Source of the DNA: a virus | Length of the DNA stretch: 48,676 nucleotides | Virus record (IMG/VR): IMGVR_UViG_3300037674_000223 | Coordinates: 1 to 48,676 of that record | Strand: one strand, 5' to 3' | In this document: in pieces, positions 1 to 48,676 of the stretch | Layout: every line of letters begins with the position of its first letter | Position numbering within the stretch: the stretch's first letter is position 1 | Translations under genes and position numbers: made by a program | Notes under the pieces: model-generated | Database searches by the model: none | Told to the model about the DNA's origin: nothing | Seen by the model: the letters and a program-made list of their open reading frames with translations, nothing else

Positions 1-615
1 GATAGAGTACAAATGGAAGATGAGAGTGGTCTTGTTATATTAGAAAAAGCAAATGCTACTACAGGTCATGCAGAATATATATTACATGAAACAGATTCTA
101 GTGGTGTAGCTTCTTCAGGAACAAAAAATAGTTTTAACTATACACCTGTACCATATAACATAAGTTTAAATGTTTATGCCTTTACAGCAACTGCTGAAAA
201 TGGTTTACAAATTGTAGAACAAATTTTACCTTTCTTTCAACCAGATTATACGGTTACAGTAAATGTTTTACCTGAAATGAATATAAAAAGAGACGTACCA
301 ATTGTTCTTAACACTATTAATTATGAAGATAGTTATGATGGTGCTTTTACAAATAGAAGAGCAGTAATATATACAATGAATTTTACAGCGAAGACATACT
401 TATTTGGTCCTACTTCTAATGCAGGTGTTATCAAAAAAGTACAATCAGAATTATATACATCTTCAAATTGGGATACTGCTTCACGTGAAGAAAGAATAAT
501 AGTTGTGCCTGATCCAATAACAGCTGACGCTGATGATGATTTTGGATTTACAACAACTATAAGTAATTATACCGATGGTAAAAAATATAACCCAAAAACT
601 GGACAAGATGAGTAA
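1..615 (+). CDS. gp15: Tail sheath stabiliser gp15 (5'-truncated)
   Basis: C-terminal part of the proximal tail sheath stabilisation protein, which in T4 forms a ring at the head-facing end of the contractile tail. The frame is open back to base 1 with no stop, so the gene starts before the window; the first internal Met is at base 13. About 204 residues are visible, against 272 for all of T4 gp15. The segment EQILPFFQPDYTVTV is typical of the marine gp15 family, and its place directly before the two terminase genes matches the 15-16-17 order of T4-like phages. The ending is acidic (GQDE). Identity rests on this motif and on synteny. Confidence 0.8.
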   Translation, partial: DRVQMEDESGLVILEKANATTGHAEYILHETDSSGVASSGTKNSFNYTPVPYNISLNVYAFTATAENGLQIVEQILPFFQPDYTVTVNVLPEMNIKRDVPIVLNTINYEDSYDGAFTNRRAVIYTMNFTAKTYLFGPTSNAGVIKKVQSELYTSSNWDTASREERIIVVPDPITADADDDFGFTTTISNYTDGKKYNPKTGQDE

Positions 616-620
616 ATATT

Positions 621-1100
621 ATGAGCAATATAGAAGAAAAAGTAAATGAAATTTTAGGTATTGAGACTGCAACTGAAAACGCTGTGGTAGAAAAAAAAGA
701 ATTTAAACCTCTAGTTCCTAGAGTTGAAGATAAAGATAAGACAGACGTAGATAACGATTACAAATATAGTAGAGATAACTATTTCCATTTAATAGATAAA
801 GGTAATGAAGCTATTGATGGTATATTAGAAATTGCAAAAGAAGGCCAACACCCTAGAGCATATGAAGTTGCAGGACAATTATTAGGACAAGTTGCAACTA
901 CAGTTGATAAATTACAAGACTTACAAAAGAAATTAAAAGAATTAAAAGAAGTACCAAAGATTGCAAGTACAAATGTTAAGAATGCTCTTTTTGTTGGATC
1001 AACTGCTGAATTACAAAAGATGTTAAATAGAAAACAAGAAGATGAGAATATTGAAAGCAAAAACGTTACACCCGAACAAAAGGATAATACCGATAAGTGA
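621..1100 (+). CDS. gp16: Terminase small subunit gp16
   Basis: Small subunit of the DNA-packaging terminase, which regulates the large-subunit motor and recognises DNA. The 159 residues are close to T4 gp16 (164). The N-terminal third is charged and variable. The central part (about 50-115, with DNYFHLIDKGNEAIDGI and a long Lys/Glu-rich helix ending KLKELKEV) is the helical hairpin used for oligomerisation. The gene starts 5 bases after gp15 and is followed by an overlapping small ORF and then gp17. Synteny and the helical pattern make the call secure. Confidence 0.85.
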   Translation: MSNIEEKVNEILGIETATENAVVEKKEFKPLVPRVEDKDKTDVDNDYKYSRDNYFHLIDKGNEAIDGILEIAKEGQHPRAYEVAGQLLGQVATTVDKLQDLQKKLKELKEVPKIASTNVKNALFVGSTAELQKMLNRKQEDENIESKNVTPEQKDNTDK

Positions 1101-1332
1101 TATAACTTATCTTAAAACTCACGGCGTACCGTTAAAAGAATTAATTGATGGACAAGAATTGATTAACCCTATAGAGGTTTACACACATAAAATAAGTGAG
1201 AATATTAGATATGGAGTTAATGGAAAAATATATATGGAGAAAAAGTGGAGTGTACATAAAGGCAACCAAAGATTAAAAGCTGCCTTAAAATTAGGTTACA
1301 CACACATAGAGGCAATAGTAATAAATGAGTGA
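1042..1332 (+). CDS. Small ParB-like domain protein between terminase genes
   Basis: A 96-residue basic protein wedged between gp16 and gp17. It overlaps the end of gp16 by 59 bases and the gp17 start by 8. The ATG at 1042 follows AAGAA, a weak ribosome site. The pattern (ISDI, then LIDGQELINPIEVY, then a C-terminal VHKGNQRLKAALKLGY) resembles the ParB N-terminal fold, where a GNxR-type motif binds or hydrolyses nucleotide. Whether it acts in packaging is unknown. The long overlap suggests translational coupling to the terminase. It could also be a diverged regulatory DNA-binding protein. Confidence 0.6.
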   Translation: MRILKAKTLHPNKRIIPISDITYLKTHGVPLKELIDGQELINPIEVYTHKISENIRYGVNGKIYMEKKWSVHKGNQRLKAALKLGYTHIEAIVINE

Positions 1333-2959
1333 AGCATATTTAGGAAACCCGAATTTAAAAAAGATTAATACACCACAACATTTTAGTAAAGAACAAATAT
1401 TAGAATATCAAAAGTGTGCTGAGAACCCTATTTACTTTATGGAAAATTATATCCAGATTGTATCACTTGACGAGGGTTTAATACCTTTTAAGATGTATCC
1501 TTTTCAAAAGACAATAGTAAATACGATACATGATAATAGATTTACAATCTGTAAACTACCAAGACAATCAGGAAAATCCACAACAACAGTATCATATCTT
1601 TTACATTTTGCATTATTTAATCCAAATAGTAATATTGCCATACTTGCCAATAAGTCCTCTACTGCTAGAGATATTTTAAGTAGAGTACAATTAGCATATG
1701 AAAATTTACCAAAGTGGTTACAACAAGGTGTAATTAATTGGAACAAAGGTAATATAGAATTAGAAAACAAATCAGTTATTGTGGCGGCTGCTACATCTTC
1801 AAGTGCTATCCGAGGTGGTTCATATAATATAATATTTCTTGACGAGTTTGCTTTCGTACCTACTAATATTGCTGAATTGTTTTTTAGTTCAGTTTATCCT
1901 ACAATATCTGCTGGTACAAAAACTAAAATGGTTATAGTATCTACACCTTATGGTATGAATATGTTTTATAAACTTTGGATGGATTCTCAATCCAAGAAAA
2001 ATGATTATATACCTATTGAAGTACATTGGAGTGAAGTACCAGGACGTGATGAAAAATGGAAAGAACAAACTATACGTAATACAAGTGAGGAACAATTTCA
2101 ACAAGAGTTTGAGTGTGAGTTTTTAGGTTCTGTAAATACTTTAATATCAGCTACTAAAATTAAACAAATACCTATTATAAATCCTATAAAATCGGCTCAA
2201 GGTGTTGATATATACGAAGATAAAATAGAAGGACATACTTATGTTTGTACAGTGGACGTTTCAAGAGGTGTTGATAAAGATTATTCTGCCTTTCTGGTAT
2301 TTGATGTATCTAAAATGCCTTACAAAGTTGTGGCCAAATATAGAAGTAACGAGATTAAACCCTTTGTATTTCCTAATATAATTAACAGAGTATGTTTAGC
2401 ATATAATCATGCTCATATATTAACAGAGGTTAATGATATAGGTCAGCAAGTAGCAGAGGCTTTACAGTTTGAAATTGAATATCCTAATATATTAATGACT
2501 ACTCAAAAAGGTCGTGCTGGTCAAATATTAGGTGCAATGTTTAGTGGTCGTGGTTCATCTATGGGTGTTCGTATGACAAAACAGATAAAAAGAGTTGGTT
2601 GTTCTAACTTAAAAACTGTAGTTGAAGGAGATAAACTTATAATAAATGATTGGCATATTATACAGGAGATGTCAACCTTTACTAAAAGAGGCCAAAGTTG
2701 GCAGGCTGAAGACGGATCAAATGATGATTTAATGATGTGTTTAGTCATATTTGGTTGGTTATCTAATCAACCTTTCTTTAAAGAATTGTCTAATACTAAT
2801 GCTCGTTTAAAAATGTATGAGGAACAAAAGAATTTGATAGAGCAAGACATGGCACCGTTTGGTTTTGTAGACGATGGTGTTCACGATCCAGAGGAAGATG
2901 AGGAAGCTGTTGATGAATATGGTACCAGGTGGTTTCCGGCAACAAGAAAAGGTCAATAG
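1325..2959 (+). CDS. gp17: Terminase large subunit gp17
   Basis: ATP-driven packaging motor and headful nuclease. The N-terminal ATPase shows Walker A PRQSGKST (about 79-86) and Walker B IIFLDEFAF (D173/E174). The C-terminal RNase H-like nuclease shows three acidic positions: D311 in TVDVSRG, E368 in LTEVND, and D467/D468 in SNDDLMM, corresponding to the T4 Asp-Glu-Asp triad. At 544 residues it is shorter than T4 gp17 (610) but complete. Its start overlaps the preceding ORF. The C terminus is acidic. Confidence 0.97.
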   Translation: MSEAYLGNPNLKKINTPQHFSKEQILEYQKCAENPIYFMENYIQIVSLDEGLIPFKMYPFQKTIVNTIHDNRFTICKLPRQSGKSTTTVSYLLHFALFNPNSNIAILANKSSTARDILSRVQLAYENLPKWLQQGVINWNKGNIELENKSVIVAAATSSSAIRGGSYNIIFLDEFAFVPTNIAELFFSSVYPTISAGTKTKMVIVSTPYGMNMFYKLWMDSQSKKNDYIPIEVHWSEVPGRDEKWKEQTIRNTSEEQFQQEFECEFLGSVNTLISATKIKQIPIINPIKSAQGVDIYEDKIEGHTYVCTVDVSRGVDKDYSAFLVFDVSKMPYKVVAKYRSNEIKPFVFPNIINRVCLAYNHAHILTEVNDIGQQVAEALQFEIEYPNILMTTQKGRAGQILGAMFSGRGSSMGVRMTKQIKRVGCSNLKTVVEGDKLIINDWHIIQEMSTFTKRGQSWQAEDGSNDDLMMCLVIFGWLSNQPFFKELSNTNARLKMYEEQKNLIEQDMAPFGFVDDGVHDPEEDEEAVDEYGTRWFPATRKGQ

Positions 2960-2977
2960 TCTACAATATCCAACATT

Positions 2978-2985
2978 TATAAATA
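2978..2985 (+). promoter_or_regulatory. T4-type late promoter TATAAATA upstream of gp18
   Basis: Exact match to the T4 late promoter -10 element TATAAATA, recognised by gp55-programmed RNA polymerase with the gp45 clamp as activator. It lies 93 bases before the sheath gene start, in the only sizeable gap between gp17 and gp18. The resulting leader has a CGTAAG-AAAA-CTTACG hairpin (3013-3028), a 14-base palindrome (3050-3063) and a GAGGAG ribosome site. Confidence 0.8.
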
Positions 2986-3012
2986 CCTTTAACTGATACG
3001 TTTAAATATGGG

Positions 3013-3063
3013 CGTAAGAAAACTTACGATTTGTGAAATATACAATTAATAATTAGCTAATTA
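3013..3063 (+). promoter_or_regulatory. Two stem-loops in the gp18 leader
   Basis: Bases 3013-3028 form a perfect 6-bp stem closed by an AAAA tetraloop. Bases 3050-3063 are a perfect palindrome (TAATTAGCTAATTA) ending just before the GAGGAG ribosome site. In a late transcript starting near 2991 both would sit in the 5' leader. A role in mRNA stability or in exposing the ribosome site is inference. Confidence 0.45.
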
Positions 3064-3078
3064 AGAGGAGAATAACCT

Positions 3079-5004
3079 ATGGCATTTCAAGTATCACCAG
3101 GCGTTCTCGTTCAGGAGAAAGATTTAACAAGAATCATTCCCGCTGTATCAACATCAATTGGTGCCTTTGCTGGCGAGTTCAGAAAAGGTCCTTTAGATGA
3201 GGTTACATCAATCTCTAGTGAGCAAGAGTTAGTAACAGTTTTCGGCAAACCGGATTCAAATAATTTTGAATCTTTTTTTACAGCTGCAAACTTTTTATCT
3301 TACTCTAACGCATTAAGAGTTGTACGAGCACAAAATACTGGTTTAGCAAACGCTTCCGTTTCAGGAAGTTTGTTTGTGGTAAAGAACACACAAGACTATC
3401 AGGATAACTATTCTGGTGGAGCGGCTACAGTTGGAGAATGGGCAGCTAGAACAGCAGGAGCTTGGGGTAATACCTTAAAAGTTTCTGTATGTCACAGCGC
3501 AACAGGTTTTCAAGAAGACGCTAAAACAACAATCGCTGACACAGCTATGGCTGTTGGTCATACGACAGTAACATTAACATCTGGAACAGGCTTTAACGTA
3601 GGAGACATAGTTGAGTTTTCTAAAACAGCTGCAGGTTCAGATTATGATGGTTACAAATATAAAATAACAAGTATCGCAACAAACGATATTACATTTACAA
3701 GAGCAGACACAGGTCAAGGTGGATTACATATAGTTCCAGCTAATGGTGCAAACGTAAAGAGACTTTGGGAATACTATGACATGGTGTCAAGTGCTCCTGG
3801 AACATCTCCATTTGCAACTTCAAAAGCAGCTACTAACGATGAAATGCACGTGGTCGTGGTAGACGAAGATGGCGACATAACAGGAACACGTGGTGAAGTG
3901 TTAGAAGTTTATGATAAAGTATCAAAAGCTTCAGACGCAAAAACACCACAAGGAGATTCAAATTACTATGCAAACGTAGTTTACAATAGATCAAGTTATA
4001 TCTATTGGATGGATCACCATGCTTCTGGATCAAATTTTGGAACAGCAGCTAGTGGAATTACTTTCGCAGCTATTAATACACCAAAATCTGACAGTCTACA
4101 AGCAGGCGCTGACGGTTCAGCCGCTTCTACAGGAGAAATCAAAACAGCATACGAAATGTTTGAAGATTCTGAAACTGTGGACGTTGGTTTAATCATGGGC
4201 GGTAAATGTGACGCTACTAAAGTTGACGACTTAATCTCTATAGCAGAGAAAAGAAAAGACGCTATCGCATTCGTATCTCCAGAGAGATCAGATGTGGCTA
4301 ACGTTGCTTCTTCAATCACGCAAACACAAAACGTACTAGCATTTATGAACGGTATCCGTTCTTCATCTTACGTTGTGTTGGATAGTGGTTACAAGTATAT
4401 GTACGACAGATATAATGACGTATATAGATATGTACCATTAAATGGAGATATTGCAGGTCTAGCAGCTAGAACCGATATAATCGCAGATAGTTGGTGGTCA
4501 CCGGCAGGTCTTAACAGAGGTATTATCAGAGGTGCAGTTAAACTAGCATACAATCCAAGTAAAGCACAAAGAGACGAGTTATATAAAGCTCGTGTTAATC
4601 CTGTGGTAACTTTCCCAGGACAAGGCACAGTTCTTTTTGGTGACAAAACTGGATTAAGTGCTCCAAGTGCTTTTGATAGAATCAATGTTAGAAGATTGTT
4701 TATTATTTTAGAGAAGGCAATAGCAACTGCTTCTAAATATCAACTCTTTGAGTTCAATGATGAATTTACAAGAGCTAACTTTAGAAACATTGTAGAACCT
4801 TTTTTAAGAGAAGTACAAGGTAGACGAGGTCTAACAGACTTTATGGTAGTATGTGACGAAACAAATAACACAGGTGAAGTAATTGATAGAAATGAATTTA
4901 TTGCTGAGATATTTATTAAACCAGCAAGAAGTATCAACTTTATTACATTACAATTCATCGCAACACGGACTGGCGTTTCTTTTGAAGAAGTCGCAGGCGG
5001 TTAA
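3079..5004 (+). CDS. gp18: Tail sheath protein gp18
   Basis: Contractile tail sheath subunit, 641 residues (T4: 659). The N terminus (VSPGVLVQEKDLT, then STSIGAFAGEFRKGP) is the conserved start of phage sheath proteins. The C-terminal third (about 480-640), with FPGQGTVLFGDKT, INVRRLFIILEKAI and FEFNDEFTRANFR, is the domain packing on the tube and is the most conserved part. The middle is rich in Gly/Ala/Ser/Thr, as expected for the variable surface domain. A GAGGAG ribosome site and late promoter precede it, and gp19 follows after 23 bases. Confidence 0.96.
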   Translation: MAFQVSPGVLVQEKDLTRIIPAVSTSIGAFAGEFRKGPLDEVTSISSEQELVTVFGKPDSNNFESFFTAANFLSYSNALRVVRAQNTGLANASVSGSLFVVKNTQDYQDNYSGGAATVGEWAARTAGAWGNTLKVSVCHSATGFQEDAKTTIADTAMAVGHTTVTLTSGTGFNVGDIVEFSKTAAGSDYDGYKYKITSIATNDITFTRADTGQGGLHIVPANGANVKRLWEYYDMVSSAPGTSPFATSKAATNDEMHVVVVDEDGDITGTRGEVLEVYDKVSKASDAKTPQGDSNYYANVVYNRSSYIYWMDHHASGSNFGTAASGITFAAINTPKSDSLQAGADGSAASTGEIKTAYEMFEDSETVDVGLIMGGKCDATKVDDLISIAEKRKDAIAFVSPERSDVANVASSITQTQNVLAFMNGIRSSSYVVLDSGYKYMYDRYNDVYRYVPLNGDIAGLAARTDIIADSWWSPAGLNRGIIRGAVKLAYNPSKAQRDELYKARVNPVVTFPGQGTVLFGDKTGLSAPSAFDRINVRRLFIILEKAIATASKYQLFEFNDEFTRANFRNIVEPFLREVQGRRGLTDFMVVCDETNNTGEVIDRNEFIAEIFIKPARSINFITLQFIATRTGVSFEEVAGG

Positions 5005-5027
5005 TAGTAGAGAAGGAGAAATAAAAA

Positions 5028-5555
5028 ATGGCAAACATTAATGACTTCAAAGCTAAACTTGCAGGCGGTGGCGCAAGAGCCAATCAGTTTAAGGTTACAA
5101 TGCCTTTTCCTGGTTACGCACAAGTTGGTGGCGAAATAGAAGACTTAGCGTTTTTATGTACAGCTACATCTATACCGAGCATGACAGTTGCAAACGTCAA
5201 TGTTCCTTTTAGAGGTAGAGCTATAAAAATAGCAGGTGATAGAACAATTCCGGCATGGTCAATTACGGTACTAAACGATACAAATTTCAAAATCAGAAAT
5301 GCTTTTGAAAGATGGCAGAATGGTATTAATAATATGACTGACAACGAGGGATTAACTAATCCAGTTGATTACCAAGTTGACGCATTTGTAGATCATCTTG
5401 ACAGAAACGGTAATAACATTAAATCGTATACTTTGAGAGGTTTATACCCGACAGAGATAACAGGTATTGATTTAAGTATGGGCGAAACAACAGAAATTGA
5501 AACTTTTGGTGTTACGTTTGAATATCAATACTTTGAAACAAATACTACAACGTAA
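5028..5555 (+). CDS. gp19: Tail tube protein gp19
   Basis: Inner tail tube subunit, 175 residues (T4: 163). It has the tube fold signature: ANQFKVTMPFP at the N terminus, FLCTATSIPSMTV, a hairpin around GDRTIPAWSITVLND, then RNAFERWQNGIN, and a terminal beta strand GVTFEYQYFE. It is co-transcribed with the sheath gene (AGAAGGAGA ribosome site) and followed at once by a strong terminator. A related fold is seen again at 13357-13977. Confidence 0.95.
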   Translation: MANINDFKAKLAGGGARANQFKVTMPFPGYAQVGGEIEDLAFLCTATSIPSMTVANVNVPFRGRAIKIAGDRTIPAWSITVLNDTNFKIRNAFERWQNGINNMTDNEGLTNPVDYQVDAFVDHLDRNGNNIKSYTLRGLYPTEITGIDLSMGETTEIETFGVTFEYQYFETNTTT

Positions 5556-5567
5556 TAAAAAATTAGG

Positions 5568-5591
5568 GGGCGGTCTTCGGATCGCCCTTTT
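5568..5591 (+). terminator. Rho-independent terminator after gp19
   Basis: An 8-bp stem GGGCGGTC / GATCGCCC closes a TTCG tetraloop, followed by TTTT. GC-rich against an AT-rich background. It separates the sheath-tube transcript from the portal gene. Confidence 0.88.
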
Positions 5592-5599
5592 AAAACCAT

Positions 5600-5607
5600 T
5601 ATAAGTA
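5600..5607 (+). promoter_or_regulatory. Variant late promoter TATAAGTA before portal gene
   Basis: Seven of eight bases match TATAAATA. It lies between the gp19 terminator and the portal gene start (29 bases upstream), where a new promoter is needed. Weaker evidence than the exact matches elsewhere. Confidence 0.45.
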
Positions 5608-5636
5608 GTATCGTATAAACAACTAGGAGTTAAATT

Positions 5637-7154
5637 ATGGCAGAATTTTTTGGATTTAAGATTACCAGAGATAAACCTAAATCCGATCCAAAACAAAACT
5701 TTAGTACACCTCAAGCAGAGGACGGCACACAAGTTGTCGCCGCTGGAGGATATTTTGCGTCTCACCTTGACATGGAAGGTAACGCAAAGACTGAAGCAGA
5801 CCTCATAAGAAGATACAGAGAAATTTCAATACATCCAGAATGTGATATGGCAATTGAGGATATTGTCAATGAAGCAATAGTTTCAAATGAAAATAGACAA
5901 GCTGTTAGATTAATAACAGATGGTGTACCTTATGGACGTGATGTAAAGAGACGAGTAGAGGAAGAATTTGCAGAAATATTAAGATTAATGCAATTCAACA
6001 CTAGAGGTCACGACCTTTTTAGACGTTGGTATGTTGATGGTAGAATTTATTTCCAAAAAATAATAGATACCGAAACAGGCAAAATGGGTATTACTGAACT
6101 TAAATACATAGACCCACGAAAAATTAAAAAGATTAGAGAAGTAAGAAAGAGAAGACCAGACGGAGTTGCTCCATCGGCTACGAATTTAGTAGACGAAACT
6201 ATGGAGTATTTTTTGTATAATGAAAGAGGTGTAGGTGGTGCTAGTTTACAAGGTATTAAAATAGCAATAGATACAATCGCATTTTGTCCGTCAGGATTAA
6301 TAGATCAAAATAAAAATATAGTTTTATCATATTTACATAAAGCAATTAAACCAGTTAATCAATTAAGAATGATTGAAGACGCTGCTGTTATTTACAGAAT
6401 AGCAAGAGCACCTGAAAGAAGAATATTTAAAATTGATGTTGGTAATTTGCCTAAAATGAAAGCTGAACAATATTTAAGAGACGTTATGGCAAGATATAGA
6501 AACAAACTTGTATATGACGCAGCTACTGGTGAAATTAGAGACGATAGAAACTATATGTCAATGTTAGAGGACTTTTGGTTACCAAGTAGAGACGGTGGTA
6601 GAGGTACAGATATTTCTACATTACCAGGAGGCCAAAATCTAGGAGAAATTACAGACATAGAATACTTTAGAGCAAAACTTTATAGATCATTGAATGTACC
6701 ATCAAGTAGATTAGAAGCTTCAACAGGATTTAATTTAGGAAGATCAACAGAAATAACAAGAGACGAATTAAAATTTACTAAATTTGTTCAAAGATTAAGA
6801 AAGAAATTTATTGAACTGTTTAATGATATTTTAAGAACACAATTAGTATTAAAAGGAATCATTGCTGAAGAAGAATGGCCAATGATTAGAGATAATATAT
6901 TCTATGACTTTTTACAAGACGGTCACTTTGCAGAATTAAAGCAGGCTGAAATGTTAAAAGATAGAGTAGCATTAGCAAATGATGTAAGAGACTATGTTGG
7001 AAAATATTTTTCAGTTGAATATGTTAGAAAAAATATATTAAAACAATCAGCTCAAGACATAGAAAAAATAGATAATCAAATTAAAAGAGAAGTTGATAAA
7101 GGAATCATATCATCACCTGGAAATCAGGTTGTTGATAGTGAAGATACTTATTAA
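5637..7154 (+). CDS. gp20: Portal vertex protein gp20
   Basis: Dodecameric portal protein: DNA channel, connector for the neck and nucleator of prohead assembly. The 505 residues compare with 524 in T4. Recognisable stretches include IHPECDMAIEDIVNEAI near residue 60, GRIYFQKIIDTETGKMGI, FLPSRDGGRGT-type sequence as WLPSRDGGRGTDISTLPGG (about 317-335), and RSLNVPSSRLEAS followed by GRSTEITRDELKFTKFV. The C-terminal 60 residues are charged. A TAGGAG ribosome site precedes the ATG. Confidence 0.97.
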   Translation: MAEFFGFKITRDKPKSDPKQNFSTPQAEDGTQVVAAGGYFASHLDMEGNAKTEADLIRRYREISIHPECDMAIEDIVNEAIVSNENRQAVRLITDGVPYGRDVKRRVEEEFAEILRLMQFNTRGHDLFRRWYVDGRIYFQKIIDTETGKMGITELKYIDPRKIKKIREVRKRRPDGVAPSATNLVDETMEYFLYNERGVGGASLQGIKIAIDTIAFCPSGLIDQNKNIVLSYLHKAIKPVNQLRMIEDAAVIYRIARAPERRIFKIDVGNLPKMKAEQYLRDVMARYRNKLVYDAATGEIRDDRNYMSMLEDFWLPSRDGGRGTDISTLPGGQNLGEITDIEYFRAKLYRSLNVPSSRLEASTGFNLGRSTEITRDELKFTKFVQRLRKKFIELFNDILRTQLVLKGIIAEEEWPMIRDNIFYDFLQDGHFAELKQAEMLKDRVALANDVRDYVGKYFSVEYVRKNILKQSAQDIEKIDNQIKREVDKGIISSPGNQVVDSEDTY

Positions 7155-7174
7155 TAAATGGAAAGGAATGAAAC

Positions 7175-7570
7175 ATGCCAAATCAAGAAATAAAAAACTT
7201 TATAGATAAATTAGGTACAGGCGATAATGCCGGAGCCGGTGACGCTTTTAAAGACGCATTAAGAGGAAAAGTAGGAGACGCATTAGATCAGAGAAGACAA
7301 GATATAGCTGGTAAAATGTTTGCTGAACCTCATAGTGATAAAAAACCTGAAGTAGCAACTCCAGGACAATTCAACAGAGACGGAACAATAACAAATGCTG
7401 ACGGTACGGACGGTAAAACAGCTGCTGATTTATCAGCAGAGACTAAACCTGAAATAGCAGAACCATTTGCTGAACCGGTGCCAGCTGCACCAGAAACTCC
7501 AGCAGTTGATACTCCAGCAGTTGATACTCCAGCAGTTGAAGCTCCAGCAGAAGCACCAACAGAAACATAA
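7175..7570 (+). CDS. gp67: Prohead core protein (gp67-like)
   Basis: A 131-residue hydrophilic protein in the slot of T4 gene 67, between portal and protease. The N-terminal half has a helical segment DALRGKVGDALDQRRQ and is basic. The C-terminal half is Ala/Pro/Glu-rich and contains three VDTPA/VEAPA repeats encoded by 15-base tandem repeats. Core proteins of this class fill the prohead and are cut to small peptides by gp21. The assignment rests on position and composition, because the family is poorly conserved. Confidence 0.6.
   Translation: MPNQEIKNFIDKLGTGDNAGAGDAFKDALRGKVGDALDQRRQDIAGKMFAEPHSDKKPEVATPGQFNRDGTITNADGTDGKTAADLSAETKPEIAEPFAEPVPAAPETPAVDTPAVDTPAVEAPAEAPTET
7496..7540 (+). 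repeat. 15-bp tandem repeat in core protein gene
   Basis: Three tandem copies of ACTCCAGCAGTTGAT (the third ends in A), continued by a partial copy to 7550. In frame it encodes VDTPA-type pentapeptides. The repeat also keeps another frame open, which makes the next gene look artificially longer at its 5' end. Confidence 0.9.
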
Positions 7571-7574
7571 AATT

Positions 7575-7832
7575 ATGTTGAGAGTTAGTGACATTGTGGA
7601 AAATAATAAACTATTTGATAGCAACGCATATAAAGGATTACCTCCGGTTATGCAGTCTGCTGTTAAAGAAGTTTTTGAAATCATAGAAAAAGACAAAGAT
7701 ATTACTGCTGATAATATAGTAGTAAAATTTGAAAGTGCTTTAGATGATGTCGCTACTCTAAACAGTTTAGAAAAAGAACAATTAGAACAATATTTTGATG
7801 AAGAAATAATAGAGAAATTAGGAGAGGAATAA
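7575..7832 (+). CDS. Small acidic protein, possible gp68-like core protein
   Basis: An 85-residue acidic protein starting at the ATG at 7575, 4 bases after the core protein stop. The frame is open further upstream, but that part runs antiphase through the 15-bp repeat and reads as meaningless Gln/Leu repeats, so 7575 is preferred. The sequence is helical (VMQSAVKEVFEIIEKDK, then a Glu-rich C terminus). The position matches T4 gene 68 (prohead core), but there is no clear sequence evidence. Function not recognised. Confidence 0.6.
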   Translation: MLRVSDIVENNKLFDSNAYKGLPPVMQSAVKEVFEIIEKDKDITADNIVVKFESALDDVATLNSLEKEQLEQYFDEEIIEKLGEE

Positions 7833-7835
7833 TAG

Positions 7836-8228
7836 ATGGCTGATACGGTAACAACACAAACAATAGCTGATACATCTGGTATCAAGTACGTAGTAAAAAT
7901 GACCAATGTTTCAGATGGAACTGGTGAGTCTATGGTAACAAAGGTTGACGCTAGCGCATTAACTTTTATGACAGAAGATGGTAAGAGAAAATTAAGTAAG
8001 ATATGGTATTCTGTAAATACGTCAAATAATAAGTCAGCCGTTGAGTTATTATGGGACGGAGTAACCAATTCAACTATATGTTTTCTATCAGGAAATGGTC
8101 ATTGGGATTTAAGAACACCTGGAAATGAGATTATAAACAATGCTACTACACCAACAGGTGATGTATTGTTAAGTACAAAAGATTTTGCTATAGGCGATAA
8201 TTACACAATTATTGTTGAGTTTAGATAG
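7836..8228 (+). CDS. Unrecognised beta-rich late protein
   Basis: A 130-residue protein with alternating hydrophobic and Thr/Ser-rich segments, suggesting an all-beta fold (TIADTSGIKYVVKM, LSKIWYSVNTS, AVELLWDG, NYTIIVEF). It begins 3 bases after the preceding gene and sits inside the head-assembly operon just before the protease promoter, so a minor virion or decoration role is plausible. I do not recognise the family. Confidence 0.65.
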   Translation: MADTVTTQTIADTSGIKYVVKMTNVSDGTGESMVTKVDASALTFMTEDGKRKLSKIWYSVNTSNNKSAVELLWDGVTNSTICFLSGNGHWDLRTPGNEIINNATTPTGDVLLSTKDFAIGDNYTIIVEFR

Positions 8229-8235
8229 AAATTCT

Positions 8236-8243
8236 TATAAATA
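8236..8243 (+). promoter_or_regulatory. Late promoter TATAAATA before gp21
   Basis: Exact TATAAATA 27 bases before the protease start, followed by an AAAGGGAGAAA ribosome site. It gives the protease gene its own late transcript within the head operon. Confidence 0.8.
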
Positions 8244-8270
8244 TACATTAGAACCTACAAAAGGGAGAAA

Positions 8271-8915
8271 ATGAAATTAATATCCGAAGAAGTCCAAAAT
8301 GCAGAGTACATTGTAGAAGACAACAATGGAAAAAAGGACTACAAAATTAGAGGTATCTTTTTACAATCAGAAATTAGAAATAAAAATGGACGTGTTTATG
8401 AAAAAAACATACTTGAAAAAGAAGTAAGCAGATATAACAGAGAATTTATCAATAAAAGAAGGGCTTTTGGCGAGTTAGGACATCCTGATTCTCCAACTGT
8501 TAATTTGGAAAGAGTTAGTCATATGATAACTAAACTTCATCCAGATGGTACTAATTTTATTGGTGAAGCGAAGATAATGAATACCCCATACGGTAAGATT
8601 GTGAAAGGTCTTATAGATGAAGGCGCTCAATTAGGCGTATCATCAAGAGGTATGGGCTCGTTACAAACAAGAGGTGGTGTAAATTATGTAGGTAGAGATT
8701 TTTATTTAGCTACAGCAGCTGATATTGTTGCAGACCCTAGCGCTCCAGACGCTTTCGTAGAAGGTATAATGGAGAGTAAAGAGTGGGTTTGGGACAATGG
8801 TGTGCTCGTTGAAAAAGACTTAAGCGCTTGGAAACGAGACATAGAGACTGCAAAGAGACATGCTTTAGCAGAAGCTAAGGCGGAAGTCTTTAAAAGCTTT
8901 CTTAAAAAACTCTAG
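8271..8915 (+). CDS. gp21: Prohead protease gp21
   Basis: Maturation serine protease of the prohead, 214 residues (T4: 212). It has the herpes-assemblin-like fold signatures: AFGELGHPDSPTV with candidate catalytic His71, GVSSRGMGS with candidate Ser124 or Ser125, and ADIVADPSAPDAFVEGIM. In T4 it cleaves after hydrophobic-X-Glu sites in scaffold, capsid and packaged internal proteins. Sites of that form are visible here in gp23 (FMTE at residue 52) and at the N termini of three enzymes elsewhere in the window. Confidence 0.95.
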   Translation: MKLISEEVQNAEYIVEDNNGKKDYKIRGIFLQSEIRNKNGRVYEKNILEKEVSRYNREFINKRRAFGELGHPDSPTVNLERVSHMITKLHPDGTNFIGEAKIMNTPYGKIVKGLIDEGAQLGVSSRGMGSLQTRGGVNYVGRDFYLATAADIVADPSAPDAFVEGIMESKEWVWDNGVLVEKDLSAWKRDIETAKRHALAEAKAEVFKSFLKKL

Positions 8916-8918
8916 TTT

Positions 8919-8926
8919 TATAAATA
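8919..8926 (+). promoter_or_regulatory. Late promoter TATAAATA before gp22
   Basis: Exact TATAAATA just after the gp21 stop and 65 bases before the scaffold start. The leader contains an AT-rich palindrome, ATGTTTAAACAT, at 8963-8974, and an AAAGGAG ribosome site. Confidence 0.8.
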
Positions 8927-8991
8927 GTCCCACGAATTAATTTATAACTAGTTAAATTATAAATGTTTAAACATAAAAAGGAGATTTCTCA

Positions 8992-10167
8992 ATGGCCGAA
9001 ATAGACAAAAAAATTGAGGCAACAAAAGATCAAAAAGAGGTAGCTGAAAATGCTAATCCTAATGCTGATCTTCCGAAAAAGAATGCTGTAGCAGCTGAAC
9101 CAACTCATCTAAAAAATGATGCCGAGGATTTAGGTGCTCCTGTAGTTAAACCTACTGACAGCAATCCGGATGCTTCAAAAACAGTTAAAACTGTTTCTGG
9201 ACAACCTGCTCAAAAACATGAAGGTAAGCCTGACGCTATGCCTACATTAAAAAAAGAGGAGAAAAAAGAAACAGCAACGGACACCGAAGATAAATCTACA
9301 GTAAAAGAAGGCGAACTTCCTGCTGGTCTGAAAAAACACCTTGACAAAAAAGATGACAAGGAAGCTAAAACTGAAGAAGTTGAAGCGAAAAAAGATGACG
9401 AGAAGAAAGAAGATACTAAAGAGAAAGACATAGACGTAAAAGAACATGTTGACGCTTTAGTAGCTGGAAATACTGATTTATCGGAAGAGTTCAAAACAAA
9501 AGCTGCAACGATTTTTGAAACAGCAATTAAATCTAAAGTTAAAGAAATTGCAGAAGAAATGGAAGCAGATTATAATAAAAAATTCGAGAGCGAAACTTCT
9601 AGTGCTAAAGCTGAGTTAGTTGAAAAAGTCGACTCTTATCTATCATACGTGGTAGAGGAGTGGATGAAAGAAAACGAACTTGCTTTGGAAAGAGGGATCA
9701 AAGGCGAAATCGCTGAGGACTTTATCAGTGGTCTTAAAAAATTATTTGAAGATCATTACATAAATGTTCCAGACGAAAAATATAATGTACTTGAAGATCA
9801 AGCTTCAAAGATTGAAACGTTAGAAAAGAAACTTAACGAATCAATTGAAAAGAATGTTGAATTAAGTAAGTCAGCTAACAAGTATAAAGCAGCTGAAATT
9901 TTAGATGAAACATCTAAAGATTTAACTGACACAGCTAAAGAAAAGTTCAACAAGCTTGCTGAAGAAGTGGATTATTCAACAGAGGCAGATTTTAGAGCTA
10001 AGATAGCAATCATTAAAGAAAGTTATTTTAAAACTAAAGACGCAGCTGGTGACGGACACGATGATGTAGCGGCAGGCGAAGGTCAAAACGAAGACCTAAG
10101 CAATGCAATGGCTGCTTATAGTGCCGCTATAAGTCAGACAAAAGATATTAAATTATCAACAAAGTAA
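8992..10167 (+). CDS. gp22: Prohead scaffolding protein gp22
   Basis: Major core/scaffold protein, 391 residues, longer than T4 gp22 (269) because of a charged N-terminal half of Lys/Glu/Asp-rich, low-complexity sequence (about 75-150). The C-terminal two thirds is a predicted coiled coil (KSKVKEIAEEMEADYNKKFE, IETLEKKLNESIEKNVELSK). This matches gp22 of marine T4-like phages. It sits between the protease and the capsid gene and would be digested during head maturation. Confidence 0.92.
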   Translation: MAEIDKKIEATKDQKEVAENANPNADLPKKNAVAAEPTHLKNDAEDLGAPVVKPTDSNPDASKTVKTVSGQPAQKHEGKPDAMPTLKKEEKKETATDTEDKSTVKEGELPAGLKKHLDKKDDKEAKTEEVEAKKDDEKKEDTKEKDIDVKEHVDALVAGNTDLSEEFKTKAATIFETAIKSKVKEIAEEMEADYNKKFESETSSAKAELVEKVDSYLSYVVEEWMKENELALERGIKGEIAEDFISGLKKLFEDHYINVPDEKYNVLEDQASKIETLEKKLNESIEKNVELSKSANKYKAAEILDETSKDLTDTAKEKFNKLAEEVDYSTEADFRAKIAIIKESYFKTKDAAGDGHDDVAAGEGQNEDLSNAMAAYSAAISQTKDIKLSTK

Positions 10168-10190
10168 AATAAAAAGGGAGATAAAATAAC

Positions 10191-11525
10191 ATGTATTTAT
10201 CAGAACAATACGAAAAAAAATGGCAGCCAGTTTTAGAGCATCCTGATTTACCAAAAATCGGAGACTCTTACAAACGTGCCGTTACGGCTACTATCTTGGA
10301 AAACCAAGAAAGAGCTATGAAGGAGGACAGCGCATTTATGACTGAAGCTGCTCCTACGAATAATACTGCTGGAACTTCAAATTGGGATCCAATTTTAATT
10401 TCATTAGTACGAAGAGCAATGCCAAACCTTATCGCATACGATATTGCTGGTGTTCAACCAATGACTGGTCCAACAGGACTTATTTTCGCAATGAGAAGTA
10501 GATATACTTCAGCAACTGGTGGTGAAGCACTATTTGATGAAGCTGATACTGATTACTCATCTAGAAATGCTGCTGGCGATTCAGTTACTCACGATGGTGT
10601 TACTGAACATAGAGGAACTAATCCTTCTGTTCTTAATGACGCACCGGCTGGCGAGTATACTAGAGGTCAAGGTATGACTACAGCTGCGGCTGAGGCATTA
10701 GGCGACGCTACTGCAAACGCATTTGCTGAAATGGCTTTCTCAATTGAGAAAACTACAGTGACGGCGAGAAGTAGAGCTCTTAAAGCAGAATATACTATGG
10801 AACTTGCTCAAGATTTAAAAGCAATCCATGGCTTAGACGCTGAAACAGAACTTGCAAACATTCTATCTGCTGAAATCCTTGCGGAAATCAACAGAGAAGT
10901 TGTAAGATCAGTTTATATCAATTCAGAAAAAGGCGCTGCTACAAACACAACTACTGCTGGTGTATTTGATTTAGATACAGACTCAAACGGTAGATGGTCA
11001 GTTGAAAGATTCAAAGGTCTTATGTTCCAATTGGAAAGAGACGCAAACAGAATCGCACAAAGAACAAGACGTGGAAAAGGTAATATGATTATCTGCTCTG
11101 CTGATGTTGCTAGTGCTCTTCAAATGGCTGGTGTTTTAGATTACACGCCTGCATTAAACAACAATCTAAACGTTGACGACACTGGTAGCACATTCGCTGG
11201 TGTATTAAACGGTAGATTTAAAGTGTACATTGATCCATATAGTGCTAACTCAAGCGCTAGTCAATATTACGTAGTTGGCTATAAAGGTACTTCACCTTAT
11301 GACGCTGGTATGTTCTATTGTCCGTATGTTCCATTACAAATGGTTCGTGCTGTTGGTCAAGATACTTTCCAACCAAAAATTGGATTTAAAACTAGATACG
11401 GTCTAGTTGCTAATCCTTTTGCGGAAACTGGTGCTGTTTCGGGAGCGGTTACAGGAATCACAGATTCAGGTACTCCAAACTCTAACAGATACTACCAAAA
11501 AGTTAAAGTATCAAACATAATGTAA
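10191..11525 (+). CDS. gp23: Major capsid protein gp23
   Basis: HK97-fold major head subunit, 444 residues. The segments PLVRRAMPNLIAYDIAGVQPM-like (here ISLVRRAMPNLIAYDIAGVQ), SIEKTTVTARSRALKAEYT, LSAEILAEINREVVR and PYVPLQMVRAVGQDTFQPKI are diagnostic of gp23. A gp21 site FMTE|AAPT places the mature N terminus after Glu52. The gene follows the scaffold by 23 bases (AAAGGGAG ribosome site) and ends 25 bases before a strong terminator. Confidence 0.98.
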   Translation: MYLSEQYEKKWQPVLEHPDLPKIGDSYKRAVTATILENQERAMKEDSAFMTEAAPTNNTAGTSNWDPILISLVRRAMPNLIAYDIAGVQPMTGPTGLIFAMRSRYTSATGGEALFDEADTDYSSRNAAGDSVTHDGVTEHRGTNPSVLNDAPAGEYTRGQGMTTAAAEALGDATANAFAEMAFSIEKTTVTARSRALKAEYTMELAQDLKAIHGLDAETELANILSAEILAEINREVVRSVYINSEKGAATNTTTAGVFDLDTDSNGRWSVERFKGLMFQLERDANRIAQRTRRGKGNMIICSADVASALQMAGVLDYTPALNNNLNVDDTGSTFAGVLNGRFKVYIDPYSANSSASQYYVVGYKGTSPYDAGMFYCPYVPLQMVRAVGQDTFQPKIGFKTRYGLVANPFAETGAVSGAVTGITDSGTPNSNRYYQKVKVSNIM

Positions 11526-11550
11526 TATTGTTTAAAGCAATAAAATTAGA

Positions 11551-11579
11551 AAGGCGGTCTTTATGGCCGCCTTTTTTTT
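11551..11579 (+). terminator. Strong terminator after major capsid gene
   Basis: A 7-bp stem GGCGGTC / GGCCGCC (one T-G wobble, extended by A-T pairs) with a TTTAT loop is followed by eight Ts. It closes the head operon. Confidence 0.92.
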
Positions 11580-11594
11580 GGCCTAAATAATCAT

Positions 11595-11681
11595 ATGCTT
11601 AAACTCTTTATATATTTTTGGATATTAATGATAGTAATAGCGCTTGGTCTAGGTTATATACACGGAAACCTAGCTTTTTAA
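11595..11681 (+). CDS. 28-residue single-span membrane peptide
   Basis: A short ORF (ATG 11595, TAA 11679) encoding a 28-residue, almost entirely hydrophobic peptide: a basic start MLKLF, a 20-residue hydrophobic span ending GLGY, then IHGNLAF. It lies right after the capsid terminator and before the next late promoter. No ribosome site is obvious. Small phage membrane peptides are common, but expression is uncertain. Confidence 0.4.
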   Translation: MLKLFIYFWILMIVIALGLGYIHGNLAF

Positions 11682-11686
11682 ACACA

Positions 11687-11694
11687 TATAAATA
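11687..11694 (+). promoter_or_regulatory. Late promoter TATAAATA abutting the radical SAM start
   Basis: Exact TATAAATA only 5 bases before the ATG at 11700. T4 late transcription starts several bases downstream of this element, so a transcript from here would begin at about the start codon, giving a leaderless message. No ribosome site lies between them. Confidence 0.6.
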
Positions 11695-11699
11695 ATATT

Positions 11700-12671
11700 A
11701 TGAGTGAAAAAGAATATATGAAATATAAACCTGTCAAAGAAGGCAGTTTTAAATCATATGCACCAACTATTATCAAAGGTATGGAGCCGAGGTTCGGCAA
11801 TCGCTATGCCTCTAAACTATTTCCAGCAAGTAAAGTAAATTTAGATTTATCTCATAGATGTCCATTAGAATGTCCTAGATGTTCAAGACAAATGCATTGG
11901 AGAGATAAAGGTTTAAGAGTACCAGGTAGAGATATAACAATAGAAGAATTTGAAAAGATTGTTGATTACTTTGACAGAATACAATTTTGTGGTCAGTACT
12001 CTGATCCTATACATCACCCACACTTTATTGATTTCTTAAAAATGATACGTGATAGAAAGAAAATAAGTCAAGTACATAATGCCTCTACACATAAACCAGA
12101 TAGTTTTTTTATCAAAGCATGGGAAGCAAATCCTGAAACTCAATGGTGGTTTGGTATAGATGGTCTTCCTAAAGATAGTCACAAATATAGAGTACATCAA
12201 GATGGTGAATTGCATTTTAAAAGAGCGATCATGTCTAAAAAATATTTAAAGAAAAAACCTATATGGCAAATGATAGTTTTTAGATATAATCAAAATTCAA
12301 TAAAAGAATGTGTTAAACTTGCCGAAGAAAATGGTATAGTTTTTAATCTAGTAAATAGTGGTAGATGGTTAGGTCCAGATGATTGGTTAATGCCTGCAAA
12401 TAAAGCAGAGTCAAGAGGTGACTATGCTGAAACATGGGATCCGGAAGATAATAATCTTGTTGGTCTTGCACCAGATGGTATTATGAATACGAATCCAGAT
12501 GGTTCAAGTTATCAACACCCTACATTAAAAGATGGTACAGATTGGGGAGCTTTACCCGAACATATAAAAAGAGAAGATTTAAAGAAAAGAAAAGAAGATA
12601 GGTCAAAAAAATTTTATAGAACAAGGGATGGTGGCAATTATTTGAAAGTTAAAAAAGATGACAGAGATTAA
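11700..12671 (+). CDS. Radical SAM core protein (N-terminal half of a split enzyme)
   Basis: A 323-residue radical S-adenosylmethionine enzyme core. The cluster motif is CPLECPRC (Cys54, Cys58, Cys61; CX3CX2C), which binds the 4Fe-4S cluster that cleaves SAM. Beta-barrel segments follow (FCGQYSDPIHHPHFIDFL, TQWWFGIDGLP, PIWQMIVFRYNQN). The C-terminal region lacks the auxiliary-cluster domain, which is supplied by the overlapping next gene in another frame. Substrate unknown; many SPASM enzymes modify peptides. Late control and a position beside the capsid gene hint at modification of a structural protein (inference). Confidence 0.85.
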   Translation: MSEKEYMKYKPVKEGSFKSYAPTIIKGMEPRFGNRYASKLFPASKVNLDLSHRCPLECPRCSRQMHWRDKGLRVPGRDITIEEFEKIVDYFDRIQFCGQYSDPIHHPHFIDFLKMIRDRKKISQVHNASTHKPDSFFIKAWEANPETQWWFGIDGLPKDSHKYRVHQDGELHFKRAIMSKKYLKKKPIWQMIVFRYNQNSIKECVKLAEENGIVFNLVNSGRWLGPDDWLMPANKAESRGDYAETWDPEDNNLVGLAPDGIMNTNPDGSSYQHPTLKDGTDWGALPEHIKREDLKKRKEDRSKKFYRTRDGGNYLKVKKDDRD

Positions 12672-13050
12672 GTTAAATTTTCCACATATAACAGAATATA
12701 AAGATACATCGCCTGATACTAAAATAGAACCTATGTGTATTAAGGGTAATATGAATCTTGCTGTTACAAATAGAGGTCAATTAATACCATGTTGTAGATG
12801 TGATACAAATGAAAATATGACCGATCCAGAATTTAAAAAAATGATAGACGCAAGCCAATTAAAAGATTATAAAAGTATAGATGATATAATTGAATCGGAT
12901 GTTTGGAAACAATTTTACGACCAACTAAAACAAAATAGAGGTCCTAAAGCTTGCTGGGATACTTGTCGTACTAATAAACCGGAAGAAGATAAACAAGAAA
13001 TGGTGTTTGCTGATAAAGATGGTAAGCTAAAAGTATGGGAAAGAAAATAG
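12658..13050 (+). CDS. SPASM-type auxiliary Fe-S domain protein
   Basis: A 130-residue protein overlapping the radical SAM gene by 14 bases in the +1 frame. Its cysteines follow the SPASM pattern: Cys27-X12-Gly40-X4-Cys45, then Cys46, Cys48, and a late CWDTC (Cys99, Cys103; CX3C). SPASM domains carry auxiliary 4Fe-4S clusters and are normally fused to a radical SAM core, so this is probably the other half of one enzyme. The ATG at 12658 follows AAAAAAG with no clear ribosome site, so coupled translation or a +1 shift at the A-run are both possible. Confidence 0.75.
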   Translation: MTEIKLNFPHITEYKDTSPDTKIEPMCIKGNMNLAVTNRGQLIPCCRCDTNENMTDPEFKKMIDASQLKDYKSIDDIIESDVWKQFYDQLKQNRGPKACWDTCRTNKPEEDKQEMVFADKDGKLKVWERK

Positions 13051-13056
13051 ATAAAT

Positions 13057-13239
13057 ATGTTTATGAAAAGTTTGTTAAGAACAATATTAGGAATACTACT
13101 TGTAATAGTTTGTATTAAAGTTATAATGCTACTAGTTATCTTGTGTTATGTTGGATTTATTGACAATAATTTATTCAGTACCAAGCCTACAGATAGCTCA
13201 GTAATAATTGAAAAGGTTGAAAAGGAGACAGATAAATAG
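13057..13239 (+). CDS. Small membrane protein, 60 residues
   Basis: A 60-residue protein with a long hydrophobic segment (about residues 6-35) and a charged C-terminal tail (EKVEKETDK), likely one or two membrane spans with the tail in the cytoplasm. It starts 6 bases after the SPASM gene; Met3 is an alternative start. The GATAAATA just upstream is one base off the late promoter element. Function not recognised. Confidence 0.6.
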   Translation: MFMKSLLRTILGILLVIVCIKVIMLLVILCYVGFIDNNLFSTKPTDSSVIIEKVEKETDK

Positions 13240-13243
13240 TAAT

Positions 13244-13360
13244 ATGAATGATTGGACAAAAGAGTTTATAAACAAACACACAGCCAGAGGTTCACATAGG
13301 TGGGCATTTTGGTGTGAAGGAATAATAATAGGTTTAATAATAGGAATTTTAATACTATGA
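13244..13360 (+). CDS. 38-residue membrane peptide with EGxIIGL motif
   Basis: A short ORF (ATG 13244, TGA 13358). The first half is amphipathic and basic (WTKEFINKHTARGSHRW) and the second is a membrane span, WCEGIIIGLIIGILIL. The stop overlaps the next gene's ATG (ATGA). The W-x-x-E-G-x-I-I-G-L pattern recurs in a 40-residue peptide at 43555-43677, which supports both being real genes. Confidence 0.6.
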   Translation: MNDWTKEFINKHTARGSHRWAFWCEGIIIGLIIGILIL

Positions 13361-13977
13361 CAACAGCAATGGATAGACAACCAACGAAGTTAGATTACGC
13401 TAGTCCAACACAATTTAAATTTAGCATAATGAAGTTACCTAAAGTAGAATACTTTTGTACTTCAGCTAATATACCTGGCATTGCATTGGCTGATACTCAA
13501 ACACAACCAACACCACTTAAAGATATACCTTTACCTGGTGACAAGTTAAATTACGAGAGACTTTCTATTTCATTTTTAGTTGATGAAAATTTAGAAAATT
13601 ATAGAGAGATACATGGTTGGTTAAGAGGCTTAGGATTTCCAGGTGACCATAAAGAACATGCAAATCTTTTAAAAAGTGGTAATACTAGATTTCCTGGTAG
13701 TACATCAAACATATTAGGTGACGCTGGCCGATCAAAATATGCACCACCAAAAACAGGTGGTCTTTTTTCGGATGCTACGTTATCTGTACTATCAAATAAA
13801 AACAATTCAGTTGTAGAAGTTAGATTTAGTGATGTATTTCCTATTTCATTAACTGGTCTTCCTTACAACCAACAAGCAACAGATGTTGATTATTTAACGG
13901 CGTCTGTTACGTTTGACTATAAAATTTATGATTTTGCTATAACAGGATCATCATCAACAACTATTACAACATCTTAA
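13357..13977 (+). CDS. Tail-tube-fold structural protein (gp54/gp3-like position)
   Basis: A 206-residue virion protein sharing the layout of the tube protein at 5028: TQFKFSIMKLPKVEYFCTSA parallels the gp19 start, NIPGIAL parallels SIPSMTV, then a PLPGDKLNYERLSISFLVDE hairpin and an IHGWLRGLGFP helix, with a final strand VTFDYKIYDF. Proteins of this kind initiate or cap the tube in T4 (gp54, gp48, gp3). Here it sits between gp23 and uvsY, where marine T4-like phages carry tail completion genes. Which of these roles it has is not settled by sequence alone. Confidence 0.7.
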   Translation: MTTAMDRQPTKLDYASPTQFKFSIMKLPKVEYFCTSANIPGIALADTQTQPTPLKDIPLPGDKLNYERLSISFLVDENLENYREIHGWLRGLGFPGDHKEHANLLKSGNTRFPGSTSNILGDAGRSKYAPPKTGGLFSDATLSVLSNKNNSVVEVRFSDVFPISLTGLPYNQQATDVDYLTASVTFDYKIYDFAITGSSSTTITTS

Positions 13978-13983
13978 TCAGAC

Positions 13984-14012
13984 TTTACTTTTAAAGGTTT
14001 TTGTGATATAAT
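13984..14012 (+). promoter_or_regulatory. Sigma70-like promoter for uvsY operon
   Basis: TTTACT, a 17-base spacer ending TGA, then a perfect TATAAT (extended -10). Predicted start near 14019. A GAAAAGGA ribosome site precedes the uvsY ATG at 14032. It marks the switch from late structural genes to the recombination operon. Confidence 0.75.
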
Positions 14013-14031
14013 AATGTGAAAAGGATAAATT

Positions 14032-14460
14032 ATGACATTGGAAGAATTACAAGAATTAGCTGAAAAAGATTTGAAGATTAACGATATTGAATTAGATATA
14101 GCGTCTTTACAAACACCTCAAATACACAACAAATATTTAAAATTTTTAACTAAATTTAAATTATTATTAGTACGTGCTGAAGATGAGTTTAGAACAATTA
14201 AAAAGGATAAGTGGGAATATTACACAGGTAAATCAGACCCACAAGTTTATATACTTAAACCTTTTCATTTAAAAATACTTAAAGCAGATGTAGGACAATA
14301 TATTGAAGCTGATCCAGAGTGGCAAAAAGCAAATCAAAAGGTTAAATATCTAGAAGCAGTTGTAGACTTTTTAGATAGATCATTAAGACAAATTTCCAAT
14401 AGAACATTTACTATCAAGAACGCAATAGACTGGAAAAGGTTTACTAGTGGAGCTGTATAA
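14032..14460 (+). CDS. uvsY: Recombination mediator UvsY
   Basis: Mediator that loads UvsX recombinase onto gp32-coated single strands. The 142 residues compare with 137 in T4. The start TLEELQELAEKDLKIN and the segments KLLLVRAEDEF, KWEYYTGKSDPQVY and VDFLDRSLRQISNRTFTIKNAIDW follow the T4 pattern (RLDYYSGRGD, then a helix ending FAIKHIQD). First gene of the uvsY-oxygenase-uvsW operon, ending in TAATG. Confidence 0.9.
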   Translation: MTLEELQELAEKDLKINDIELDIASLQTPQIHNKYLKFLTKFKLLLVRAEDEFRTIKKDKWEYYTGKSDPQVYILKPFHLKILKADVGQYIEADPEWQKANQKVKYLEAVVDFLDRSLRQISNRTFTIKNAIDWKRFTSGAV

Positions 14461-15020
14461 TGTATTTAACTAATAACAATTGCGTTTCAATTTCAAAATT
14501 CAATCAAAACTATTGTAATAATATAATAGAAAATTCAGATAAATTAAGATTAAAAAAAGCCGCTATACAAGACGGCAATAATAGGAATAGAAGTTCCAAG
14601 GTTGCATGGATTAAGGAAAATAATCAATTATATAAAGATATGGAAGATGTTATCTTTAATCATAATGTAAAAGCTAATTGGAATTTTAATATAAAAGAAT
14701 TTGAACCCTTTCAGTATACAGTATACGAAGAAGGAGACCACTATGATTGGCATATAGATTCACATATTAAGCCTTACCCTAATGGTTTTATTAGAAAGAT
14801 AAGTTTTACTTTATGTTTAAATGAAGATTATGAGGGTGGAGAATTAGAAATAGCTAATTTAAATCCTAAAGGAATTGATAAGAATATAAAGTTTAAAGAT
14901 AAATTTACAACTGGTACAATTATAACCTTTCCATCATTTATGTGGCATAAAGTACATCCGGTGACCAAAGGAATAAGAAAAGTTTTGGTAGGTTGGATTG
15001 TAGGTCCACCTTTTGTGTAA
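14460..15020 (+). CDS. 2-oxoglutarate/Fe(II) dioxygenase (prolyl hydroxylase-like)
   Basis: A 186-residue double-stranded beta-helix dioxygenase. Iron ligands are His98 and Asp100 (YDWHIDSH) and a distal His163 in FMWHKVHPVTKG; Arg173 in GIRKVLVGW is in place to bind 2-oxoglutarate. The GGELEIAN strand is typical. Such genes are common in marine T4-like phages, where protein or nucleic-acid hydroxylation is suspected but the substrate is unproved. It overlaps both neighbours by a base (TAATG), so it is cotranslated with uvsY and uvsW. Confidence 0.88.
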   Translation: MYLTNNNCVSISKFNQNYCNNIIENSDKLRLKKAAIQDGNNRNRSSKVAWIKENNQLYKDMEDVIFNHNVKANWNFNIKEFEPFQYTVYEEGDHYDWHIDSHIKPYPNGFIRKISFTLCLNEDYEGGELEIANLNPKGIDKNIKFKDKFTTGTIITFPSFMWHKVHPVTKGIRKVLVGWIVGPPFV

Positions 15021-16516
15021 TGCCCGATATAAGATACATCATAGTAGACAAGGTAAACGAAGTTTATTTAAAGATAGAAGCTGACGCCTCTATACGTAGA
15101 GAGTTGTCAGAATATTTTTGCTTTGAAGTACCAGGTTATAAGTTTGTTCCTGCCTATAGAAACAGAGTATGGGATGGAAAGATAAGATTATTTTCTTATG
15201 CAACTGGTCAAATTTACGCCGGTTTATATCCTTATATACTTAAATGGTGTGATGATAATAAGATACAAGTAGTAGATGGTGCTAAAATAGTTGATACTAA
15301 AGTTGATTTAGAATTGGTAGATAAGTTTACAAAAGCACTTAAAGTACCTATGGAAATAAGAGATTATCAAAAGGAGGCCTTTATTCATGCAACACAAAAG
15401 AATAGATGTTTATTATTATCTCCAACAGCCTCTGGTAAATCACTTATAGTTTATATGTTAGTACGTTATAATATGATAAGACTAAAAGAACAAAACAAAA
15501 AGATACTTATTATAGTGCCAACAACATCATTGGTTGAACAACTACATAAAGATTTCAAAGATTATGGTTGGACACCAGAGAAATATGTACATAAGATATA
15601 TCAAGGATATGAAAAAGATACAGATAGAAATGTAGTTATATCTACATGGCAATCAATATATAATCAACCTAAAAAATGGTTTCAACAATTTGGTATGGTA
15701 ATGGGTGATGAAGCACACTTGTTTAAAGCAGTTTCACTTACAAAGATAATGACTAAATTAGAGAAGTGTAAATATAGAATAGGTCTTACAGGTACTTTAG
15801 ATGGTACAAAAACACATAAGTTAGTATTAGAAGGATTGTTTGGTACAGTAAACAAGGTAACTTCAACAACAGAATTACAAGAGAGTAAACAGTTAGCCGA
15901 TTTAAAAATTATATGTTTAGTATTACAACATGATAAAGATGTTAGACATATGTTAAAAGACAAGACGTACCAAGAAGAAATGGATTATTTGGTACGAAGT
16001 GAAAAAAGAAATAAGTATATAAGAAACTTAGCCTCTAGTTTACAAGGCAATACTTTATGTTTATTTCAATATGTAGAAAAACATGGAAAGGAGTTATATG
16101 AATCAATTAAAACAAAAGCTGTTGACAAACAAGTATTTTATGTCCACGGTGGAGTGGATACAGACGTTAGGGAAAAGATTAGAGAAATTACCGAAAAGTC
16201 TGACGGAGCTATTATCGTTGCAAGTTATGGGACTTTCAGTACAGGCATTAATATACGGAACTTGCATAACATTATTTTTGCTAGTCCTAGCAAGTCACGG
16301 ATAAGGAACTTACAATCTATTGGAAGAGGATTAAGATTAAAAGATAACAATTCAGCTGCGACTTTATACGATATAGCAGATGATATTAGTTATAAAGAAA
16401 AAGAAAATTATACACTACACCACTTCAGGGAAAGGATAAATATATACAATGATGAAGACTTTAATTATGAAATACACAATATAGATTTAAATACACCGAA
16501 AGATGGAACAAAGTAA
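15020..16516 (+). CDS. uvsW: RNA-DNA / recombination helicase UvsW
   Basis: Superfamily 2 helicase that unwinds R-loops, migrates branches and in T4 shuts off origin transcription. Walker A is SPTASGKS, motif II is GDEAHLF (T4: NDECHL), motif III is IGLTGTLDG, motif V is ASYGTFSTGINIRNLHN and motif VI is QSIGRGLRLK. The N-terminal DNA-binding part YFCFEVPGYKFVPAYRN..WDG mirrors T4. The ATG at 15020 overlaps the oxygenase stop and gives 498 residues (T4: about 500). An upstream in-frame ATG at 14993 would add nine residues unlike T4. Confidence 0.95.
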   Translation: MPDIRYIIVDKVNEVYLKIEADASIRRELSEYFCFEVPGYKFVPAYRNRVWDGKIRLFSYATGQIYAGLYPYILKWCDDNKIQVVDGAKIVDTKVDLELVDKFTKALKVPMEIRDYQKEAFIHATQKNRCLLLSPTASGKSLIVYMLVRYNMIRLKEQNKKILIIVPTTSLVEQLHKDFKDYGWTPEKYVHKIYQGYEKDTDRNVVISTWQSIYNQPKKWFQQFGMVMGDEAHLFKAVSLTKIMTKLEKCKYRIGLTGTLDGTKTHKLVLEGLFGTVNKVTSTTELQESKQLADLKIICLVLQHDKDVRHMLKDKTYQEEMDYLVRSEKRNKYIRNLASSLQGNTLCLFQYVEKHGKELYESIKTKAVDKQVFYVHGGVDTDVREKIREITEKSDGAIIVASYGTFSTGINIRNLHNIIFASPSKSRIRNLQSIGRGLRLKDNNSAATLYDIADDISYKEKENYTLHHFRERINIYNDEDFNYEIHNIDLNTPKDGTK

Positions 16517-16958
16517 AACAATAACCGAAAAAATAAAAATCATTAAGTTGGTTAATGGGGACGATATTGTTGCTGTTGTGGAAAATTCAAAGAGTCAAAT
16601 GGATACCACACATCAAACAATTTGTATTGATAAACCTTTACAGATAAAATACGTACCACAAATAACAATGCAAGGTTTCAAAGACTATATCGCATTGATA
16701 CGTTGGACGGCCTATACTAACGATAATCATATTACAATTCCAAAAGATAAGATAATGACTATTACAAACGCCAACGAGGCTATGAGTAAGAGTTATCTAG
16801 GTGTCGTTGATACATATGGTGATATTCCGTTGGCCAATGAAGGTGGAAAAAGACAGGCAATGATGATGAAGTTTTCTACCAAAGAAAACAGAAAGTTAAA
16901 TGAGATATTTGATGACAGATTTTATGATGAAGATGATGAGCCAGGAACTATACATTAA
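16503..16958 (+). CDS. Sm-like small protein (paralogue of 34183-34488)
   Basis: A 151-residue protein overlapping the end of uvsW by 14 bases. The N-terminal strand pattern IKIIKLVNGDDIVAVVEN resembles an Sm1 motif (hydrophobic, x, NGxxVxAxV), followed by KPLQIKYVPQI and HITIPKDKIMTI, then an acidic tail. The protein at 34183 repeats the same order (VKILRLSTGEDVIAKVGEN, then VTISKDKIVFM). A small beta-barrel that binds RNA or a replication protein is plausible. The Sm assignment is inference from pattern only. Confidence 0.6.
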   Translation: MEQSKTITEKIKIIKLVNGDDIVAVVENSKSQMDTTHQTICIDKPLQIKYVPQITMQGFKDYIALIRWTAYTNDNHITIPKDKIMTITNANEAMSKSYLGVVDTYGDIPLANEGGKRQAMMMKFSTKENRKLNEIFDDRFYDEDDEPGTIH

Positions 16959-16962
16959 TAAT

Positions 16963-17000
16963 CCCCCTAGCTGGAGGTCCTCTATCAACCGGCTACACCG
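16963..17000 (-). ncRNA. Candidate minus-strand small RNA divergent from gp55
   Basis: A GC-rich island in an AT-rich gap. Read on the minus strand from a sigma70-like promoter (17031-17004), it gives a transcript starting near 17000-16997 with CGG-TGTAG-CCG, then a CCTCC-AGCTA-GGGGG hairpin (16977-16963) followed by ATTATT, which would act as a terminator. The last stem pairs fully (one G-T) only on the minus strand. It would be about 40 bases, running toward the 3' end of the Sm-like gene. No other minus-strand gene exists in the window. Expression is a prediction. Confidence 0.4.
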
Positions 17001-17003
17001 TTC

Positions 17004-17031
17004 ATTATACATATTTTTCAGAAAAAGTCAA
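17004..17031 (-). promoter_or_regulatory. Minus-strand sigma70-like promoter
   Basis: On the minus strand, TTGACT (17031-17026), a 16-base spacer, then perfect TATAAT (17009-17004). It faces away from the gp55 promoter at 17087-17115 and is the only convincing minus-strand promoter noticed in the window. Confidence 0.5.
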
Positions 17032-17086
17032 TGCTGATTTAGCCTAAAACCGAAATTTTTTTTTGGTGTTTTACAACCTTAAAACA

Positions 17087-17115
17087 TTGACAAATTGAAC
17101 GAAAAGGTATATAGT
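17087..17115 (+). promoter_or_regulatory. Sigma70-like promoter of gp55
   Basis: TTGACA, 17-base spacer, TATAGT, then TATATT and the ATG at 17122. The predicted start (about 7 bases after the -10) falls on the start codon, so the message would be leaderless. An upstream in-frame TTG (17095) lies inside this promoter and cannot be the start of a message made from it. Confidence 0.75.
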
Positions 17116-17121
17116 TATATT

Positions 17122-17712
17122 ATGACTGCAAAATCAAAAACGAAGAAAGAACACTACGTTAATAACAAAGAGTTTTTGGAGGCGATGATAAAGTACAGAA
17201 AATCTGTACGAAAAGCAAAGAGAGAGAAACAAGATAAACCAGCAGTAGGAAACTACCTTGGATCGTGTTTTTTGAAGATTGCCAATCACCTTTCATATAG
17301 ACCTAATTTCATAAATTATACATTTAAAGATGACATGATTTCAGATGGTATAGAAAACTGTCTACAATACCTTGACAACTTTGATGGTAAAAAATCTAAA
17401 AATCCTTTCGCTTATTTTACTCAAATAATCTACTATGCTTTTATACGTAGAATACAAAAAGAGAAAAAACAAGTGACGATTAAACACAAACTTATTAGTA
17501 AATCAAATTTAGATGACTTTGCTCTTCAACCAGGTGACGATAGAGAATTTAGAAATCAAATGACAGAGTATTTACAAAAGAATTTACCTATGGATTCACA
17601 AGAGAAAATAGCTGAAGAAGTAGCAAAAAGTAAAAAGAAACGTAAGAAAAGGACAAGTAAGAATAGTTTAGATTATTTTTTTAAAAAAGATGAAGATAGC
17701 CCTATTAAATGA
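17122..17712 (+). CDS. gp55: Late sigma factor gp55
   Basis: Alternative sigma subunit that directs host RNA polymerase to TATAAATA promoters. The 196 residues compare with 185 in T4. The core (NYLGSCFLKIANHLSYRPNF, then DMISDGIENCLQYLDNFDGKKSKNPFAYFTQIIYYAFIRRIQKEKK) is the sigma region 2-like domain, in two helical segments. The tail is Lys-rich and ends near the clamp-binding position (SLDYFFKK). The ATG at 17122 is chosen because the promoter occupies the bases just upstream. gp47 begins inside its last 23 bases. Confidence 0.95.
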   Translation: MTAKSKTKKEHYVNNKEFLEAMIKYRKSVRKAKREKQDKPAVGNYLGSCFLKIANHLSYRPNFINYTFKDDMISDGIENCLQYLDNFDGKKSKNPFAYFTQIIYYAFIRRIQKEKKQVTIKHKLISKSNLDDFALQPGDDREFRNQMTEYLQKNLPMDSQEKIAEEVAKSKKKRKKRTSKNSLDYFFKKDEDSPIK

Positions 17713-18733
17713 TACACACTTTGGTTGCCGTAATGATTCTCCACACTTTATAAACTATCAAAATAAGTTTTACGAGGAACAATTTTTTCCTTATATTATT
17801 GATAATGATATAAAATGTTTAGTACATTTAGGTGACGTAGTTGATAGACGTAAGTTTATTAATCACAACACAGCCCACAATTTTAGACTAAATTTTTGGG
17901 ATAAATTAGAAGAATTGAATATAGATACTCACGTTATATTGGGTAATCACGATACCTATTATAAAAATACTAACGAAGTAAATGCTATACAAAATTTAAA
18001 TCTAGGAAAAATTACAACATATACAAGAGCAACAGATATAACTCTTGGTGGATTAGACATATTGTTTATACCATGGATATGTGAAGCCAATATAGAAGAT
18101 ACTTTATATAAAATAGATAATACAACAGCTCAAATTGTTATGGGTCATTTAGAAATAAAAGGCTTTGAAATGCATAGAGGAATTGTAAATGAACAAGGAC
18201 TTGATAGAGAACAATTTAGAAGATTTGAAAAAGTATTATCTGGTCATTTTCATAAGAAATCAGATGATGGCCATATCTTTTATCTAGGTACACAATATCA
18301 AATTATGTGGTCAGATTATAATTGTCCAAAAGGTTTTCATATATTTGATACAGACACAAGAGAATTAGAACGAATAGAGAACCCTTTACCTATATTTAAA
18401 AAATTAATATATGATGATACAAAAGAAAACTATGACAATTTAGATTTATCTTCTTACGATAATTGTTTTGTAAAACTATTTGTAAACAGGTGTAAGAATA
18501 AAGAAATGTATAGCAATCTAGTAGAAAGATTTTACAACAATACCAATGTACATGAATTGATTATTAATGAAGATACAAATGATATTACACAAACAGTTAA
18601 GGTAGATACTATAGATCAAGGTGAGGATACATTAACATTTTTAGGTAACTATATTGACCAAGTAGATACTGAATTAGATAAGACAAAACTAAAAGACTTT
18701 GCAAAAGAACTATACACGGAGGCCAGTGAATAA
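17690..18733 (+). CDS. gp47: Recombination endonuclease subunit gp47 (Mre11-like)
   Basis: Nuclease subunit of the gp46-gp47 complex, which resects ends for recombination-dependent replication. The metallophosphoesterase motifs are in order: LLNDTHFG (Asp8, His10), HLGDVVDRR, ILGNHD, MGHLEI and SGHFHKK. The 347 residues compare with 339 in T4. It overlaps gp55 by 23 bases, and its partner gp46 follows after two small genes, an arrangement seen in cyanophages. Confidence 0.95.
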   Translation: MKIALLNDTHFGCRNDSPHFINYQNKFYEEQFFPYIIDNDIKCLVHLGDVVDRRKFINHNTAHNFRLNFWDKLEELNIDTHVILGNHDTYYKNTNEVNAIQNLNLGKITTYTRATDITLGGLDILFIPWICEANIEDTLYKIDNTTAQIVMGHLEIKGFEMHRGIVNEQGLDREQFRRFEKVLSGHFHKKSDDGHIFYLGTQYQIMWSDYNCPKGFHIFDTDTRELERIENPLPIFKKLIYDDTKENYDNLDLSSYDNCFVKLFVNRCKNKEMYSNLVERFYNNTNVHELIINEDTNDITQTVKVDTIDQGEDTLTFLGNYIDQVDTELDKTKLKDFAKELYTEASE

Positions 18734-18986
18734 TAAAACTCCAAAAGTTGAAACATTAGAATCACAAAAAGAAGAATTAGAGTCATCTATGAAATCTTCC
18801 AGACACCAAGAGTATGTTAGAAAAGAAATGGATAAAATTAGAGCAGAAGGTAAAATGAAGGAAGAAAGTGTGTCTGATACACACGCTATTATTAAAGAGG
18901 CAGAAAAAAGAGTAAAAACACCGTCAGAAAAAATGCAAGAGGAGTTGGAACCAATACCAGATTTATGTCCAATGACAGATGAATAG
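18726..18986 (+). CDS. Small charged coiled-coil protein
   Basis: An 86-residue, Lys/Glu-rich, mostly helical protein between gp47 and gp46, ending in an acidic DLCPMTDE. The GTG at 18726 lies 3 bases after GGAGG and overlaps the end of gp47, and is preferred; an in-frame TTG at 18699 has no ribosome site. The GGAGG spacing is short. Function not recognised. Confidence 0.6.
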   Translation: MNNKTPKVETLESQKEELESSMKSSRHQEYVRKEMDKIRAEGKMKEESVSDTHAIIKEAEKRVKTPSEKMQEELEPIPDLCPMTDE

Positions 18987-19176
18987 AGCTATATTAGAAA
19001 GTATTATAGATGTAGGTAGTGGATTAATTTTAGCTATTCTTATTCAATTATATATCTTTCCATTCTTTGGATTATATCCAACTATTTTAGATAGTTTAGG
19101 AATTGCATTAATATTTACTGTTGTATCAATGGTAAGATCAGCATGTTGGAGATACTTTTTTAGGAAAAAAACGTGA
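18979..19176 (+). CDS. Two-span membrane protein
   Basis: A 65-residue protein: short amphipathic start NRAILESIIDVGSG, hydrophobic span about 14-32, a loop, a second span about 39-54, then a basic RYFFRKKT tail. Small phage proteins with this RxxxESxxDV...W+RYxFRK layout recur in many phage genomes. It overlaps both neighbours (ATGA type at the start, GTGA at the end), so it is cotranslated with gp46. Role unknown; membrane attachment of replication or recombination is a guess. Confidence 0.7.
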   Translation: MNRAILESIIDVGSGLILAILIQLYIFPFFGLYPTILDSLGIALIFTVVSMVRSACWRYFFRKKT

Positions 19177-20888
19177 TAGTCTTTAAAAAAATATCATATA
19201 AGAATTTCCTATCTACAGGTAATACGCCTATAGAAATAGACTTAAATAAATCACATACAACATTAGTAATAGGACCAAATGGATCAGGTAAGTCTACTTT
19301 ATTGGACGCCCTTTGTTTTGTTTTATTTAATAAACCATTTAGAATTATAAAGAAAGATCAAATAGTAAACTCAATAAACAATACAGAAACTATTGTAGAA
19401 ATAGAATTTGGTGTAGGATTAAAAGAATATAAAATAGTAAGAGGTATTAAACCAAATCTATTTGAAATATATCAAGATGGTATTCTTATGAATCAAGACG
19501 CCAACAGTATAGACTATCAGAAATATCTAGAACAAAATATAATGAGACTTAACTATAGGTCTTTTTTACAAGTTGTATTATTAGGGTCATCATCATACGA
19601 GCCGTTTATGAAAATGAAACCTAGATACAGACGAGAAGTGGTTGAGGAAATTTTAGACATTAGAGTGTTTGGTCTTATGGACCTGATATTAAGAAGTCAA
19701 CAATCAGATTTAGCTAAGAAAGTTATTGAAATGAAACACCGAGCTGACCTTATACAAACCAAGTATGAGACAGAGTTAAATCACTTCAATGCTATTTCCA
19801 ACTTGAATATGAACGACCTAGATGGTAAAAAACAACTGATTAACAAAAATGAAGAAGATAACAAAGAGTATAGTAGAAAGATTGAAACACTAAACGAACA
19901 AATAGGTTCTCATAAAAAAGAAATAGAAGATAAAGATAAAGTGGTTACCAAGGTAAGTAAGTTAACAAAACTAGAAGCTAAGATTGAAACCAATTTAAAG
20001 ACACATCAAAAGACATTAGAGTTTTTTGAGAATAATGATAGTTGTCCTACATGTACACAACCTATAGATAAAAATTTTAAAACTCAAAAGATAGATACCA
20101 CTAAAACAAAAGTAAAAACTCTATCAGATGGTATGAGAGATATATTAAGTGAGATAGCCAAAACAGAATTAAAACTAACAGAAATGAATAAAGTATCTGA
20201 AAAGATATATGAACTAAATATTGATATATCTAAATTTGAAACTTCTCTAGATGAAATAAACAAATTTAGCAATAGAATACATGAAGAAATGAGACTACTA
20301 GAAAACAAACAAGTTGATGGTAGAGAGATTAAAATACAACTAGAAGATTTAAAACAACAACTAGATGATAGTAAAGTAGAAAGAGATAGAATAATTGAAC
20401 AAAAGGATTACGTAGATATATTAAGAGAGATATTAAATGACAAAGGTGCCAAGGCTCAGATTATACGTAAGTATGTTCCTATAATGAACAACTTAATTAA
20501 TCAACATTTACAGGCCATGGATTTCTTTGTATCGTTTCATTTAGATGAGGAGTTTAATGAAACAGTAAAGAGTAGATTTAGAGATACATTTAATTATAAT
20601 AACTTTAGTGAGGGTGAAAAAATGAGAATAGACCTTGCATTGTTATTTACTTGGAGACATATTGCAAAGATGAAAAATAGTACAAATACCAATCTATTAA
20701 TATTAGATGAAATATTTGACGGCAGTTTAGACGGCCAAGGTACAGATGATTTTTTTAAGATTATAACACAACTCTCAAAAGAAAACATCTTTATTATATC
20801 CCATAAGGGAGATATAATGTTTGATAAATTTACTAATATAATAAAGTTTGAGAAGTATAAAAACTTCACAAGATTACAACCAACATAG
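19173..20888 (+). CDS. gp46: Recombination endonuclease subunit gp46 (Rad50-like)
   Basis: SMC/Rad50-type ATPase partner of gp47. Walker A is GPNGSGKST (34-42), there is a long coiled coil (about 175-460) with a zinc-hook CPTC (Cys291, Cys294) at its apex, then signature FSEGEKMRIDLAL and Walker B LLILDEIFDGSLD. The 571 residues compare with 560 in T4. It starts with GTG at 19173 overlapping the preceding stop. Confidence 0.97.
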   Translation: MIVFKKISYKNFLSTGNTPIEIDLNKSHTTLVIGPNGSGKSTLLDALCFVLFNKPFRIIKKDQIVNSINNTETIVEIEFGVGLKEYKIVRGIKPNLFEIYQDGILMNQDANSIDYQKYLEQNIMRLNYRSFLQVVLLGSSSYEPFMKMKPRYRREVVEEILDIRVFGLMDLILRSQQSDLAKKVIEMKHRADLIQTKYETELNHFNAISNLNMNDLDGKKQLINKNEEDNKEYSRKIETLNEQIGSHKKEIEDKDKVVTKVSKLTKLEAKIETNLKTHQKTLEFFENNDSCPTCTQPIDKNFKTQKIDTTKTKVKTLSDGMRDILSEIAKTELKLTEMNKVSEKIYELNIDISKFETSLDEINKFSNRIHEEMRLLENKQVDGREIKIQLEDLKQQLDDSKVERDRIIEQKDYVDILREILNDKGAKAQIIRKYVPIMNNLINQHLQAMDFFVSFHLDEEFNETVKSRFRDTFNYNNFSEGEKMRIDLALLFTWRHIAKMKNSTNTNLLILDEIFDGSLDGQGTDDFFKIITQLSKENIFIISHKGDIMFDKFTNIIKFEKYKNFTRLQPT

Positions 20889-20896
20889 GAGATAAT

Positions 20897-21613
20897 ATGG
20901 GTAGTACACAAAAAAATGTTATGAGACCACCACAACCAAAAAGGGAAAAAATACCTAAAAGTCAGGATAATTATATTGATAATGCTCAAACGTTTATGAA
21001 GGCAAAGCCAAAAAACCAAGTAAACACTGACAAAATAAAGGAGAAGGGAACCACTGAAGTGGACGATAAAAAAGGTTTAAAATTGGTCCCACCAAGAGAC
21101 CCGAGAGTAAATTCAGCCATAGCACCTTTTAGCGATGATATGTTAAAAGATGAGGGTTTTAAAGATAGAAAAGAATTAGCAGACGCTATGTTCACAACTA
21201 TGAAAAAATATGGTGGATTAGGTTTAACCTGTAATCAGGTTGGATTGCCTTTCAATATGTTTACATTAGGCGATCATCCATCTATAGAAAAAGGGTTAAA
21301 GATGGCATGTTTTAATCCATTTATAATTTCAAAAAGTGAGGAAACAGTAATGATGAAAGAAGGTTGTTTAACCTTTCCTTTTGTATTCTTATCAATAGTA
21401 AGGCCTAGAAAAGTAGTTGTTAAATACGAAGACGAAGATGGACAATTAAGAGAAGGCCACCTTGATGGTATGATTAGTAGAGTATTCCAACATGAATACG
21501 ATCATATATTAGGTAAGAATTTTATAGATGGTGTATCTAAAATGAAACTGGATATGGCTTATAAGAAGGCTGCTAAGCAGATGAAACTCTACGAAAAACG
21601 TAAGAATCTGTAA
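20897..21613 (+). CDS. def: Peptide deformylase with long N-terminal extension
   Basis: Metalloenzyme removing the formyl group from nascent proteins. All three catalytic motifs are present: GLGLTCNQVG (about 107-116), EGCLTFP (Cys157) and QHEYDH (His199, Glu200, His203), so zinc or iron binding should be intact. The first 75 or so residues are charged, disordered-looking and absent from bacterial enzymes, giving 238 residues. Cyanophage deformylases are usually short and photosystem-linked; here the neighbours are recombination genes. A TAGGAG ribosome site precedes the ATG. Confidence 0.9.
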   Translation: MGSTQKNVMRPPQPKREKIPKSQDNYIDNAQTFMKAKPKNQVNTDKIKEKGTTEVDDKKGLKLVPPRDPRVNSAIAPFSDDMLKDEGFKDRKELADAMFTTMKKYGGLGLTCNQVGLPFNMFTLGDHPSIEKGLKMACFNPFIISKSEETVMMKEGCLTFPFVFLSIVRPRKVVVKYEDEDGQLREGHLDGMISRVFQHEYDHILGKNFIDGVSKMKLDMAYKKAAKQMKLYEKRKNL

Positions 21614-21615
21614 GC

Positions 21616-21644
21616 TTGACAATCAGATTAATTTCTGATAGGAT
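21616..21644 (+). promoter_or_regulatory. Sigma70-like promoter of first DruA-like gene
   Basis: TTGACA, 17-base spacer ending TGA, TAGGAT (extended -10), then TATATT directly before the ATG at 21651. Six bases separate the -10 from the start codon, as at gp55 and at the second DruA-like gene, so the message is predicted leaderless. Confidence 0.75.
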
Positions 21645-21650
21645 TATATT

Positions 21651-22982
21651 ATGAATAAAGAAGACTTTGATATACATGAAAAACAAGATTTAGAAGGCGT
21701 TGAAAAAAAGTGGAAGAAATTCCAAGAAGAAAACGATATATCTAAAGTAGAAGATGTTGATCTAAAACATCTTAAAGAAGAAATAGAAAAAGACCTTGGA
21801 TACGTGTCTAAAATGACCGTACAAGAGTATACATTATTCCAAAAGTGGCAAGAAGTACATAAGAAATATCCTACAGTAGAAACAACTACTCTTTATGGTA
21901 CAGAAAAATTACTAGAAAACCCTACACAAAAACAACAAATAGAATCAGTTAGAAAGAATATCTGGATTCCAGAATCACCTGAAGACTATGATAAATTAGA
22001 ACCTGTATTAGAATATACAGACGATACTACAAAAAGATTTAACGGTAAAGCAGTAAGAACTCAACAACTATCAGAAAACTGGAATACATTAAGAACGTTT
22101 TTGTCTACTATGAAAAACAATAGTAATATTGGTAGACAACTATTCTTTAATGTAAATGATAACAGATCAGGTAAACATCTAGGTGTTATTTGTATATCTG
22201 GTGACTTTATGGATTTAACTCCAAGAGATAGTGCTATTGGTTGGGATAGACATAGTAAAACATTTGGTGGTATGATTAATCATACTGCTATTGGTTCCTC
22301 TATTGTACCAACACAACCTTTAGGTTATAGTTTTACTGGTGGTAAATTATTAGCATATCTATGTTTATCAGATGATGTACAAAGAATATGGCAAGAAAAG
22401 TATGGCGATAAGTTAGTTGGTGTTACCACAACATCTTTATATGGTAAGGCAAAAGCGAATACTTTAAGTCAATATGATGGTTTAAAATATTGGAAACGTA
22501 TGGGTTTCACTATGGGTTCCGTTTCATATGAACCACAATTAGAAACTAAAAATTTAATTAAACAATGGTTAAAGAAAAATCATACTAAAAAATACTTTGA
22601 ATGGTATGTGGCAACAAGAGCCAATGGCCAACCATTAAAAAGAGATCACAAAAATAGGTCATATATGTTTACTTATTCAAGACTTGGTATACCTAAAGAA
22701 TATATAAAAACAGATCATGCTAGAGGTATATACTTTGCAAGATTATATGAGAATACATATGAGTATTTAAGAGGCGAAGTAAAAGATGATGGTTTAAAGA
22801 AACGATTCGATTCGTCTACCGAAGCATTAGTTAAAGTGTGGAAAGAAAAACATGCCTCTAAAAGAATAAAGAGTTTAAAACAAACAAATAGATATTCTAA
22901 AGAATCACATTTTTATGATGATTTGATATACTTAAATTGGGAAGAGTGTAAAGGAAAGTACTTAAATCAAGTAGGAAGATAG
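21651..22982 (+). CDS. DruA-like (DUF4338) protein 1
   Basis: A 443-residue protein whose middle (about 180-290) resembles the DUF4338/DruA domain: LGVICISGDFMDLTPRDSAIGW, an invariant-looking SSIVPTQPLGY, FTGGKLLAYLCLSDDVQRIW, EKYGDKLVGVTTTSLYG and QYDGLKYWKRMGF. The N-terminal 110 residues are charged and helical; the C terminus is basic. DruA is the hallmark subunit of the Druantia anti-phage system, and related proteins occur near mobile elements; the biochemical activity is not settled. A shorter paralogue lies at 39056. Both have leaderless-type promoters. Confidence 0.65.
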   Translation: MNKEDFDIHEKQDLEGVEKKWKKFQEENDISKVEDVDLKHLKEEIEKDLGYVSKMTVQEYTLFQKWQEVHKKYPTVETTTLYGTEKLLENPTQKQQIESVRKNIWIPESPEDYDKLEPVLEYTDDTTKRFNGKAVRTQQLSENWNTLRTFLSTMKNNSNIGRQLFFNVNDNRSGKHLGVICISGDFMDLTPRDSAIGWDRHSKTFGGMINHTAIGSSIVPTQPLGYSFTGGKLLAYLCLSDDVQRIWQEKYGDKLVGVTTTSLYGKAKANTLSQYDGLKYWKRMGFTMGSVSYEPQLETKNLIKQWLKKNHTKKYFEWYVATRANGQPLKRDHKNRSYMFTYSRLGIPKEYIKTDHARGIYFARLYENTYEYLRGEVKDDGLKKRFDSSTEALVKVWKEKHASKRIKSLKQTNRYSKESHFYDDLIYLNWEECKGKYLNQVGR

Positions 22983-23035
22983 AGAATCAGCAAGAGTTAT
23001 CCACTGTTCTGGTAATGTTCTAAAAATTAATTTCA

Positions 23036-23073
23036 AAAAGCAAGTAAAACCGTCAAAAATAATGGTTGCTTTT
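23036..23073 (+). terminator. Possible terminator overlapping a promoter -35
   Basis: An 8-bp perfect stem AAAAGCAA / TTGCTTTT with a 22-base loop, followed by the T-rich CGTTTCATTTTCC. It lies in the 123-base gap after the DruA-like gene, and its 3' arm contains the TTGCTT used as the -35 of the next promoter. Confidence 0.45.
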
Positions 23074-23094
23074 CGTTTCATTTTCCTTTAGGAT
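23066..23094 (+). promoter_or_regulatory. Sigma70-like promoter of HExxH-VWA gene
   Basis: TTGCTT, 17-base spacer, TAGGAT: the same two hexamers and spacing as the promoter of the AAA+ partner gene at 25458, suggesting co-regulation. The predicted start near 23101 leaves about 5 bases before the ATG at 23106. Confidence 0.65.
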
Positions 23095-23105
23095 AAGAGT
23101 ATATT

Positions 23106-25427
23106 ATGAAAAAGAAAACCACTACAAAACTTTCATTAGATCAAAAATCACAACTAGCAAAATTATTAGCAACCGAAAATATAAGCATTCAACATAACAA
23201 TGTTAGAACAGCTTCTTTTGATGTAAAGAATAGAGTACTTACATTACCAATTTTTAAAACAAAATCTCCCGATGTGTATGACATGTTAATCGCCCATGAA
23301 TGCAGTCATGCTCTATTTACTCCTTATAAAGCATGGGCAAAAATTGAAGATGATGAGCTACGTGCTTATGTTAATGTTTTAGAAGATAAAAGAATAGATT
23401 TAAAAATTCAAAAGAAATATCCTGGTGTTAGAAAAAACTATCTTAATGGTTTTGATATTCTTAATAAGGCTAATTTCTTTGGTGTTAGAGATAAAGATTT
23501 AAATAAAGACTTACATTTAATTGATAAAATTAATATGTTCTATAAGTCTTCAAAAAGATTACCAATACATTTTACAACTCTTGAAAACATTTGGATTAAA
23601 AAAGTTAATGCAATAAAAACTTTTTCAGATGTTGTTAAGTTAGCTAAAGAAATGTTAAATTGGCAGAAAAAACAAACTGAAAAAAATAAAAAGGATCCAA
23701 ATTTTTCAGGTAGTAATTTAGATAAACTGTATGTAATAAAAGACGATCATAAAGGTCCTGAAGAAACTAAAGCAGAAACACCTAGCGATGATGAAGATGG
23801 TAATAGTAAACAAGAAGAAAAACCTGAAGAAAAAAAAGAAAGCAATGGTGAAGCTAGTAAAGATGATGTACAAGTTGACAATGCTGAAAATCAAAAATCA
23901 GTTGAGGGTGGTGATGGTAAAACAGAAGATCAAGAAAGTAAAGGTTTAGATTCAAGAAAATTTATAGCAATTACTGATAAAAAATACCAAGAAAATACTA
24001 AAAGAATTACTGACAGTGATGTTGAATATAATTATGTGACTTTACCTGAACCTGATTTAAATAAAGTTATTGTTCCAACTAAAACTTTCTTAAAAGAAAT
24101 GAGAGAATATATTAGAGGTGAATATAAAGTATCATCTAGTACAACTCAATATTTAAATTGGTTAAAAAATGATTTTAAAAAGTATTGTAGTGATAATATG
24201 AAAACTGTTAACTATCTAGTTAAAGAATTTGAAATGAAAAAATCTGCTACTGCTTATAAGAGAGCAACTACTGATAAAACAGGTACAATTGATCCACTTA
24301 AATTAAAAGATTACAAATTTAGTGAAGACATTTTTAAAAGATTAACTATCTTACCTACAGAAAAAAACCATGGTATGATGATGTTGTTAGATTGGTCTGG
24401 TAGTATGTGTGCTGATCTTAAAAAAACTATAGATCAATTAATTAATTTAGTTTACTTTTGTAGAAAAGTTAACATACCTTTTAAAGTATATGCATTTACT
24501 ACCGAGTATTGTGAAAAACAAGGATTAATCCATAGAGATAGGGATCCTAGTAAAGCAAGTTTTAAATTTAAAAGTGGTAATATGTTTTTAGAAAACTTTA
24601 ATCTAATTGAATTAGCAAATCATAATTTAAAGAAAAAAGAATTAGAAGAGTCTTTAATGTATATTTACAATATGGGTTTATGTTATGGCCATTATTCAAG
24701 AAGAGGTGTTTGGAATGAGGAAAGATATGAAGGAAGTAGATTTCATATGCCGTCTCAATATAATTTAGGTACTACACCACTTAACGAAGCTTTAGTTGCT
24801 TGTTTAAAATTGGTTCCATTATTCAGAAAAAAATATAATATTGAAAAAATGACTTTCATTACATTAACTGATGGTGGTGCTAACTATTCTGGTGACGCAA
24901 AAGTTGTAGAAGACAAAGATGGTAAACTTATTAGAGTACATAAAGATGAATTAAGAGTCACTGATAAAAATGGTAGAGACAAATATATTCCAATTAAAAC
25001 AGTTATTAAGATTGGTAAAAAACAATATGTTAATGAGGATAGTAGATCAGATTTGACTTCTTTGATGTTAACTCTTATACAAAAAGAACATAATATAAAA
25101 ACAATTGGTTTCTATGTTTTAAAAACTATTAAGTGGTGGGATGTTGGCAGATTTACTAGAGACATTAAATCATTTATGTTAAGAGACAAAATTATTGCCG
25201 ATATTAGAAAGAAATTTGTTAAAGAAAAATGCGCTATTGTAGACCATAAAGGATATAACAAGTATTTTTTATTAAATGGTAAAACAATGGCCGTACAAAA
25301 TACTGACCTTACTACAATCCAAGAAGGCTTAAAACCAGGTCAGATTAAAAATTTATTTAGTAAAAGTATGAAAGGAAGAATCACTTCCAGAACACTATTA
25401 AATAAATTCATTGAGGAGGTTGCGTAA
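23106..25427 (+). CDS. HExxH metallopeptidase-like plus VWA protein (CobT-like)
   Basis: A 773-residue two-domain protein. The N terminus has a zincin motif AHECSHALF (His64, Glu65, His68). A charged linker of Glu/Lys/Asp (about 215-285) follows. The C-terminal half is a von Willebrand A domain with the metal-binding motif LLDWSGSM (Asp429), a downstream TPLNEALVA Thr and LTDGGANYSG. It is paired with the AAA+ gene at 25514, as MoxR ATPases pair with VWA proteins and CobS with CobT. Such pairs remodel proteins or insert metals. Cobalt chelation is unlikely here, with no other cobalamin genes in view. Confidence 0.8.
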   Translation: MKKKTTTKLSLDQKSQLAKLLATENISIQHNNVRTASFDVKNRVLTLPIFKTKSPDVYDMLIAHECSHALFTPYKAWAKIEDDELRAYVNVLEDKRIDLKIQKKYPGVRKNYLNGFDILNKANFFGVRDKDLNKDLHLIDKINMFYKSSKRLPIHFTTLENIWIKKVNAIKTFSDVVKLAKEMLNWQKKQTEKNKKDPNFSGSNLDKLYVIKDDHKGPEETKAETPSDDEDGNSKQEEKPEEKKESNGEASKDDVQVDNAENQKSVEGGDGKTEDQESKGLDSRKFIAITDKKYQENTKRITDSDVEYNYVTLPEPDLNKVIVPTKTFLKEMREYIRGEYKVSSSTTQYLNWLKNDFKKYCSDNMKTVNYLVKEFEMKKSATAYKRATTDKTGTIDPLKLKDYKFSEDIFKRLTILPTEKNHGMMMLLDWSGSMCADLKKTIDQLINLVYFCRKVNIPFKVYAFTTEYCEKQGLIHRDRDPSKASFKFKSGNMFLENFNLIELANHNLKKKELEESLMYIYNMGLCYGHYSRRGVWNEERYEGSRFHMPSQYNLGTTPLNEALVACLKLVPLFRKKYNIEKMTFITLTDGGANYSGDAKVVEDKDGKLIRVHKDELRVTDKNGRDKYIPIKTVIKIGKKQYVNEDSRSDLTSLMLTLIQKEHNIKTIGFYVLKTIKWWDVGRFTRDIKSFMLRDKIIADIRKKFVKEKCAIVDHKGYNKYFLLNGKTMAVQNTDLTTIQEGLKPGQIKNLFSKSMKGRITSRTLLNKFIEEVA

Positions 25428-25457
25428 AAATCAATGTGGATAACACAATTTTTAGGC

Positions 25458-25486
25458 TTGCTTTATACAATGAACTATGATAGGAT
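25458..25486 (+). promoter_or_regulatory. Sigma70-like promoter of cobS-like gene
   Basis: TTGCTT, 17-base spacer ending TGA, TAGGAT. The predicted start near 25493 leaves a 21-base leader with a GAAAGGAAA ribosome site. Twin of the promoter at 23066. Confidence 0.72.
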
Positions 25487-25513
25487 ATATTAATAAAACG
25501 AAAGGAAAGCACT

Positions 25514-26734
25514 ATGCTAAACACTAAACAAACACAATTTATTGAACATGCTTATTCAATGTTTAATAAAAAGGAGTTAACTGTAGATCAGTTAAAACAA
25601 GCAAACAAAAAGTTTGGTTGTAAATATGCTCCACAATGGTTGATTAAAAATAAAGATTACAAGTTAGGTAAATCTTTATTTAGATTACCTGTAGATGGTG
25701 AGGACGTTTCTGTTCCAGAACCAGTTATCAAAAAAGATACGGCTAATGAGGTTGAATCAAAATCTGAAGCCGCTTATATTGTATCATCTTTAGTAGGCGA
25801 CATTGTCCCTAAAAAAGATCCAATATTTGTTCCATTTGGTAATTATGCAGATGTAAAATCTATTGTAAAATCTAATAGGTTTTATCCTATTTTTATTACT
25901 GGTTTATCTGGTAATGGTAAAACAATGGGTGTCATTCAATCTTGTGCCGAGGCTAAGAAAGAAATGATTAGAGTAAACATAACAATTGAAACCGATGAGG
26001 ACGATTTGTTAGGCGGTTATAGACTTAAAGATGGTCAAACTGTATGGCAAAACGGACCTGTTATTGAGGCGATGGAAAGAGGCGCTATGTTATTATTAGA
26101 CGAGGTTGACCTTGCTAGTAATAAGATTATGTGTCTACAACCAATACTTGAAGGTTCAGGAGTTTATGTTAAAAAGATAAACAAGTTTGTTAGACCTAAA
26201 TTAGGGTTTAATGTTATCGCTACTGCCAATACTAAAGGTCAAGGTAGTGAAGACGGTAAGTTTATCGGAACCAACATTCTTAATGAGGCATTTTTGGAAA
26301 GATTTCCTGTTACATTTGAACAGAAATATCCAAGTGTTGCTATTGAGAAAAAAATATTAACTAACACATTAAAACAAGCTGGTAAATCAGACAAAGCTTT
26401 TATAGAAAAGCTTACTACATGGGCTGATGTTATCAGAAAAACTTATTTTGATGGTGGCGTTGACGAGATTATCTCAACAAGAAGATTGGTCCACATTACT
26501 CAAGCTTATGCGATATTTAATAATAAAGTAAAAGCTATTACAATGTGTACTAATAGATTTGATGATGATACAAAAAATTCGTTTGTAGAGTTATATACTA
26601 AAGTAGATTCTGGTGCTAGTGTTGAAGACATTATGGAACAGAATAGACAAAAAGATTTAGCTGAACAACAAACGGATCTTAGCGAGGACGAAGACGAAGA
26701 TTCTGATACAACAGATGATTCGGATAATGTTTAA
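25514..26734 (+). CDS. cobS: MoxR/CobS-type AAA+ ATPase
   Basis: A 406-residue AAA+ ATPase with Walker A GLSGNGKT (130-137), Walker B LLLDEVD (Asp196, Glu197), sensor region NVIATANTKG and an arginine-finger-like LERF. The N-terminal 110 residues are a phage-specific adaptor-like region. Marine T4-like phages carry this gene under the name cobS, after the cobaltochelatase subunit; partnership with the adjacent VWA protein suggests a MoxR-VWA chaperone or remodelling machine. The C-terminal tail is a run of Asp/Glu. Confidence 0.85.
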   Translation: MLNTKQTQFIEHAYSMFNKKELTVDQLKQANKKFGCKYAPQWLIKNKDYKLGKSLFRLPVDGEDVSVPEPVIKKDTANEVESKSEAAYIVSSLVGDIVPKKDPIFVPFGNYADVKSIVKSNRFYPIFITGLSGNGKTMGVIQSCAEAKKEMIRVNITIETDEDDLLGGYRLKDGQTVWQNGPVIEAMERGAMLLLDEVDLASNKIMCLQPILEGSGVYVKKINKFVRPKLGFNVIATANTKGQGSEDGKFIGTNILNEAFLERFPVTFEQKYPSVAIEKKILTNTLKQAGKSDKAFIEKLTTWADVIRKTYFDGGVDEIISTRRLVHITQAYAIFNNKVKAITMCTNRFDDDTKNSFVELYTKVDSGASVEDIMEQNRQKDLAEQQTDLSEDEDEDSDTTDDSDNV

Positions 26735-26743
26735 GCTATAGTG

Positions 26744-26787
26744 TAATCCTTGGTGGCGCTGTAGTGGGCGCCACCGTTTAAGGATTA
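26744..26787 (+). promoter_or_regulatory. Large compound stem-loop before bS21
   Basis: An inner perfect 8-bp stem GGTGGCGC / GCGCCACC with an 8-base loop (26752-26775) is nested in an outer perfect 8-bp stem TAATCCTT / AAGGATTA (26744-26751, 26780-26787), offset by a GTTT bulge. No T-tract follows, so it is not a classical terminator. It ends 16 bases before the bS21 start and may control message processing or bS21 translation (inference). Confidence 0.7.
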
Positions 26788-26803
26788 AACAAGAGAAAGA
26801 ATT

Positions 26804-27004
26804 ATGATAAAAGTAGATGTAAGAAATGGTAATGTAGAACAGGCTTTAAGAGTCTTAAAAAGAAAAAATTTAAAAGATAATTTCCTTAAAAATTATAAGG
26901 AAAGAATGTATTATGAGAAACCTTCTGAAAAAAAGAGACGAAAAAAGAAAGAAGGAATTGCCAATTGGAAGAGGAAGAAACGTTTACAAGAGAGATTTTT
27001 ATAA
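26804..27004 (+). CDS. rpsU: Ribosomal protein bS21
   Basis: A 66-residue, highly basic homologue of small-subunit protein bS21, which sits near the mRNA exit channel and affects initiation and Shine-Dalgarno use. The order is standard: IKVDVRNGNVEQALRVLKRK, then RMYYEKPSEKKRRKKKE and a basic RKKRLQERFL tail (compare bacterial REFYEKPTxxRKRK). Phage-encoded bS21 is known from marine phages including pelagiphages. A stem-loop precedes it and a structured region follows. Confidence 0.9.
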   Translation: MIKVDVRNGNVEQALRVLKRKNLKDNFLKNYKERMYYEKPSEKKRRKKKEGIANWKRKKRLQERFL

Positions 27005-27046
27005 GAAATTTATGGAATTTAACGCTATAAAAGTGATATATATATT

Positions 27047-27136
27047 ATGGTCAAGGCTGCTCGTAAGTCCTATGACAGCGTTAAAGAAGCTATTATAGCT
27101 TCGGATATGGTGGATTGTTTTAGCATTTGCGCTTAG
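27047..27136 (+). CDS. Putative 29-residue leader peptide
   Basis: A short ORF starting TATATTATG at 27047, with no ribosome site. It encodes 29 residues (start MVKAARKSYDSVKEA, end DCFSICA) and stops with the TAG at 27134, which is the first base triplet of the TAGTTT segment that begins the attenuator-like region. Its position, rather than its sequence, makes it interesting. It may be a chance ORF. Confidence 0.3.
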   Translation: MVKAARKSYDSVKEAIIASDMVDCFSICA

Positions 27137-27220
27137 TTTCGCACCACCTTAAAAAAACAAACTAAAGCTGCGGAGCGTTTTGGTAGTTTCGCCCTTATAT
27201 AAAAACTACCATTTATTTTA
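27086..27220 (+). promoter_or_regulatory. Structured leader with competing TAGTTT/AAACTA segments
   Basis: This fills most of the 320-base gene-poor gap between bS21 and Hsp20. A perfect 7-bp hairpin GAAGCTA-TTA-TAGCTTC (27086-27102) comes first. Then complementary segments alternate: TAGTTT (27134-27139), AAACTA (27159-27164), TAGTTT (27184-27189) and AAACTA (27203-27208). Pairing 1:2 with 3:4 forms the terminator at 27181-27211; pairing 2:3 would prevent it. The words TAGTTTCGC at 27134 and 27184 are direct repeats. The layout resembles transcription attenuators; function is inferred. Confidence 0.4.
27181..27220 (+). terminator. Terminator before Hsp20
   Basis: A perfect 9-bp stem TGGTAGTTT / AAACTACCA (27181-27189, 27203-27211) with a 13-base loop, followed by TTTATTTTA. 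It isolates bS21 transcription from Hsp20 unless an upstream alternative pairing opens it. Confidence 0.75.
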
Positions 27221-27229
27221 TATAGATGG

Positions 27230-27261
27230 TTGACATTTGAAAGTTAATACTTATATAAATA
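27230..27261 (+). promoter_or_regulatory. Overlapping early and late promoters of Hsp20
   Basis: TTGACA at 27230-27235 followed after 17-18 bases by ATATAA/TATAAA, and in the same bases an exact late element TATAAATA (27254-27261). One short region could serve both the host-type and the gp55 polymerase. The leader to the ATG at 27325 has an AATAGGAGG ribosome site. Confidence 0.7.
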
Positions 27262-27324
27262 ACTATGACAATGCCATTAAGGGTTGTCTATAACAATAAC
27301 TTTGCTTAACAATAGGAGGTTAAT

Positions 27325-27771
27325 ATGACCAATTCAAAAGCAATTCAATTCTTTAATAGTTTAAGACCAGTAACCGTAGGGTTTGACAGTATGTTTGACA
27401 ACTTTGAACATATGTTAGATACAGATTTTACGAGAATGGGAAACTATCCACCATACAATATCGTTAAAACAGGTAAGTTTACCTATGATATTGAATTAGC
27501 ATTAGCAGGATACTCTAAAAATGATGTATCTGTAGACTATGCTGACAATGTTCTAACAATCAAGTCTAATAAAGACGAGCAGACTAAAGAGGTTGAGGAC
27601 AATGATGGTATACTTCACAAAGGTATAGCTAAAAGATATTTTAGTAAGTCATTTACTGTAGCAGAAGACTGCGAAGTAAAGGGTGCTGAACTAAAAGATG
27701 GTCTTTTAAAGGTATCTTTAGAGAAGATTGTTCCAGACTCAAAGAAGCCTAGAACTATAAAAATCAAGTAA
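27325..27771 (+). CDS. hsp20: Small heat shock protein Hsp20
   Basis: A 148-residue alpha-crystallin-type chaperone. The core runs from NYPPYNIVKTGKFTYDIELALAGYSKNDVSV to GLLKVSLEKIVP, including the loop before AKRYFSKSFTVAEDCEVKGAELKDG. The C-terminal PRTIKIK carries a hydrophobic I-x-I tail for oligomer contacts. Hsp20 is a signature accessory gene of marine T4-like phages, thought to assist capsid folding or stability, which suits its overlapping late promoter. Confidence 0.95.
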   Translation: MTNSKAIQFFNSLRPVTVGFDSMFDNFEHMLDTDFTRMGNYPPYNIVKTGKFTYDIELALAGYSKNDVSVDYADNVLTIKSNKDEQTKEVEDNDGILHKGIAKRYFSKSFTVAEDCEVKGAELKDGLLKVSLEKIVPDSKKPRTIKIK

Positions 27772-27779
27772 ATTGAGAG

Positions 27780-27830
27780 ATCGGGAGGGAGCATTGACTT
27801 CCTCCCGATTTTATGTTAAAGTAAGATAAT
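27780..27830 (+). repeat. Terminator-promoter repeat, copy 1
   Basis: A 51-base element after Hsp20. Its first part is an 11-bp stem (27780-27790 with 27799-27809) with loop GCATTGAC, followed by TTTTAT: a terminator. TTGACT (27794-27799) in the loop and 3' arm, then 17 bases and TGTTAAAGT (-10 TAAAGT, 27817-27822), form a promoter with an extended -10. A second copy (28876-28926) matches at 48 of 51 positions. Confidence 0.75.
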
Positions 27831-27831
27831 G

Positions 27832-27839
27832 TATAAATA
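27832..27839 (+). promoter_or_regulatory. Late promoter TATAAATA before ParB-like gene
   Basis: Exact TATAAATA immediately after the terminator-promoter repeat and 60 bases before the ATG at 27900. Like Hsp20, this gene would be readable by both polymerase forms. Confidence 0.7.
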
Positions 27840-27899
27840 AAAACAAGAGTTGTTTAATCCTTATGGGATTGAAAACTCATAATCCAATAGGAGAAAAAA

Positions 27900-28868
27900 A
27901 TGTTAATAGAAACAAAAAATATAGCTCAAAAAGAATTTGAGCGTCCAATTCCCGACTTTTCAAATGTCGGAGTTTACGTAAAAAAAAATCCAACCAAATT
28001 AAAATTATCAAAAATTCATATTGATGATAAAGAAGGCAACACCGCTCGTATGCATGGTACTAGCGAAAGTGATATTGAGAGTTTAAAACACTCTTTATCT
28101 AGTGGTTGGAATACAAGTGAATATCTACCATGTGTTTATAAAAATCCAGATAAGTCTAGTGACTATTCATATATTTTAGCATATGGTTATAATAGATGTA
28201 TAGCTTTAGAAGAATTATATGGTGATGATTTTGAAATGTGGTTTGATATAGTTGATTGTTCAGATAGTGAATTATTAGATATAAGAACCATGGAAAATGA
28301 AGGTCTACCAAAAGTTACCAATAAAGAAATAGACATTGTTAAAACTATAATGGTAAAAATAGATAGACATGGTTTTCCTAAAGATAGTGATAAGATTAGA
28401 GACCATTTAAATAAAATTTGTCCTAATAGAAGACTTGAATCTATAGACAATATTATTAGACAAGTGGAAGAAAGAGCTAGTATAAACAATGCTGTCTATG
28501 AATGGAATCCATCAAAAGCAAAAAGATGGTCTAAAAATGATTCGTCTATTAAATATAATTATGATGGTAAGGAAACCAATGGTGTACATACATTTATTTG
28601 TAAACAAGGTGGTGCTTATAGAACTTACCATAGAATGATAACCAAGTACCTTGAGACCGGTAACCCTTGTCAAGTTATATTTCATGTATCAAGACCTACA
28701 CCCAAATCTCCAATAAGTGAAAAAAGAAAAAGAACTTTAGAGGATTGGAATGAAGGAATTAATAGATTAAAACAATTAGGTTGTAAAACCAATTGGATGA
28801 AAGCGGCTGGTTTCTTTCCACAAGTAGTTGGTAAAGACAATTGGTCAAAATTAGTACAAGTTAAATAA
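27900..28868 (+). CDS. ParB-like domain protein
   Basis: A 322-residue protein. The N-terminal 110 residues (VKKNPTKLKLSKIHIDDKEG, then SDIESLKHSLSSGW, and YILAYGYNRCIALEELYGDD) have the ParB-N order, with a GxxR-type YGYNR motif in place of GERR. A helical middle part follows (TNKEIDIVKTIMVKIDRHG) that could be helix-turn-helix. The rest is unrecognised. It is flanked by the 51-base repeat and has both promoter types. DNA binding or CTP binding is possible; function unknown. Confidence 0.55.
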   Translation: MLIETKNIAQKEFERPIPDFSNVGVYVKKNPTKLKLSKIHIDDKEGNTARMHGTSESDIESLKHSLSSGWNTSEYLPCVYKNPDKSSDYSYILAYGYNRCIALEELYGDDFEMWFDIVDCSDSELLDIRTMENEGLPKVTNKEIDIVKTIMVKIDRHGFPKDSDKIRDHLNKICPNRRLESIDNIIRQVEERASINNAVYEWNPSKAKRWSKNDSSIKYNYDGKETNGVHTFICKQGGAYRTYHRMITKYLETGNPCQVIFHVSRPTPKSPISEKRKRTLEDWNEGINRLKQLGCKTNWMKAAGFFPQVVGKDNWSKLVQVK

Positions 28869-28875
28869 ATAATGG

Positions 28876-28926
28876 ATTGGGAGGGAGCATTGACTTCCTC
28901 CTGATTTTATGTTAAAGTGAGATAAT
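28876..28926 (+). repeat. Terminator-promoter repeat, copy 2
   Basis: Second copy of the element at 27780-27830, with three base differences. Two fall in the stem (C to T in each arm) and both keep pairing through T-G wobbles, so all 11 pairs survive. TTGACT (28890-28895), 17 bases and TAAAGT (28913-28918) are unchanged. It sits just before the peroxiredoxin ATG at 28930. Confidence 0.75.
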
Positions 28927-28929
28927 ATT

Positions 28930-29454
28930 ATGGAAATAAAGAATATAAAATTTAAAACACGTGAAGGTGATATATCCGAATCAGGTGCTTGTAATTTTTC
29001 CAATGGTAAATGGGTTGATAGAACTACTGACTATTACTTTAAAGATAAGAAAGTAATTATATTCAGTTTACCAGGAGCTTTTACACCAACTTGTACATCA
29101 CAACAACTTCCAGGTTATGACAACCTGTATACGAAATTCAAAGAACATGGCATAGATGAGATTTATTGTATATCAGTAAATGATTCTTTTGTTATGAATG
29201 CATGGAAAACCAACGAACAAATCAAAAACATTAAAATGATACCAGATGGCAATGGCGAACTAACAAAGAGTTTAGATATGTTAGTTACCAAAGAGGCCAT
29301 TGGTTTTGGTTACCGTTCATGGAGATATGCAGCTATTGTACACAATGGTGATATAATAAAAATGTTCGTTGAACCTGGTAAAGAATTTAATGATCCATCG
29401 GATCCTTATGGAGTATCTTCACCAGAAAATGTCTTGAAATATTTGGAGGCTTGA
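28930..29454 (+). CDS. Peroxiredoxin (Prx5-type)
   Basis: A thioredoxin-fold peroxidase of 174 residues. The active-site motif is SLPGAFTPTCTSQQLPGY, with peroxidatic Cys55 and the family PxxxTxxC spacing (Pro48, Thr52). GIDEIYCISVNDSFVMNAW and a C-terminal ENVLKYLEA helix also match Prx5. A candidate resolving cysteine could be Cys21 or Cys78-region (IYCISV); unproved. It likely detoxifies peroxides during infection. The start lies 3 bases after repeat copy 2. Confidence 0.9.
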   Translation: MEIKNIKFKTREGDISESGACNFSNGKWVDRTTDYYFKDKKVIIFSLPGAFTPTCTSQQLPGYDNLYTKFKEHGIDEIYCISVNDSFVMNAWKTNEQIKNIKMIPDGNGELTKSLDMLVTKEAIGFGYRSWRYAAIVHNGDIIKMFVEPGKEFNDPSDPYGVSSPENVLKYLEA

Positions 29455-29479
29455 CATTTTGAACAAATTGATATAGTAT
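29451..29479 (+). promoter_or_regulatory. Promoter of the tRNA-Gly / gp45 transcript
   Basis: TTGACA (overlapping the peroxiredoxin stop), 17-base spacer, TAGTAT. The predicted start near 29486 falls at the first base of the tRNA (29487), leaving little or no 5' leader for RNase P. Confidence 0.7.
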
Positions 29480-29486
29480 AGAAAAT

Positions 29487-29560
29487 GCGGATGTCGTATA
29501 AAAGTATTATGATAGGTTTCCAACCTGTAGAACTTGGGGCAGTACCAAGTATCCGCTCCA
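29487..29560 (+). tRNA. tRNA-Gly (anticodon UCC)
   Basis: A 74-base cloverleaf. Acceptor GCGGATG pairs with TATCCGC (last pair G-T), discriminator T, and an encoded CCA. The anticodon stem ATAGG / CCTGT closes loop TTTCCAA with anticodon TCC (29519-29521). T-stem CTTGG / CCAAG. It aligns along its length with the E. coli and T4 tRNA-Gly(UCC) pattern (GCGG..TCGTATAA..TTCCAA..CCGCTCCA). Odd points: the T-loop is GGCAGTA instead of TTCRANN and the D-loop has one G, so standard elbow contacts are partly lost. It reads GGA codons. Confidence 0.85.
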
Positions 29561-29598
29561 AAAAGAAAAGTTAAATTATGAATAGGAGTGATTACAAA

Positions 29599-30264
29599 AT
29601 GAACTTGTCCACAAACACAATAGCTTTGTTAAAAAATTTCTCTGATATAAATCAGAACATTTTAATTAAGCCAGGAAATAAGATACAAACTATTTCCAAT
29701 ATGAGAAATATTTTAGCAGAGGCTGAAATAAAAGAAAAATTTGATAGTGAATTTGCTATCTATGATCTACCACAATTTTTAAGATCATTGGATTTATTTA
29801 AAAGTCCTGAACTAACGTTTAATGGTGGTGCTTCAATGACTATCAGTGAAGCTAAAGAGGGAAGAAAATCAGTTAAGTATTTCTTCTCTGATAAATCTAC
29901 GGTGTTTACACCTAATAAGATTAACATGCCAGATAAACATGTTTCATTTCAATTAAAAAATGATGACTTGGCTGAACTACATAAAGGCGTTACAACTTTA
30001 AATTTACCAGATGTTGCTGTAATAGGCGATGGTAAAGATATTAAATTAGTAGCTACTGATAAGAAAAACAAGACTTCTAACGTAGTGTCTTCTGTAATCG
30101 GAAAATCAAATGTTAAGTTTACCGCTTACTTTAAATCAGAAAACTTTAAGATGATACCAGATGATTATGATGTAGCAATATCAAAAGCAAAAATATCTAG
30201 TTTCATTAGTAGAGCAAAAAACGTCCAATATTGGATTGCATTAGAACCTGACTCTGAATTTTAA
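29599..30264 (+). CDS. gp45: Sliding clamp gp45
   Basis: Trimeric processivity clamp of the replisome and activator of late transcription. The start at 29599 has an ATAGGAG ribosome site and reads MNLSTNTIALLKNF, matching T4 MKLSKDTTALLKNF; an upstream in-frame ATG at 29578 would add seven unmatched residues. FAIYDLPQFLRSLDLF and VQYWIALEPDSEF match T4 AIYDLNGFLGIL and YVVALEADSTHDF. It has 221 residues (T4: 228). Its message begins with a tRNA. Confidence 0.95.
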   Translation: MNLSTNTIALLKNFSDINQNILIKPGNKIQTISNMRNILAEAEIKEKFDSEFAIYDLPQFLRSLDLFKSPELTFNGGASMTISEAKEGRKSVKYFFSDKSTVFTPNKINMPDKHVSFQLKNDDLAELHKGVTTLNLPDVAVIGDGKDIKLVATDKKNKTSNVVSSVIGKSNVKFTAYFKSENFKMIPDDYDVAISKAKISSFISRAKNVQYWIALEPDSEF

Positions 30265-30275
30265 GGAGTTGGTCT

Positions 30276-31220
30276 ATGACAGATTTTTTGTGGGTAGAAC
30301 AATACCGACCCAAAACAATAGATGAATGTATCTTATCAGAAGATACAAAGAATACCTTTTTAGAATTTCTATCTAAAAAAGAACTACCAAACATGTTATT
30401 AACTGGTACTGCCGGTACTGGTAAGACAACTGTTGCTCGTGCTTTATGTGAAGAATTAAACCTTGATTATATTGTAATCAATGGATCAGATGAAGGCCGT
30501 CAAATAGATACGTTAAGACATAAGATTAAAAACTTTGCAACAACTGTATCTTTCAATACAGAATCAAAACATAAAGTAGTCATAATTGACGAGGCAGATT
30601 ATATGAATGCCGAATCGGTACAGCCTGCTTTAAGAAATTTCATAGAAAGTTTTTATAATAACTGTAGATTTATATTTACTTGTAACTATAAGAACAAAAT
30701 CATACCAGCTTTACATAGTCGTTGTACTGTTATTGACTTCAAAGTTTCTAATGGTCAAAGAGGGAAAACTGCTGTTGCTTTTATGAAACGTTTGGAAAGT
30801 ATCTTAAAAGAACAAGAAATTGAGTATGATAAAAAAATATTAGCTCAGTTAATTGAAAAACATTATCCAGATTTTAGAAGAACTATCAACGAACTTCAAA
30901 GATATTCTGTACGTGGTAAGATTGACAGTGGTATTCTATTCAATTTAAAAGAAACAGACTATAAGAATCTTATGGGTTACCTGAAGAAAAAAGAGTTTGA
31001 TAGTATGAGGAAGTGGGTAATCCAACATTTAGATATGGACGCTACTGATCTATTCAGAGGTGTCTATGATGTTCTATATGAAAGTTTAGAACCTAAATCC
31101 GTACCTCAAGCGATATTAATAATTGCTGGCTACCAATACAAGGCAGCCTTTGTGGCTGACCACGAAATTAATGTAATAGCCTGCCTAACAGAGATTATGG
31201 CAAATTGTAAATTCAAGTGA
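30276..31220 (+). CDS. gp44: Clamp loader large subunit gp44
   Basis: AAA+ clamp loader ATPase, 314 residues (T4: 319). Walker A is GTAGTGKT (44-51), Walker B VVIIDEAD (Asp105, Glu106), sensor 1 FTCNY, and the SRC arginine-finger motif LHSRC (148-150). It loads gp45 with gp62. A TAAGGAG ribosome site lies upstream. Confidence 0.97.
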   Translation: MTDFLWVEQYRPKTIDECILSEDTKNTFLEFLSKKELPNMLLTGTAGTGKTTVARALCEELNLDYIVINGSDEGRQIDTLRHKIKNFATTVSFNTESKHKVVIIDEADYMNAESVQPALRNFIESFYNNCRFIFTCNYKNKIIPALHSRCTVIDFKVSNGQRGKTAVAFMKRLESILKEQEIEYDKKILAQLIEKHYPDFRRTINELQRYSVRGKIDSGILFNLKETDYKNLMGYLKKKEFDSMRKWVIQHLDMDATDLFRGVYDVLYESLEPKSVPQAILIIAGYQYKAAFVADHEINVIACLTEIMANCKFK

Positions 31221-31296
31221 TGAAAGGAAACGTTTTACTAAATATGTTCAGAGAGGCAAATGCCTTTTAAATCAATGAAAGGAATTAAGAAAAGAA

Positions 31297-31431
31297 ATGG
31301 CAAAGAGAACACTATGGAGAGTGTTGATAGTAAAAATGAGAATGTGGTATGCAGATGTAAGAGGTCATCATGGACATAAATGGAATTATGAGCCAAGTGA
31401 GAGTTACATGGGCAGAAAACGAAAGAGATAA
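31297..31431 (+). CDS. 44-residue basic peptide
   Basis: A short ORF (ATG 31297, TAA 31429) encoding a basic, Trp-containing peptide (MAKRTLWRVLIVKMRMWY, then GHHGHKWNY, ending MGRKRKR). Its stop overlaps the bL12 ATG (TAATG), indicating coupled translation. AAAGGAATT lies upstream at loose spacing. The 76 bases before it hold only a 16-codon ORF (31220-31270). Function not recognised; nucleic-acid or ribosome binding is possible from charge alone. Confidence 0.5.
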   Translation: MAKRTLWRVLIVKMRMWYADVRGHHGHKWNYEPSESYMGRKRKR

Positions 31432-31793
31432 TGGCAGACATTAACAAATTAGTAAATGAAATAGGTAAATTAACTATGCAAGAAGCTGCTGATATGGCCA
31501 AAATAATGGAAGATCAGTGGGGAATACAAGCAAGTAATTTACAAGCGGCTGCTCCAACACCTGTTGCAGTTTTAGAAGAAAAGAATACAGCTACAGTTAT
31601 ATTAAAAAGTTTTGGTGAAAAGAAAATGGGTGTATTAAAAGTTGTTAAAGAAGTATTAGAATTAGGTTTAATGGAAGCAAAAAATTTTGTTGAAGATTTA
31701 CCTAAAACGGTTGAAGAAAACCTTGAAACAGCACATGCTGAAGAATTAAAGAAGAAGTTAGAAGACGCTGGCGGAACAGTAGAACTTAAATAA
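31431..31793 (+). CDS. rplL: Ribosomal protein bL12 (L7/L12)
   Basis: A 120-residue homologue of the ribosomal stalk protein. The short helical N-terminal dimerisation part (INKLVNEIGKLTMQEAADMAK) and an Ala/Pro hinge (LQAAAPTPVAV) are followed by the typical factor-binding domain: TVILKSFGEKKMGVLKVVKE, LGLMEAKNFVEDLPKTV, then AEELKKKLEDAGGTVELK. Bacterial L12 has VILKAAG..K..VIK.VR..TGLGLKEAK and the same ending. The stalk recruits EF-Tu, EF-G and initiation factors. Placement between gp44 and gp62 ties it to early replication expression. Confidence 0.93.
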   Translation: MADINKLVNEIGKLTMQEAADMAKIMEDQWGIQASNLQAAAPTPVAVLEEKNTATVILKSFGEKKMGVLKVVKEVLELGLMEAKNFVEDLPKTVEENLETAHAEELKKKLEDAGGTVELK

Positions 31794-31820
31794 AATTGAT
31801 TCAAGGCACTAGTTTATATT

Positions 31821-32213
31821 ATGTACGAATTAAAAGATTATTTAAAAGCTATAAACGAAACAAAAGTTAACCTTTTGAAGACCAGCGATATTGCCTGGAC
31901 TAAAAAGTACCCTCCCTACATCATTAATAAGTGTTTATCCATGTTTTGGGATACACTTCCACATGCCAATGAAATGAATGGTTATCACTTCTTGGACAAA
32001 GACATACAATTTCAATTTTTACTAAATAGTATCAGACCAAAGAAACGTTTTGGTGGGAAGTGGATCAAACAAATTAAGTTGGTTGACTTGGAATATGTAA
32101 AAGAGTATTATGGATATAGTAATGATAAAGCACGTCAAGCACTACAAGTACTCTCAAAAGAACATATAGATAAAATTAAACAAGCCTTATACAAAGGCGG
32201 GAGAAGAAAATGA
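31821..32213 (+). CDS. gp62: Clamp loader small subunit gp62
   Basis: A 130-residue partner of gp44, shorter than T4 gp62 (187) but of the size and pattern of marine T4-like phages: KKYPPYIINKCLSMF, HANEMN, DKDIQFQFLLNSIRPKKRFG, and VKEYYGYSNDKARQALQVLS. It follows bL12 by 27 bases and overlaps regA (ATGA), so translation with RegA is coupled. No strong ribosome site. Confidence 0.88.
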   Translation: MYELKDYLKAINETKVNLLKTSDIAWTKKYPPYIINKCLSMFWDTLPHANEMNGYHFLDKDIQFQFLLNSIRPKKRFGGKWIKQIKLVDLEYVKEYYGYSNDKARQALQVLSKEHIDKIKQALYKGGRRK

Positions 32214-32680
32214 ATGATGAAGTAAAGTGGTCACAAGATCAGATGTTAGAGGTAACTCTAAATCAACCAGATGATTTCTTAAAAGTTAGAGAGACACTTA
32301 CCAGAATAGGCGTAGCAAGTAGAAAAGATAAGACCCTTTTTCAATCTTGCCACATACTACACAAACAAGGAAAGTATTACATAGTACATTTTAAAGAGCT
32401 TTTTGCTTTAGATGGAAAGAAGGCTACTCTAATTAATAATGATATACAACGTAGAAATACAATAGCAGTATTACTACAAGACTGGAATTTAATTAATATA
32501 TTAGACAAAGATACAGCAAAAGAAAACAGAGCACCATTATCACAGATTAAAGTATTACCATTTAAAGAGAAAAAAGAGTGGATATTATCCGCTAAATATA
32601 ACATAGGTAAGAAAATAGTTAAGGAAGAGAAGCCTCTTCCGAAGGAAGAGAAACCTGATAATGCAGATACCAAAGTTTAG
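32210..32680 (+). CDS. regA: Translational repressor RegA
   Basis: mRNA-binding repressor of early phage messages. The core matches T4 closely: LEVTLNQPDDFLKVRETLTRIGVA, DKTLFQSCHILHKQGKYYIVHFKELF (T4: QSCHILQKKGLYYIVHFKEM), RRNTIAVLLQDWNLI and KKEWILSAKYNIGKK. It has 156 residues against 122 because of a 10-residue N-terminal and a Lys/Glu/Pro-rich C-terminal addition. In T4 it also represses gp45 and gp44-62. Confidence 0.95.
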   Translation: MNDEVKWSQDQMLEVTLNQPDDFLKVRETLTRIGVASRKDKTLFQSCHILHKQGKYYIVHFKELFALDGKKATLINNDIQRRNTIAVLLQDWNLINILDKDTAKENRAPLSQIKVLPFKEKKEWILSAKYNIGKKIVKEEKPLPKEEKPDNADTKV

Positions 32681-34127
32681 AGATTATATAACAGAGCAAA
32701 ACCCTGGTCGTAAAGATAAACCGATCACGATTGCTATACTTACTATAAATGATTCAGAGGATCCTCAAAAGGATTCAACTGTTGAACTTATAGAAAAGGC
32801 GTGTAAAAAACAAAAAACTAAATGCGTTATTGTTAATACAACATCTACTATAATCACAGCAAAAGACGAAGATAAGAACACCCTTACTGTCTATAATTAC
32901 GATGGTAAGAATGGTGAACATACCTTTACAGGTAAAGATACCGTTGTTATAACACGAGGTGGTGCAGTGGAGAACGAAGCTGGACTGTCTTTAATCTCTG
33001 CCTTTCAAAACTCACAATCATTTATGTTAAACACAAGACAAGCTATGATGACTTGTGATAACAAATTAACGTCAGCTTTACTATTTGAAAAGTTTGGTAT
33101 AGCTACACCAAAAACAGCATTTATATCTAACGAGAATAATATAAGAACTGGAATAGATATGATTGGTGGTAAGTTTCCACTTATCTTAAAGACATTAACA
33201 GGTACACAAGGTATCGGAGTAATTAAAATTGAAAGTTATGAAGGTCTTGTTGCAACTGTACAAGCAATGTGGAAATTAGAATCTGAACTTTTAATACAAG
33301 AATTTATGCCTACAAAGTTTGATGTAAGAACTTTTTGTTTAGATAACAAAGTTATTGCAAGTACAAAAAGAGTACATAGCTCATATGACTTTAGATCAAA
33401 TACTCATAGAGGTGCCGAGGCACACCCTTATACTTTAAATGATGAAGAACATGAATTAATTTTAAAAGCTTCAAGAGCTTCAAAGGCATATATGGTAGGA
33501 GTTGACCATATAATACACAATAAAAAACCATACATTTTAGAAATCAATGGTAGTCCAGGATCAGGTGCTGATTATCAAGGTTACCAATACAAAGATTATT
33601 ATTCTGATCCAGAACCATCTGGTAGAATAGACGGTGAAAAAATGATGGAATATCTTGTAGATTATATTCAAGATAGAAGTCATTGGGATAGACAATCACT
33701 TATAGAATGTGGTTGGTTAGAAACTGTTGACGTTGCCGATGTAGATAAAGTTAGAGCTAAGTTTGATAGTGGTAACGGATCAAAAGCTTGTGCTTTACAT
33801 GCCGATAAAATTATATCAGATAAGAAAACTGTTAAATGGAAATATAATGGTAAAACTTATGAGAAACCTAAATTTGGTCAAAGTAAAATTTTTAGAGCAA
33901 ATGCTACAAACGAACCTTCTGAAATTAGACCTACAATATTATTAGATTTAACCTTTAATGGTTTTACCTATAAAGATGTAGAGGTAGGATTAGATAGTAG
34001 ACCAAGATCAGGATCAGATTTATTAATTAATAGAGATTTAATGAGACAAATGAATGTTAGTGTTAACCCTAATAGGACGTTTGTATTAAGTAAAAGACTA
34101 AAACCGGTTGACAAAGAACAGAAGTAA
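32661..34127 (+). CDS. RimK-like ATP-grasp ligase fused to RimB-like protease domain
   Basis: A 488-residue fusion. Residues about 20-330 are an ATP-grasp ligase like RimK, the ribosomal protein S6 glutamate ligase: FPLILKTLTGTQGIGV (nucleotide-binding loop), ELLIQEFMPTKFDVRTF, VDHIIHNKKPYILEINGSPG. Residues about 360-480 are a retropepsin-like domain of the RimB/zinc-protease family: AKFDSGNGSKACALHA (Asp369), RPTILLDLTFNG, and LDSRPRSGSDLLINRDLM. The N terminus PKFRDYITE|Q resembles a capsid-targeting peptide with a gp21-type site. It overlaps regA by 20 bases. Confidence 0.8.
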   Translation: MQIPKFRDYITEQNPGRKDKPITIAILTINDSEDPQKDSTVELIEKACKKQKTKCVIVNTTSTIITAKDEDKNTLTVYNYDGKNGEHTFTGKDTVVITRGGAVENEAGLSLISAFQNSQSFMLNTRQAMMTCDNKLTSALLFEKFGIATPKTAFISNENNIRTGIDMIGGKFPLILKTLTGTQGIGVIKIESYEGLVATVQAMWKLESELLIQEFMPTKFDVRTFCLDNKVIASTKRVHSSYDFRSNTHRGAEAHPYTLNDEEHELILKASRASKAYMVGVDHIIHNKKPYILEINGSPGSGADYQGYQYKDYYSDPEPSGRIDGEKMMEYLVDYIQDRSHWDRQSLIECGWLETVDVADVDKVRAKFDSGNGSKACALHADKIISDKKTVKWKYNGKTYEKPKFGQSKIFRANATNEPSEIRPTILLDLTFNGFTYKDVEVGLDSRPRSGSDLLINRDLMRQMNVSVNPNRTFVLSKRLKPVDKEQK

Positions 34128-34131
34128 AACA

Positions 34132-34160
34132 TTGCCTTTTTATAGGTAATGTGTTATATT
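34132..34160 (+). promoter_or_regulatory. Sigma70-like promoter of second Sm-like gene
   Basis: TTGCCT, 17-base spacer ending TGT, TATATT (extended -10). The -35 lies in the 5' arm of a hairpin ACATTGCC / GGTAATGT (34130-34152, one wobble), another terminator-promoter overlap. A 16-base leader with an AATAGGAG ribosome site is predicted. Confidence 0.65.
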
Positions 34161-34182
34161 AAATAATACAATAGGAGATATT

Positions 34183-34488
34183 ATGCAAGAAGTGAAAATA
34201 TTAAGACTATCTACAGGCGAAGATGTAATTGCCAAGGTAGGTGAGAACGACCAAGGCGTGAGTTTAAAAAATCCATTCGTGATTATACCTCAACGAAAAG
34301 GTCCAGGACAACCATTACAATTAATGATGTCTCTGTACAATGCCTTTGGTAAAAAGGAAACTGTCACTATATCAAAAGATAAAATAGTTTTTATGACAGA
34401 ACCTAAAGATGAGATAAGAACATCTTACGAACAAAACACAAGCTCAATTATAACAAAGAATCAAAAGTTAATAACAGAAGCAACGTGA
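34183..34488 (+). CDS. Sm-like small protein (paralogue of 16503-16958)
   Basis: A 101-residue protein with the pattern VKILRLSTGEDVIAKVGEN, SLKNPFVIIPQ, QLMMSLYNAFGKKETVTISKDKIVFM, repeating the order of the protein after uvsW. The NG/TGxDVxAxV strand pair resembles the Sm1 motif. The Sm fold is inference. It is first gene of the ferredoxin-polymerase-folE operon, ending GTGA with ferredoxin. Confidence 0.6.
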   Translation: MQEVKILRLSTGEDVIAKVGENDQGVSLKNPFVIIPQRKGPGQPLQLMMSLYNAFGKKETVTISKDKIVFMTEPKDEIRTSYEQNTSSIITKNQKLITEAT

Positions 34489-34817
34489 TAACAGTAAACT
34501 TTATTAGGACAAACAATGAGAAAGTCCAAGTAAAGGTGCCTGCTGGTTTCACTATAATGGAAGCAGCTAAAGAGGCATGTTTACCGGAAATTCCTGCTGA
34601 CTGCCGTGGTTGTTGTGCTTGTGCTACTTGTCACGTACATGTAAACAATGCCTGGATTGCCAAATTAGATCCCATAGATTATAATAGCAGTGAACAAGAA
34701 TTATTAGAATATGAAAAAGGATATAAAAAAGGTATTAGCAGATTGAGTTGTCAAATATCATTAACAAAAGAACTTGATGGCATAACTTTACATTTACTTG
34801 ATGATAAACTTTTATAA
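34485..34817 (+). CDS. 2Fe-2S ferredoxin (adrenodoxin type)
   Basis: A 110-residue electron carrier. The cluster cysteines Cys40, Cys46, Cys49 and Cys89 are in CRGCCACATC (CX5CX2C) and RLSCQI, the order of adrenodoxin/isc-type ferredoxins. The GTG start at 34485 overlaps the previous stop; the 3' end overlaps the polymerase. Extra cysteines at 43 and 44 are unusual. Possible partners in this window are the radical SAM and 2OG enzymes and the SufE-like protein (inference). Confidence 0.92.
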   Translation: MITVNFIRTNNEKVQVKVPAGFTIMEAAKEACLPEIPADCRGCCACATCHVHVNNAWIAKLDPIDYNSSEQELLEYEKGYKKGISRLSCQISLTKELDGITLHLLDDKLL

Positions 34818-37287
34818 ATCAGTTATAGAACACAAAGGTAAACTTCTAGTTAGAGGTATACATGATGGCAAAGACTATAAAGAAAAGATAGACTTTGGTC
34901 CTACTCTATATTCTATCACACAAAAAAATACAAAATTTAAAACTTTAGATAATCGCAATCTTAATCCTATTAAATTCAAAAACATTAATGACGCAAGAAG
35001 ATTTAGACGAGACGTTGCAACCGATAATTCTCCTATTTACGGTTTAGAACGTTTTCATTATCAATATATTAATGACCAATTTCCTAAAAATATAAAATGG
35101 GATAAAAAGTTTATTAAGATATTCACAATGGATATTGAGACTACGGTCACTGATGGTTTTCCAGATGTAGAAAATCCTATTGAAGAAATTATTTGTATCA
35201 CTGTTAAAAATCAAACTAATAAACAGGTTATAACATGGGGAACTGGTGAATATAAAACAGATAGACTAGATGTTACCTATGTAAAATGTAAAACTGAACA
35301 ACATTTAATAATGGAGTTTATGAAATTTTGGTTAAAGAATCATCCAGATGTTATTACAGGATGGAATACCAAGTTTTTTGATTTACCATATTTAATGAAT
35401 AGGATTAAATTAATTGCAGGCGAAAAGGTTGCAACTAGAATGTCGCCATGGAATTTAATAGAAAAAAATGAAATCATAGTAAGAGGTAGACCTCAAACAA
35501 CATATACTTTAAAGGGTATTGTGATGTTAGATTATCTTGATTGTTATAGATGGTTTATACCAACAAGACAAGAAAGTTATAAACTAGATTTTATTGGTGA
35601 GTTAGAACTAGGTAAAAAGAAACATGTAAATCCTTTTGAAACATTTAAAGATTTTTATGAAAAAGATTTCCAAAAGTTTATTGATTATAACATACAAGAC
35701 GTTGAAATTGTTGACGCCTTGGAAGATAAACTTGGTTTAATTGAACTAGCATTAACTGTTGCATATGAATCTAAAGTAAACTATGATGATATATTTTCAC
35801 AAGTAAGAGTGTGGGATACTTTAATTGCAAATCATTTATTGGCAAAAAATATATGTATACCACCAAGAGAAGAACATATTAAAGATACAAAATATGAAGG
35901 CGCTTATGTAAAAGACCCTAAAGTCGGTCAGCATAAGTGGGTAGTTTCTTTTGACATTAACTCACTATATCCACATATCATTATACAATATAATATTTCG
36001 CCAGAGAAAATAATAGGACAGGATCCTTCAGGTATTTCTGTAAATAAAATGTTAAAACGGAAAATAGATTTATCTTATTTAAAAAAAGAAAATGCTTGTG
36101 TAACACCTAACGGTGCGAAGTTTAAAAATGATAGTCAAGGTTTCTTACCAGAAATGATGGAGACCATGTACAATGAACGTGTTGTTTATAAGAAACGTAT
36201 GTTAACAGCTAAAAAATTATATCAAAAGAATAAGGATCCCGAATTATTAAAAGAAATTTCTAGATGTCACAATATACAATGGGCAAGAAAGATTGCTTTA
36301 AACTCAGCTTATGGTGCAGTTGGTAACCAATACTTTAGATTTTATGATGTAAGACAAGCAAGTGCTATTACTACAACAGGTCAATTCATTATTAGATATA
36401 TTGAGGAAAAAGTAAATGATTATATGAATAAGATTTTAGAATCAGAGTATGATTATATTGTTGCGTCTGATACAGATTCAATTTATGTGACGATGGATAA
36501 GTTAGTTGAAAAGACTTGTCAAGGTAAAACAAATGAACAGATATGTAATTTTATTGATAAGGTTGTTGATAGTAGAGTAGAACCATATATTAAAAAATGT
36601 TTTAATGAACTATCTGAATATTCAAATGCATTTAAAAATTGTATGGTAATGAAACGAGAAATAATTGCCAACAAAGGAATATGGGTTGCAAAGAAAAGAT
36701 ATATGTTAAACGTATTAGATGATGAAGGAGTAAGATTAGCTGATCCTAAATTAAAGATTATGGGTATTGAGGCAGTTAAATCATCAACACCACAAGTTTG
36801 TAGAGGTAAAATTAAAGAGGCAATTCAAATTATTATGAATAAAGATGAACCTACTTTACAAAAATTTATTGCAGACTTTAAAAAAGAATTTTTAGAAATG
36901 GCACCAGAACAAATATCCTTTCCTAGATCATGTAATAATATTGGTAAGTATAGAAACCCAGCAACTATCTTTAGTAAAGGAACACCAATACATGTAAAAG
37001 GTTCTTTAATATACAATCATAAATTAAAAGAAATGAAATTACATAAGAAATATCCTTACATAAAAGAAGGAGATAAGATAAAGTTTCTTAAATTAATACA
37101 GGCAAATCCATTTAGATTTGATGTGATTAGTTATATTACAACGTTACCATTTGAATTTGATTTAAAGAAATATATAGATTACGAAACACAATTTGAAAAA
37201 ACATTCCTTGATCCTATGAGATTTATATTACAATCTATAGGTTGGTCACAGGAAAAGAAAGCAACTTTGGAGGCATTTTTTGGATGA
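34801..37287 (+). CDS. gp43: DNA polymerase gp43 (family B)
   Basis: Replicative polymerase with proofreading, 828 residues (T4: 898). The exonuclease motifs are FTMDIETT (Asp111, Glu113), NTKFFDLPYL and YNIQDVEIV. The polymerase motifs are SFDINSLYPHIIIQYNISPE (motif A), KIALNSAYGAVGN (motif B), and ASDTDSIYV (catalytic Asp557/Asp559). KKRYML and a final LEAFFG clamp-binding-like tail follow. Starts at the ATG at 34801, just before the ferredoxin stop. Confidence 0.97.
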   Translation: MINFYKSVIEHKGKLLVRGIHDGKDYKEKIDFGPTLYSITQKNTKFKTLDNRNLNPIKFKNINDARRFRRDVATDNSPIYGLERFHYQYINDQFPKNIKWDKKFIKIFTMDIETTVTDGFPDVENPIEEIICITVKNQTNKQVITWGTGEYKTDRLDVTYVKCKTEQHLIMEFMKFWLKNHPDVITGWNTKFFDLPYLMNRIKLIAGEKVATRMSPWNLIEKNEIIVRGRPQTTYTLKGIVMLDYLDCYRWFIPTRQESYKLDFIGELELGKKKHVNPFETFKDFYEKDFQKFIDYNIQDVEIVDALEDKLGLIELALTVAYESKVNYDDIFSQVRVWDTLIANHLLAKNICIPPREEHIKDTKYEGAYVKDPKVGQHKWVVSFDINSLYPHIIIQYNISPEKIIGQDPSGISVNKMLKRKIDLSYLKKENACVTPNGAKFKNDSQGFLPEMMETMYNERVVYKKRMLTAKKLYQKNKDPELLKEISRCHNIQWARKIALNSAYGAVGNQYFRFYDVRQASAITTTGQFIIRYIEEKVNDYMNKILESEYDYIVASDTDSIYVTMDKLVEKTCQGKTNEQICNFIDKVVDSRVEPYIKKCFNELSEYSNAFKNCMVMKREIIANKGIWVAKKRYMLNVLDDEGVRLADPKLKIMGIEAVKSSTPQVCRGKIKEAIQIIMNKDEPTLQKFIADFKKEFLEMAPEQISFPRSCNNIGKYRNPATIFSKGTPIHVKGSLIYNHKLKEMKLHKKYPYIKEGDKIKFLKLIQANPFRFDVISYITTLPFEFDLKKYIDYETQFEKTFLDPMRFILQSIGWSQEKKATLEAFFG

Positions 37288-37871
37288 AAAATGGAATAAG
37301 TAAACGATACCAGGTGGTGAGAGACGTTGAAGTTGAAGAAGCTTTTACTAAAATTATTAAATGGATAGGTGAAGACCCTACAAGAGAAGGACTTAAAGCT
37401 ACACCAAAAAGATTAGTGAATGCATATAAAGAATATTTTAAAGGTTACCACGAAGACCCAAAACAAATTTTAGAAAAAGCATTAGCCGATGTACAAGGTT
37501 ATGACGAAATGGTTATACAAAAAAACATTTCAATTCATAGTCATTGCCAACATCATATGGCTCCAATAGTTGGAGTTGTTCATGTTGCATATATTCCAAA
37601 CAAAAGAGTAGTTGGTTTAAGTAAACTTGCTAGAGTAGTAGAGGTATTTTCAAAGAGATTACAAACACAAGAAAAATTAACAATGCAAATTGCAAATACA
37701 ATTATGGATGTTTTACAACCAAAAGGTGTTGCAGTAACCATAAACGCTTCACACCAATGTATGACCATGAGAGGTATTAAAAAAGAAAATGCAACCACTG
37801 TTACAAATTATTTTCTTGGTGTTTTAAAAGATGATTTAAATTATCAAAAAAAATATTTAAAGTTTATATGA
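37284..37871 (+). CDS. folE: GTP cyclohydrolase I
   Basis: Converts GTP to dihydroneopterin triphosphate, the entry step to folate and to 7-deazaguanine bases. The zinc ligands Cys88, His91 (HCQHHMAPIVG) and Cys159 (HQCMTMRG) are all present, with DPTREGLKATPKRL at the N terminus. From the ATG at 37284 (overlapping the polymerase stop, after TTGGAGG) it has 195 residues. No queC, queD or queE is seen here, so whether it feeds folate or DNA modification is open. Confidence 0.95.
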   Translation: MKNGISKRYQVVRDVEVEEAFTKIIKWIGEDPTREGLKATPKRLVNAYKEYFKGYHEDPKQILEKALADVQGYDEMVIQKNISIHSHCQHHMAPIVGVVHVAYIPNKRVVGLSKLARVVEVFSKRLQTQEKLTMQIANTIMDVLQPKGVAVTINASHQCMTMRGIKKENATTVTNYFLGVLKDDLNYQKKYLKFI

Positions 37872-38341
37872 AAAAATTTAAAGATAACATAAGTGATTTT
37901 TTTAAATGGGTTAAAGGTACTGAACTTGTTGAATTAGACAACATAGATGTATCAGAGGATCCTGTAAGACCTGAATTAACATTAGGTTTTAGAATTACAC
38001 ATGGTAGAAAGATATTTGGATTAAAATATAATGATGAGATTGAATCAATTGTTTGTATTGCAATTTGTCCTGAAGTACCACATACTGTTAGAGAAATGGA
38101 TTATATGTCCAGAGTTAAAGACGGCAAAATTGTAATAGCATATACTGTATGGTCAAGAAAAAAAGGTGCAGGTAAAGAGATTATTAACAAATTAGGTGAA
38201 TGGGTTAAAGATAATAAGTATGAAAAATTGGTAACATTATCTCCATTAACAACAATGGCAACACACTTTCATATTAGAAATGGTGCCAAACAAATAGGTA
38301 TCAATGAAGATACTCAAAATTTTGAATACAGATTACAATGA
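37868..38341 (+). CDS. GNAT-like acetyltransferase
   Basis: A 157-residue protein with GNAT traits: a strand-rich N terminus, KIVIAYTVWSRKKGAGKEII as the acetyl-CoA loop region (RxxGxG variant: RKKGAG), a helix INKLGEWVKDN, and LSPLTTMATHFHIRNGAKQIG resembling the typical C-terminal FYxxxGF element. The substrate is unknown. It overlaps folE by 4 bases (ATGA) and the next small gene by 4. Confidence 0.7.
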   Translation: MKKFKDNISDFFKWVKGTELVELDNIDVSEDPVRPELTLGFRITHGRKIFGLKYNDEIESIVCIAICPEVPHTVREMDYMSRVKDGKIVIAYTVWSRKKGAGKEIINKLGEWVKDNKYEKLVTLSPLTTMATHFHIRNGAKQIGINEDTQNFEYRLQ

Positions 38342-38496
38342 TAAAAACATTTGATTTAACATTAATACTATTAATTACCTTGCATTGGTCATTTTCTTTA
38401 GGTATGTTATTAGCAATAAAAACATCTTGGTCTATACCAAGATTTATAATGACAATTTTTATTTTCAGGTATTTAGCTTTGAGTTATGGATATTAA
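38338..38496 (+). CDS. 52-residue membrane protein
   Basis: A short ORF (ATG 38338, TAA 38494) coding for a hydrophobic protein with one or two spans (LTLILLITLHWSFSLGMLLA, then a segment after KTSWSIPRF). It overlaps the GNAT stop (ATGA) and the methyltransferase start by 11 bases, the pattern of a real coupled gene. Function not recognised. Confidence 0.55.
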   Translation: MIKTFDLTLILLITLHWSFSLGMLLAIKTSWSIPRFIMTIFIFRYLALSYGY

Positions 38497-39040
38497 AAAG
38501 ACATATAATATAATATACGCCGATCCTCCGTGGCATTTCCAAAATTATAATAATGAGAGTGCTCAAACTAATCCAGAAAATCATTATCCTACAATGACAA
38601 TGAAAGATATAGAAAATTTACCAGTTGGAGATATTGCAGATAAAGATTGTGTATTGTTTATGTGGTGTACCGATCCATTATTACACAAACAAATACCTAT
38701 AGTTGAGAAGTGGGGTTTTGATTACAAGACCGTAGGCTTTACGTGGGTGAAGACGAACAAGAATCGAATCAAGAACTATTTTTTTAAAGGTCCAGGTTAT
38801 TGGACAAGAGCCAATACAGAGACTTGTATACTTGCAACAAAAGGTAAACCAAAACGAGTTGGTGCCAACGTAGATAGATTGGTTGTGAGTGAACGTAGAG
38901 AACATAGTAGAAAACCAGATAGAATTAGAGACGATATAGTTAAACTATGTGGAGATTTACCACGTATAGAATTATTTGCTAGAACTTCTATGCCTGGTTG
39001 GGACGTATGGGGAAACCAGGTTGACAAATTTACAATTTAA
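38486..39040 (+). CDS. MT-A70 family adenine methyltransferase
   Basis: A 184-residue N6-adenine methyltransferase of the MT-A70 class. The catalytic motif is YADPPWHF (Asp13-Pro-Pro-Trp16), followed by VLFMWCTDPLL, TVGFTWVKTNK, GYWTRANTETCILATKG and a C-terminal RIELFARTSMPGWDVWGNQ, which completes the SAM site. It could protect phage DNA from restriction or mark it for regulation; RNA is a less likely target. No cognate nuclease is adjacent. Confidence 0.93.
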   Translation: MDIKKTYNIIYADPPWHFQNYNNESAQTNPENHYPTMTMKDIENLPVGDIADKDCVLFMWCTDPLLHKQIPIVEKWGFDYKTVGFTWVKTNKNRIKNYFFKGPGYWTRANTETCILATKGKPKRVGANVDRLVVSERREHSRKPDRIRDDIVKLCGDLPRIELFARTSMPGWDVWGNQVDKFTI

Positions 39041-39049
39041 TGATAGAAT
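39021..39049 (+). promoter_or_regulatory. Sigma70-like promoter of second DruA-like gene
   Basis: TTGACA, 17-base spacer ending TGA, TAGAAT (extended -10), then six bases to the ATG at 39056. Same architecture as the first DruA-like gene; predicted leaderless. The -35 lies inside the end of the methyltransferase gene. Confidence 0.72.
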
Positions 39050-39055
39050 AAACAG

Positions 39056-40159
39056 ATGAAAACTAAAAATTTAACAGGTGACCAAGCATTGCATTGTGCT
39101 GGTATATTCAATAATTACTTTGAAAAGTTTAGTCGTATAGATGAATATATGAGAGATCAAAAATTATCTCAAATAGGAAATATACCGGCTGCATTACCTG
39201 GAATGACTTTAGATAGTGATATGTTTTCTAAATTTGATATGTCGCCTAAAGATATGGAATTTGAAATATTGGAACCTGATAATGAAACATATGATACATT
39301 ATTAAATATGACTTCTTCTCATACTAATATGTCAAGTGTGCCTGGTAAAAATTTAAAGATTGCAGTAAAAGAAAAGAATACTAATCAGTGGGTAGGTTTT
39401 ATAAGATGTGGTTCTCCAGTTATAAACATGAAACCAAGAAATGAATTATTAACTCACGTACCAGAATTAGTAAGTTTTAATAAAACATCTATAATGGGAT
39501 TTGTAATAGTACCAACTCAACCTTTTGGTTTTAATTATCTAGGTGGTAAACTATTGGCTGCCATATGTTGTAGTCATACAATAAGAGAAAAATTAAATAA
39601 CAAATATGGTATGAACTTATCATTGTTTGAAACTACAAGTCTATATGGTAATAGTAAATCATCAAGCCAATATGATGGTATGAAACCATATTTAAGATAC
39701 AAAGGATTAACTGATAGTGATTTTATACCTTTGATACATGGTAAACCTTTCCATGATCTTGCAACGTTTGTTGATAGTGCTGTAGGTAAACTTGTTAAAG
39801 ATGACGCCTCTAGTAGAAAGTTAAAACTAACAACGGCCATTATTGGTTTAATAAAGAGAAGTTTAAACAGAAGTGATTTAGAAAGATTTAATACAACTAT
39901 AAATAATGCAAAGAAGCTAACTGAAAGAAAAAGATACTATGTTAGTGATTATGGTATTAAGAACTATCTAGATATAGTAAAAGACAACACAAAGGAAATA
40001 GTTAAAGGTGATAATTGGGATAAATTCCACCTAAATAATATAATAGATTGGTGGAAAAAGAAAGCTGAATCTCGGTATAATAAACTGAAAGAACAAAATA
40101 GATTAAGAACTGAATTAGAAATATGGACACCAGAGGCAAAAATAGATATAATAAGATAA
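39056..40159 (+). CDS. DruA-like (DUF4338) protein 2
   Basis: A 367-residue paralogue of the protein at 21651. The shared core is WVGFIRCGSPVINMKPR, GFVIVPTQPFGFNYLGGKLL, an IREKLNNKYGMNLSLFETTS element, LYGNSKSSSQYDGMKPYLRY, in the same order and spacing. N-terminal and C-terminal parts differ. The aspartate seen in the RDxxIGW segment of paralogue 1 is replaced here by RNELLTH, so the two copies may not be equivalent. Family assignment as for paralogue 1. Confidence 0.62.
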   Translation: MKTKNLTGDQALHCAGIFNNYFEKFSRIDEYMRDQKLSQIGNIPAALPGMTLDSDMFSKFDMSPKDMEFEILEPDNETYDTLLNMTSSHTNMSSVPGKNLKIAVKEKNTNQWVGFIRCGSPVINMKPRNELLTHVPELVSFNKTSIMGFVIVPTQPFGFNYLGGKLLAAICCSHTIREKLNNKYGMNLSLFETTSLYGNSKSSSQYDGMKPYLRYKGLTDSDFIPLIHGKPFHDLATFVDSAVGKLVKDDASSRKLKLTTAIIGLIKRSLNRSDLERFNTTINNAKKLTERKRYYVSDYGIKNYLDIVKDNTKEIVKGDNWDKFHLNNIIDWWKKKAESRYNKLKEQNRLRTELEIWTPEAKIDIIR

Positions 40160-40167
40160 TATCAAGC

Positions 40168-40196
40168 TTGACAATTTTAAGTGGATATGATATAAA
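40168..40196 (+). promoter_or_regulatory. Sigma70-like promoter of uvsX
   Basis: TTGACA, 17-base spacer ending TGA, TATAAA (extended -10). The AAAGGAG ribosome site of uvsX (40194-40200) overlaps the -10, so transcripts starting here (about 40203) would lack it, while read-through transcripts would keep it. Confidence 0.72.
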
Positions 40197-40205
40197 GGAG
40201 ATAAT

Positions 40206-41228
40206 ATGAGTGATTTTTTAAAAGAAATAATTAAAGAGAGTGGAAATGAATATGCAGGTTTAGTCAGTGATGGAATAGATAGCGCTGACGTTACCAGTTT
40301 TATAGATACAGGCTCTTATTCTTTTAATGCTTTATTATCAGGCAGTATTCACGGTGGATTACCATCAAATAAAATCACAGCAATTGCAGGAGAAGCGGCT
40401 ACAGGTAAAACCTTTTTCGCATTAGGCATTGTAAAGAATTTTTTAGACAAAAATAAAAACGCAGGTGTTATTTATTTTGAATCAGAAAGTGCTATATCAA
40501 AAGACATGATTGAAGGTCGTGGTGTTGATGGTAGTAGAACTGTAGTAGTACCAGTATCAACAGTACAAGAATTTAGAGCACAATCAATAAAAATTATAGA
40601 CAAATATTTAGAACAACCAGAGGATAAAAGACAACCTTTAATGTTTGTTCTAGACAGTTTAGGTATGTTATCTACTACAAAAGAAATGGAAGATACAGCC
40701 GCTGGTAAAGAAACAAGAGATATGACTAGATCACAAATAGTCAAATCAACTTTTAGAGTATTAACTTTAAAATTAGGTAAAGCAAATGTACCTATGATAA
40801 TGACCAATCACACCTACGATGTTATTGGTTCTATGTTCCCACAAAAAGAAATGGGAGGTGGCTCAGGATTAAAATACGCTGCCTCATCAATCATCTATTT
40901 AAGCAGACGTAAAGAGAAAGACGGTGCTGAAGTAATTGGTAATATTATACATTGTAAAAATTATAAATCTAGATTAACAAAAGAAAACGCCATGATAGAC
41001 GTTAAATTAACCTACAAACACGGACTTGATAAACATTATGGACTTTTAGATATGGCTGAAGCAGCTGGTATCTTTAAGAAAGTATCAACAAGGTTTGAAA
41101 CACCACAAGGTAAGGTGTTCGGTAAATCTATCAATGACGATCCAGAAAAGTATTTTACAAAAGAAATATTAAAACAAATAGATGAATATGCCAACAAAAA
41201 ATTCCGATACGGATCAGACGAAGAATAA
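40206..41228 (+). CDS. uvsX: Recombinase UvsX (RecA-like)
   Basis: Strand-exchange ATPase of 340 residues (T4: 391). Walker A is GEAATGKT (62-69), then [10 protein letters not shown], Walker [11 protein letters not shown], and the DNA-binding loop region [20 protein letters not shown] with MTNHTYD before it. It works with UvsY and UvsW. It overlaps the next gene by 47 bases. Confidence 0.95.
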
Positions 41229-41511
41229 AAAACGTTTTGTATTTGCACAAAAGACTGGTGCAGATTACACAGCGATAAAATTACTTGAAGAAAAATACAG
41301 AAATGTAATCTACAAGTATGGTAAAGTTGCGTTTGCAAAAGAAGAAGATAGCAAAGGTCACTTGCCAATGAAGTTTGATTATGATATACTATCCAATCCA
41401 GAATCAAAAGAGATTGAAAATCAAGAGTTTATAGATTATATCGGTGACATATTAATTGAAGTAATGGAAGAACAACTAAACTCTGGCAAGGTAGAATTTA
41501 CAAATGAATAA
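41182..41511 (+). CDS. Conserved-position small protein between uvsX and gp41
   Basis: A 109-residue protein overlapping uvsX by 47 bases (alternative start Met3 at 41188) and gp41 by 8. The N terminus is basic ([13 protein letters not shown]), the middle aromatic ([26 protein letters not shown]) and the C terminus acidic ([13 protein letters not shown]). Cyanophages carry a small ORF at this site too. Function not recognised; a replisome accessory role is possible by position. Confidence 0.6.
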
Positions 41512-42874
41512 TGAACGAATTGAAATAAGTATATTAAGAAACTTGATGTACAATGAAGCGTACATGAGAAAGGCTATACCTTTCTTAAAAGAAATATACT
41601 TTGCAAAACGAGAAGAAAATATTTTGTTTACAGAAATATATGCTTTCGTATCAAAGTATAATAATCTTCCTACCAAAGAAACCATTATGGTTGAAATGGG
41701 TTATAGAAAAGATTTAAATGATGACGAAGTAAGAACAGTAAAAGATTTATTAGAAGTATTAAATCCTGAAGATGTTGACCAGAATTGGCTGATTGATACA
41801 ACAGAAAAGTTTTGTAAAGACAGAGCAGTCCATAATGCAGTATTAGAGGGTATTAAAATATTAGATAAGAAAGATAGCAAGAGATCACCAGAGGCAATAC
41901 CAAGTATCTTGGCTGACGCCTTAGCAGTTTCTTTTGATAATCATATAGGGCATGATTATTTGGCAGATAGTGATGATAGATTTAATTGGTATCATACTAA
42001 AGAGAAAAAATTCCAATTTGATTTAAGTTATTTTAATAGAATTACAAAAGGTGGTGTTCCAAGTAAGACTTTGAACATTGCATTGGCAGGTACAGGTGTA
42101 GGTAAGTCTTTGTTTATGTGTCATTGTGCTAGTAGTTTTTTAGCACAAGGTTTAAATGTATTGTATATCACTTTAGAAATGGCAGAGGAAAGAATTGCAG
42201 AAAGAATAGACGCTAATTTATTAGATGTATCTATGGACGATCTCCATGATATGCCTAAATCTTTATACGAAGATAAACTTAAAAGGTTACAAGATAAAAC
42301 TAAAGGTCAATTTATCATTAAAGAATATCCAACAGCGTCTGCTCATAGTGGACATTTTAGAGCATTATTAAATGAACTTGCTTTAAAGAAATCTTTTAAA
42401 CCACAAGTATTGTTTATAGATTATTTAAACATATGTGCTTCAAGTAGATTTAAAGGTGGTAATATATCATCATACTTTTATATTAAGGCTATCGCTGAAG
42501 AATTAAGAGGTCTAGCAGTAGAGTTTGATTTACCTATTTTCAGTGCTACACAAACAACTAGAACTGGTTATACAAGTACAGATATTGGTTTAGAAGATAC
42601 AGCAGAGTCTTTTGGTTTACCAGCAACGGCTGACTTTATGTTTGCTCTACAATCAAACGAGGAATTAGAACAACTAGGTCAAATGAAAGTAAAACAATTA
42701 AAGAATAGATATAATGACCCAGCAATTAATAGATCATTTATTGTAGGTGTAGATAGATCAAAAATGAAATTATATGATGTACAAAACACAGCTCAAAATA
42801 TAGTAGATAAAGGAACTGAAAGTAAACCAGAAGGAAAAAATCCTTATGATAAGTTTTCAGATTTTAAAGTATGA
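41504..42874 (+). CDS. gp41: Replicative DNA helicase gp41 (DnaB-like)
   Basis: Hexameric 5'-3' helicase of 456 residues (T4: 475). An N-terminal helical domain is followed by the RecA-like motor: FNRITKGGVPSKTLNIALA, Walker A GTGVGKS (196-202), LYITLEMAEERIAERIDANLL, Walker B LFIDYLNICAS, and IFSATQTTR with a downstream arginine finger. The end is low-complexity and overlaps the next gene by 4 bases. Confidence 0.96.
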   Translation: MNNERIEISILRNLMYNEAYMRKAIPFLKEIYFAKREENILFTEIYAFVSKYNNLPTKETIMVEMGYRKDLNDDEVRTVKDLLEVLNPEDVDQNWLIDTTEKFCKDRAVHNAVLEGIKILDKKDSKRSPEAIPSILADALAVSFDNHIGHDYLADSDDRFNWYHTKEKKFQFDLSYFNRITKGGVPSKTLNIALAGTGVGKSLFMCHCASSFLAQGLNVLYITLEMAEERIAERIDANLLDVSMDDLHDMPKSLYEDKLKRLQDKTKGQFIIKEYPTASAHSGHFRALLNELALKKSFKPQVLFIDYLNICASSRFKGGNISSYFYIKAIAEELRGLAVEFDLPIFSATQTTRTGYTSTDIGLEDTAESFGLPATADFMFALQSNEELEQLGQMKVKQLKNRYNDPAINRSFIVGVDRSKMKLYDVQNTAQNIVDKGTESKPEGKNPYDKFSDFKV

Positions 42875-43377
42875 TAAAAACTATTATAACATTTCTATTC
42901 ATTTCAGGTGTTCTTGCTTTGGGGAGAATTATTCCACACCCACCAAACTTTACACCAATTTTAGCAACAGCAATTTTTACTCCATATATAATTAAAGATA
43001 AATGGATTGCAATGTCAATTCCATTATTAGCAATGTTTATTGCAGATTTAGTTATAGGTTTTCATCCATATATGTTATGGGTGTATGGAGCAATAGGTTT
43101 ATCAACTTTAATTAGTAATTGGTCAATGAAGTTTAATAAAAAATATATTCAATTAGGTGTAATGGCAATTATATCTTCTGTACTATTTTTTATAATTACT
43201 AATTTTGCAGTATGGGTTATGTGGGATAATTATCCAAAAACAATTGATGGTTTAGTAATGTGCTATACTATGGCAATACCCTTTTTTCAAAACACATTAT
43301 TATCAACTATGCTATATACAACACTTATAGTTTTAACAGTACAGAAAGGAATGAAATATGCGAACAATTATATTTAG
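42871..43377 (+). CDS. Multi-span membrane protein (DUF6580-like)
   Basis: A 168-residue protein with about five hydrophobic spans. The start, GRIIPHPPNFTPILATAIF, and FIADLVIGFHPYMLWVYGAIGL resemble a family of small bacterial inner-membrane proteins of unknown function (DUF6580-like), found in alphaproteobacteria and others. A host-derived gene inserted after the helicase is plausible. It overlaps gp41 (ATGA) and the following lipoprotein gene. Confidence 0.65.
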   Translation: MIKTIITFLFISGVLALGRIIPHPPNFTPILATAIFTPYIIKDKWIAMSIPLLAMFIADLVIGFHPYMLWVYGAIGLSTLISNWSMKFNKKYIQLGVMAIISSVLFFIITNFAVWVMWDNYPKTIDGLVMCYTMAIPFFQNTLLSTMLYTTLIVLTVQKGMKYANNYI

Positions 43378-43540
43378 TTTATTATTAATAATTGGATTAG
43401 CTGGATGTTCAAGTCAAACATTTAAACCAGATACTACTACATTAAAATATGGTAATACTGGACAAGATGGCGATAGTGTTAATGGAGATTACAATTCAGA
43501 GAATTTTACTATAACACAAACATTTAAGTGGTCACAATAA
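43358..43540 (+). CDS. Small lipoprotein
   Basis: A 60-residue protein with a signal peptide and lipobox LAGC (Cys17), so it should be lipid-anchored after cleavage. The mature part is 44 residues, Asp/Gly/Asn/Thr-rich (GNTGQDGDSVNGDYN). The ATG lies inside the end of the membrane-protein gene, with GAAAGGAA upstream. Phage lipoproteins often serve superinfection exclusion or lysis; that role is inference. Confidence 0.8.
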   Translation: MRTIIFSLLLIIGLAGCSSQTFKPDTTTLKYGNTGQDGDSVNGDYNSENFTITQTFKWSQ

Positions 43541-43554
43541 AAGGAGATATATAA

Positions 43555-43677
43555 ATGAAAAAACTTTGGAATTGGAAAATAAATCTAATACGAAAGTATC
43601 CAGTATGGTGTGCTTATGCTGCCTGGATTGAAGGTCTAATAATAGGATTATTAATTTATCATTTCTTTATTAAATAA
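43555..43677 (+). CDS. 40-residue membrane peptide with EGxIIGL motif
   Basis: A short ORF (ATG 43555, TAA 43675) with an AAAGGAG ribosome site. The first half is basic and aromatic (MKKLWNWKINLIRKYPVWC), the second a membrane span AAWIEGLIIGLLIYHFF. It shares layout and the W-x-E-G-x-I-I-G-L motif with the 38-residue peptide at 13244. Its neighbours are other envelope proteins. Confidence 0.65.
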   Translation: MKKLWNWKINLIRKYPVWCAYAAWIEGLIIGLLIYHFFIK

Positions 43678-43679
43678 TT

Positions 43680-43940
43680 ATGCCAAAAATACAAAAAGTA
43701 AGATTTAGTAAAAGCGATAGACGACCAAGAAAAGTCTATCCTAAATTATCATATACTAAAGGTATGATTAAAAAAGGACGAAAAATACTATGGCAAGTTA
43801 AAGAAATACCTACCAATAGTATAGTCGCAACTTACTTTTTTGAGGAAGACGCAGATAAATTAGTTAAGTTTCAAAACAAAAATAAAGTATGGGAAAAGAA
43901 CGGCGGTATCCCTAAAATGTTCTGGATTAACGAGCATTAA
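43680..43940 (+). CDS. Small basic protein, unrecognised
   Basis: An 86-residue basic protein (FSKSDRRPRKVYPKLSYTKG, then KILWQVKEIPTNSIVATYFFEEDADKL), with a beta-hairpin-like middle reminiscent of small DNA- or RNA-binding phage proteins. It starts 2 bases after the membrane peptide. Family not recognised. Confidence 0.6.
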   Translation: MPKIQKVRFSKSDRRPRKVYPKLSYTKGMIKKGRKILWQVKEIPTNSIVATYFFEEDADKLVKFQNKNKVWEKNGGIPKMFWINEH

Positions 43941-43955
43941 CTCTTGCCTCTTTCT

Positions 43956-43963
43956 TATAAATA
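43956..43963 (+). promoter_or_regulatory. Late promoter TATAAATA at 43.96 kb
   Basis: Exact TATAAATA 17 bases before the ATG at 43981; the leader is very short (about 10 bases, with AAGAAAGAA). It marks the return to late transcription. Confidence 0.75.
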
Positions 43964-43980
43964 TGGTATAAGAAAGAATT

Positions 43981-45402
43981 ATGGCGTACAATTTAGCAAC
44001 GGTTTCAACATTAGAACAACACGTACCATCAAATATTAAAGGTGAGTTTACATCTTTATTAAAGTTAATGGTAGAGGGCGCCTACTATGGCGATGATTCT
44101 CCTGTTACAAAGTCTAGAGTATATACAGTTAAAGTATCTCCAGACAATCTAAAAAAAGTCCTACCTACATTAGAAAAAAAGTATACAGCAAAAGTTAAGC
44201 AAGGCGCCAAGAAGTCTGCTGACTTTATAGTACAAGATTATAAGATTAGATTTATAGAAACAGGTAAGAAATCTGTAAAACAATTAGACGCACAAGTTGT
44301 ACAGAAACAAGAAAGAGCCTCACTTTGGATTATTAAAAGATCATTAAAAGATAAGGTTAGATATAAAAGTGCTGAAGATATATCTAGAGACAAGAAATAT
44401 AAAGAACTAGTGGCGATATATCCAGATGTTATGGAAGATGGTTGGTTAGATAGTTTTTATGCACAACAAAAAAAGATGTTAGAAATTTTTAGAGGTAAAA
44501 CTTTTACAGAATATAATAGAGACGGTGGTTTTATGGATTATATCTCTAATTTAATAAGAGATAAGTTTAAGATTTCAAAAAAAGATAGTTGGAATCCTGC
44601 CGATATTTGGTTAATAAACAATGAGAGTACTGTTAAACGAACTATAAACAAAGCTATGGAAGGAAAGTCAGTATCTATTTCTAAACTAAATGATGTGATG
44701 AAGATATTATATTCAAAACATAAAGTAGCAGGCATATCATTAAAGAAAGTTACCAGTAAAGAGGCAAGATTTGAAGAAGTAAATACTAAAAACGCATTAA
44801 TGAAAGACAGTAAGTTTGTGATGAAGTTATCTAGATCAGTTATGAAAATGACAAACAAATCAGACAAAACATTATCATCAGCTGATATGAGAATAGATAT
44901 TAAATCATCTAACGATGTTTGCGAGTTTCAAATTAGACAAAACGGAAAAGGATTTAATCAGAATTTAAAATTTGATGGTAAATTTAAAGGTGCTGGTGCA
45001 GCTCGTATAGGTAAAGTACCAGTAGATTTATTAGCCAAGTTAATGGCAGAGTATGGTATAGGAAATAATAGAAAATTATTCTTTGTGAATAATCATAATC
45101 TATATCCTAAATCATTAGCAGAATTTGACAAAGTAAAAAATATATATAAGGCAAGATTTGATGTAGTCAATAAACATACAGATACAGGTATACCAGCGTC
45201 AGCATTTATTGGTAATATGTTGAAGTCGTATAACTCTCCAGATTTAAGGAACGGTGTATCTCATACTAAATTAATGGAGTTAGATTTCTTATATGTTATA
45301 TACGCTATACCAACAATAAAAAGAAATAAAATGCTAACGGACATGGTGTTTTTGGCAGAGAAACGAGGGCAACAATTTGGTCCATTTGGCAAGTTGTACT
45401 AG
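43981..45402 (+). CDS. Unrecognised late protein, 473 residues
   Basis: A basic, mixed alpha/beta protein of 473 residues under a late promoter. Visible segments: a Lys-rich N-terminal half (KKVLPTLEKKYTAKVKQGAK), DMRIDIKSSNDVCEFQIRQN, and an ordered C-terminal third (RIGKVPVDLLAKLMAEYGIG, MELDFLYVIYAIP, MVFLAEKRGQQFGPFGKLY). Similar large ORFs occur near the KxDG protein gene in marine T4-like phages. Timing suggests a virion component or an internal head protein. No catalytic motif recognised. Confidence 0.65.
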   Translation: MAYNLATVSTLEQHVPSNIKGEFTSLLKLMVEGAYYGDDSPVTKSRVYTVKVSPDNLKKVLPTLEKKYTAKVKQGAKKSADFIVQDYKIRFIETGKKSVKQLDAQVVQKQERASLWIIKRSLKDKVRYKSAEDISRDKKYKELVAIYPDVMEDGWLDSFYAQQKKMLEIFRGKTFTEYNRDGGFMDYISNLIRDKFKISKKDSWNPADIWLINNESTVKRTINKAMEGKSVSISKLNDVMKILYSKHKVAGISLKKVTSKEARFEEVNTKNALMKDSKFVMKLSRSVMKMTNKSDKTLSSADMRIDIKSSNDVCEFQIRQNGKGFNQNLKFDGKFKGAGAARIGKVPVDLLAKLMAEYGIGNNRKLFFVNNHNLYPKSLAEFDKVKNIYKARFDVVNKHTDTGIPASAFIGNMLKSYNSPDLRNGVSHTKLMELDFLYVIYAIPTIKRNKMLTDMVFLAEKRGQQFGPFGKLY

Positions 45403-45410
45403 TATAAATA
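45403..45410 (+). promoter_or_regulatory. Late promoter TATAAATA at 45.4 kb
   Basis: Exact TATAAATA directly after the preceding stop and 62 bases before the ATG at 45473. The promoter is followed by an AT-rich leader and a GAAGGAAAA ribosome site. Confidence 0.75.
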
Positions 45411-45472
45411 GTGGTAATTAGTGCTTTATTAAATGAGAGAGTGAATTAATTTATGGAAAGAATGAAGGAAAA

Positions 45473-46693
45473 ATGTTTAATTTTAAAGGTTTCATTACAA
45501 AGGAAAAGAATACACACCTAGAACATCTAGAAGATGACATAATCAATAGAGGTTCCAGAGGTGGAGATAATGCTATAAAGTTTCTAAAGTCAGTTAGAAA
45601 CATGTTAGTAGGGTCTTCTGGAGCTAGAGTAAATATGTCTGTCAAGTGGGACGGAGCTCCTGCTATTATATGTGGTATAAATCCAGAAAACGGTAAATTC
45701 TTTGTTGGTACTAAATCAGTATTCAACGTCAAGCCAAAAATCAATTACACACCAGGAGATATTATGAGTAATCATGCAGGTGTTGTAGGCGATAAACTAA
45801 AAGTTTGTTTAAGAGAATTAAAAAAATTAAGAATAAGAGGTATCTACCAAGGAGATTTACTCTTTACAAACGATATAAAATACCAAGTTATAGATGGCGA
45901 GTCTATGATAACTTTCACACCAAATACAATCACATATGCAGTACAAGCAAGTAGCAGTATTGGTAGAAAAATTAGAAGAGCAAGAATGGGAATTGTATTT
46001 CATACAGCTTATCATGGTAAAGATATGAAAAGTTTAAGTGCTGGTTTTGGTACAATAACAGGTAGATCAGGTTCTTCAGCAGTGTGGTTAGCAAGTGCTG
46101 GATATACCGATACATCTGGATCATCAACGTTTACTAAAGGAGAACTATCTAGATTTGATGGTCTAATTAGAATGGCTGAAGGTTCTTTAGGTAAAGCTTC
46201 ATCTATATTAAATGAAATGTCAAGATCAAATGATTCGTTATCAGTAGGTTTTAGATTGAAGGCTTTCTTTAATCATTATATTAGAAACACACAAGGCCAT
46301 ATGGGTAAGGTTAAACAACTCCAAAAAATGTTCAGAGACTATTATGGAAATATTTTAAGAGAAGAAATAGCAACTAGAAAAACCGAAAAAGGTAAACAAA
46401 AATATAGAGATATATTAGATACTAATTTAAAATGGATTGATAGAAATGAATCAGCATTGTACTTTGCTATAGCTTCTCACGTAAGTTTAGGTAATGCAAA
46501 GAACTTTTTAATATCAAAGTTATCACAAATACAAAGTATAGGTCATTTTATTAGAACATCAAATGGTTTTAAAGTAACCAATCCAGAGGGTTATGTTGCA
46601 GTAGATAGATCAGCTGGTGCAGTTAAACTTGTAGATAGATTAGAATTTAGTAGAGCAAACTTTACTATTGCTAAAGATTGGGTAAAAGGATAA
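45473..46693 (+). CDS. Nucleotidyltransferase-like (KxDG) late protein
   Basis: A 406-residue protein. MSVKWDGAPAIICG (Lys58, Asp60, Gly61) matches motif I (KxDG) of ATP-dependent ligases and capping enzymes, with GTKSVFN, GIYQGDLLF (a motif III-like D/E position) and RMGIVFHTAYHG downstream in ligase order. The start MFNFKGFITKE, followed by NTHLEHLEDDI, is typical of a phage family of unknown function (DUF6267-like). Ligase or adenylyltransferase activity is inferred from the motif only. Confidence 0.6.
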   Translation: MFNFKGFITKEKNTHLEHLEDDIINRGSRGGDNAIKFLKSVRNMLVGSSGARVNMSVKWDGAPAIICGINPENGKFFVGTKSVFNVKPKINYTPGDIMSNHAGVVGDKLKVCLRELKKLRIRGIYQGDLLFTNDIKYQVIDGESMITFTPNTITYAVQASSSIGRKIRRARMGIVFHTAYHGKDMKSLSAGFGTITGRSGSSAVWLASAGYTDTSGSSTFTKGELSRFDGLIRMAEGSLGKASSILNEMSRSNDSLSVGFRLKAFFNHYIRNTQGHMGKVKQLQKMFRDYYGNILREEIATRKTEKGKQKYRDILDTNLKWIDRNESALYFAIASHVSLGNAKNFLISKLSQIQSIGHFIRTSNGFKVTNPEGYVAVDRSAGAVKLVDRLEFSRANFTIAKDWVKG

Positions 46694-46830
46694 TGAATAA
46701 TATTTACAGTGCTACGCATGATTTTTTATCAGCACCAATAGAAAAAGAAAAGAAAAGAAAAAAGAAAAGTAATAAAGCATATGCTTATTTTCTTCTTAAA
46801 AAAAAGAGAATGCAAAGAAAAAGAAAATGA
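46693..46830 (+). CDS. 45-residue very basic peptide
   Basis: A short ORF (ATG 46693, TGA 46828) overlapping the preceding stop (TAATG) and the adenylate kinase ATG (ATGA). Of 45 residues roughly two fifths are Lys or Arg (KEKKRKKKSNK, KKKRMQRKRK). Overlap at both ends suggests a coupled real gene. A DNA- or RNA-condensing role is a guess from charge. Confidence 0.5.
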   Translation: MNNIYSATHDFLSAPIEKEKKRKKKSNKAYAYFLLKKKRMQRKRK

Positions 46831-47411
46831 AATCATTTATAGAGTACATAAACAAATTTTTAGAAGAAGCTAGACAACCAAAAATTATTTTAATTGGTGG
46901 TCCAGGCAGTGGTAAATCTACATATGCAAAATTTATAACAAAAGAATTTAATATACCACACATATACCCAGGTGAACTATTGAGAAAAGAGAAAGAAAAA
47001 GGTGGTGAAATGGCCAAAAGATTATCTAATTTAGGTAAAGGTCACTTTGCTCCAAATGATATAGTTTTAAAACTTGTATTTGACGCCGTTGACAAAACAG
47101 ATGGTTTTGTATTTGATGGCTTTCCAAGATATATGCAACAAGTTAGAGACATGGAAAAGAAAGGTATTGATATAGATAATGTGGTATTTTTAGATGTAAG
47201 TCAGGAAGAAGTTATCAAAAGACTAACTGCTAGAGGTAGAGTTGATGATAAACCTGATGTTATTAAAGACAGAATTGCTTTATATAAAAAAGAAACAGGT
47301 CCTGTGGTTGACTACTACAGAGATAAACCTGGTTTCGTATCTATTAAAGCAGAAGGTGATACGCCGGAGAATATAGCTAAAGAGATAATAAATAAGGTTA
47401 AAAACAAATAA
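46827..47411 (+). CDS. adk: Adenylate kinase with N-terminal capsid-targeting-like peptide
   Basis: Interconverts AMP, ADP and ATP. The P-loop GGPGSGKST (24-32), the AMP site IYPGELLRKE, FDGFPRYMQQ and a short lid with RLTARGRVDDKPDVIKDRI are all present; 194 residues is the usual size once the start is removed. The first 14 residues (MKSFIEYINKFLEE) are extra and resemble the capsid-targeting sequences of T4 internal head proteins (MKTYQEFIAEA type), ending in an L-x-E site. Confidence 0.92.
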   Translation: MKSFIEYINKFLEEARQPKIILIGGPGSGKSTYAKFITKEFNIPHIYPGELLRKEKEKGGEMAKRLSNLGKGHFAPNDIVLKLVFDAVDKTDGFVFDGFPRYMQQVRDMEKKGIDIDNVVFLDVSQEEVIKRLTARGRVDDKPDVIKDRIALYKKETGPVVDYYRDKPGFVSIKAEGDTPENIAKEIINKVKNK

Positions 47412-47427
47412 TGAAAAGGAGAATAGA

Positions 47428-47667
47428 ATGAGTGTTAAAAATGAAATAAAATTTCCAACACCAGAACCAGAAGATAATTCAATCAATGGTTTTAATACAA
47501 CAGTTGATGTATTAGAGGCGGTGAAAGAAAATATTGCTAATGATAATAAAGATGTAGCGATTGATATGATTAATCAATTACTTAATGCTGGAAGTGGTGC
47601 ATTTGGACCACAAGCACCTGAAGTTGATGAAACTAATACAGACATTAGACAAGAAGAAATAAATTAA
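47428..47667 (+). CDS. Small acidic protein, unrecognised
   Basis: A 79-residue acidic protein with an AAAGGAG ribosome site. Pro/Glu-rich start (KFPTPEPEDN), a helical middle (VDVLEAVKENIANDNKDVAIDMINQLL) and a loose acidic tail. It is followed closely by the SufE-like gene. Family not recognised. Confidence 0.6.
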   Translation: MSVKNEIKFPTPEPEDNSINGFNTTVDVLEAVKENIANDNKDVAIDMINQLLNAGSGAFGPQAPEVDETNTDIRQEEIN

Positions 47668-47676
47668 GGAGATATA

Positions 47677-48327
47677 ATGTATATAAAAGGTGGTATGAAA
47701 AAACTATCCAAAGCAATTGCAAAGTCAGCTAAAGAAAATATGGATGCTGAAATAAAAATTGCAGAACAAGAGGAGAAAGAAATGATGGAAGCAGAGAAGA
47801 CGCCTGTATTTGGCGACAGTCAAATGGCCGGCATGTCAATCCAGGAAAAGCTTGGTACATGGAGCCATAATTTTTCTCAATTGGATGACAAAGAAAAGTT
47901 TTACTATATGCTAGAACAAGGACGTGGCATAGTTAAACTTGATGACGATAAAAGAATAAACGGTTATAGAATATATGGTTGTGTAAGCCAAGTATGGTTA
48001 TTACCACAGCTTAAAGGTGAAAACATGGAATTTGAAGTAGACGCTGATTCTCACGAGGCAAGAGGAGCAATGTATATACTTCAATCAATTTTATCAGGTC
48101 ACCCACCAAAAGAAATTTTGGAAGTGGACGATAATCAAATTGCTGGTATAGGTTTCATAGATGTATTAACTCCAAAAAGACGAGACGGTCTTTTCGCAGT
48201 TGTTAATGCTATAAGAGACTATGCTAAAGACATGAACGAAATAATGGTAGAGCAAACTCAAGCTGAACAAGTGGTAGATGAAAAACCGTCAAAAAAATAT
48301 AAGAAGTATACAAAAGCGGGGGAGTAA
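47677..48327 (+). CDS. SufE-like sulfur acceptor protein
   Basis: SufE takes sulfur from the cysteine desulfurase SufS and raises its activity in Fe-S cluster assembly. Residues about 55-205 carry the fold: MSIQEKLGTWSHNFSQLDDKEKFYYMLE, then RIYGCVSQVWLLPQL (acceptor Cys102 in GCxSQVW), FEVDADSHEARGAMYILQSIL and FIDVLTPKRRDGLFAVVNAI (typical LTPxRRxG). The N-terminal 55 residues (coiled, charged) and the Lys-rich C-terminal tail are extra. AAGGAGATATA ribosome site. Confidence 0.85.
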   Translation: MYIKGGMKKLSKAIAKSAKENMDAEIKIAEQEEKEMMEAEKTPVFGDSQMAGMSIQEKLGTWSHNFSQLDDKEKFYYMLEQGRGIVKLDDDKRINGYRIYGCVSQVWLLPQLKGENMEFEVDADSHEARGAMYILQSILSGHPPKEILEVDDNQIAGIGFIDVLTPKRRDGLFAVVNAIRDYAKDMNEIMVEQTQAEQVVDEKPSKKYKKYTKAGE

Positions 48328-48676
48328 TGAAAAATTTACAAGAAGTAAAAAGCTTTCTAAATGAAGGTGTTTATGACAGAGGCATTTTTAAAGCTTTCTT
48401 CTTAGCAGGTGGACCTGGTTCAGGTAAATCATTTGTTACACAAGCCGCTTTTGCTGGCATAGGATTAAAAATAGTAAACTCGGATACAATCTTTGAAAGA
48501 GGATTATTAAAAGCAAACCTATCTTTAAAAATGCCAGACGAAGAAGAATATTTTAGAAACGTAGTACGAGACAGAGCAAAACTTACAGCAAGTACTCAAT
48601 TAGATACCTATGTAAAAGGAAGATTAGGTCTTGTTATTGACGCAACTGGTCGTGATAAATCTATAATCTCTAGACA
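48327..48676 (+). CDS. P-loop kinase (3'-truncated) with capsid-targeting-like start
   Basis: The first 116 residues of a P-loop kinase, cut by the window end. Walker A LAGGPGSGKS (about 27-35) is followed by IVNSDTIFERG and LGLVIDATGRDKS, as in zeta-toxin-like or polynucleotide-kinase-like phage enzymes. The first 13 residues (MKNLQEVKSFLNE) precede the kinase fold and end in an L-x-E site, as in adenylate kinase. TAATG overlap with the SufE-like gene and a GGGGGAG ribosome site. Confidence 0.8.
   Translation, partial: MKNLQEVKSFLNEGVYDRGIFKAFFLAGGPGSGKSFVTQAAFAGIGLKIVNSDTIFERGLLKANLSLKMPDEEEYFRNVVRDRAKLTASTQLDTYVKGRLGLVIDATGRDKSIISR

Follow-up and report, generated by a model that had tools for sequence, protein, structure and literature searches.

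A conserved antisense promoter with an operator-like palindrome at its predicted start adjoins the Sm-like protein gene of Kyanoviridae phages

Operators that overlap the +1 of repressible promoters offer a palindromic site at which a factor binding as a dimer could prevent or adjust the start of transcription, and in phage T4 the origin ori(uvsY), also known as oriF, has a promoter near uvsY. CfrI, an antisense RNA of ~225 nt in the marine T4-like cyanophage S-PM2, lies at psbA and at a gene for a homing endonuclease (Millard et al. 2010, as summarised in PMC2984593 and PMC5931967). Cyanomyoviruses have early sigma-70 promoters of the TTGACA-17-TATAAT type, which serve unmodified host polymerase (PMC2984593, PMC3037559), while marine T4-like phages are without MotA and AsiA (PMC2984593). 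The cyanophage protein pMarR binds downstream of a start site (PMC9692554), and the antisense results in the available part of a P-HM2 infection study concern the host (PMC5082946). Here we describe a minus-strand promoter with a palindrome at its predicted start, placed immediately beyond a phage gene for an Sm-like protein (lsm). A literature search found no published description of the element, although a Syn9 transcriptome study may bear on it, and the combination of antisense promoter and palindrome is apparently undescribed.

The window, by which we mean the whole stretch of 48,676 nucleotides analysed, is part of the genome of a marine T4-like phage and has the gene order uvsW (14993–16516), lsm (16503–16958, plus strand), an intergenic region, gp55 (the late sigma factor, 17122–17712, plus strand; phrog_234, E 1.4e-61) and gp47. 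The core order is the same in Mosig, HTVC008M, P-SSM2, P-SSM3, S-ShM2, S-SCSM1 and Syn9, all Kyanoviridae. The antisense element lies within the lsm–gp55 intergenic region, and the preliminary description read its sequence correctly: TTGACT-16-TATAAT is present on the minus strand at 17031–17004 (-35 at 17026–17031, -10 at 17004–17009) with a score of 11/12; it is the one strict minus-strand match (TTGACW-N15-18-TAnAnT) in the 48.7 kb; and it stands back-to-back with the gp55 promoter, TTGACA-17-TATAGT on the plus strand at 17087–17115. The -10 of that gp55 promoter ends 6 nt before the ATG (17110–17124) and the gp55 mRNA would be nearly leaderless; in pelagimyophage-type loci the following ATG comes 6 nt after the -10 in 64/79 and 7 nt after it in 13/79.

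Promoter-like matches are not enriched in the window region, with 26 found and 22.8 expected from shuffles, and the significance of the promoter therefore rests on its conservation. About 400 loci were retrieved with gp55 or lsm queries, and a minus-strand promoter adjoins the lsm stop in 389 of the 401 related loci that carry both genes. Dinucleotide shuffles predict 3.6 occurrences of the pattern among 190 non-redundant intergenic regions, and 173 of these regions have it. The phages concerned are Kyanoviridae myoviruses of Pelagibacter, Prochlorococcus and Synechococcus. The -35 is TTGAC[A/T] in nearly all relatives; among 247 distinct sequences, counts that are conditional on a search pattern which itself demanded TTG[AC]C, 244 have a spacer of 16 or 17 nt and 246 one of 16–18 nt, and TGT or TGC follows 5 or 6 nt past the -10 in 244. 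Near-consensus -35 and -10 hexamers 16–18 nt apart are thus the rule, as in sigma-70-type promoters. Ten exceptions inspected by eye mostly keep a degenerate version, for example with a TTGCCA -35 or TGC in place of TGT. In Melnitz (L164) the spacer between -35 and -10 is ~11 nt shorter than in HTVC008M. The preliminary description had named a conservation pattern fitting a plus-strand terminator as an outcome that would speak against it; the fixed -35/-10 spacing favours a minus-strand promoter over a plus-strand terminator alone. On this comparative evidence the minus-strand sigma-70-type promoter is real and deeply conserved. A host origin was rejected, as a pattern scan of 84,980 bacterial and archaeal species (one genome per species) gave 23 scattered matches, none of them titled Pelagibacter, Prochlorococcus or Synechococcus.

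An inverted repeat follows the -10 directly, at a distance of 0–1 nt, with TGT near its centre. In the window it reads GAACGG-TGTAG-CCGGTT on the minus strand (16987–17003), occurs as a single copy and spans the predicted +1, which the -10 spacing and the conserved TGT 5–6 nt past the -10 would place at the G of TGT (16996). Its arms covary. Across 42 distinct 5' arms the mean number of Watson-Crick pairs is 3.76 against 3.03 (sd 0.12) after permutation, and none of 1000 permutations in which the 3' arms were redealt reaches the observed pairing. The folding energy of the repeat corresponds to z of about -8 on the minus strand and -7.5 on the plus strand. A further palindrome, GAACGGTATCCGTTC at position 4347 of the window, is without the promoter arrangement, recurs in Mosig and was taken as coding sequence.

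The preliminary description had named gp55, from which the promoter diverges, as one possible target beside the Sm-like gene or action in trans. A primary link to gp55 is not supported, for the promoter stays with lsm where tRNAs or open reading frames intervene. The predicted start lies ~10–50 nt past the lsm stop codon (16956–16958 in the window) in most loci, and the promoter points into lsm in nearly all of them. In 20 loci gp55 is more than 250 nt away, with a maximum of 961 nt. An ARAGORN scan places tRNA-Gly(GCC) between the element and gp55 in 6 of 10 loci, L005 has an Rfam tRNA match at this place too, and further loci carry other coding sequence in this position. As the distance to lsm is short while that to gp55 varies, the promoter belongs to lsm rather than to gp55. 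Its origin as a by-product of a bidirectional gp55 promoter was likewise rejected, since the element persists at lsm with 250–961 nt to gp55. The six tRNA loci (L008, L012, L014, L016, L017 and L020) are close relatives in which a terminator-like T-run stem precedes the tRNA; the equivalent position in the window, which is without the tRNA, is about 17065–17080. In 17 of 120 cyano-type sequences the spacer contains TTGTCAA, which is consistent with an interleaved gp55 -35, and therefore competition or mutual exclusion between the antisense and gp55 promoters may be possible in some cyanophages.

The palindrome also occurs at other phage promoters. Away from lsm, a pattern scan of viral contigs found at least 35 additional copies, most of which stand before small conserved genes, and in several cyanophages nearly the same palindrome stands at the promoters of phrog_718, phrog_627, phrog_2848 and phrog_244. 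Palindromic sites number three in G004 and two each in Syn9, P-SSM3 and G012–G014; the second promoter of Syn9, whose palindrome is nearly the same, stands before a small ORF, and two of the three sites in S-ShM2 are identical, including an unusual TAAACT -10. A protein-based search gave 51 untruncated phrog_718 loci, and 50 of them have a palindromic promoter upstream of the gene. The phrog_718 product is 67 aa long (L766–L821) and the palindromic promoter usually lies about 45 nt before its ATG. Distant phrog_718 relatives in G005 and P-SSM3 are without a palindromic promoter. In seven genomes whose second site was located through the phrog_718 protein, the distance between lsm and phrog_718 palindromes averages 1.29 within genomes and 3.06 between them (exact p 0.0024), a test that, like all such within/between comparisons here, is inflated by shared ancestry. 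Two of the seven (G018 and G021) carry clearly different palindromes at the two sites. Larger sets agree with this result but carry a bias, some of their sites having been located through the similarity of the palindromes themselves, and we therefore rely on the seven-genome test. Only the lsm site was found in Mosig, HTVC008M, P-SSM2, S-SCSM1, AG-345-F15 and the window, and the evidence for a shared regulon thus does not extend to the window's own clade. By inspection, the -35 TTGAC of the palindromic promoter in some cyanophage contigs (L481, L484, L553 and L555) lies inside an upstream stem that is GC-rich and has a T-run behind it, which gives the look of a terminator merged with a promoter.

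The gene into which the promoter reads belongs to phrog_471. Its product matches 3BY7 by profile (E 1.1e-6) and by fold (Foldseek target TM 0.80–0.86, from a model with mean pLDDT 65, which is moderate confidence), and on these two matches it is an Sm-like protein of the RNA-binding type. This protein, which is annotated elsewhere as 'methylamine utilization', is thus related to 3BY7. Synonymous conservation at the lsm 3' end is slight (0.70–0.75 against 0.61–0.71 elsewhere) and confounded by amino-acid composition, and a synonymous constraint there was not retained.

On these comparisons the element looks less like a small RNA acting by itself than like a small circuit of regulation. We give about an even chance to the reading that the element is a regulated sigma-70 antisense promoter of Kyanoviridae that reads into lsm and has an operator at +1. 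In this reading host RNA polymerase would start in the middle of the palindrome, ~10–50 nt past the lsm stop, and move towards lsm, while the palindrome would be a putative operator for a lineage-specific trans-acting factor that may also control a few small genes in some cyanophages. With the promoter active, antisense RNA and head-on polymerases would reduce or terminate uvsW–lsm expression, and occupation of the operator would release lsm. The effect on lsm could be exerted via antisense RNA, polymerase collision or a roadblock, between which the sequence does not discriminate. Comparison across genomes shows the promoter, its place at lsm, the covariation of the arms and the sharing of the palindrome with other promoters of the same genome; where transcription starts, the role as an operator, the timing and what happens to lsm are inferred. 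Against an operator, the arms vary widely between phages, which would be unpredicted unless the factor co-evolves. More tentatively, and with rather more doubt than conviction, the element may define a promoter class of Kyanoviridae that starts inside a lineage-specific palindrome read by a regulator, has antisense lsm as its near-universal target and forms a family-wide uvsW–lsm switch.

Of the alternatives, the best surviving, which we nevertheless regard as unlikely, is that the element is a roadblock or insulator: polymerase sitting on the antisense promoter or departing from it would end uvsW–lsm transcription by head-on collision and so shield gp55, its RNA being inert. Roadblocking and head-on collision have been described (PMC10310618, PMC13082048), and the constant place just past the lsm stop, a promoter far better conserved than the RNA body and the lack of a universal intrinsic terminator on the antisense strand all fit such a function. 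However, by inspection, relatives of the L005 type also possess a plus-strand terminator-like T-run stem, and the presence of the same palindromic promoter at ordinary protein genes suggests regulation beyond insulation.

The discrete structured small RNA that the preliminary description had proposed, which would be ~40 nt long and act in trans or on gp55, is an improbable reading. Its promoter is strong, the early transcribed segment is G/A-rich in cyano-type sequences, and the hairpin CCTCCAGCTAGGGGG followed by ATTATT is indeed present in the window (minus strand, 16963–16977), where an RNA from ~16996 to this end would be only about 40 nt; past it the promoter would read on into lsm. Conservation divides these features, as the -10 and -35 are kept in nearly all relatives but the terminator-like hairpin in close relatives only, and a terminator-like end 25–50 nt downstream occurs in only 14% of 191 representatives. 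The supposed structure of the RNA is not supported either: with its 5' arm preceding the predicted +1, to judge by the spacing, the first hairpin would not be transcribed whole and the RNA would hold only the 3' arm of the palindrome, while the window RNA, taken from the predicted +1, is no more stably folded than shuffled sequence (z +0.55). At Rfam gathering thresholds there is no match in the window and only a tRNA in eight relatives, and a defined, conserved transcript with an end, as for a CfrI-like antisense RNA, was not found. A minus-strand peptide was also rejected; an ATG or GTG stands at the lsm stop because lsm often ends in His-stop, and inspection shows that in many relatives this frame ends immediately (GTG TAG).

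By analogy with T4, the element might instead be a priming promoter for an R-loop replication origin, with the palindrome stabilising the open strand, but this is very improbable. The uvsY–uvsW–lsm–55 neighbourhood, the G-rich early transcribed segment of cyano-type sequences and an inverted repeat exactly at the start would suit an origin, yet the GC skew of the window does not switch at 17 kb, the detrended skew of Syn9 has its minimum at 102 kb and its maximum at 46 kb rather than at 123.7 kb, and the same promoter type precedes ordinary genes. There is similarly little to recommend a plus-strand feature, namely a hairpin in the lsm mRNA 3' UTR with a conserved ACA loop: the repeat does fold on the plus strand with nearly equal covariation, and wobble pairs do not decide the strand, as a 61:6 excess of G-T over A-C is gone against permuted arms and this indicator was discarded, but such a hairpin leaves unexplained the TTGAC/TAnnnT pair at 16–17 nt spacing, the fixed 0–1 nt between repeat and -10, and the occurrence of this module before other genes, where it is oriented in the sense direction.

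The antisense promoter represents a concrete cis-element for the question of how marine T4-like phages regulate early and middle transcription, and it links antisense transcription with a phage Sm-like protein that is uncharacterised. The lsm antisense site, phrog_718, phrog_627 and others constitute a candidate small cyanophage regulon that offers a route towards its regulator. If the proposed uvsW–lsm switch is true, it adjoins the gene of the late sigma factor. Set beside the described systems, the element resembles CfrI in that it would give an antisense transcript in a T4-like marine phage; CfrI was detected experimentally in one phage, whereas the lsm element is predicted from sequence, is nearly family-wide and has a palindromic start. 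It is of the same type as the cyanomyovirus early promoters, but antisense and with an inverted repeat fixed directly after the -10. The promoter in the uvsY–uvsW neighbourhood recalls T4 oriF by analogy, although orientation and promoter type differ and GC skew gives no support for an origin at the lsm element. pMarR, by contrast, is a protein of a T7-like phage, and the work on it concerned a host gene. Compared with operators that overlap +1, the palindrome at lsm is a putative operator whose arms differ between phages while its geometry is kept.

Follow-up and report, generated by a model that had tools for sequence, protein, structure and literature searches.

A full-length ribosomal stalk protein bL12 in a probable SAR11 phage, with residues altered beside its factor-binding site

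The virus record analysed here, a stretch of 48,676 bases hereafter called the window, carries a true, full-length gene for the ribosomal stalk protein bL12 which, as far as its sequence tells, belongs to an old lineage found only in phages. As a general background, bL12 forms dimers that bind uL10 via the N-terminal domain (NTD), exchange between ribosomes, and recruit GTPase translation factors via the C-terminal domain (CTD). Because the phage protein has both domains, the most economical reading is that it joins the stalk of the SAR11 host by exchange, which we regard as fairly probable. Phage bL12 proteins have already been published (PMC6375957; PMC7162821; PMC7029224), and the gene is thus less new than the original prediction implied; what is added here is the phage-only clade, a set of changes fixed close to the factor-binding site, the mobility of the gene, and its neighbourhood with bS21 and RimK-RimB genes.

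The identity of the gene is well established. The open reading frame (ORF) has exactly the predicted extent, on the plus strand with an ATG start and 120 amino acids (Table 1), and the claim that it encodes a full bL12 with its factor-binding domain is borne out by Pfam matches to both domains and by an NCBIfam equivalog match, all above their cut-offs. The NTD is thereby predicted to bind uL10. An AlphaFold (AF2) model computed from 20 relatives is of modest confidence (mean pLDDT 67), and its CTD superposes on the E. coli L7/L12 CTD (1CTF) at 0.9 A with a TMt of 0.94, so that this domain does model as L12, a point on which the original prediction had staked itself. The closest solved chain is a bacterial bL12 (3.7e-24). 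Within IMG/VR, 16 distinct relatives were retrieved by a single-sequence search and 35 by an alignment search; the full length and both domains are intact across 20 divergent phage versions, and 14 related phage records hold one L12 copy each. A 39% match to the window protein was also seen in a human faecal contig (MT836236), and the gene is absent from every isolate in the phage collection searched.

Table 1. Positions in the window of the bL12 gene, its domains and the surrounding genes
Feature	Coordinates	Strand	Evidence
Phage bS21 gene (66 aa)	26804..27004	+	PF01165 1.1e-13; TIGR00030 52.2 bits; both above cut-off
gp44, clamp-loader large subunit	30276..31220	+	phrog_168 1.9e-120
Conserved basic ORF (44 aa) between gp44 and L12	31297..31431	+	no Pfam or PHROG match
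Phage bL12 gene (120 aa)	31431..31793	+	NCBIfam equivalog TIGR00855 99.2 bits (cut-off 84.4), residues 1-120 (120/120)
N-terminal dimerisation / uL10-binding domain (predicted), residues 4-41	31440..31553	+	Ribosomal_L12_N, PF16320 1.8e-7, 31.2 bits (cut-off 25); W30
C-terminal factor-binding domain, residues 55-120	31593..31790	+	Ribosomal_L12, PF00542 4e-25, 88.4 bits (cut-off 25.9); 1CTF fold match
Phage-altered stretch, residues 76-86 (LELGLMEAKNF)	31656..31688	+	76, 81, 85 and 86 differ from SAR11
gp62, clamp-loader small subunit	31821..32213	+	phrog_225 1.3e-41
RegA translational repressor	32210..32680	+	PF01818 3.7e-45; phrog_242 3.9e-62
RimK-family alpha-L-glutamate ligase with probable C-terminal RimB-like protease domain (488 aa)	32661..34127	+	TIGR00768 153.4 bits (cut-off 143.4); PF08443 6.8e-38

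Regarding the virus itself, its tail sheath, portal, major head protein and replicative helicase genes are T4-like. Since gp44 is closest to those of Mosig EXVC030M (72.6% identity) and HTVC008M (62.4%), two phages for which the SAR11 strain HTCC1062 is the listed host, the window stems from a T4-like pelagimyophage (Kyanoviridae) whose host is most likely SAR11. The L12 gene follows gp45 and gp44 and precedes gp62 and RegA, and its placement within the replication operon, among the clamp-loader genes, is confirmed by the flanking PHROG matches. While the gene does lie between gp44 and gp62, as had been proposed, it is not directly beside gp44, because the 44-aa ORF intervenes. Scanning the surroundings of the gene for promoters gave counts equal to the shuffled level, the terminator scan gave three weak stem-loops on the minus strand, and a repeat search gave nothing.

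This position carries no meaning in itself and is only one of several in which L12 is found, since relatives hold other cargo there and L12 sits elsewhere in other phages: in Mosig and HTVC008M the gp44-gp62 gap is occupied by a 2OG-Fe(II) oxygenase gene instead of L12, and L12 relatives elsewhere adjoin genes for ribonucleotide reductase, PhoH, ferredoxin or SufS/SufB-like proteins, the ferredoxin and SufS/SufB labels being our own reading. A fixed link between L12 and the clamp loader is ruled out by these neighbours, and the occurrence of the gene in several unrelated phage neighbourhoods indicates that L12 is mobile phage cargo. In one relative (L027, 4625-7793), the phage bL12 lies between genes that we read as SufS and SufB, of iron-sulphur assembly; in the window, a SufE-like gene is found at 47677-48327.

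The 44-aa ORF is joined to L12 by a one-base overlap, the last base of its TAA stop being the first of the L12 ATG, and it adjoins L12 in eight other records (L006, L007, L010, L015, L016, L025, L026 and L031), in one of which (L015) the pair is preceded by unrelated DNA. Its core motif, MWYADxRGHHGxxWNYEPSxxYMG, defines a widespread marine phage family of at least 590 IMG/VR stretches, present also in the pelagiphages HTVC021P, HTVC048P, HTVC103P and HTVC104P, which has neither a name nor an assigned function and gave no match in Pfam and PHROG searches. A role as an L12-specific partner is unsupported: 71 of 80 fetched copies have no L12 nearby, and many other marine contigs lack L12 after the ORF and have gp62 or other genes immediately downstream of it. 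Nor was a host homologue found in 99 SAR11-family genomes, in a search that had no positive control. Compared with three close strains (L007, L010 and L011), its dS reaches about 1.8-2.3 where neighbouring genes have 0.01-0.16, the protein being 86-90% identical across these same strains, and the ORF therefore looks like a swapped allele or a recombination joint.

In terms of selection, the window L12 and its relative L012 (79% identical) give a dN/dS of about 0.28 with a dS of 0.45, which supports long-term purifying selection. Among close strains, the L12 protein changes faster than gp44 or gp62 with small synonymous change, and the 9 nonsynonymous against 2 synonymous differences from L010 indicate that its present-day constraint is looser than that of gp44. 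L12 has thus been kept over long times under a constraint weaker than that of the core replication genes. That the gene would be hitchhiking cargo without a role, or encode a protein repurposed off the ribosome, might be considered given its presence in few contigs but many neighbourhoods and the looser constraint among close strains; the dN/dS of 0.28 at longer range, together with the length and both domains preserved in 20 divergent versions, makes this scarcely credible. As a separate observation, an ORF of 322 aa at 27900-28868, which matches nothing in Pfam or PHROG, differs from its counterparts in close strains by more nonsynonymous changes than synonymous ones (14:1, 21.5:2.5 and 22.5:3.5), unlike its neighbours.

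The phylogenetic comparison with host bL12, which the original prediction had called for, was made with 20 phage, 25 SAR11, 33 other alphaproteobacterial and 9 other bL12 sequences. The SAR11 set was anchored on a genome (G224) containing an exact match to what we take to be the SAR11 16S probe sequence of Morris et al. 2002, and was widened from there to its family. The phage proteins form one clade (support 100/100) apart from the SAR11 clade (100/99), and when positions 76, 81, 85 and 86 are left out the phage clade still receives 100/99, with SAR11 again separate. Phage and SAR11 proteins are alike in length, domain order, W30, K65, K70 and K84, whereas their identity is at most 50% (mean 46%). 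A recent transfer from the SAR11 host is ruled out by the tree and by the fixed residue differences described below. As for an older source, W30 occurs in each of the 20 phage and 116 alphaproteobacterial bL12s compared, but in only one of 9 others, which suggests an old alphaproteobacterial origin, although short proteins give weak deep trees.

Residues of 20 phage bL12s were then compared with those of 50 SAR11 and 116 alphaproteobacterial ones, the numbering of the window protein being that of mature E. coli L12 in the CTD. K65, K70, G79, L80, E82 and K84 are invariant in all 20 phage proteins, and position 73 is R or K in all of them; in E. coli, both EF-Tu binding and translation are weakened when K65 or K70 is mutated (PMC10602876). 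By contrast, phage and SAR11 proteins share no residue at positions 12, 53, 61, 76, 81, 85, 86 and 101, and the host-type S12, T76, K81, D85 and L86 are missing from every phage version. K81 and D85, which are separated by a single helical turn and are altered jointly, are replaced by M/L/I and N/T, respectively, and F86 is carried instead of L86. Four of the eight fully differing positions fall in the 11-residue stretch 76-86, beside the factor-binding helices (hypergeometric 0.003, for a stretch picked after the data had been seen).

This combination of kept and altered residues bears on two alternatives to stalk exchange with a phage-specific effect. According to the first, the phage copy would simply top up a multi-copy stalk protein in a host-like manner, without any bias, in line with the retention of all core factor-binding residues and with the low copy number in the host, as 76 of 99 SAR11-family genomes have one rplL match and none has more; since the differences at 12, 76, 81, 85 and 86, fixed in 20/20 phage versions, would be left unexplained, we consider such a dosage effect rather unlikely. 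According to the second, a helix-5 face devoid of K81 and D85 would escape a host enzyme or toxin acting on L12, for instance a lysine modifier. K81 is indeed acetylated in the L7/L12 of E. coli (PMC10602876), and it is lost not only in the 20 pelagiphage proteins but also in three huge-phage-type L12s (L334, L335 and L336), in which position 81 is M or L and position 85 is T or N. However, 13 other phage bL12s in the tree, found partly with the K81 pattern, keep both K81 and D85, so that phage bL12s are not generally marked by loss of K81. We know of no SAR11 enzyme that modifies L12, which also counts against evasion, and this explanation appears highly improbable. For the huge-phage-type and pelagiphage proteins, the tree fits shared ancestry as well as independent change (AU p 0.51).

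Coming back to stalk exchange, the following sequence of events can be proposed. The phage bL12 would be made together with the replication proteins, and its dimer, formed via the NTD, would attach to host uL10 at the latter's C-terminal helix, thereby exchanging with copies of the host bL12 on 50S stalks or joining them. The CTD would retain the core contacts with translation factors, such that ribosomes carrying the phage stalk would remain active; the altered helix-5 face (76/81/85/86) would meanwhile change some stalk interaction. With bS21, the phage would supply one exchangeable protein per ribosomal subunit. Exchange into host ribosomes is plausible in view of published work; that factor recruitment is biased toward phage translation, as originally proposed, and that the altered 76/81/85/86 face has a role, we only infer from the sequence. 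Counted in favour of exchange are the two domains, the CTD fold, the conservation of K65, K70, L80, E82 and K84, the single copy, the signature of selection, the accompanying bS21 and the detection of viral bS21 and bL12 in E. coli 70S fractions (PMC6375957); counted against it are the identity of at most 50% to SAR11 bL12 and the fast protein change among close strains.

A further point against it is that, in the same published work, tagged viral bL12 failed to pull down or purify ribosomes and viral bS21 left only about 5% of the translation activity in vitro (PMC6375957), from which it follows that incorporation need not aid translation. One could hence imagine that phage bL12 in the stalk slows host translation or sequesters factors for the sake of takeover, a possibility with which both the near-inactivity of the bS21-containing E. 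coli ribosomes and the altered surface beside the factor-binding site would agree. Nevertheless, phages need active ribosomes for their late proteins, and an inhibitor would not need the invariant K65, K70, L80, E82 and K84, which leaves host shut-off very unlikely.

L12 is accompanied in the window by bS21 and RimK-RimB genes. The bS21 gene occupies the same position as in HTVC008M and Mosig, and among the 16 further L12-bearing virus records that were tested, 7 have bS21; since all these records are fragments, absence means little. The third gene after L12 encodes the RimK-family ligase, with the K-B domain order, and is labelled glutathione synthetase in Mosig; its C-terminal part is probably a RimB protease, as suggested by matches to PF05618 (0.0016, below cut-off) and PDB 2pma (0.0015) and by a D-S-G motif. 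RimB is a protease that trims the glutamates added by RimK (PMC11957791). None of ten SAR11 genomes contains a RimK above cut-off. As to the substrate, bS6 would be the obvious candidate but is not supported, since the last residue is N, K or S and not glutamate in the seven bS6 sequences from SAR11 that were read. A coordinated rebuild, in which bL12 on the 50S stalk and bS21 on the 30S platform would be swapped in and combined with a RimK-RimB writer/eraser missing from the tested hosts, would yield ribosomes specific to the phage, with an altered stalk face that either binds a factor or evades a host modifier; this more elaborate scenario is decidedly unlikely.

With respect to known systems, an L12 homologue in some group A pelagimyophages was mentioned in one sentence by Zaragoza-Solas et al. 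2020 (PMC7029224). These are, like the window virus, T4-like SAR11 phages that also have bS21, and their L12 very probably belongs to the same gene family; that report gave no analysis, the clade, altered residues, mobility and neighbours coming from the present work. The viral proteins of Mizuno et al. 2019 (PMC6375957) have the bL12 CTD too, and one was recovered in E. coli 70S fractions, but they are often a domain within other proteins or devoid of the NTD (DSS3P2 orf7), whereas the window protein is full-length; a tblastn search with the latter found none of the isolates of that study. The huge-phage L7/L12 proteins (Al-Shayeb et al. 2020, PMC7162821; LR756501, L335 and L336) are full-length, with M/L at 81 and T/N at 85, and have about 30% identity to a member of the pelagiphage clade (L036).

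SAR11, the most abundant bacterial group of the ocean, ranks with its phages among the most numerous organisms on Earth. Were the phage bL12 to enter SAR11 ribosomes, this would be a clear example from nature of a virus altering ribosome composition. The altered surface beside the factor-binding site provides a defined and testable hypothesis on the role of the stalk in infection, and the presence of bS21 and RimK-RimB alongside bL12 makes phage-specialised ribosomes testable in one system.

Finally, the window contains further genes of note. Two relatives of DruA (Druantia), both assigned to phrog_19197, lie at 21651-22982 and 39056-40159 (PF14236 1e-16 and 5.6e-7, respectively), and host-like cargo includes genes for Hsp20 (27325-27771), a peroxiredoxin (28930-29454), a 2Fe-2S ferredoxin (34485-34817) and GTP cyclohydrolase I (37242-37871).

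What the first reader, a model, noticed from the sequence alone, without database searches (positions are those of the whole stretch)
32661..48676. Capsid-targeting-like N-terminal peptides on three enzymes
The RimK-RimB fusion (32661; FRDYITE|Q), adenylate kinase (46827; MKSFIEYINKFLEE|A) and the last P-loop kinase (48327; MKNLQEVKSFLNE|G) each begin with a short amphipathic peptide ending in hydrophobic-x-Glu, placed before the start of the enzyme fold. T4 internal head proteins use such peptides (MKTYQEFIAEA type), which are removed by gp21. A weaker version (FKGFITKE) starts the KxDG protein at 45473. If real, the phage packages enzymes, including a ribosome-modifying one, and injects them with its DNA.
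Basis: partly seen in the sequence, partly recalled or inferred. Interest (0 to 1): 0.85.

Follow-up and report, generated by a model that had tools for sequence, protein, structure and literature searches.

The report
Capsid-import tags on ocean-phage enzymes
A virus related to phages of SAR11, the ocean's most abundant bacteria, puts a short tag, of the kind phage T4 uses to load proteins into its head, on the front of several enzymes; enzymes tagged this way have already been detected in particles of related viruses, so the virus probably carries ready-made enzymes, including one likely to modify ribosomes, and injects them with its DNA.

Summary
RimK-RimB (32661), adenylate kinase (46827) and a P-loop kinase (48327) carry N-terminal extensions ending YITE|Q, FLEE|A and FLNE|G. 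The virus encodes a gp21 protease, and its capsid protein has the same type of site (FMTE|A). The tag is conserved while length and neighbours drift: RimK 43/43, standalone adenylate kinases 36/36 distinct N-termini, the kinase 66/66 with [LI]xE, against 0/536 proteins of 19 other families in the same loci. RimK homologues in two other phage lineages keep it. Where adenylate kinase is fused to the kinase it drops its own tag and one tag stays at the junction. Published virion mass spectrometry of T4-like cyanophage S-CREM2 gives independent support: 5 of 28 detected non-structural or unknown proteins have the T4-register tag versus 1 of 167 undetected (P=2e-4). A DNA pattern for the tag hit ORF starts 83/83 times in viral contigs; Asp or Lys in place of Glu nearly abolishes hits. 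The DUF6267/KxDG version is incomplete: aromatics kept, cleavage Glu out of register. Virion presence, cleavage and injection remain unproven for this phage. I read it as T4-type capsid targeting with new enzymatic cargo.

The parts
32661..32696 (+). Capsid-targeting-type leader of RimK-RimB, MQIPKFRDYITE, predicted gp21 cut after E12
   Evidence: M1, F6 and E12 invariant in 23 homologues incl. Mosig; Melnitz LTQKFSQFITE
32697..34127 (+). RimK ATP-grasp ligase with RimB-like (PF05618) C-terminal domain
   Evidence: PF08443 E=6.8e-38; PF05618 E=0.0017 (below Pfam cut-off)
46827..46868 (+). Leader of adenylate kinase, MKSFIEYINKFLEE, predicted cut after E14
46869..47411 (+). Adenylate kinase domain
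   Evidence: PF00406 E=3.7e-35
48327..48365 (+). Leader of P-loop kinase, MKNLQEVKSFLNE, predicted cut after E13
   Evidence: 66/66 homologues have [LI]xE|G; leader length 8-22
48366..48676 (+). P-loop (AAA_33-like) kinase, cut by the window end
   Evidence: PF13671; phrog_12810
45473..45505 (+). Incomplete leader of DUF6267/KxDG protein: aromatics at 4 and 7 kept, gp21 Glu out of register
45473..46693 (+). DUF6267 protein with KxDG motif (VKWDG)
   Evidence: PF19782 E=3.4e-117
8271..8915 (+). gp21-type prohead protease (Peptidase_S77)
   Evidence: PF03420 E=4.2e-34
8992..10167 (+). gp22-type scaffold (T4_CASP), the expected core partner of the tag
   Evidence: PF25623 E=4.1e-70
10191..11525 (+). 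gp23 major capsid protein; inferred maturation site FMTE|A after E52 (codon 10344-10346)
   Evidence: 80 relatives have [FY][LMI]xE|[AST]
43956..43963 (+). T4-type late promoter motif TATAAATA ahead of the cargo cluster
45403..45410 (+). T4-type late promoter motif TATAAATA ahead of DUF6267

Best explanation
The peptides are T4-type capsid targeting sequences. The newly made enzyme binds the assembling prohead core through the aromatic face of the leader and is enclosed by the gp23 shell; gp21 then cuts after the Glu of [LIM]xE and frees the mature enzyme inside the head, and the enzyme leaves with the DNA at infection. SHOWN by computation: the leader, its position before the fold, its position-specific conservation, gp21/gp22/gp23 in the same virus, the match to the gp23 site, and association of the same leader with virion-detected proteins in related phages. 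INFERRED: packaging and cleavage in this phage, injection, and the task inside the cell (RimK-RimB acting on ribosomes; adenylate kinase and kinase on nucleotides or nucleic-acid ends) before any phage gene is expressed.
For: Family conservation with drifting sequence and length; T4 IpII/IpIII leaders read from the T4 record as MKTYQEFIAE|A; T4 rules aa 4/7 targeting, 8/10 processing, gp21=[LI]xE (PMC9026906); protease, scaffold and capsid protein in the window; same site type in gp23 of 80 relatives; S-CREM2 virion list: leader on SAM hydrolase, Cas9-like protein, APH kinase, cytidylyltransferase, gp13 and gp136, Fisher P=2.4e-4 to 3.3e-4; S-SZBM1 cytidylyltransferase MRFRQFIIE|A detected while its leaderless DUF6267 neighbour gp141 is not; S-SCSM1 NMNAT MKSFLQFLKE|A detected; S-CRM01 virion kinase MISFDQFLSE|K; tag exchange in the fusion protein, junction [FY][IL]xE|G in 22/22; pattern scan 83/83 at ORF starts, Glu >=120 stretches versus Asp 19 and Lys 10; late promoters ahead of the cargo cluster.
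Against: I found no virion data for this phage or any SAR11 phage. The published tryptic data do not show N termini after the Glu, and their authors allow for contamination of CsCl preparations. RimK lies in the replication block without its own TATAAATA. The adenylate-kinase P3 is often F rather than L/I. The fusion cases look like one clade, so they are not independent. One leader protein in S-CREM2 (gp175) and one in S-SCSM1 (gp30) were not detected.
Confidence: 0.87

Rival explanations
1. The leader does bind the prohead core and is cleaved, but the enzymes are internal head components that stay in the empty head or act in assembly; they are not injected effectors.
For: Everything that supports targeting and cleavage is neutral on injection. 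Some T4 core fragments stay in the head.
Against: The cargo is catalytic (ligase, kinases, nucleotidyltransferases, SAM hydrolase) with no evident assembly role; T4 CTS fusions and IPs are ejected.
Confidence: 0.15
2. The leader is an amphipathic docking helix for another intracellular phage complex (for example replication) and its resemblance to a CTS is convergent.
For: It is amphipathic in adenylate kinase (hydrophobic moment 0.65 versus 0.26 shuffled), and RimK sits beside replication genes.
Against: Does not explain the required Glu (Asp/Lys controls), the likeness to gp23 sites, the link with virion detection, or absence of the leader from 19 other families, replication proteins among them.
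Confidence: 0.06
3. Enzymes in cyanophage virion lists are contaminants and the leader is unrelated to packaging.
For: The papers themselves raise this for CsCl preparations; YerA41 particles contain many replication enzymes.
Against: Other enzymes such as NrdA/B, gp32, UvsW, DNA polymerase and PhoH are absent from the S-CREM2 list while leader-bearing ones are present.
Confidence: 0.05
4. Chance or start-codon artefact.
For: Within the window alone the excess is modest (3 versus 0.4 expected).
Against: Starts are forced; conservation is complete in large families.
Confidence: 0.01

Closest known systems
T4 internal head proteins IpII/IpIII (10-aa CTS MKTYQEFIAE, cut by gp21)
   Same: Same length class, aromatics at 4 and 7, hydrophobic at 8, Glu at 10; gp21, gp22 and gp23 present
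   Different: Cargo here is metabolic or modifying enzymes; leaders vary from 8 to 22 aa; one homologue class carries the tag between two enzymes
T4 Alt (packaged, injected ADP-ribosyltransferase)
   Same: An enzyme packaged with a gp21-processed propeptide
   Different: Different enzyme families; several tagged enzymes per virus
NMNAT/cytidylyltransferase, APH/PKN8 kinase and SAM hydrolase of cyanophage virions (S-CREM2, S-SCSM1, S-SZBM1, S-CRM01)
   Same: Carry the same leader and are reported in virions
   Different: Published without a packaging mechanism; cyanobacterial hosts; other enzymes
SPN3US/phiKZ ejection proteins with prohead-protease propeptides
   Same: Propeptide processed after Glu, ejected cargo
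   Different: Giant phages with a much diverged protease; propeptide details differ (own knowledge, not tested)
YerA41 RimK homologue (YerA41_066)
   Same: RimK homologue detected in phage particles (g112)
   Different: No leader; that particle set also contains many replication enzymes, so it is weak support

Membership tests
T4-type capsid targeting sequence | Short N-terminal extension before the mature fold | tested here: met
   for adenylate kinase; for RimK only Pfam and PDB domain positions, its model being too poor (pLDDT 50)
T4-type capsid targeting sequence | Aromatic/hydrophobic targeting residues (T4 aa 4 and 7) | tested here: met
   ADK F4, Y7; RimK F6, Y9 (two residues later); KIN L4, V7 then F10 (looser)
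T4-type capsid targeting sequence | gp21 site [LI]xE at the leader end | tested here: met
   ITE, LEE and LNE in the window; KIN 66/66 [LI]xE. DUF6267 at 45473: not met
T4-type capsid targeting sequence | Virus encodes gp21 protease and gp22 core | tested here: met
   PF03420, PF25623
T4-type capsid targeting sequence | Protein is in the virion | not testable with these tools
   No virion data for this phage; indirect from related phages
T4-type capsid targeting sequence | Leader removed in the mature virion | not testable with these tools
   Needs N-terminal peptides
T4-type capsid targeting sequence | Leader sufficient to import a foreign protein | not testable with these tools
   Needs a CTS-GFP type assay
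RimK-RimB fusion | RimK ATP-grasp domain | tested here: met
   PF08443; RimK structures E about 1e-28 to 1e-30
RimK-RimB fusion | RimB (PF05618) domain | tested here: inconclusive
   E=0.0017, 18.7 bits against cut-off 27
DUF6267 | PF19782 profile match | tested here: met
   E=3.4e-117

The most novel reading that the evidence does not exclude
Marine T4-like phages share a sequence-readable capsid-import code by which each virus delivers a changing kit of enzymes (ribosome-modifying ligase, adenylate kinase, other P-loop kinases, NMNAT, KxDG nucleotidyltransferase, SAM hydrolase, HAD, GNAT) into the cell before transcription; the tag also works between two enzymes, making a protease-separated polyprotein, and can be reduced to its targeting half.
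Probability: 0.6. Interest if true: 0.88.

Novelty: new variant of a known kind. Interest (0 to 1): 0.78.

Why it matters
Which phage proteins enter the cell with the DNA is unknown for nearly all phages, above all for the uncultivated ones that dominate the ocean. A tag that predicts virion enzymes from sequence, checked here against published mass spectrometry, would let injected effectors be listed from metagenomes. It would explain why NMNAT-like enzymes and kinases keep appearing in cyanophage virions, and it names a ribosome-modifying enzyme as a likely time-zero effector.

Tried and rejected
YerA41 RimK as virion proof: detected in particles, but no leader and a noisy particle list, so not counted. 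DUF6267 as a full leader: rejected for this clade. AlphaFold of RimK: too poor to use. Amphipathicity as a general criterion: clear only for adenylate kinase among the window leaders. Literature: none of the held papers found by the searches made links CTS leaders to cyanophage or pelagiphage enzymes; subscription papers were not searchable.

Full report
WHAT THE WINDOW IS. The window is a 48,676-base virus record from a T4-like myophage; its nearest named relatives are Pelagibacter phages Mosig EXVC030M and HTVC008M and methylophage Melnitz. The host itself is inferred from these. It holds gp17 to gp23, including a gp21 prohead protease (8271, PF03420), a gp22 scaffold (8992, PF25623) and gp23 (10191, PF07068), followed by replication genes and a cargo cluster at 43981-48676.

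THE OBSERVATION. The three leaders are real: RimK-RimB MQIPKFRDYITE|Q, adenylate kinase MKSFIEYINKFLEE|A, P-loop kinase MKNLQEVKSFLNE|G. On the window alone the motif is only moderately beyond chance: 3 of 56 ORFs, 0.36-0.46 expected, P=0.006-0.009. The leader lies before the fold: PDB adenylate kinases start at residue 2-3 where the query is at 19-20, and the AlphaFold2 model has a leader helix 4-15, then the first strand at 19.

CONSERVATION. RimK: all 43 distinct homologues match the leader motif; M1, F6 and E12 are invariant in 23 sequences including Mosig (29% identical overall, MQMQVQPFKNYLEE|A), and Melnitz reads LTQKFSQFITE|E from a TTG start. Adenylate kinase: 36 of 36 distinct standalone N-termini carry [hydrophobic]xE (the one exception listed there is a contig end), although the distance from the Glu to the P-loop varies (10-18 residues). 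P-loop kinase: P1 is Glu and P3 is Leu or Ile in 66/66 while P2 takes eight residues and the leader is 8-22 long. With the same regular expression 0 of 536 proteins in 19 other families from the same loci score, including RegA (0/37) and DNA polymerase (0/49), which are encoded near RimK (536 is my sum of the printed rows). The kinase Glu directly abuts a conserved GxYD stretch, so for that family alone part of the conservation could belong to the fold.

THE SITE MATCHES GP21. T4 gp21 cuts after [LI]xE; in the T4 CTS, residues 4 and 7 direct targeting and 8 and 10 processing (PMC9026906). The T4 record gives MKTYQEFIAE|A for IpII and IpIII. In 80 relatives of this virus's gp23 the homologous maturation region reads FLNE|A, FLSE|A, FMTE|A, YLAE|A and the like, the same P4-P1 type as the leaders. 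The gp23 cut itself is inferred from T4.

AN EXCHANGE OF TAGS. In 22 loci (3 distinct N-termini, 9 distinct junctions, probably one clade) adenylate kinase is fused in frame to the kinase. There it starts MNIILIGG with no leader, and the only tag is at the junction, for example KGKTLNEFRQYLNE|GVYDPGIFK; all 22 junctions read [FY][IL]xE|G. One tag per polypeptide is what a targeting signal predicts. As one clade it is closer to one observation than to 22.

VIRION EVIDENCE FROM RELATED PHAGES. In S-CREM2 (Table 3 of PMC10665884) the detected non-structural or unknown proteins include SAM hydrolase MKDFDSFLEE|F, a Cas9-like protein ...RFASFMAE|A, gp13 MKDLHSFLTE|Q, APH kinase MKRFDAFLTE|E, gp136 MQTFSMFFSE|D and cytidylyltransferase MKNFSSFLTE|A. 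Over all 219 genes the T4-register motif is in 5/28 detected non-structural or unknown proteins, 1/167 undetected and 0/24 structural ones (Fisher P=2.4e-4); the window motif gives 6/28 versus 3/167 (P=3.3e-4). S-SZBM1: cytidylyltransferase gp140 MRFRQFIIE|A was detected, while the adjacent DUF6267 protein gp141, which starts MAKNTHLEH without a leader, is nowhere in the paper's text or table of detected proteins (PMC9146016). S-SCSM1: NMNAT MKSFLQFLKE|A is a virion protein (PMC9602691). S-CRM01: the PKN8 kinase reported in virions starts MISFDQFLSE|K. The papers propose no import mechanism and consider contamination possible.

GENERALITY. With Asp in place of Glu the whole collection gives 19, with Lys 10, and some of these are internal or too short. 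Behind the tag are cytidylyltransferases (18 of 68 by Pfam), DUF6267, adenylate kinase, other P-loop kinases, HAD, GNAT and unknown families.

DUF6267. Relatives carry full leaders (Melnitz LINFSKYITE|D, L113 MYSFKQYLNE|A) or none (S-SZBM1, S-CRM01). In T4, Asp at position 10 blocks processing but not targeting, so targeting without cleavage is possible but untested.

EXPRESSION. TATAAATA, the T4-type late promoter motif, occurs nine times, all on the plus strand; seven lie within 100 bases upstream of a gene start in non-coding DNA (P=1e-8), among them gp21, gp22, 43981 and DUF6267. The cargo cluster thus looks late, as head cargo must be; RimK has no such site of its own.

VERDICT. It works like a T4 capsid targeting sequence and meets every defining feature that sequence can test; virion presence, cleavage and sufficiency are open. 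The kind is known; the enzyme cargo, its breadth in marine phages and the tag between two enzymes are what is new.

Noticed in passing
window 43981-45402: Protein of phrog_1462, distantly similar (27% over 219 aa, E=1e-5) to S-SCSM1 gp90, a mass-spectrometry-detected virion protein; its N-terminal part has a conserved LMxE|G that could be another cut site.
   Followed up: partly
window 47677-48327: SufE-like (Fe-S metabolism) protein with an N-terminal extension inside the cargo cluster, without an obvious leader.
   Followed up: no
window 8236, 8919, 11687, 27254, 27832, 43956, 45403: T4-type late promoter motif TATAAATA placed just upstream of genes.
   Followed up: yes
L302 S-SCSM1 gp93 (record 91626-91835): A 70-aa virion protein ends in KKKRTFKEFLEYIE, resembling a capsid-targeting leader at the C terminus.
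   Followed up: no
S-CREM2 gp12-gp15 (L306) and S-CRM01 g127-g131 (L542): Runs of consecutive genes that carry the leader or a variant of it (kinase, Cas9-like, cytidylyltransferase, small proteins).
   Followed up: partly
L541 (Agrobacterium phage Atu_ph07, kinase domain of a 779-aa protein): The kinase domain sits inside a larger protein yet keeps VTE|G at its border, possibly an internal protease site.
   Followed up: no
L328:3736-4149 and 4149-4529: Two consecutive small genes, both starting with the leader (MKTFKEFILEAQ, MKTFSQFIEEAK).
   Followed up: no
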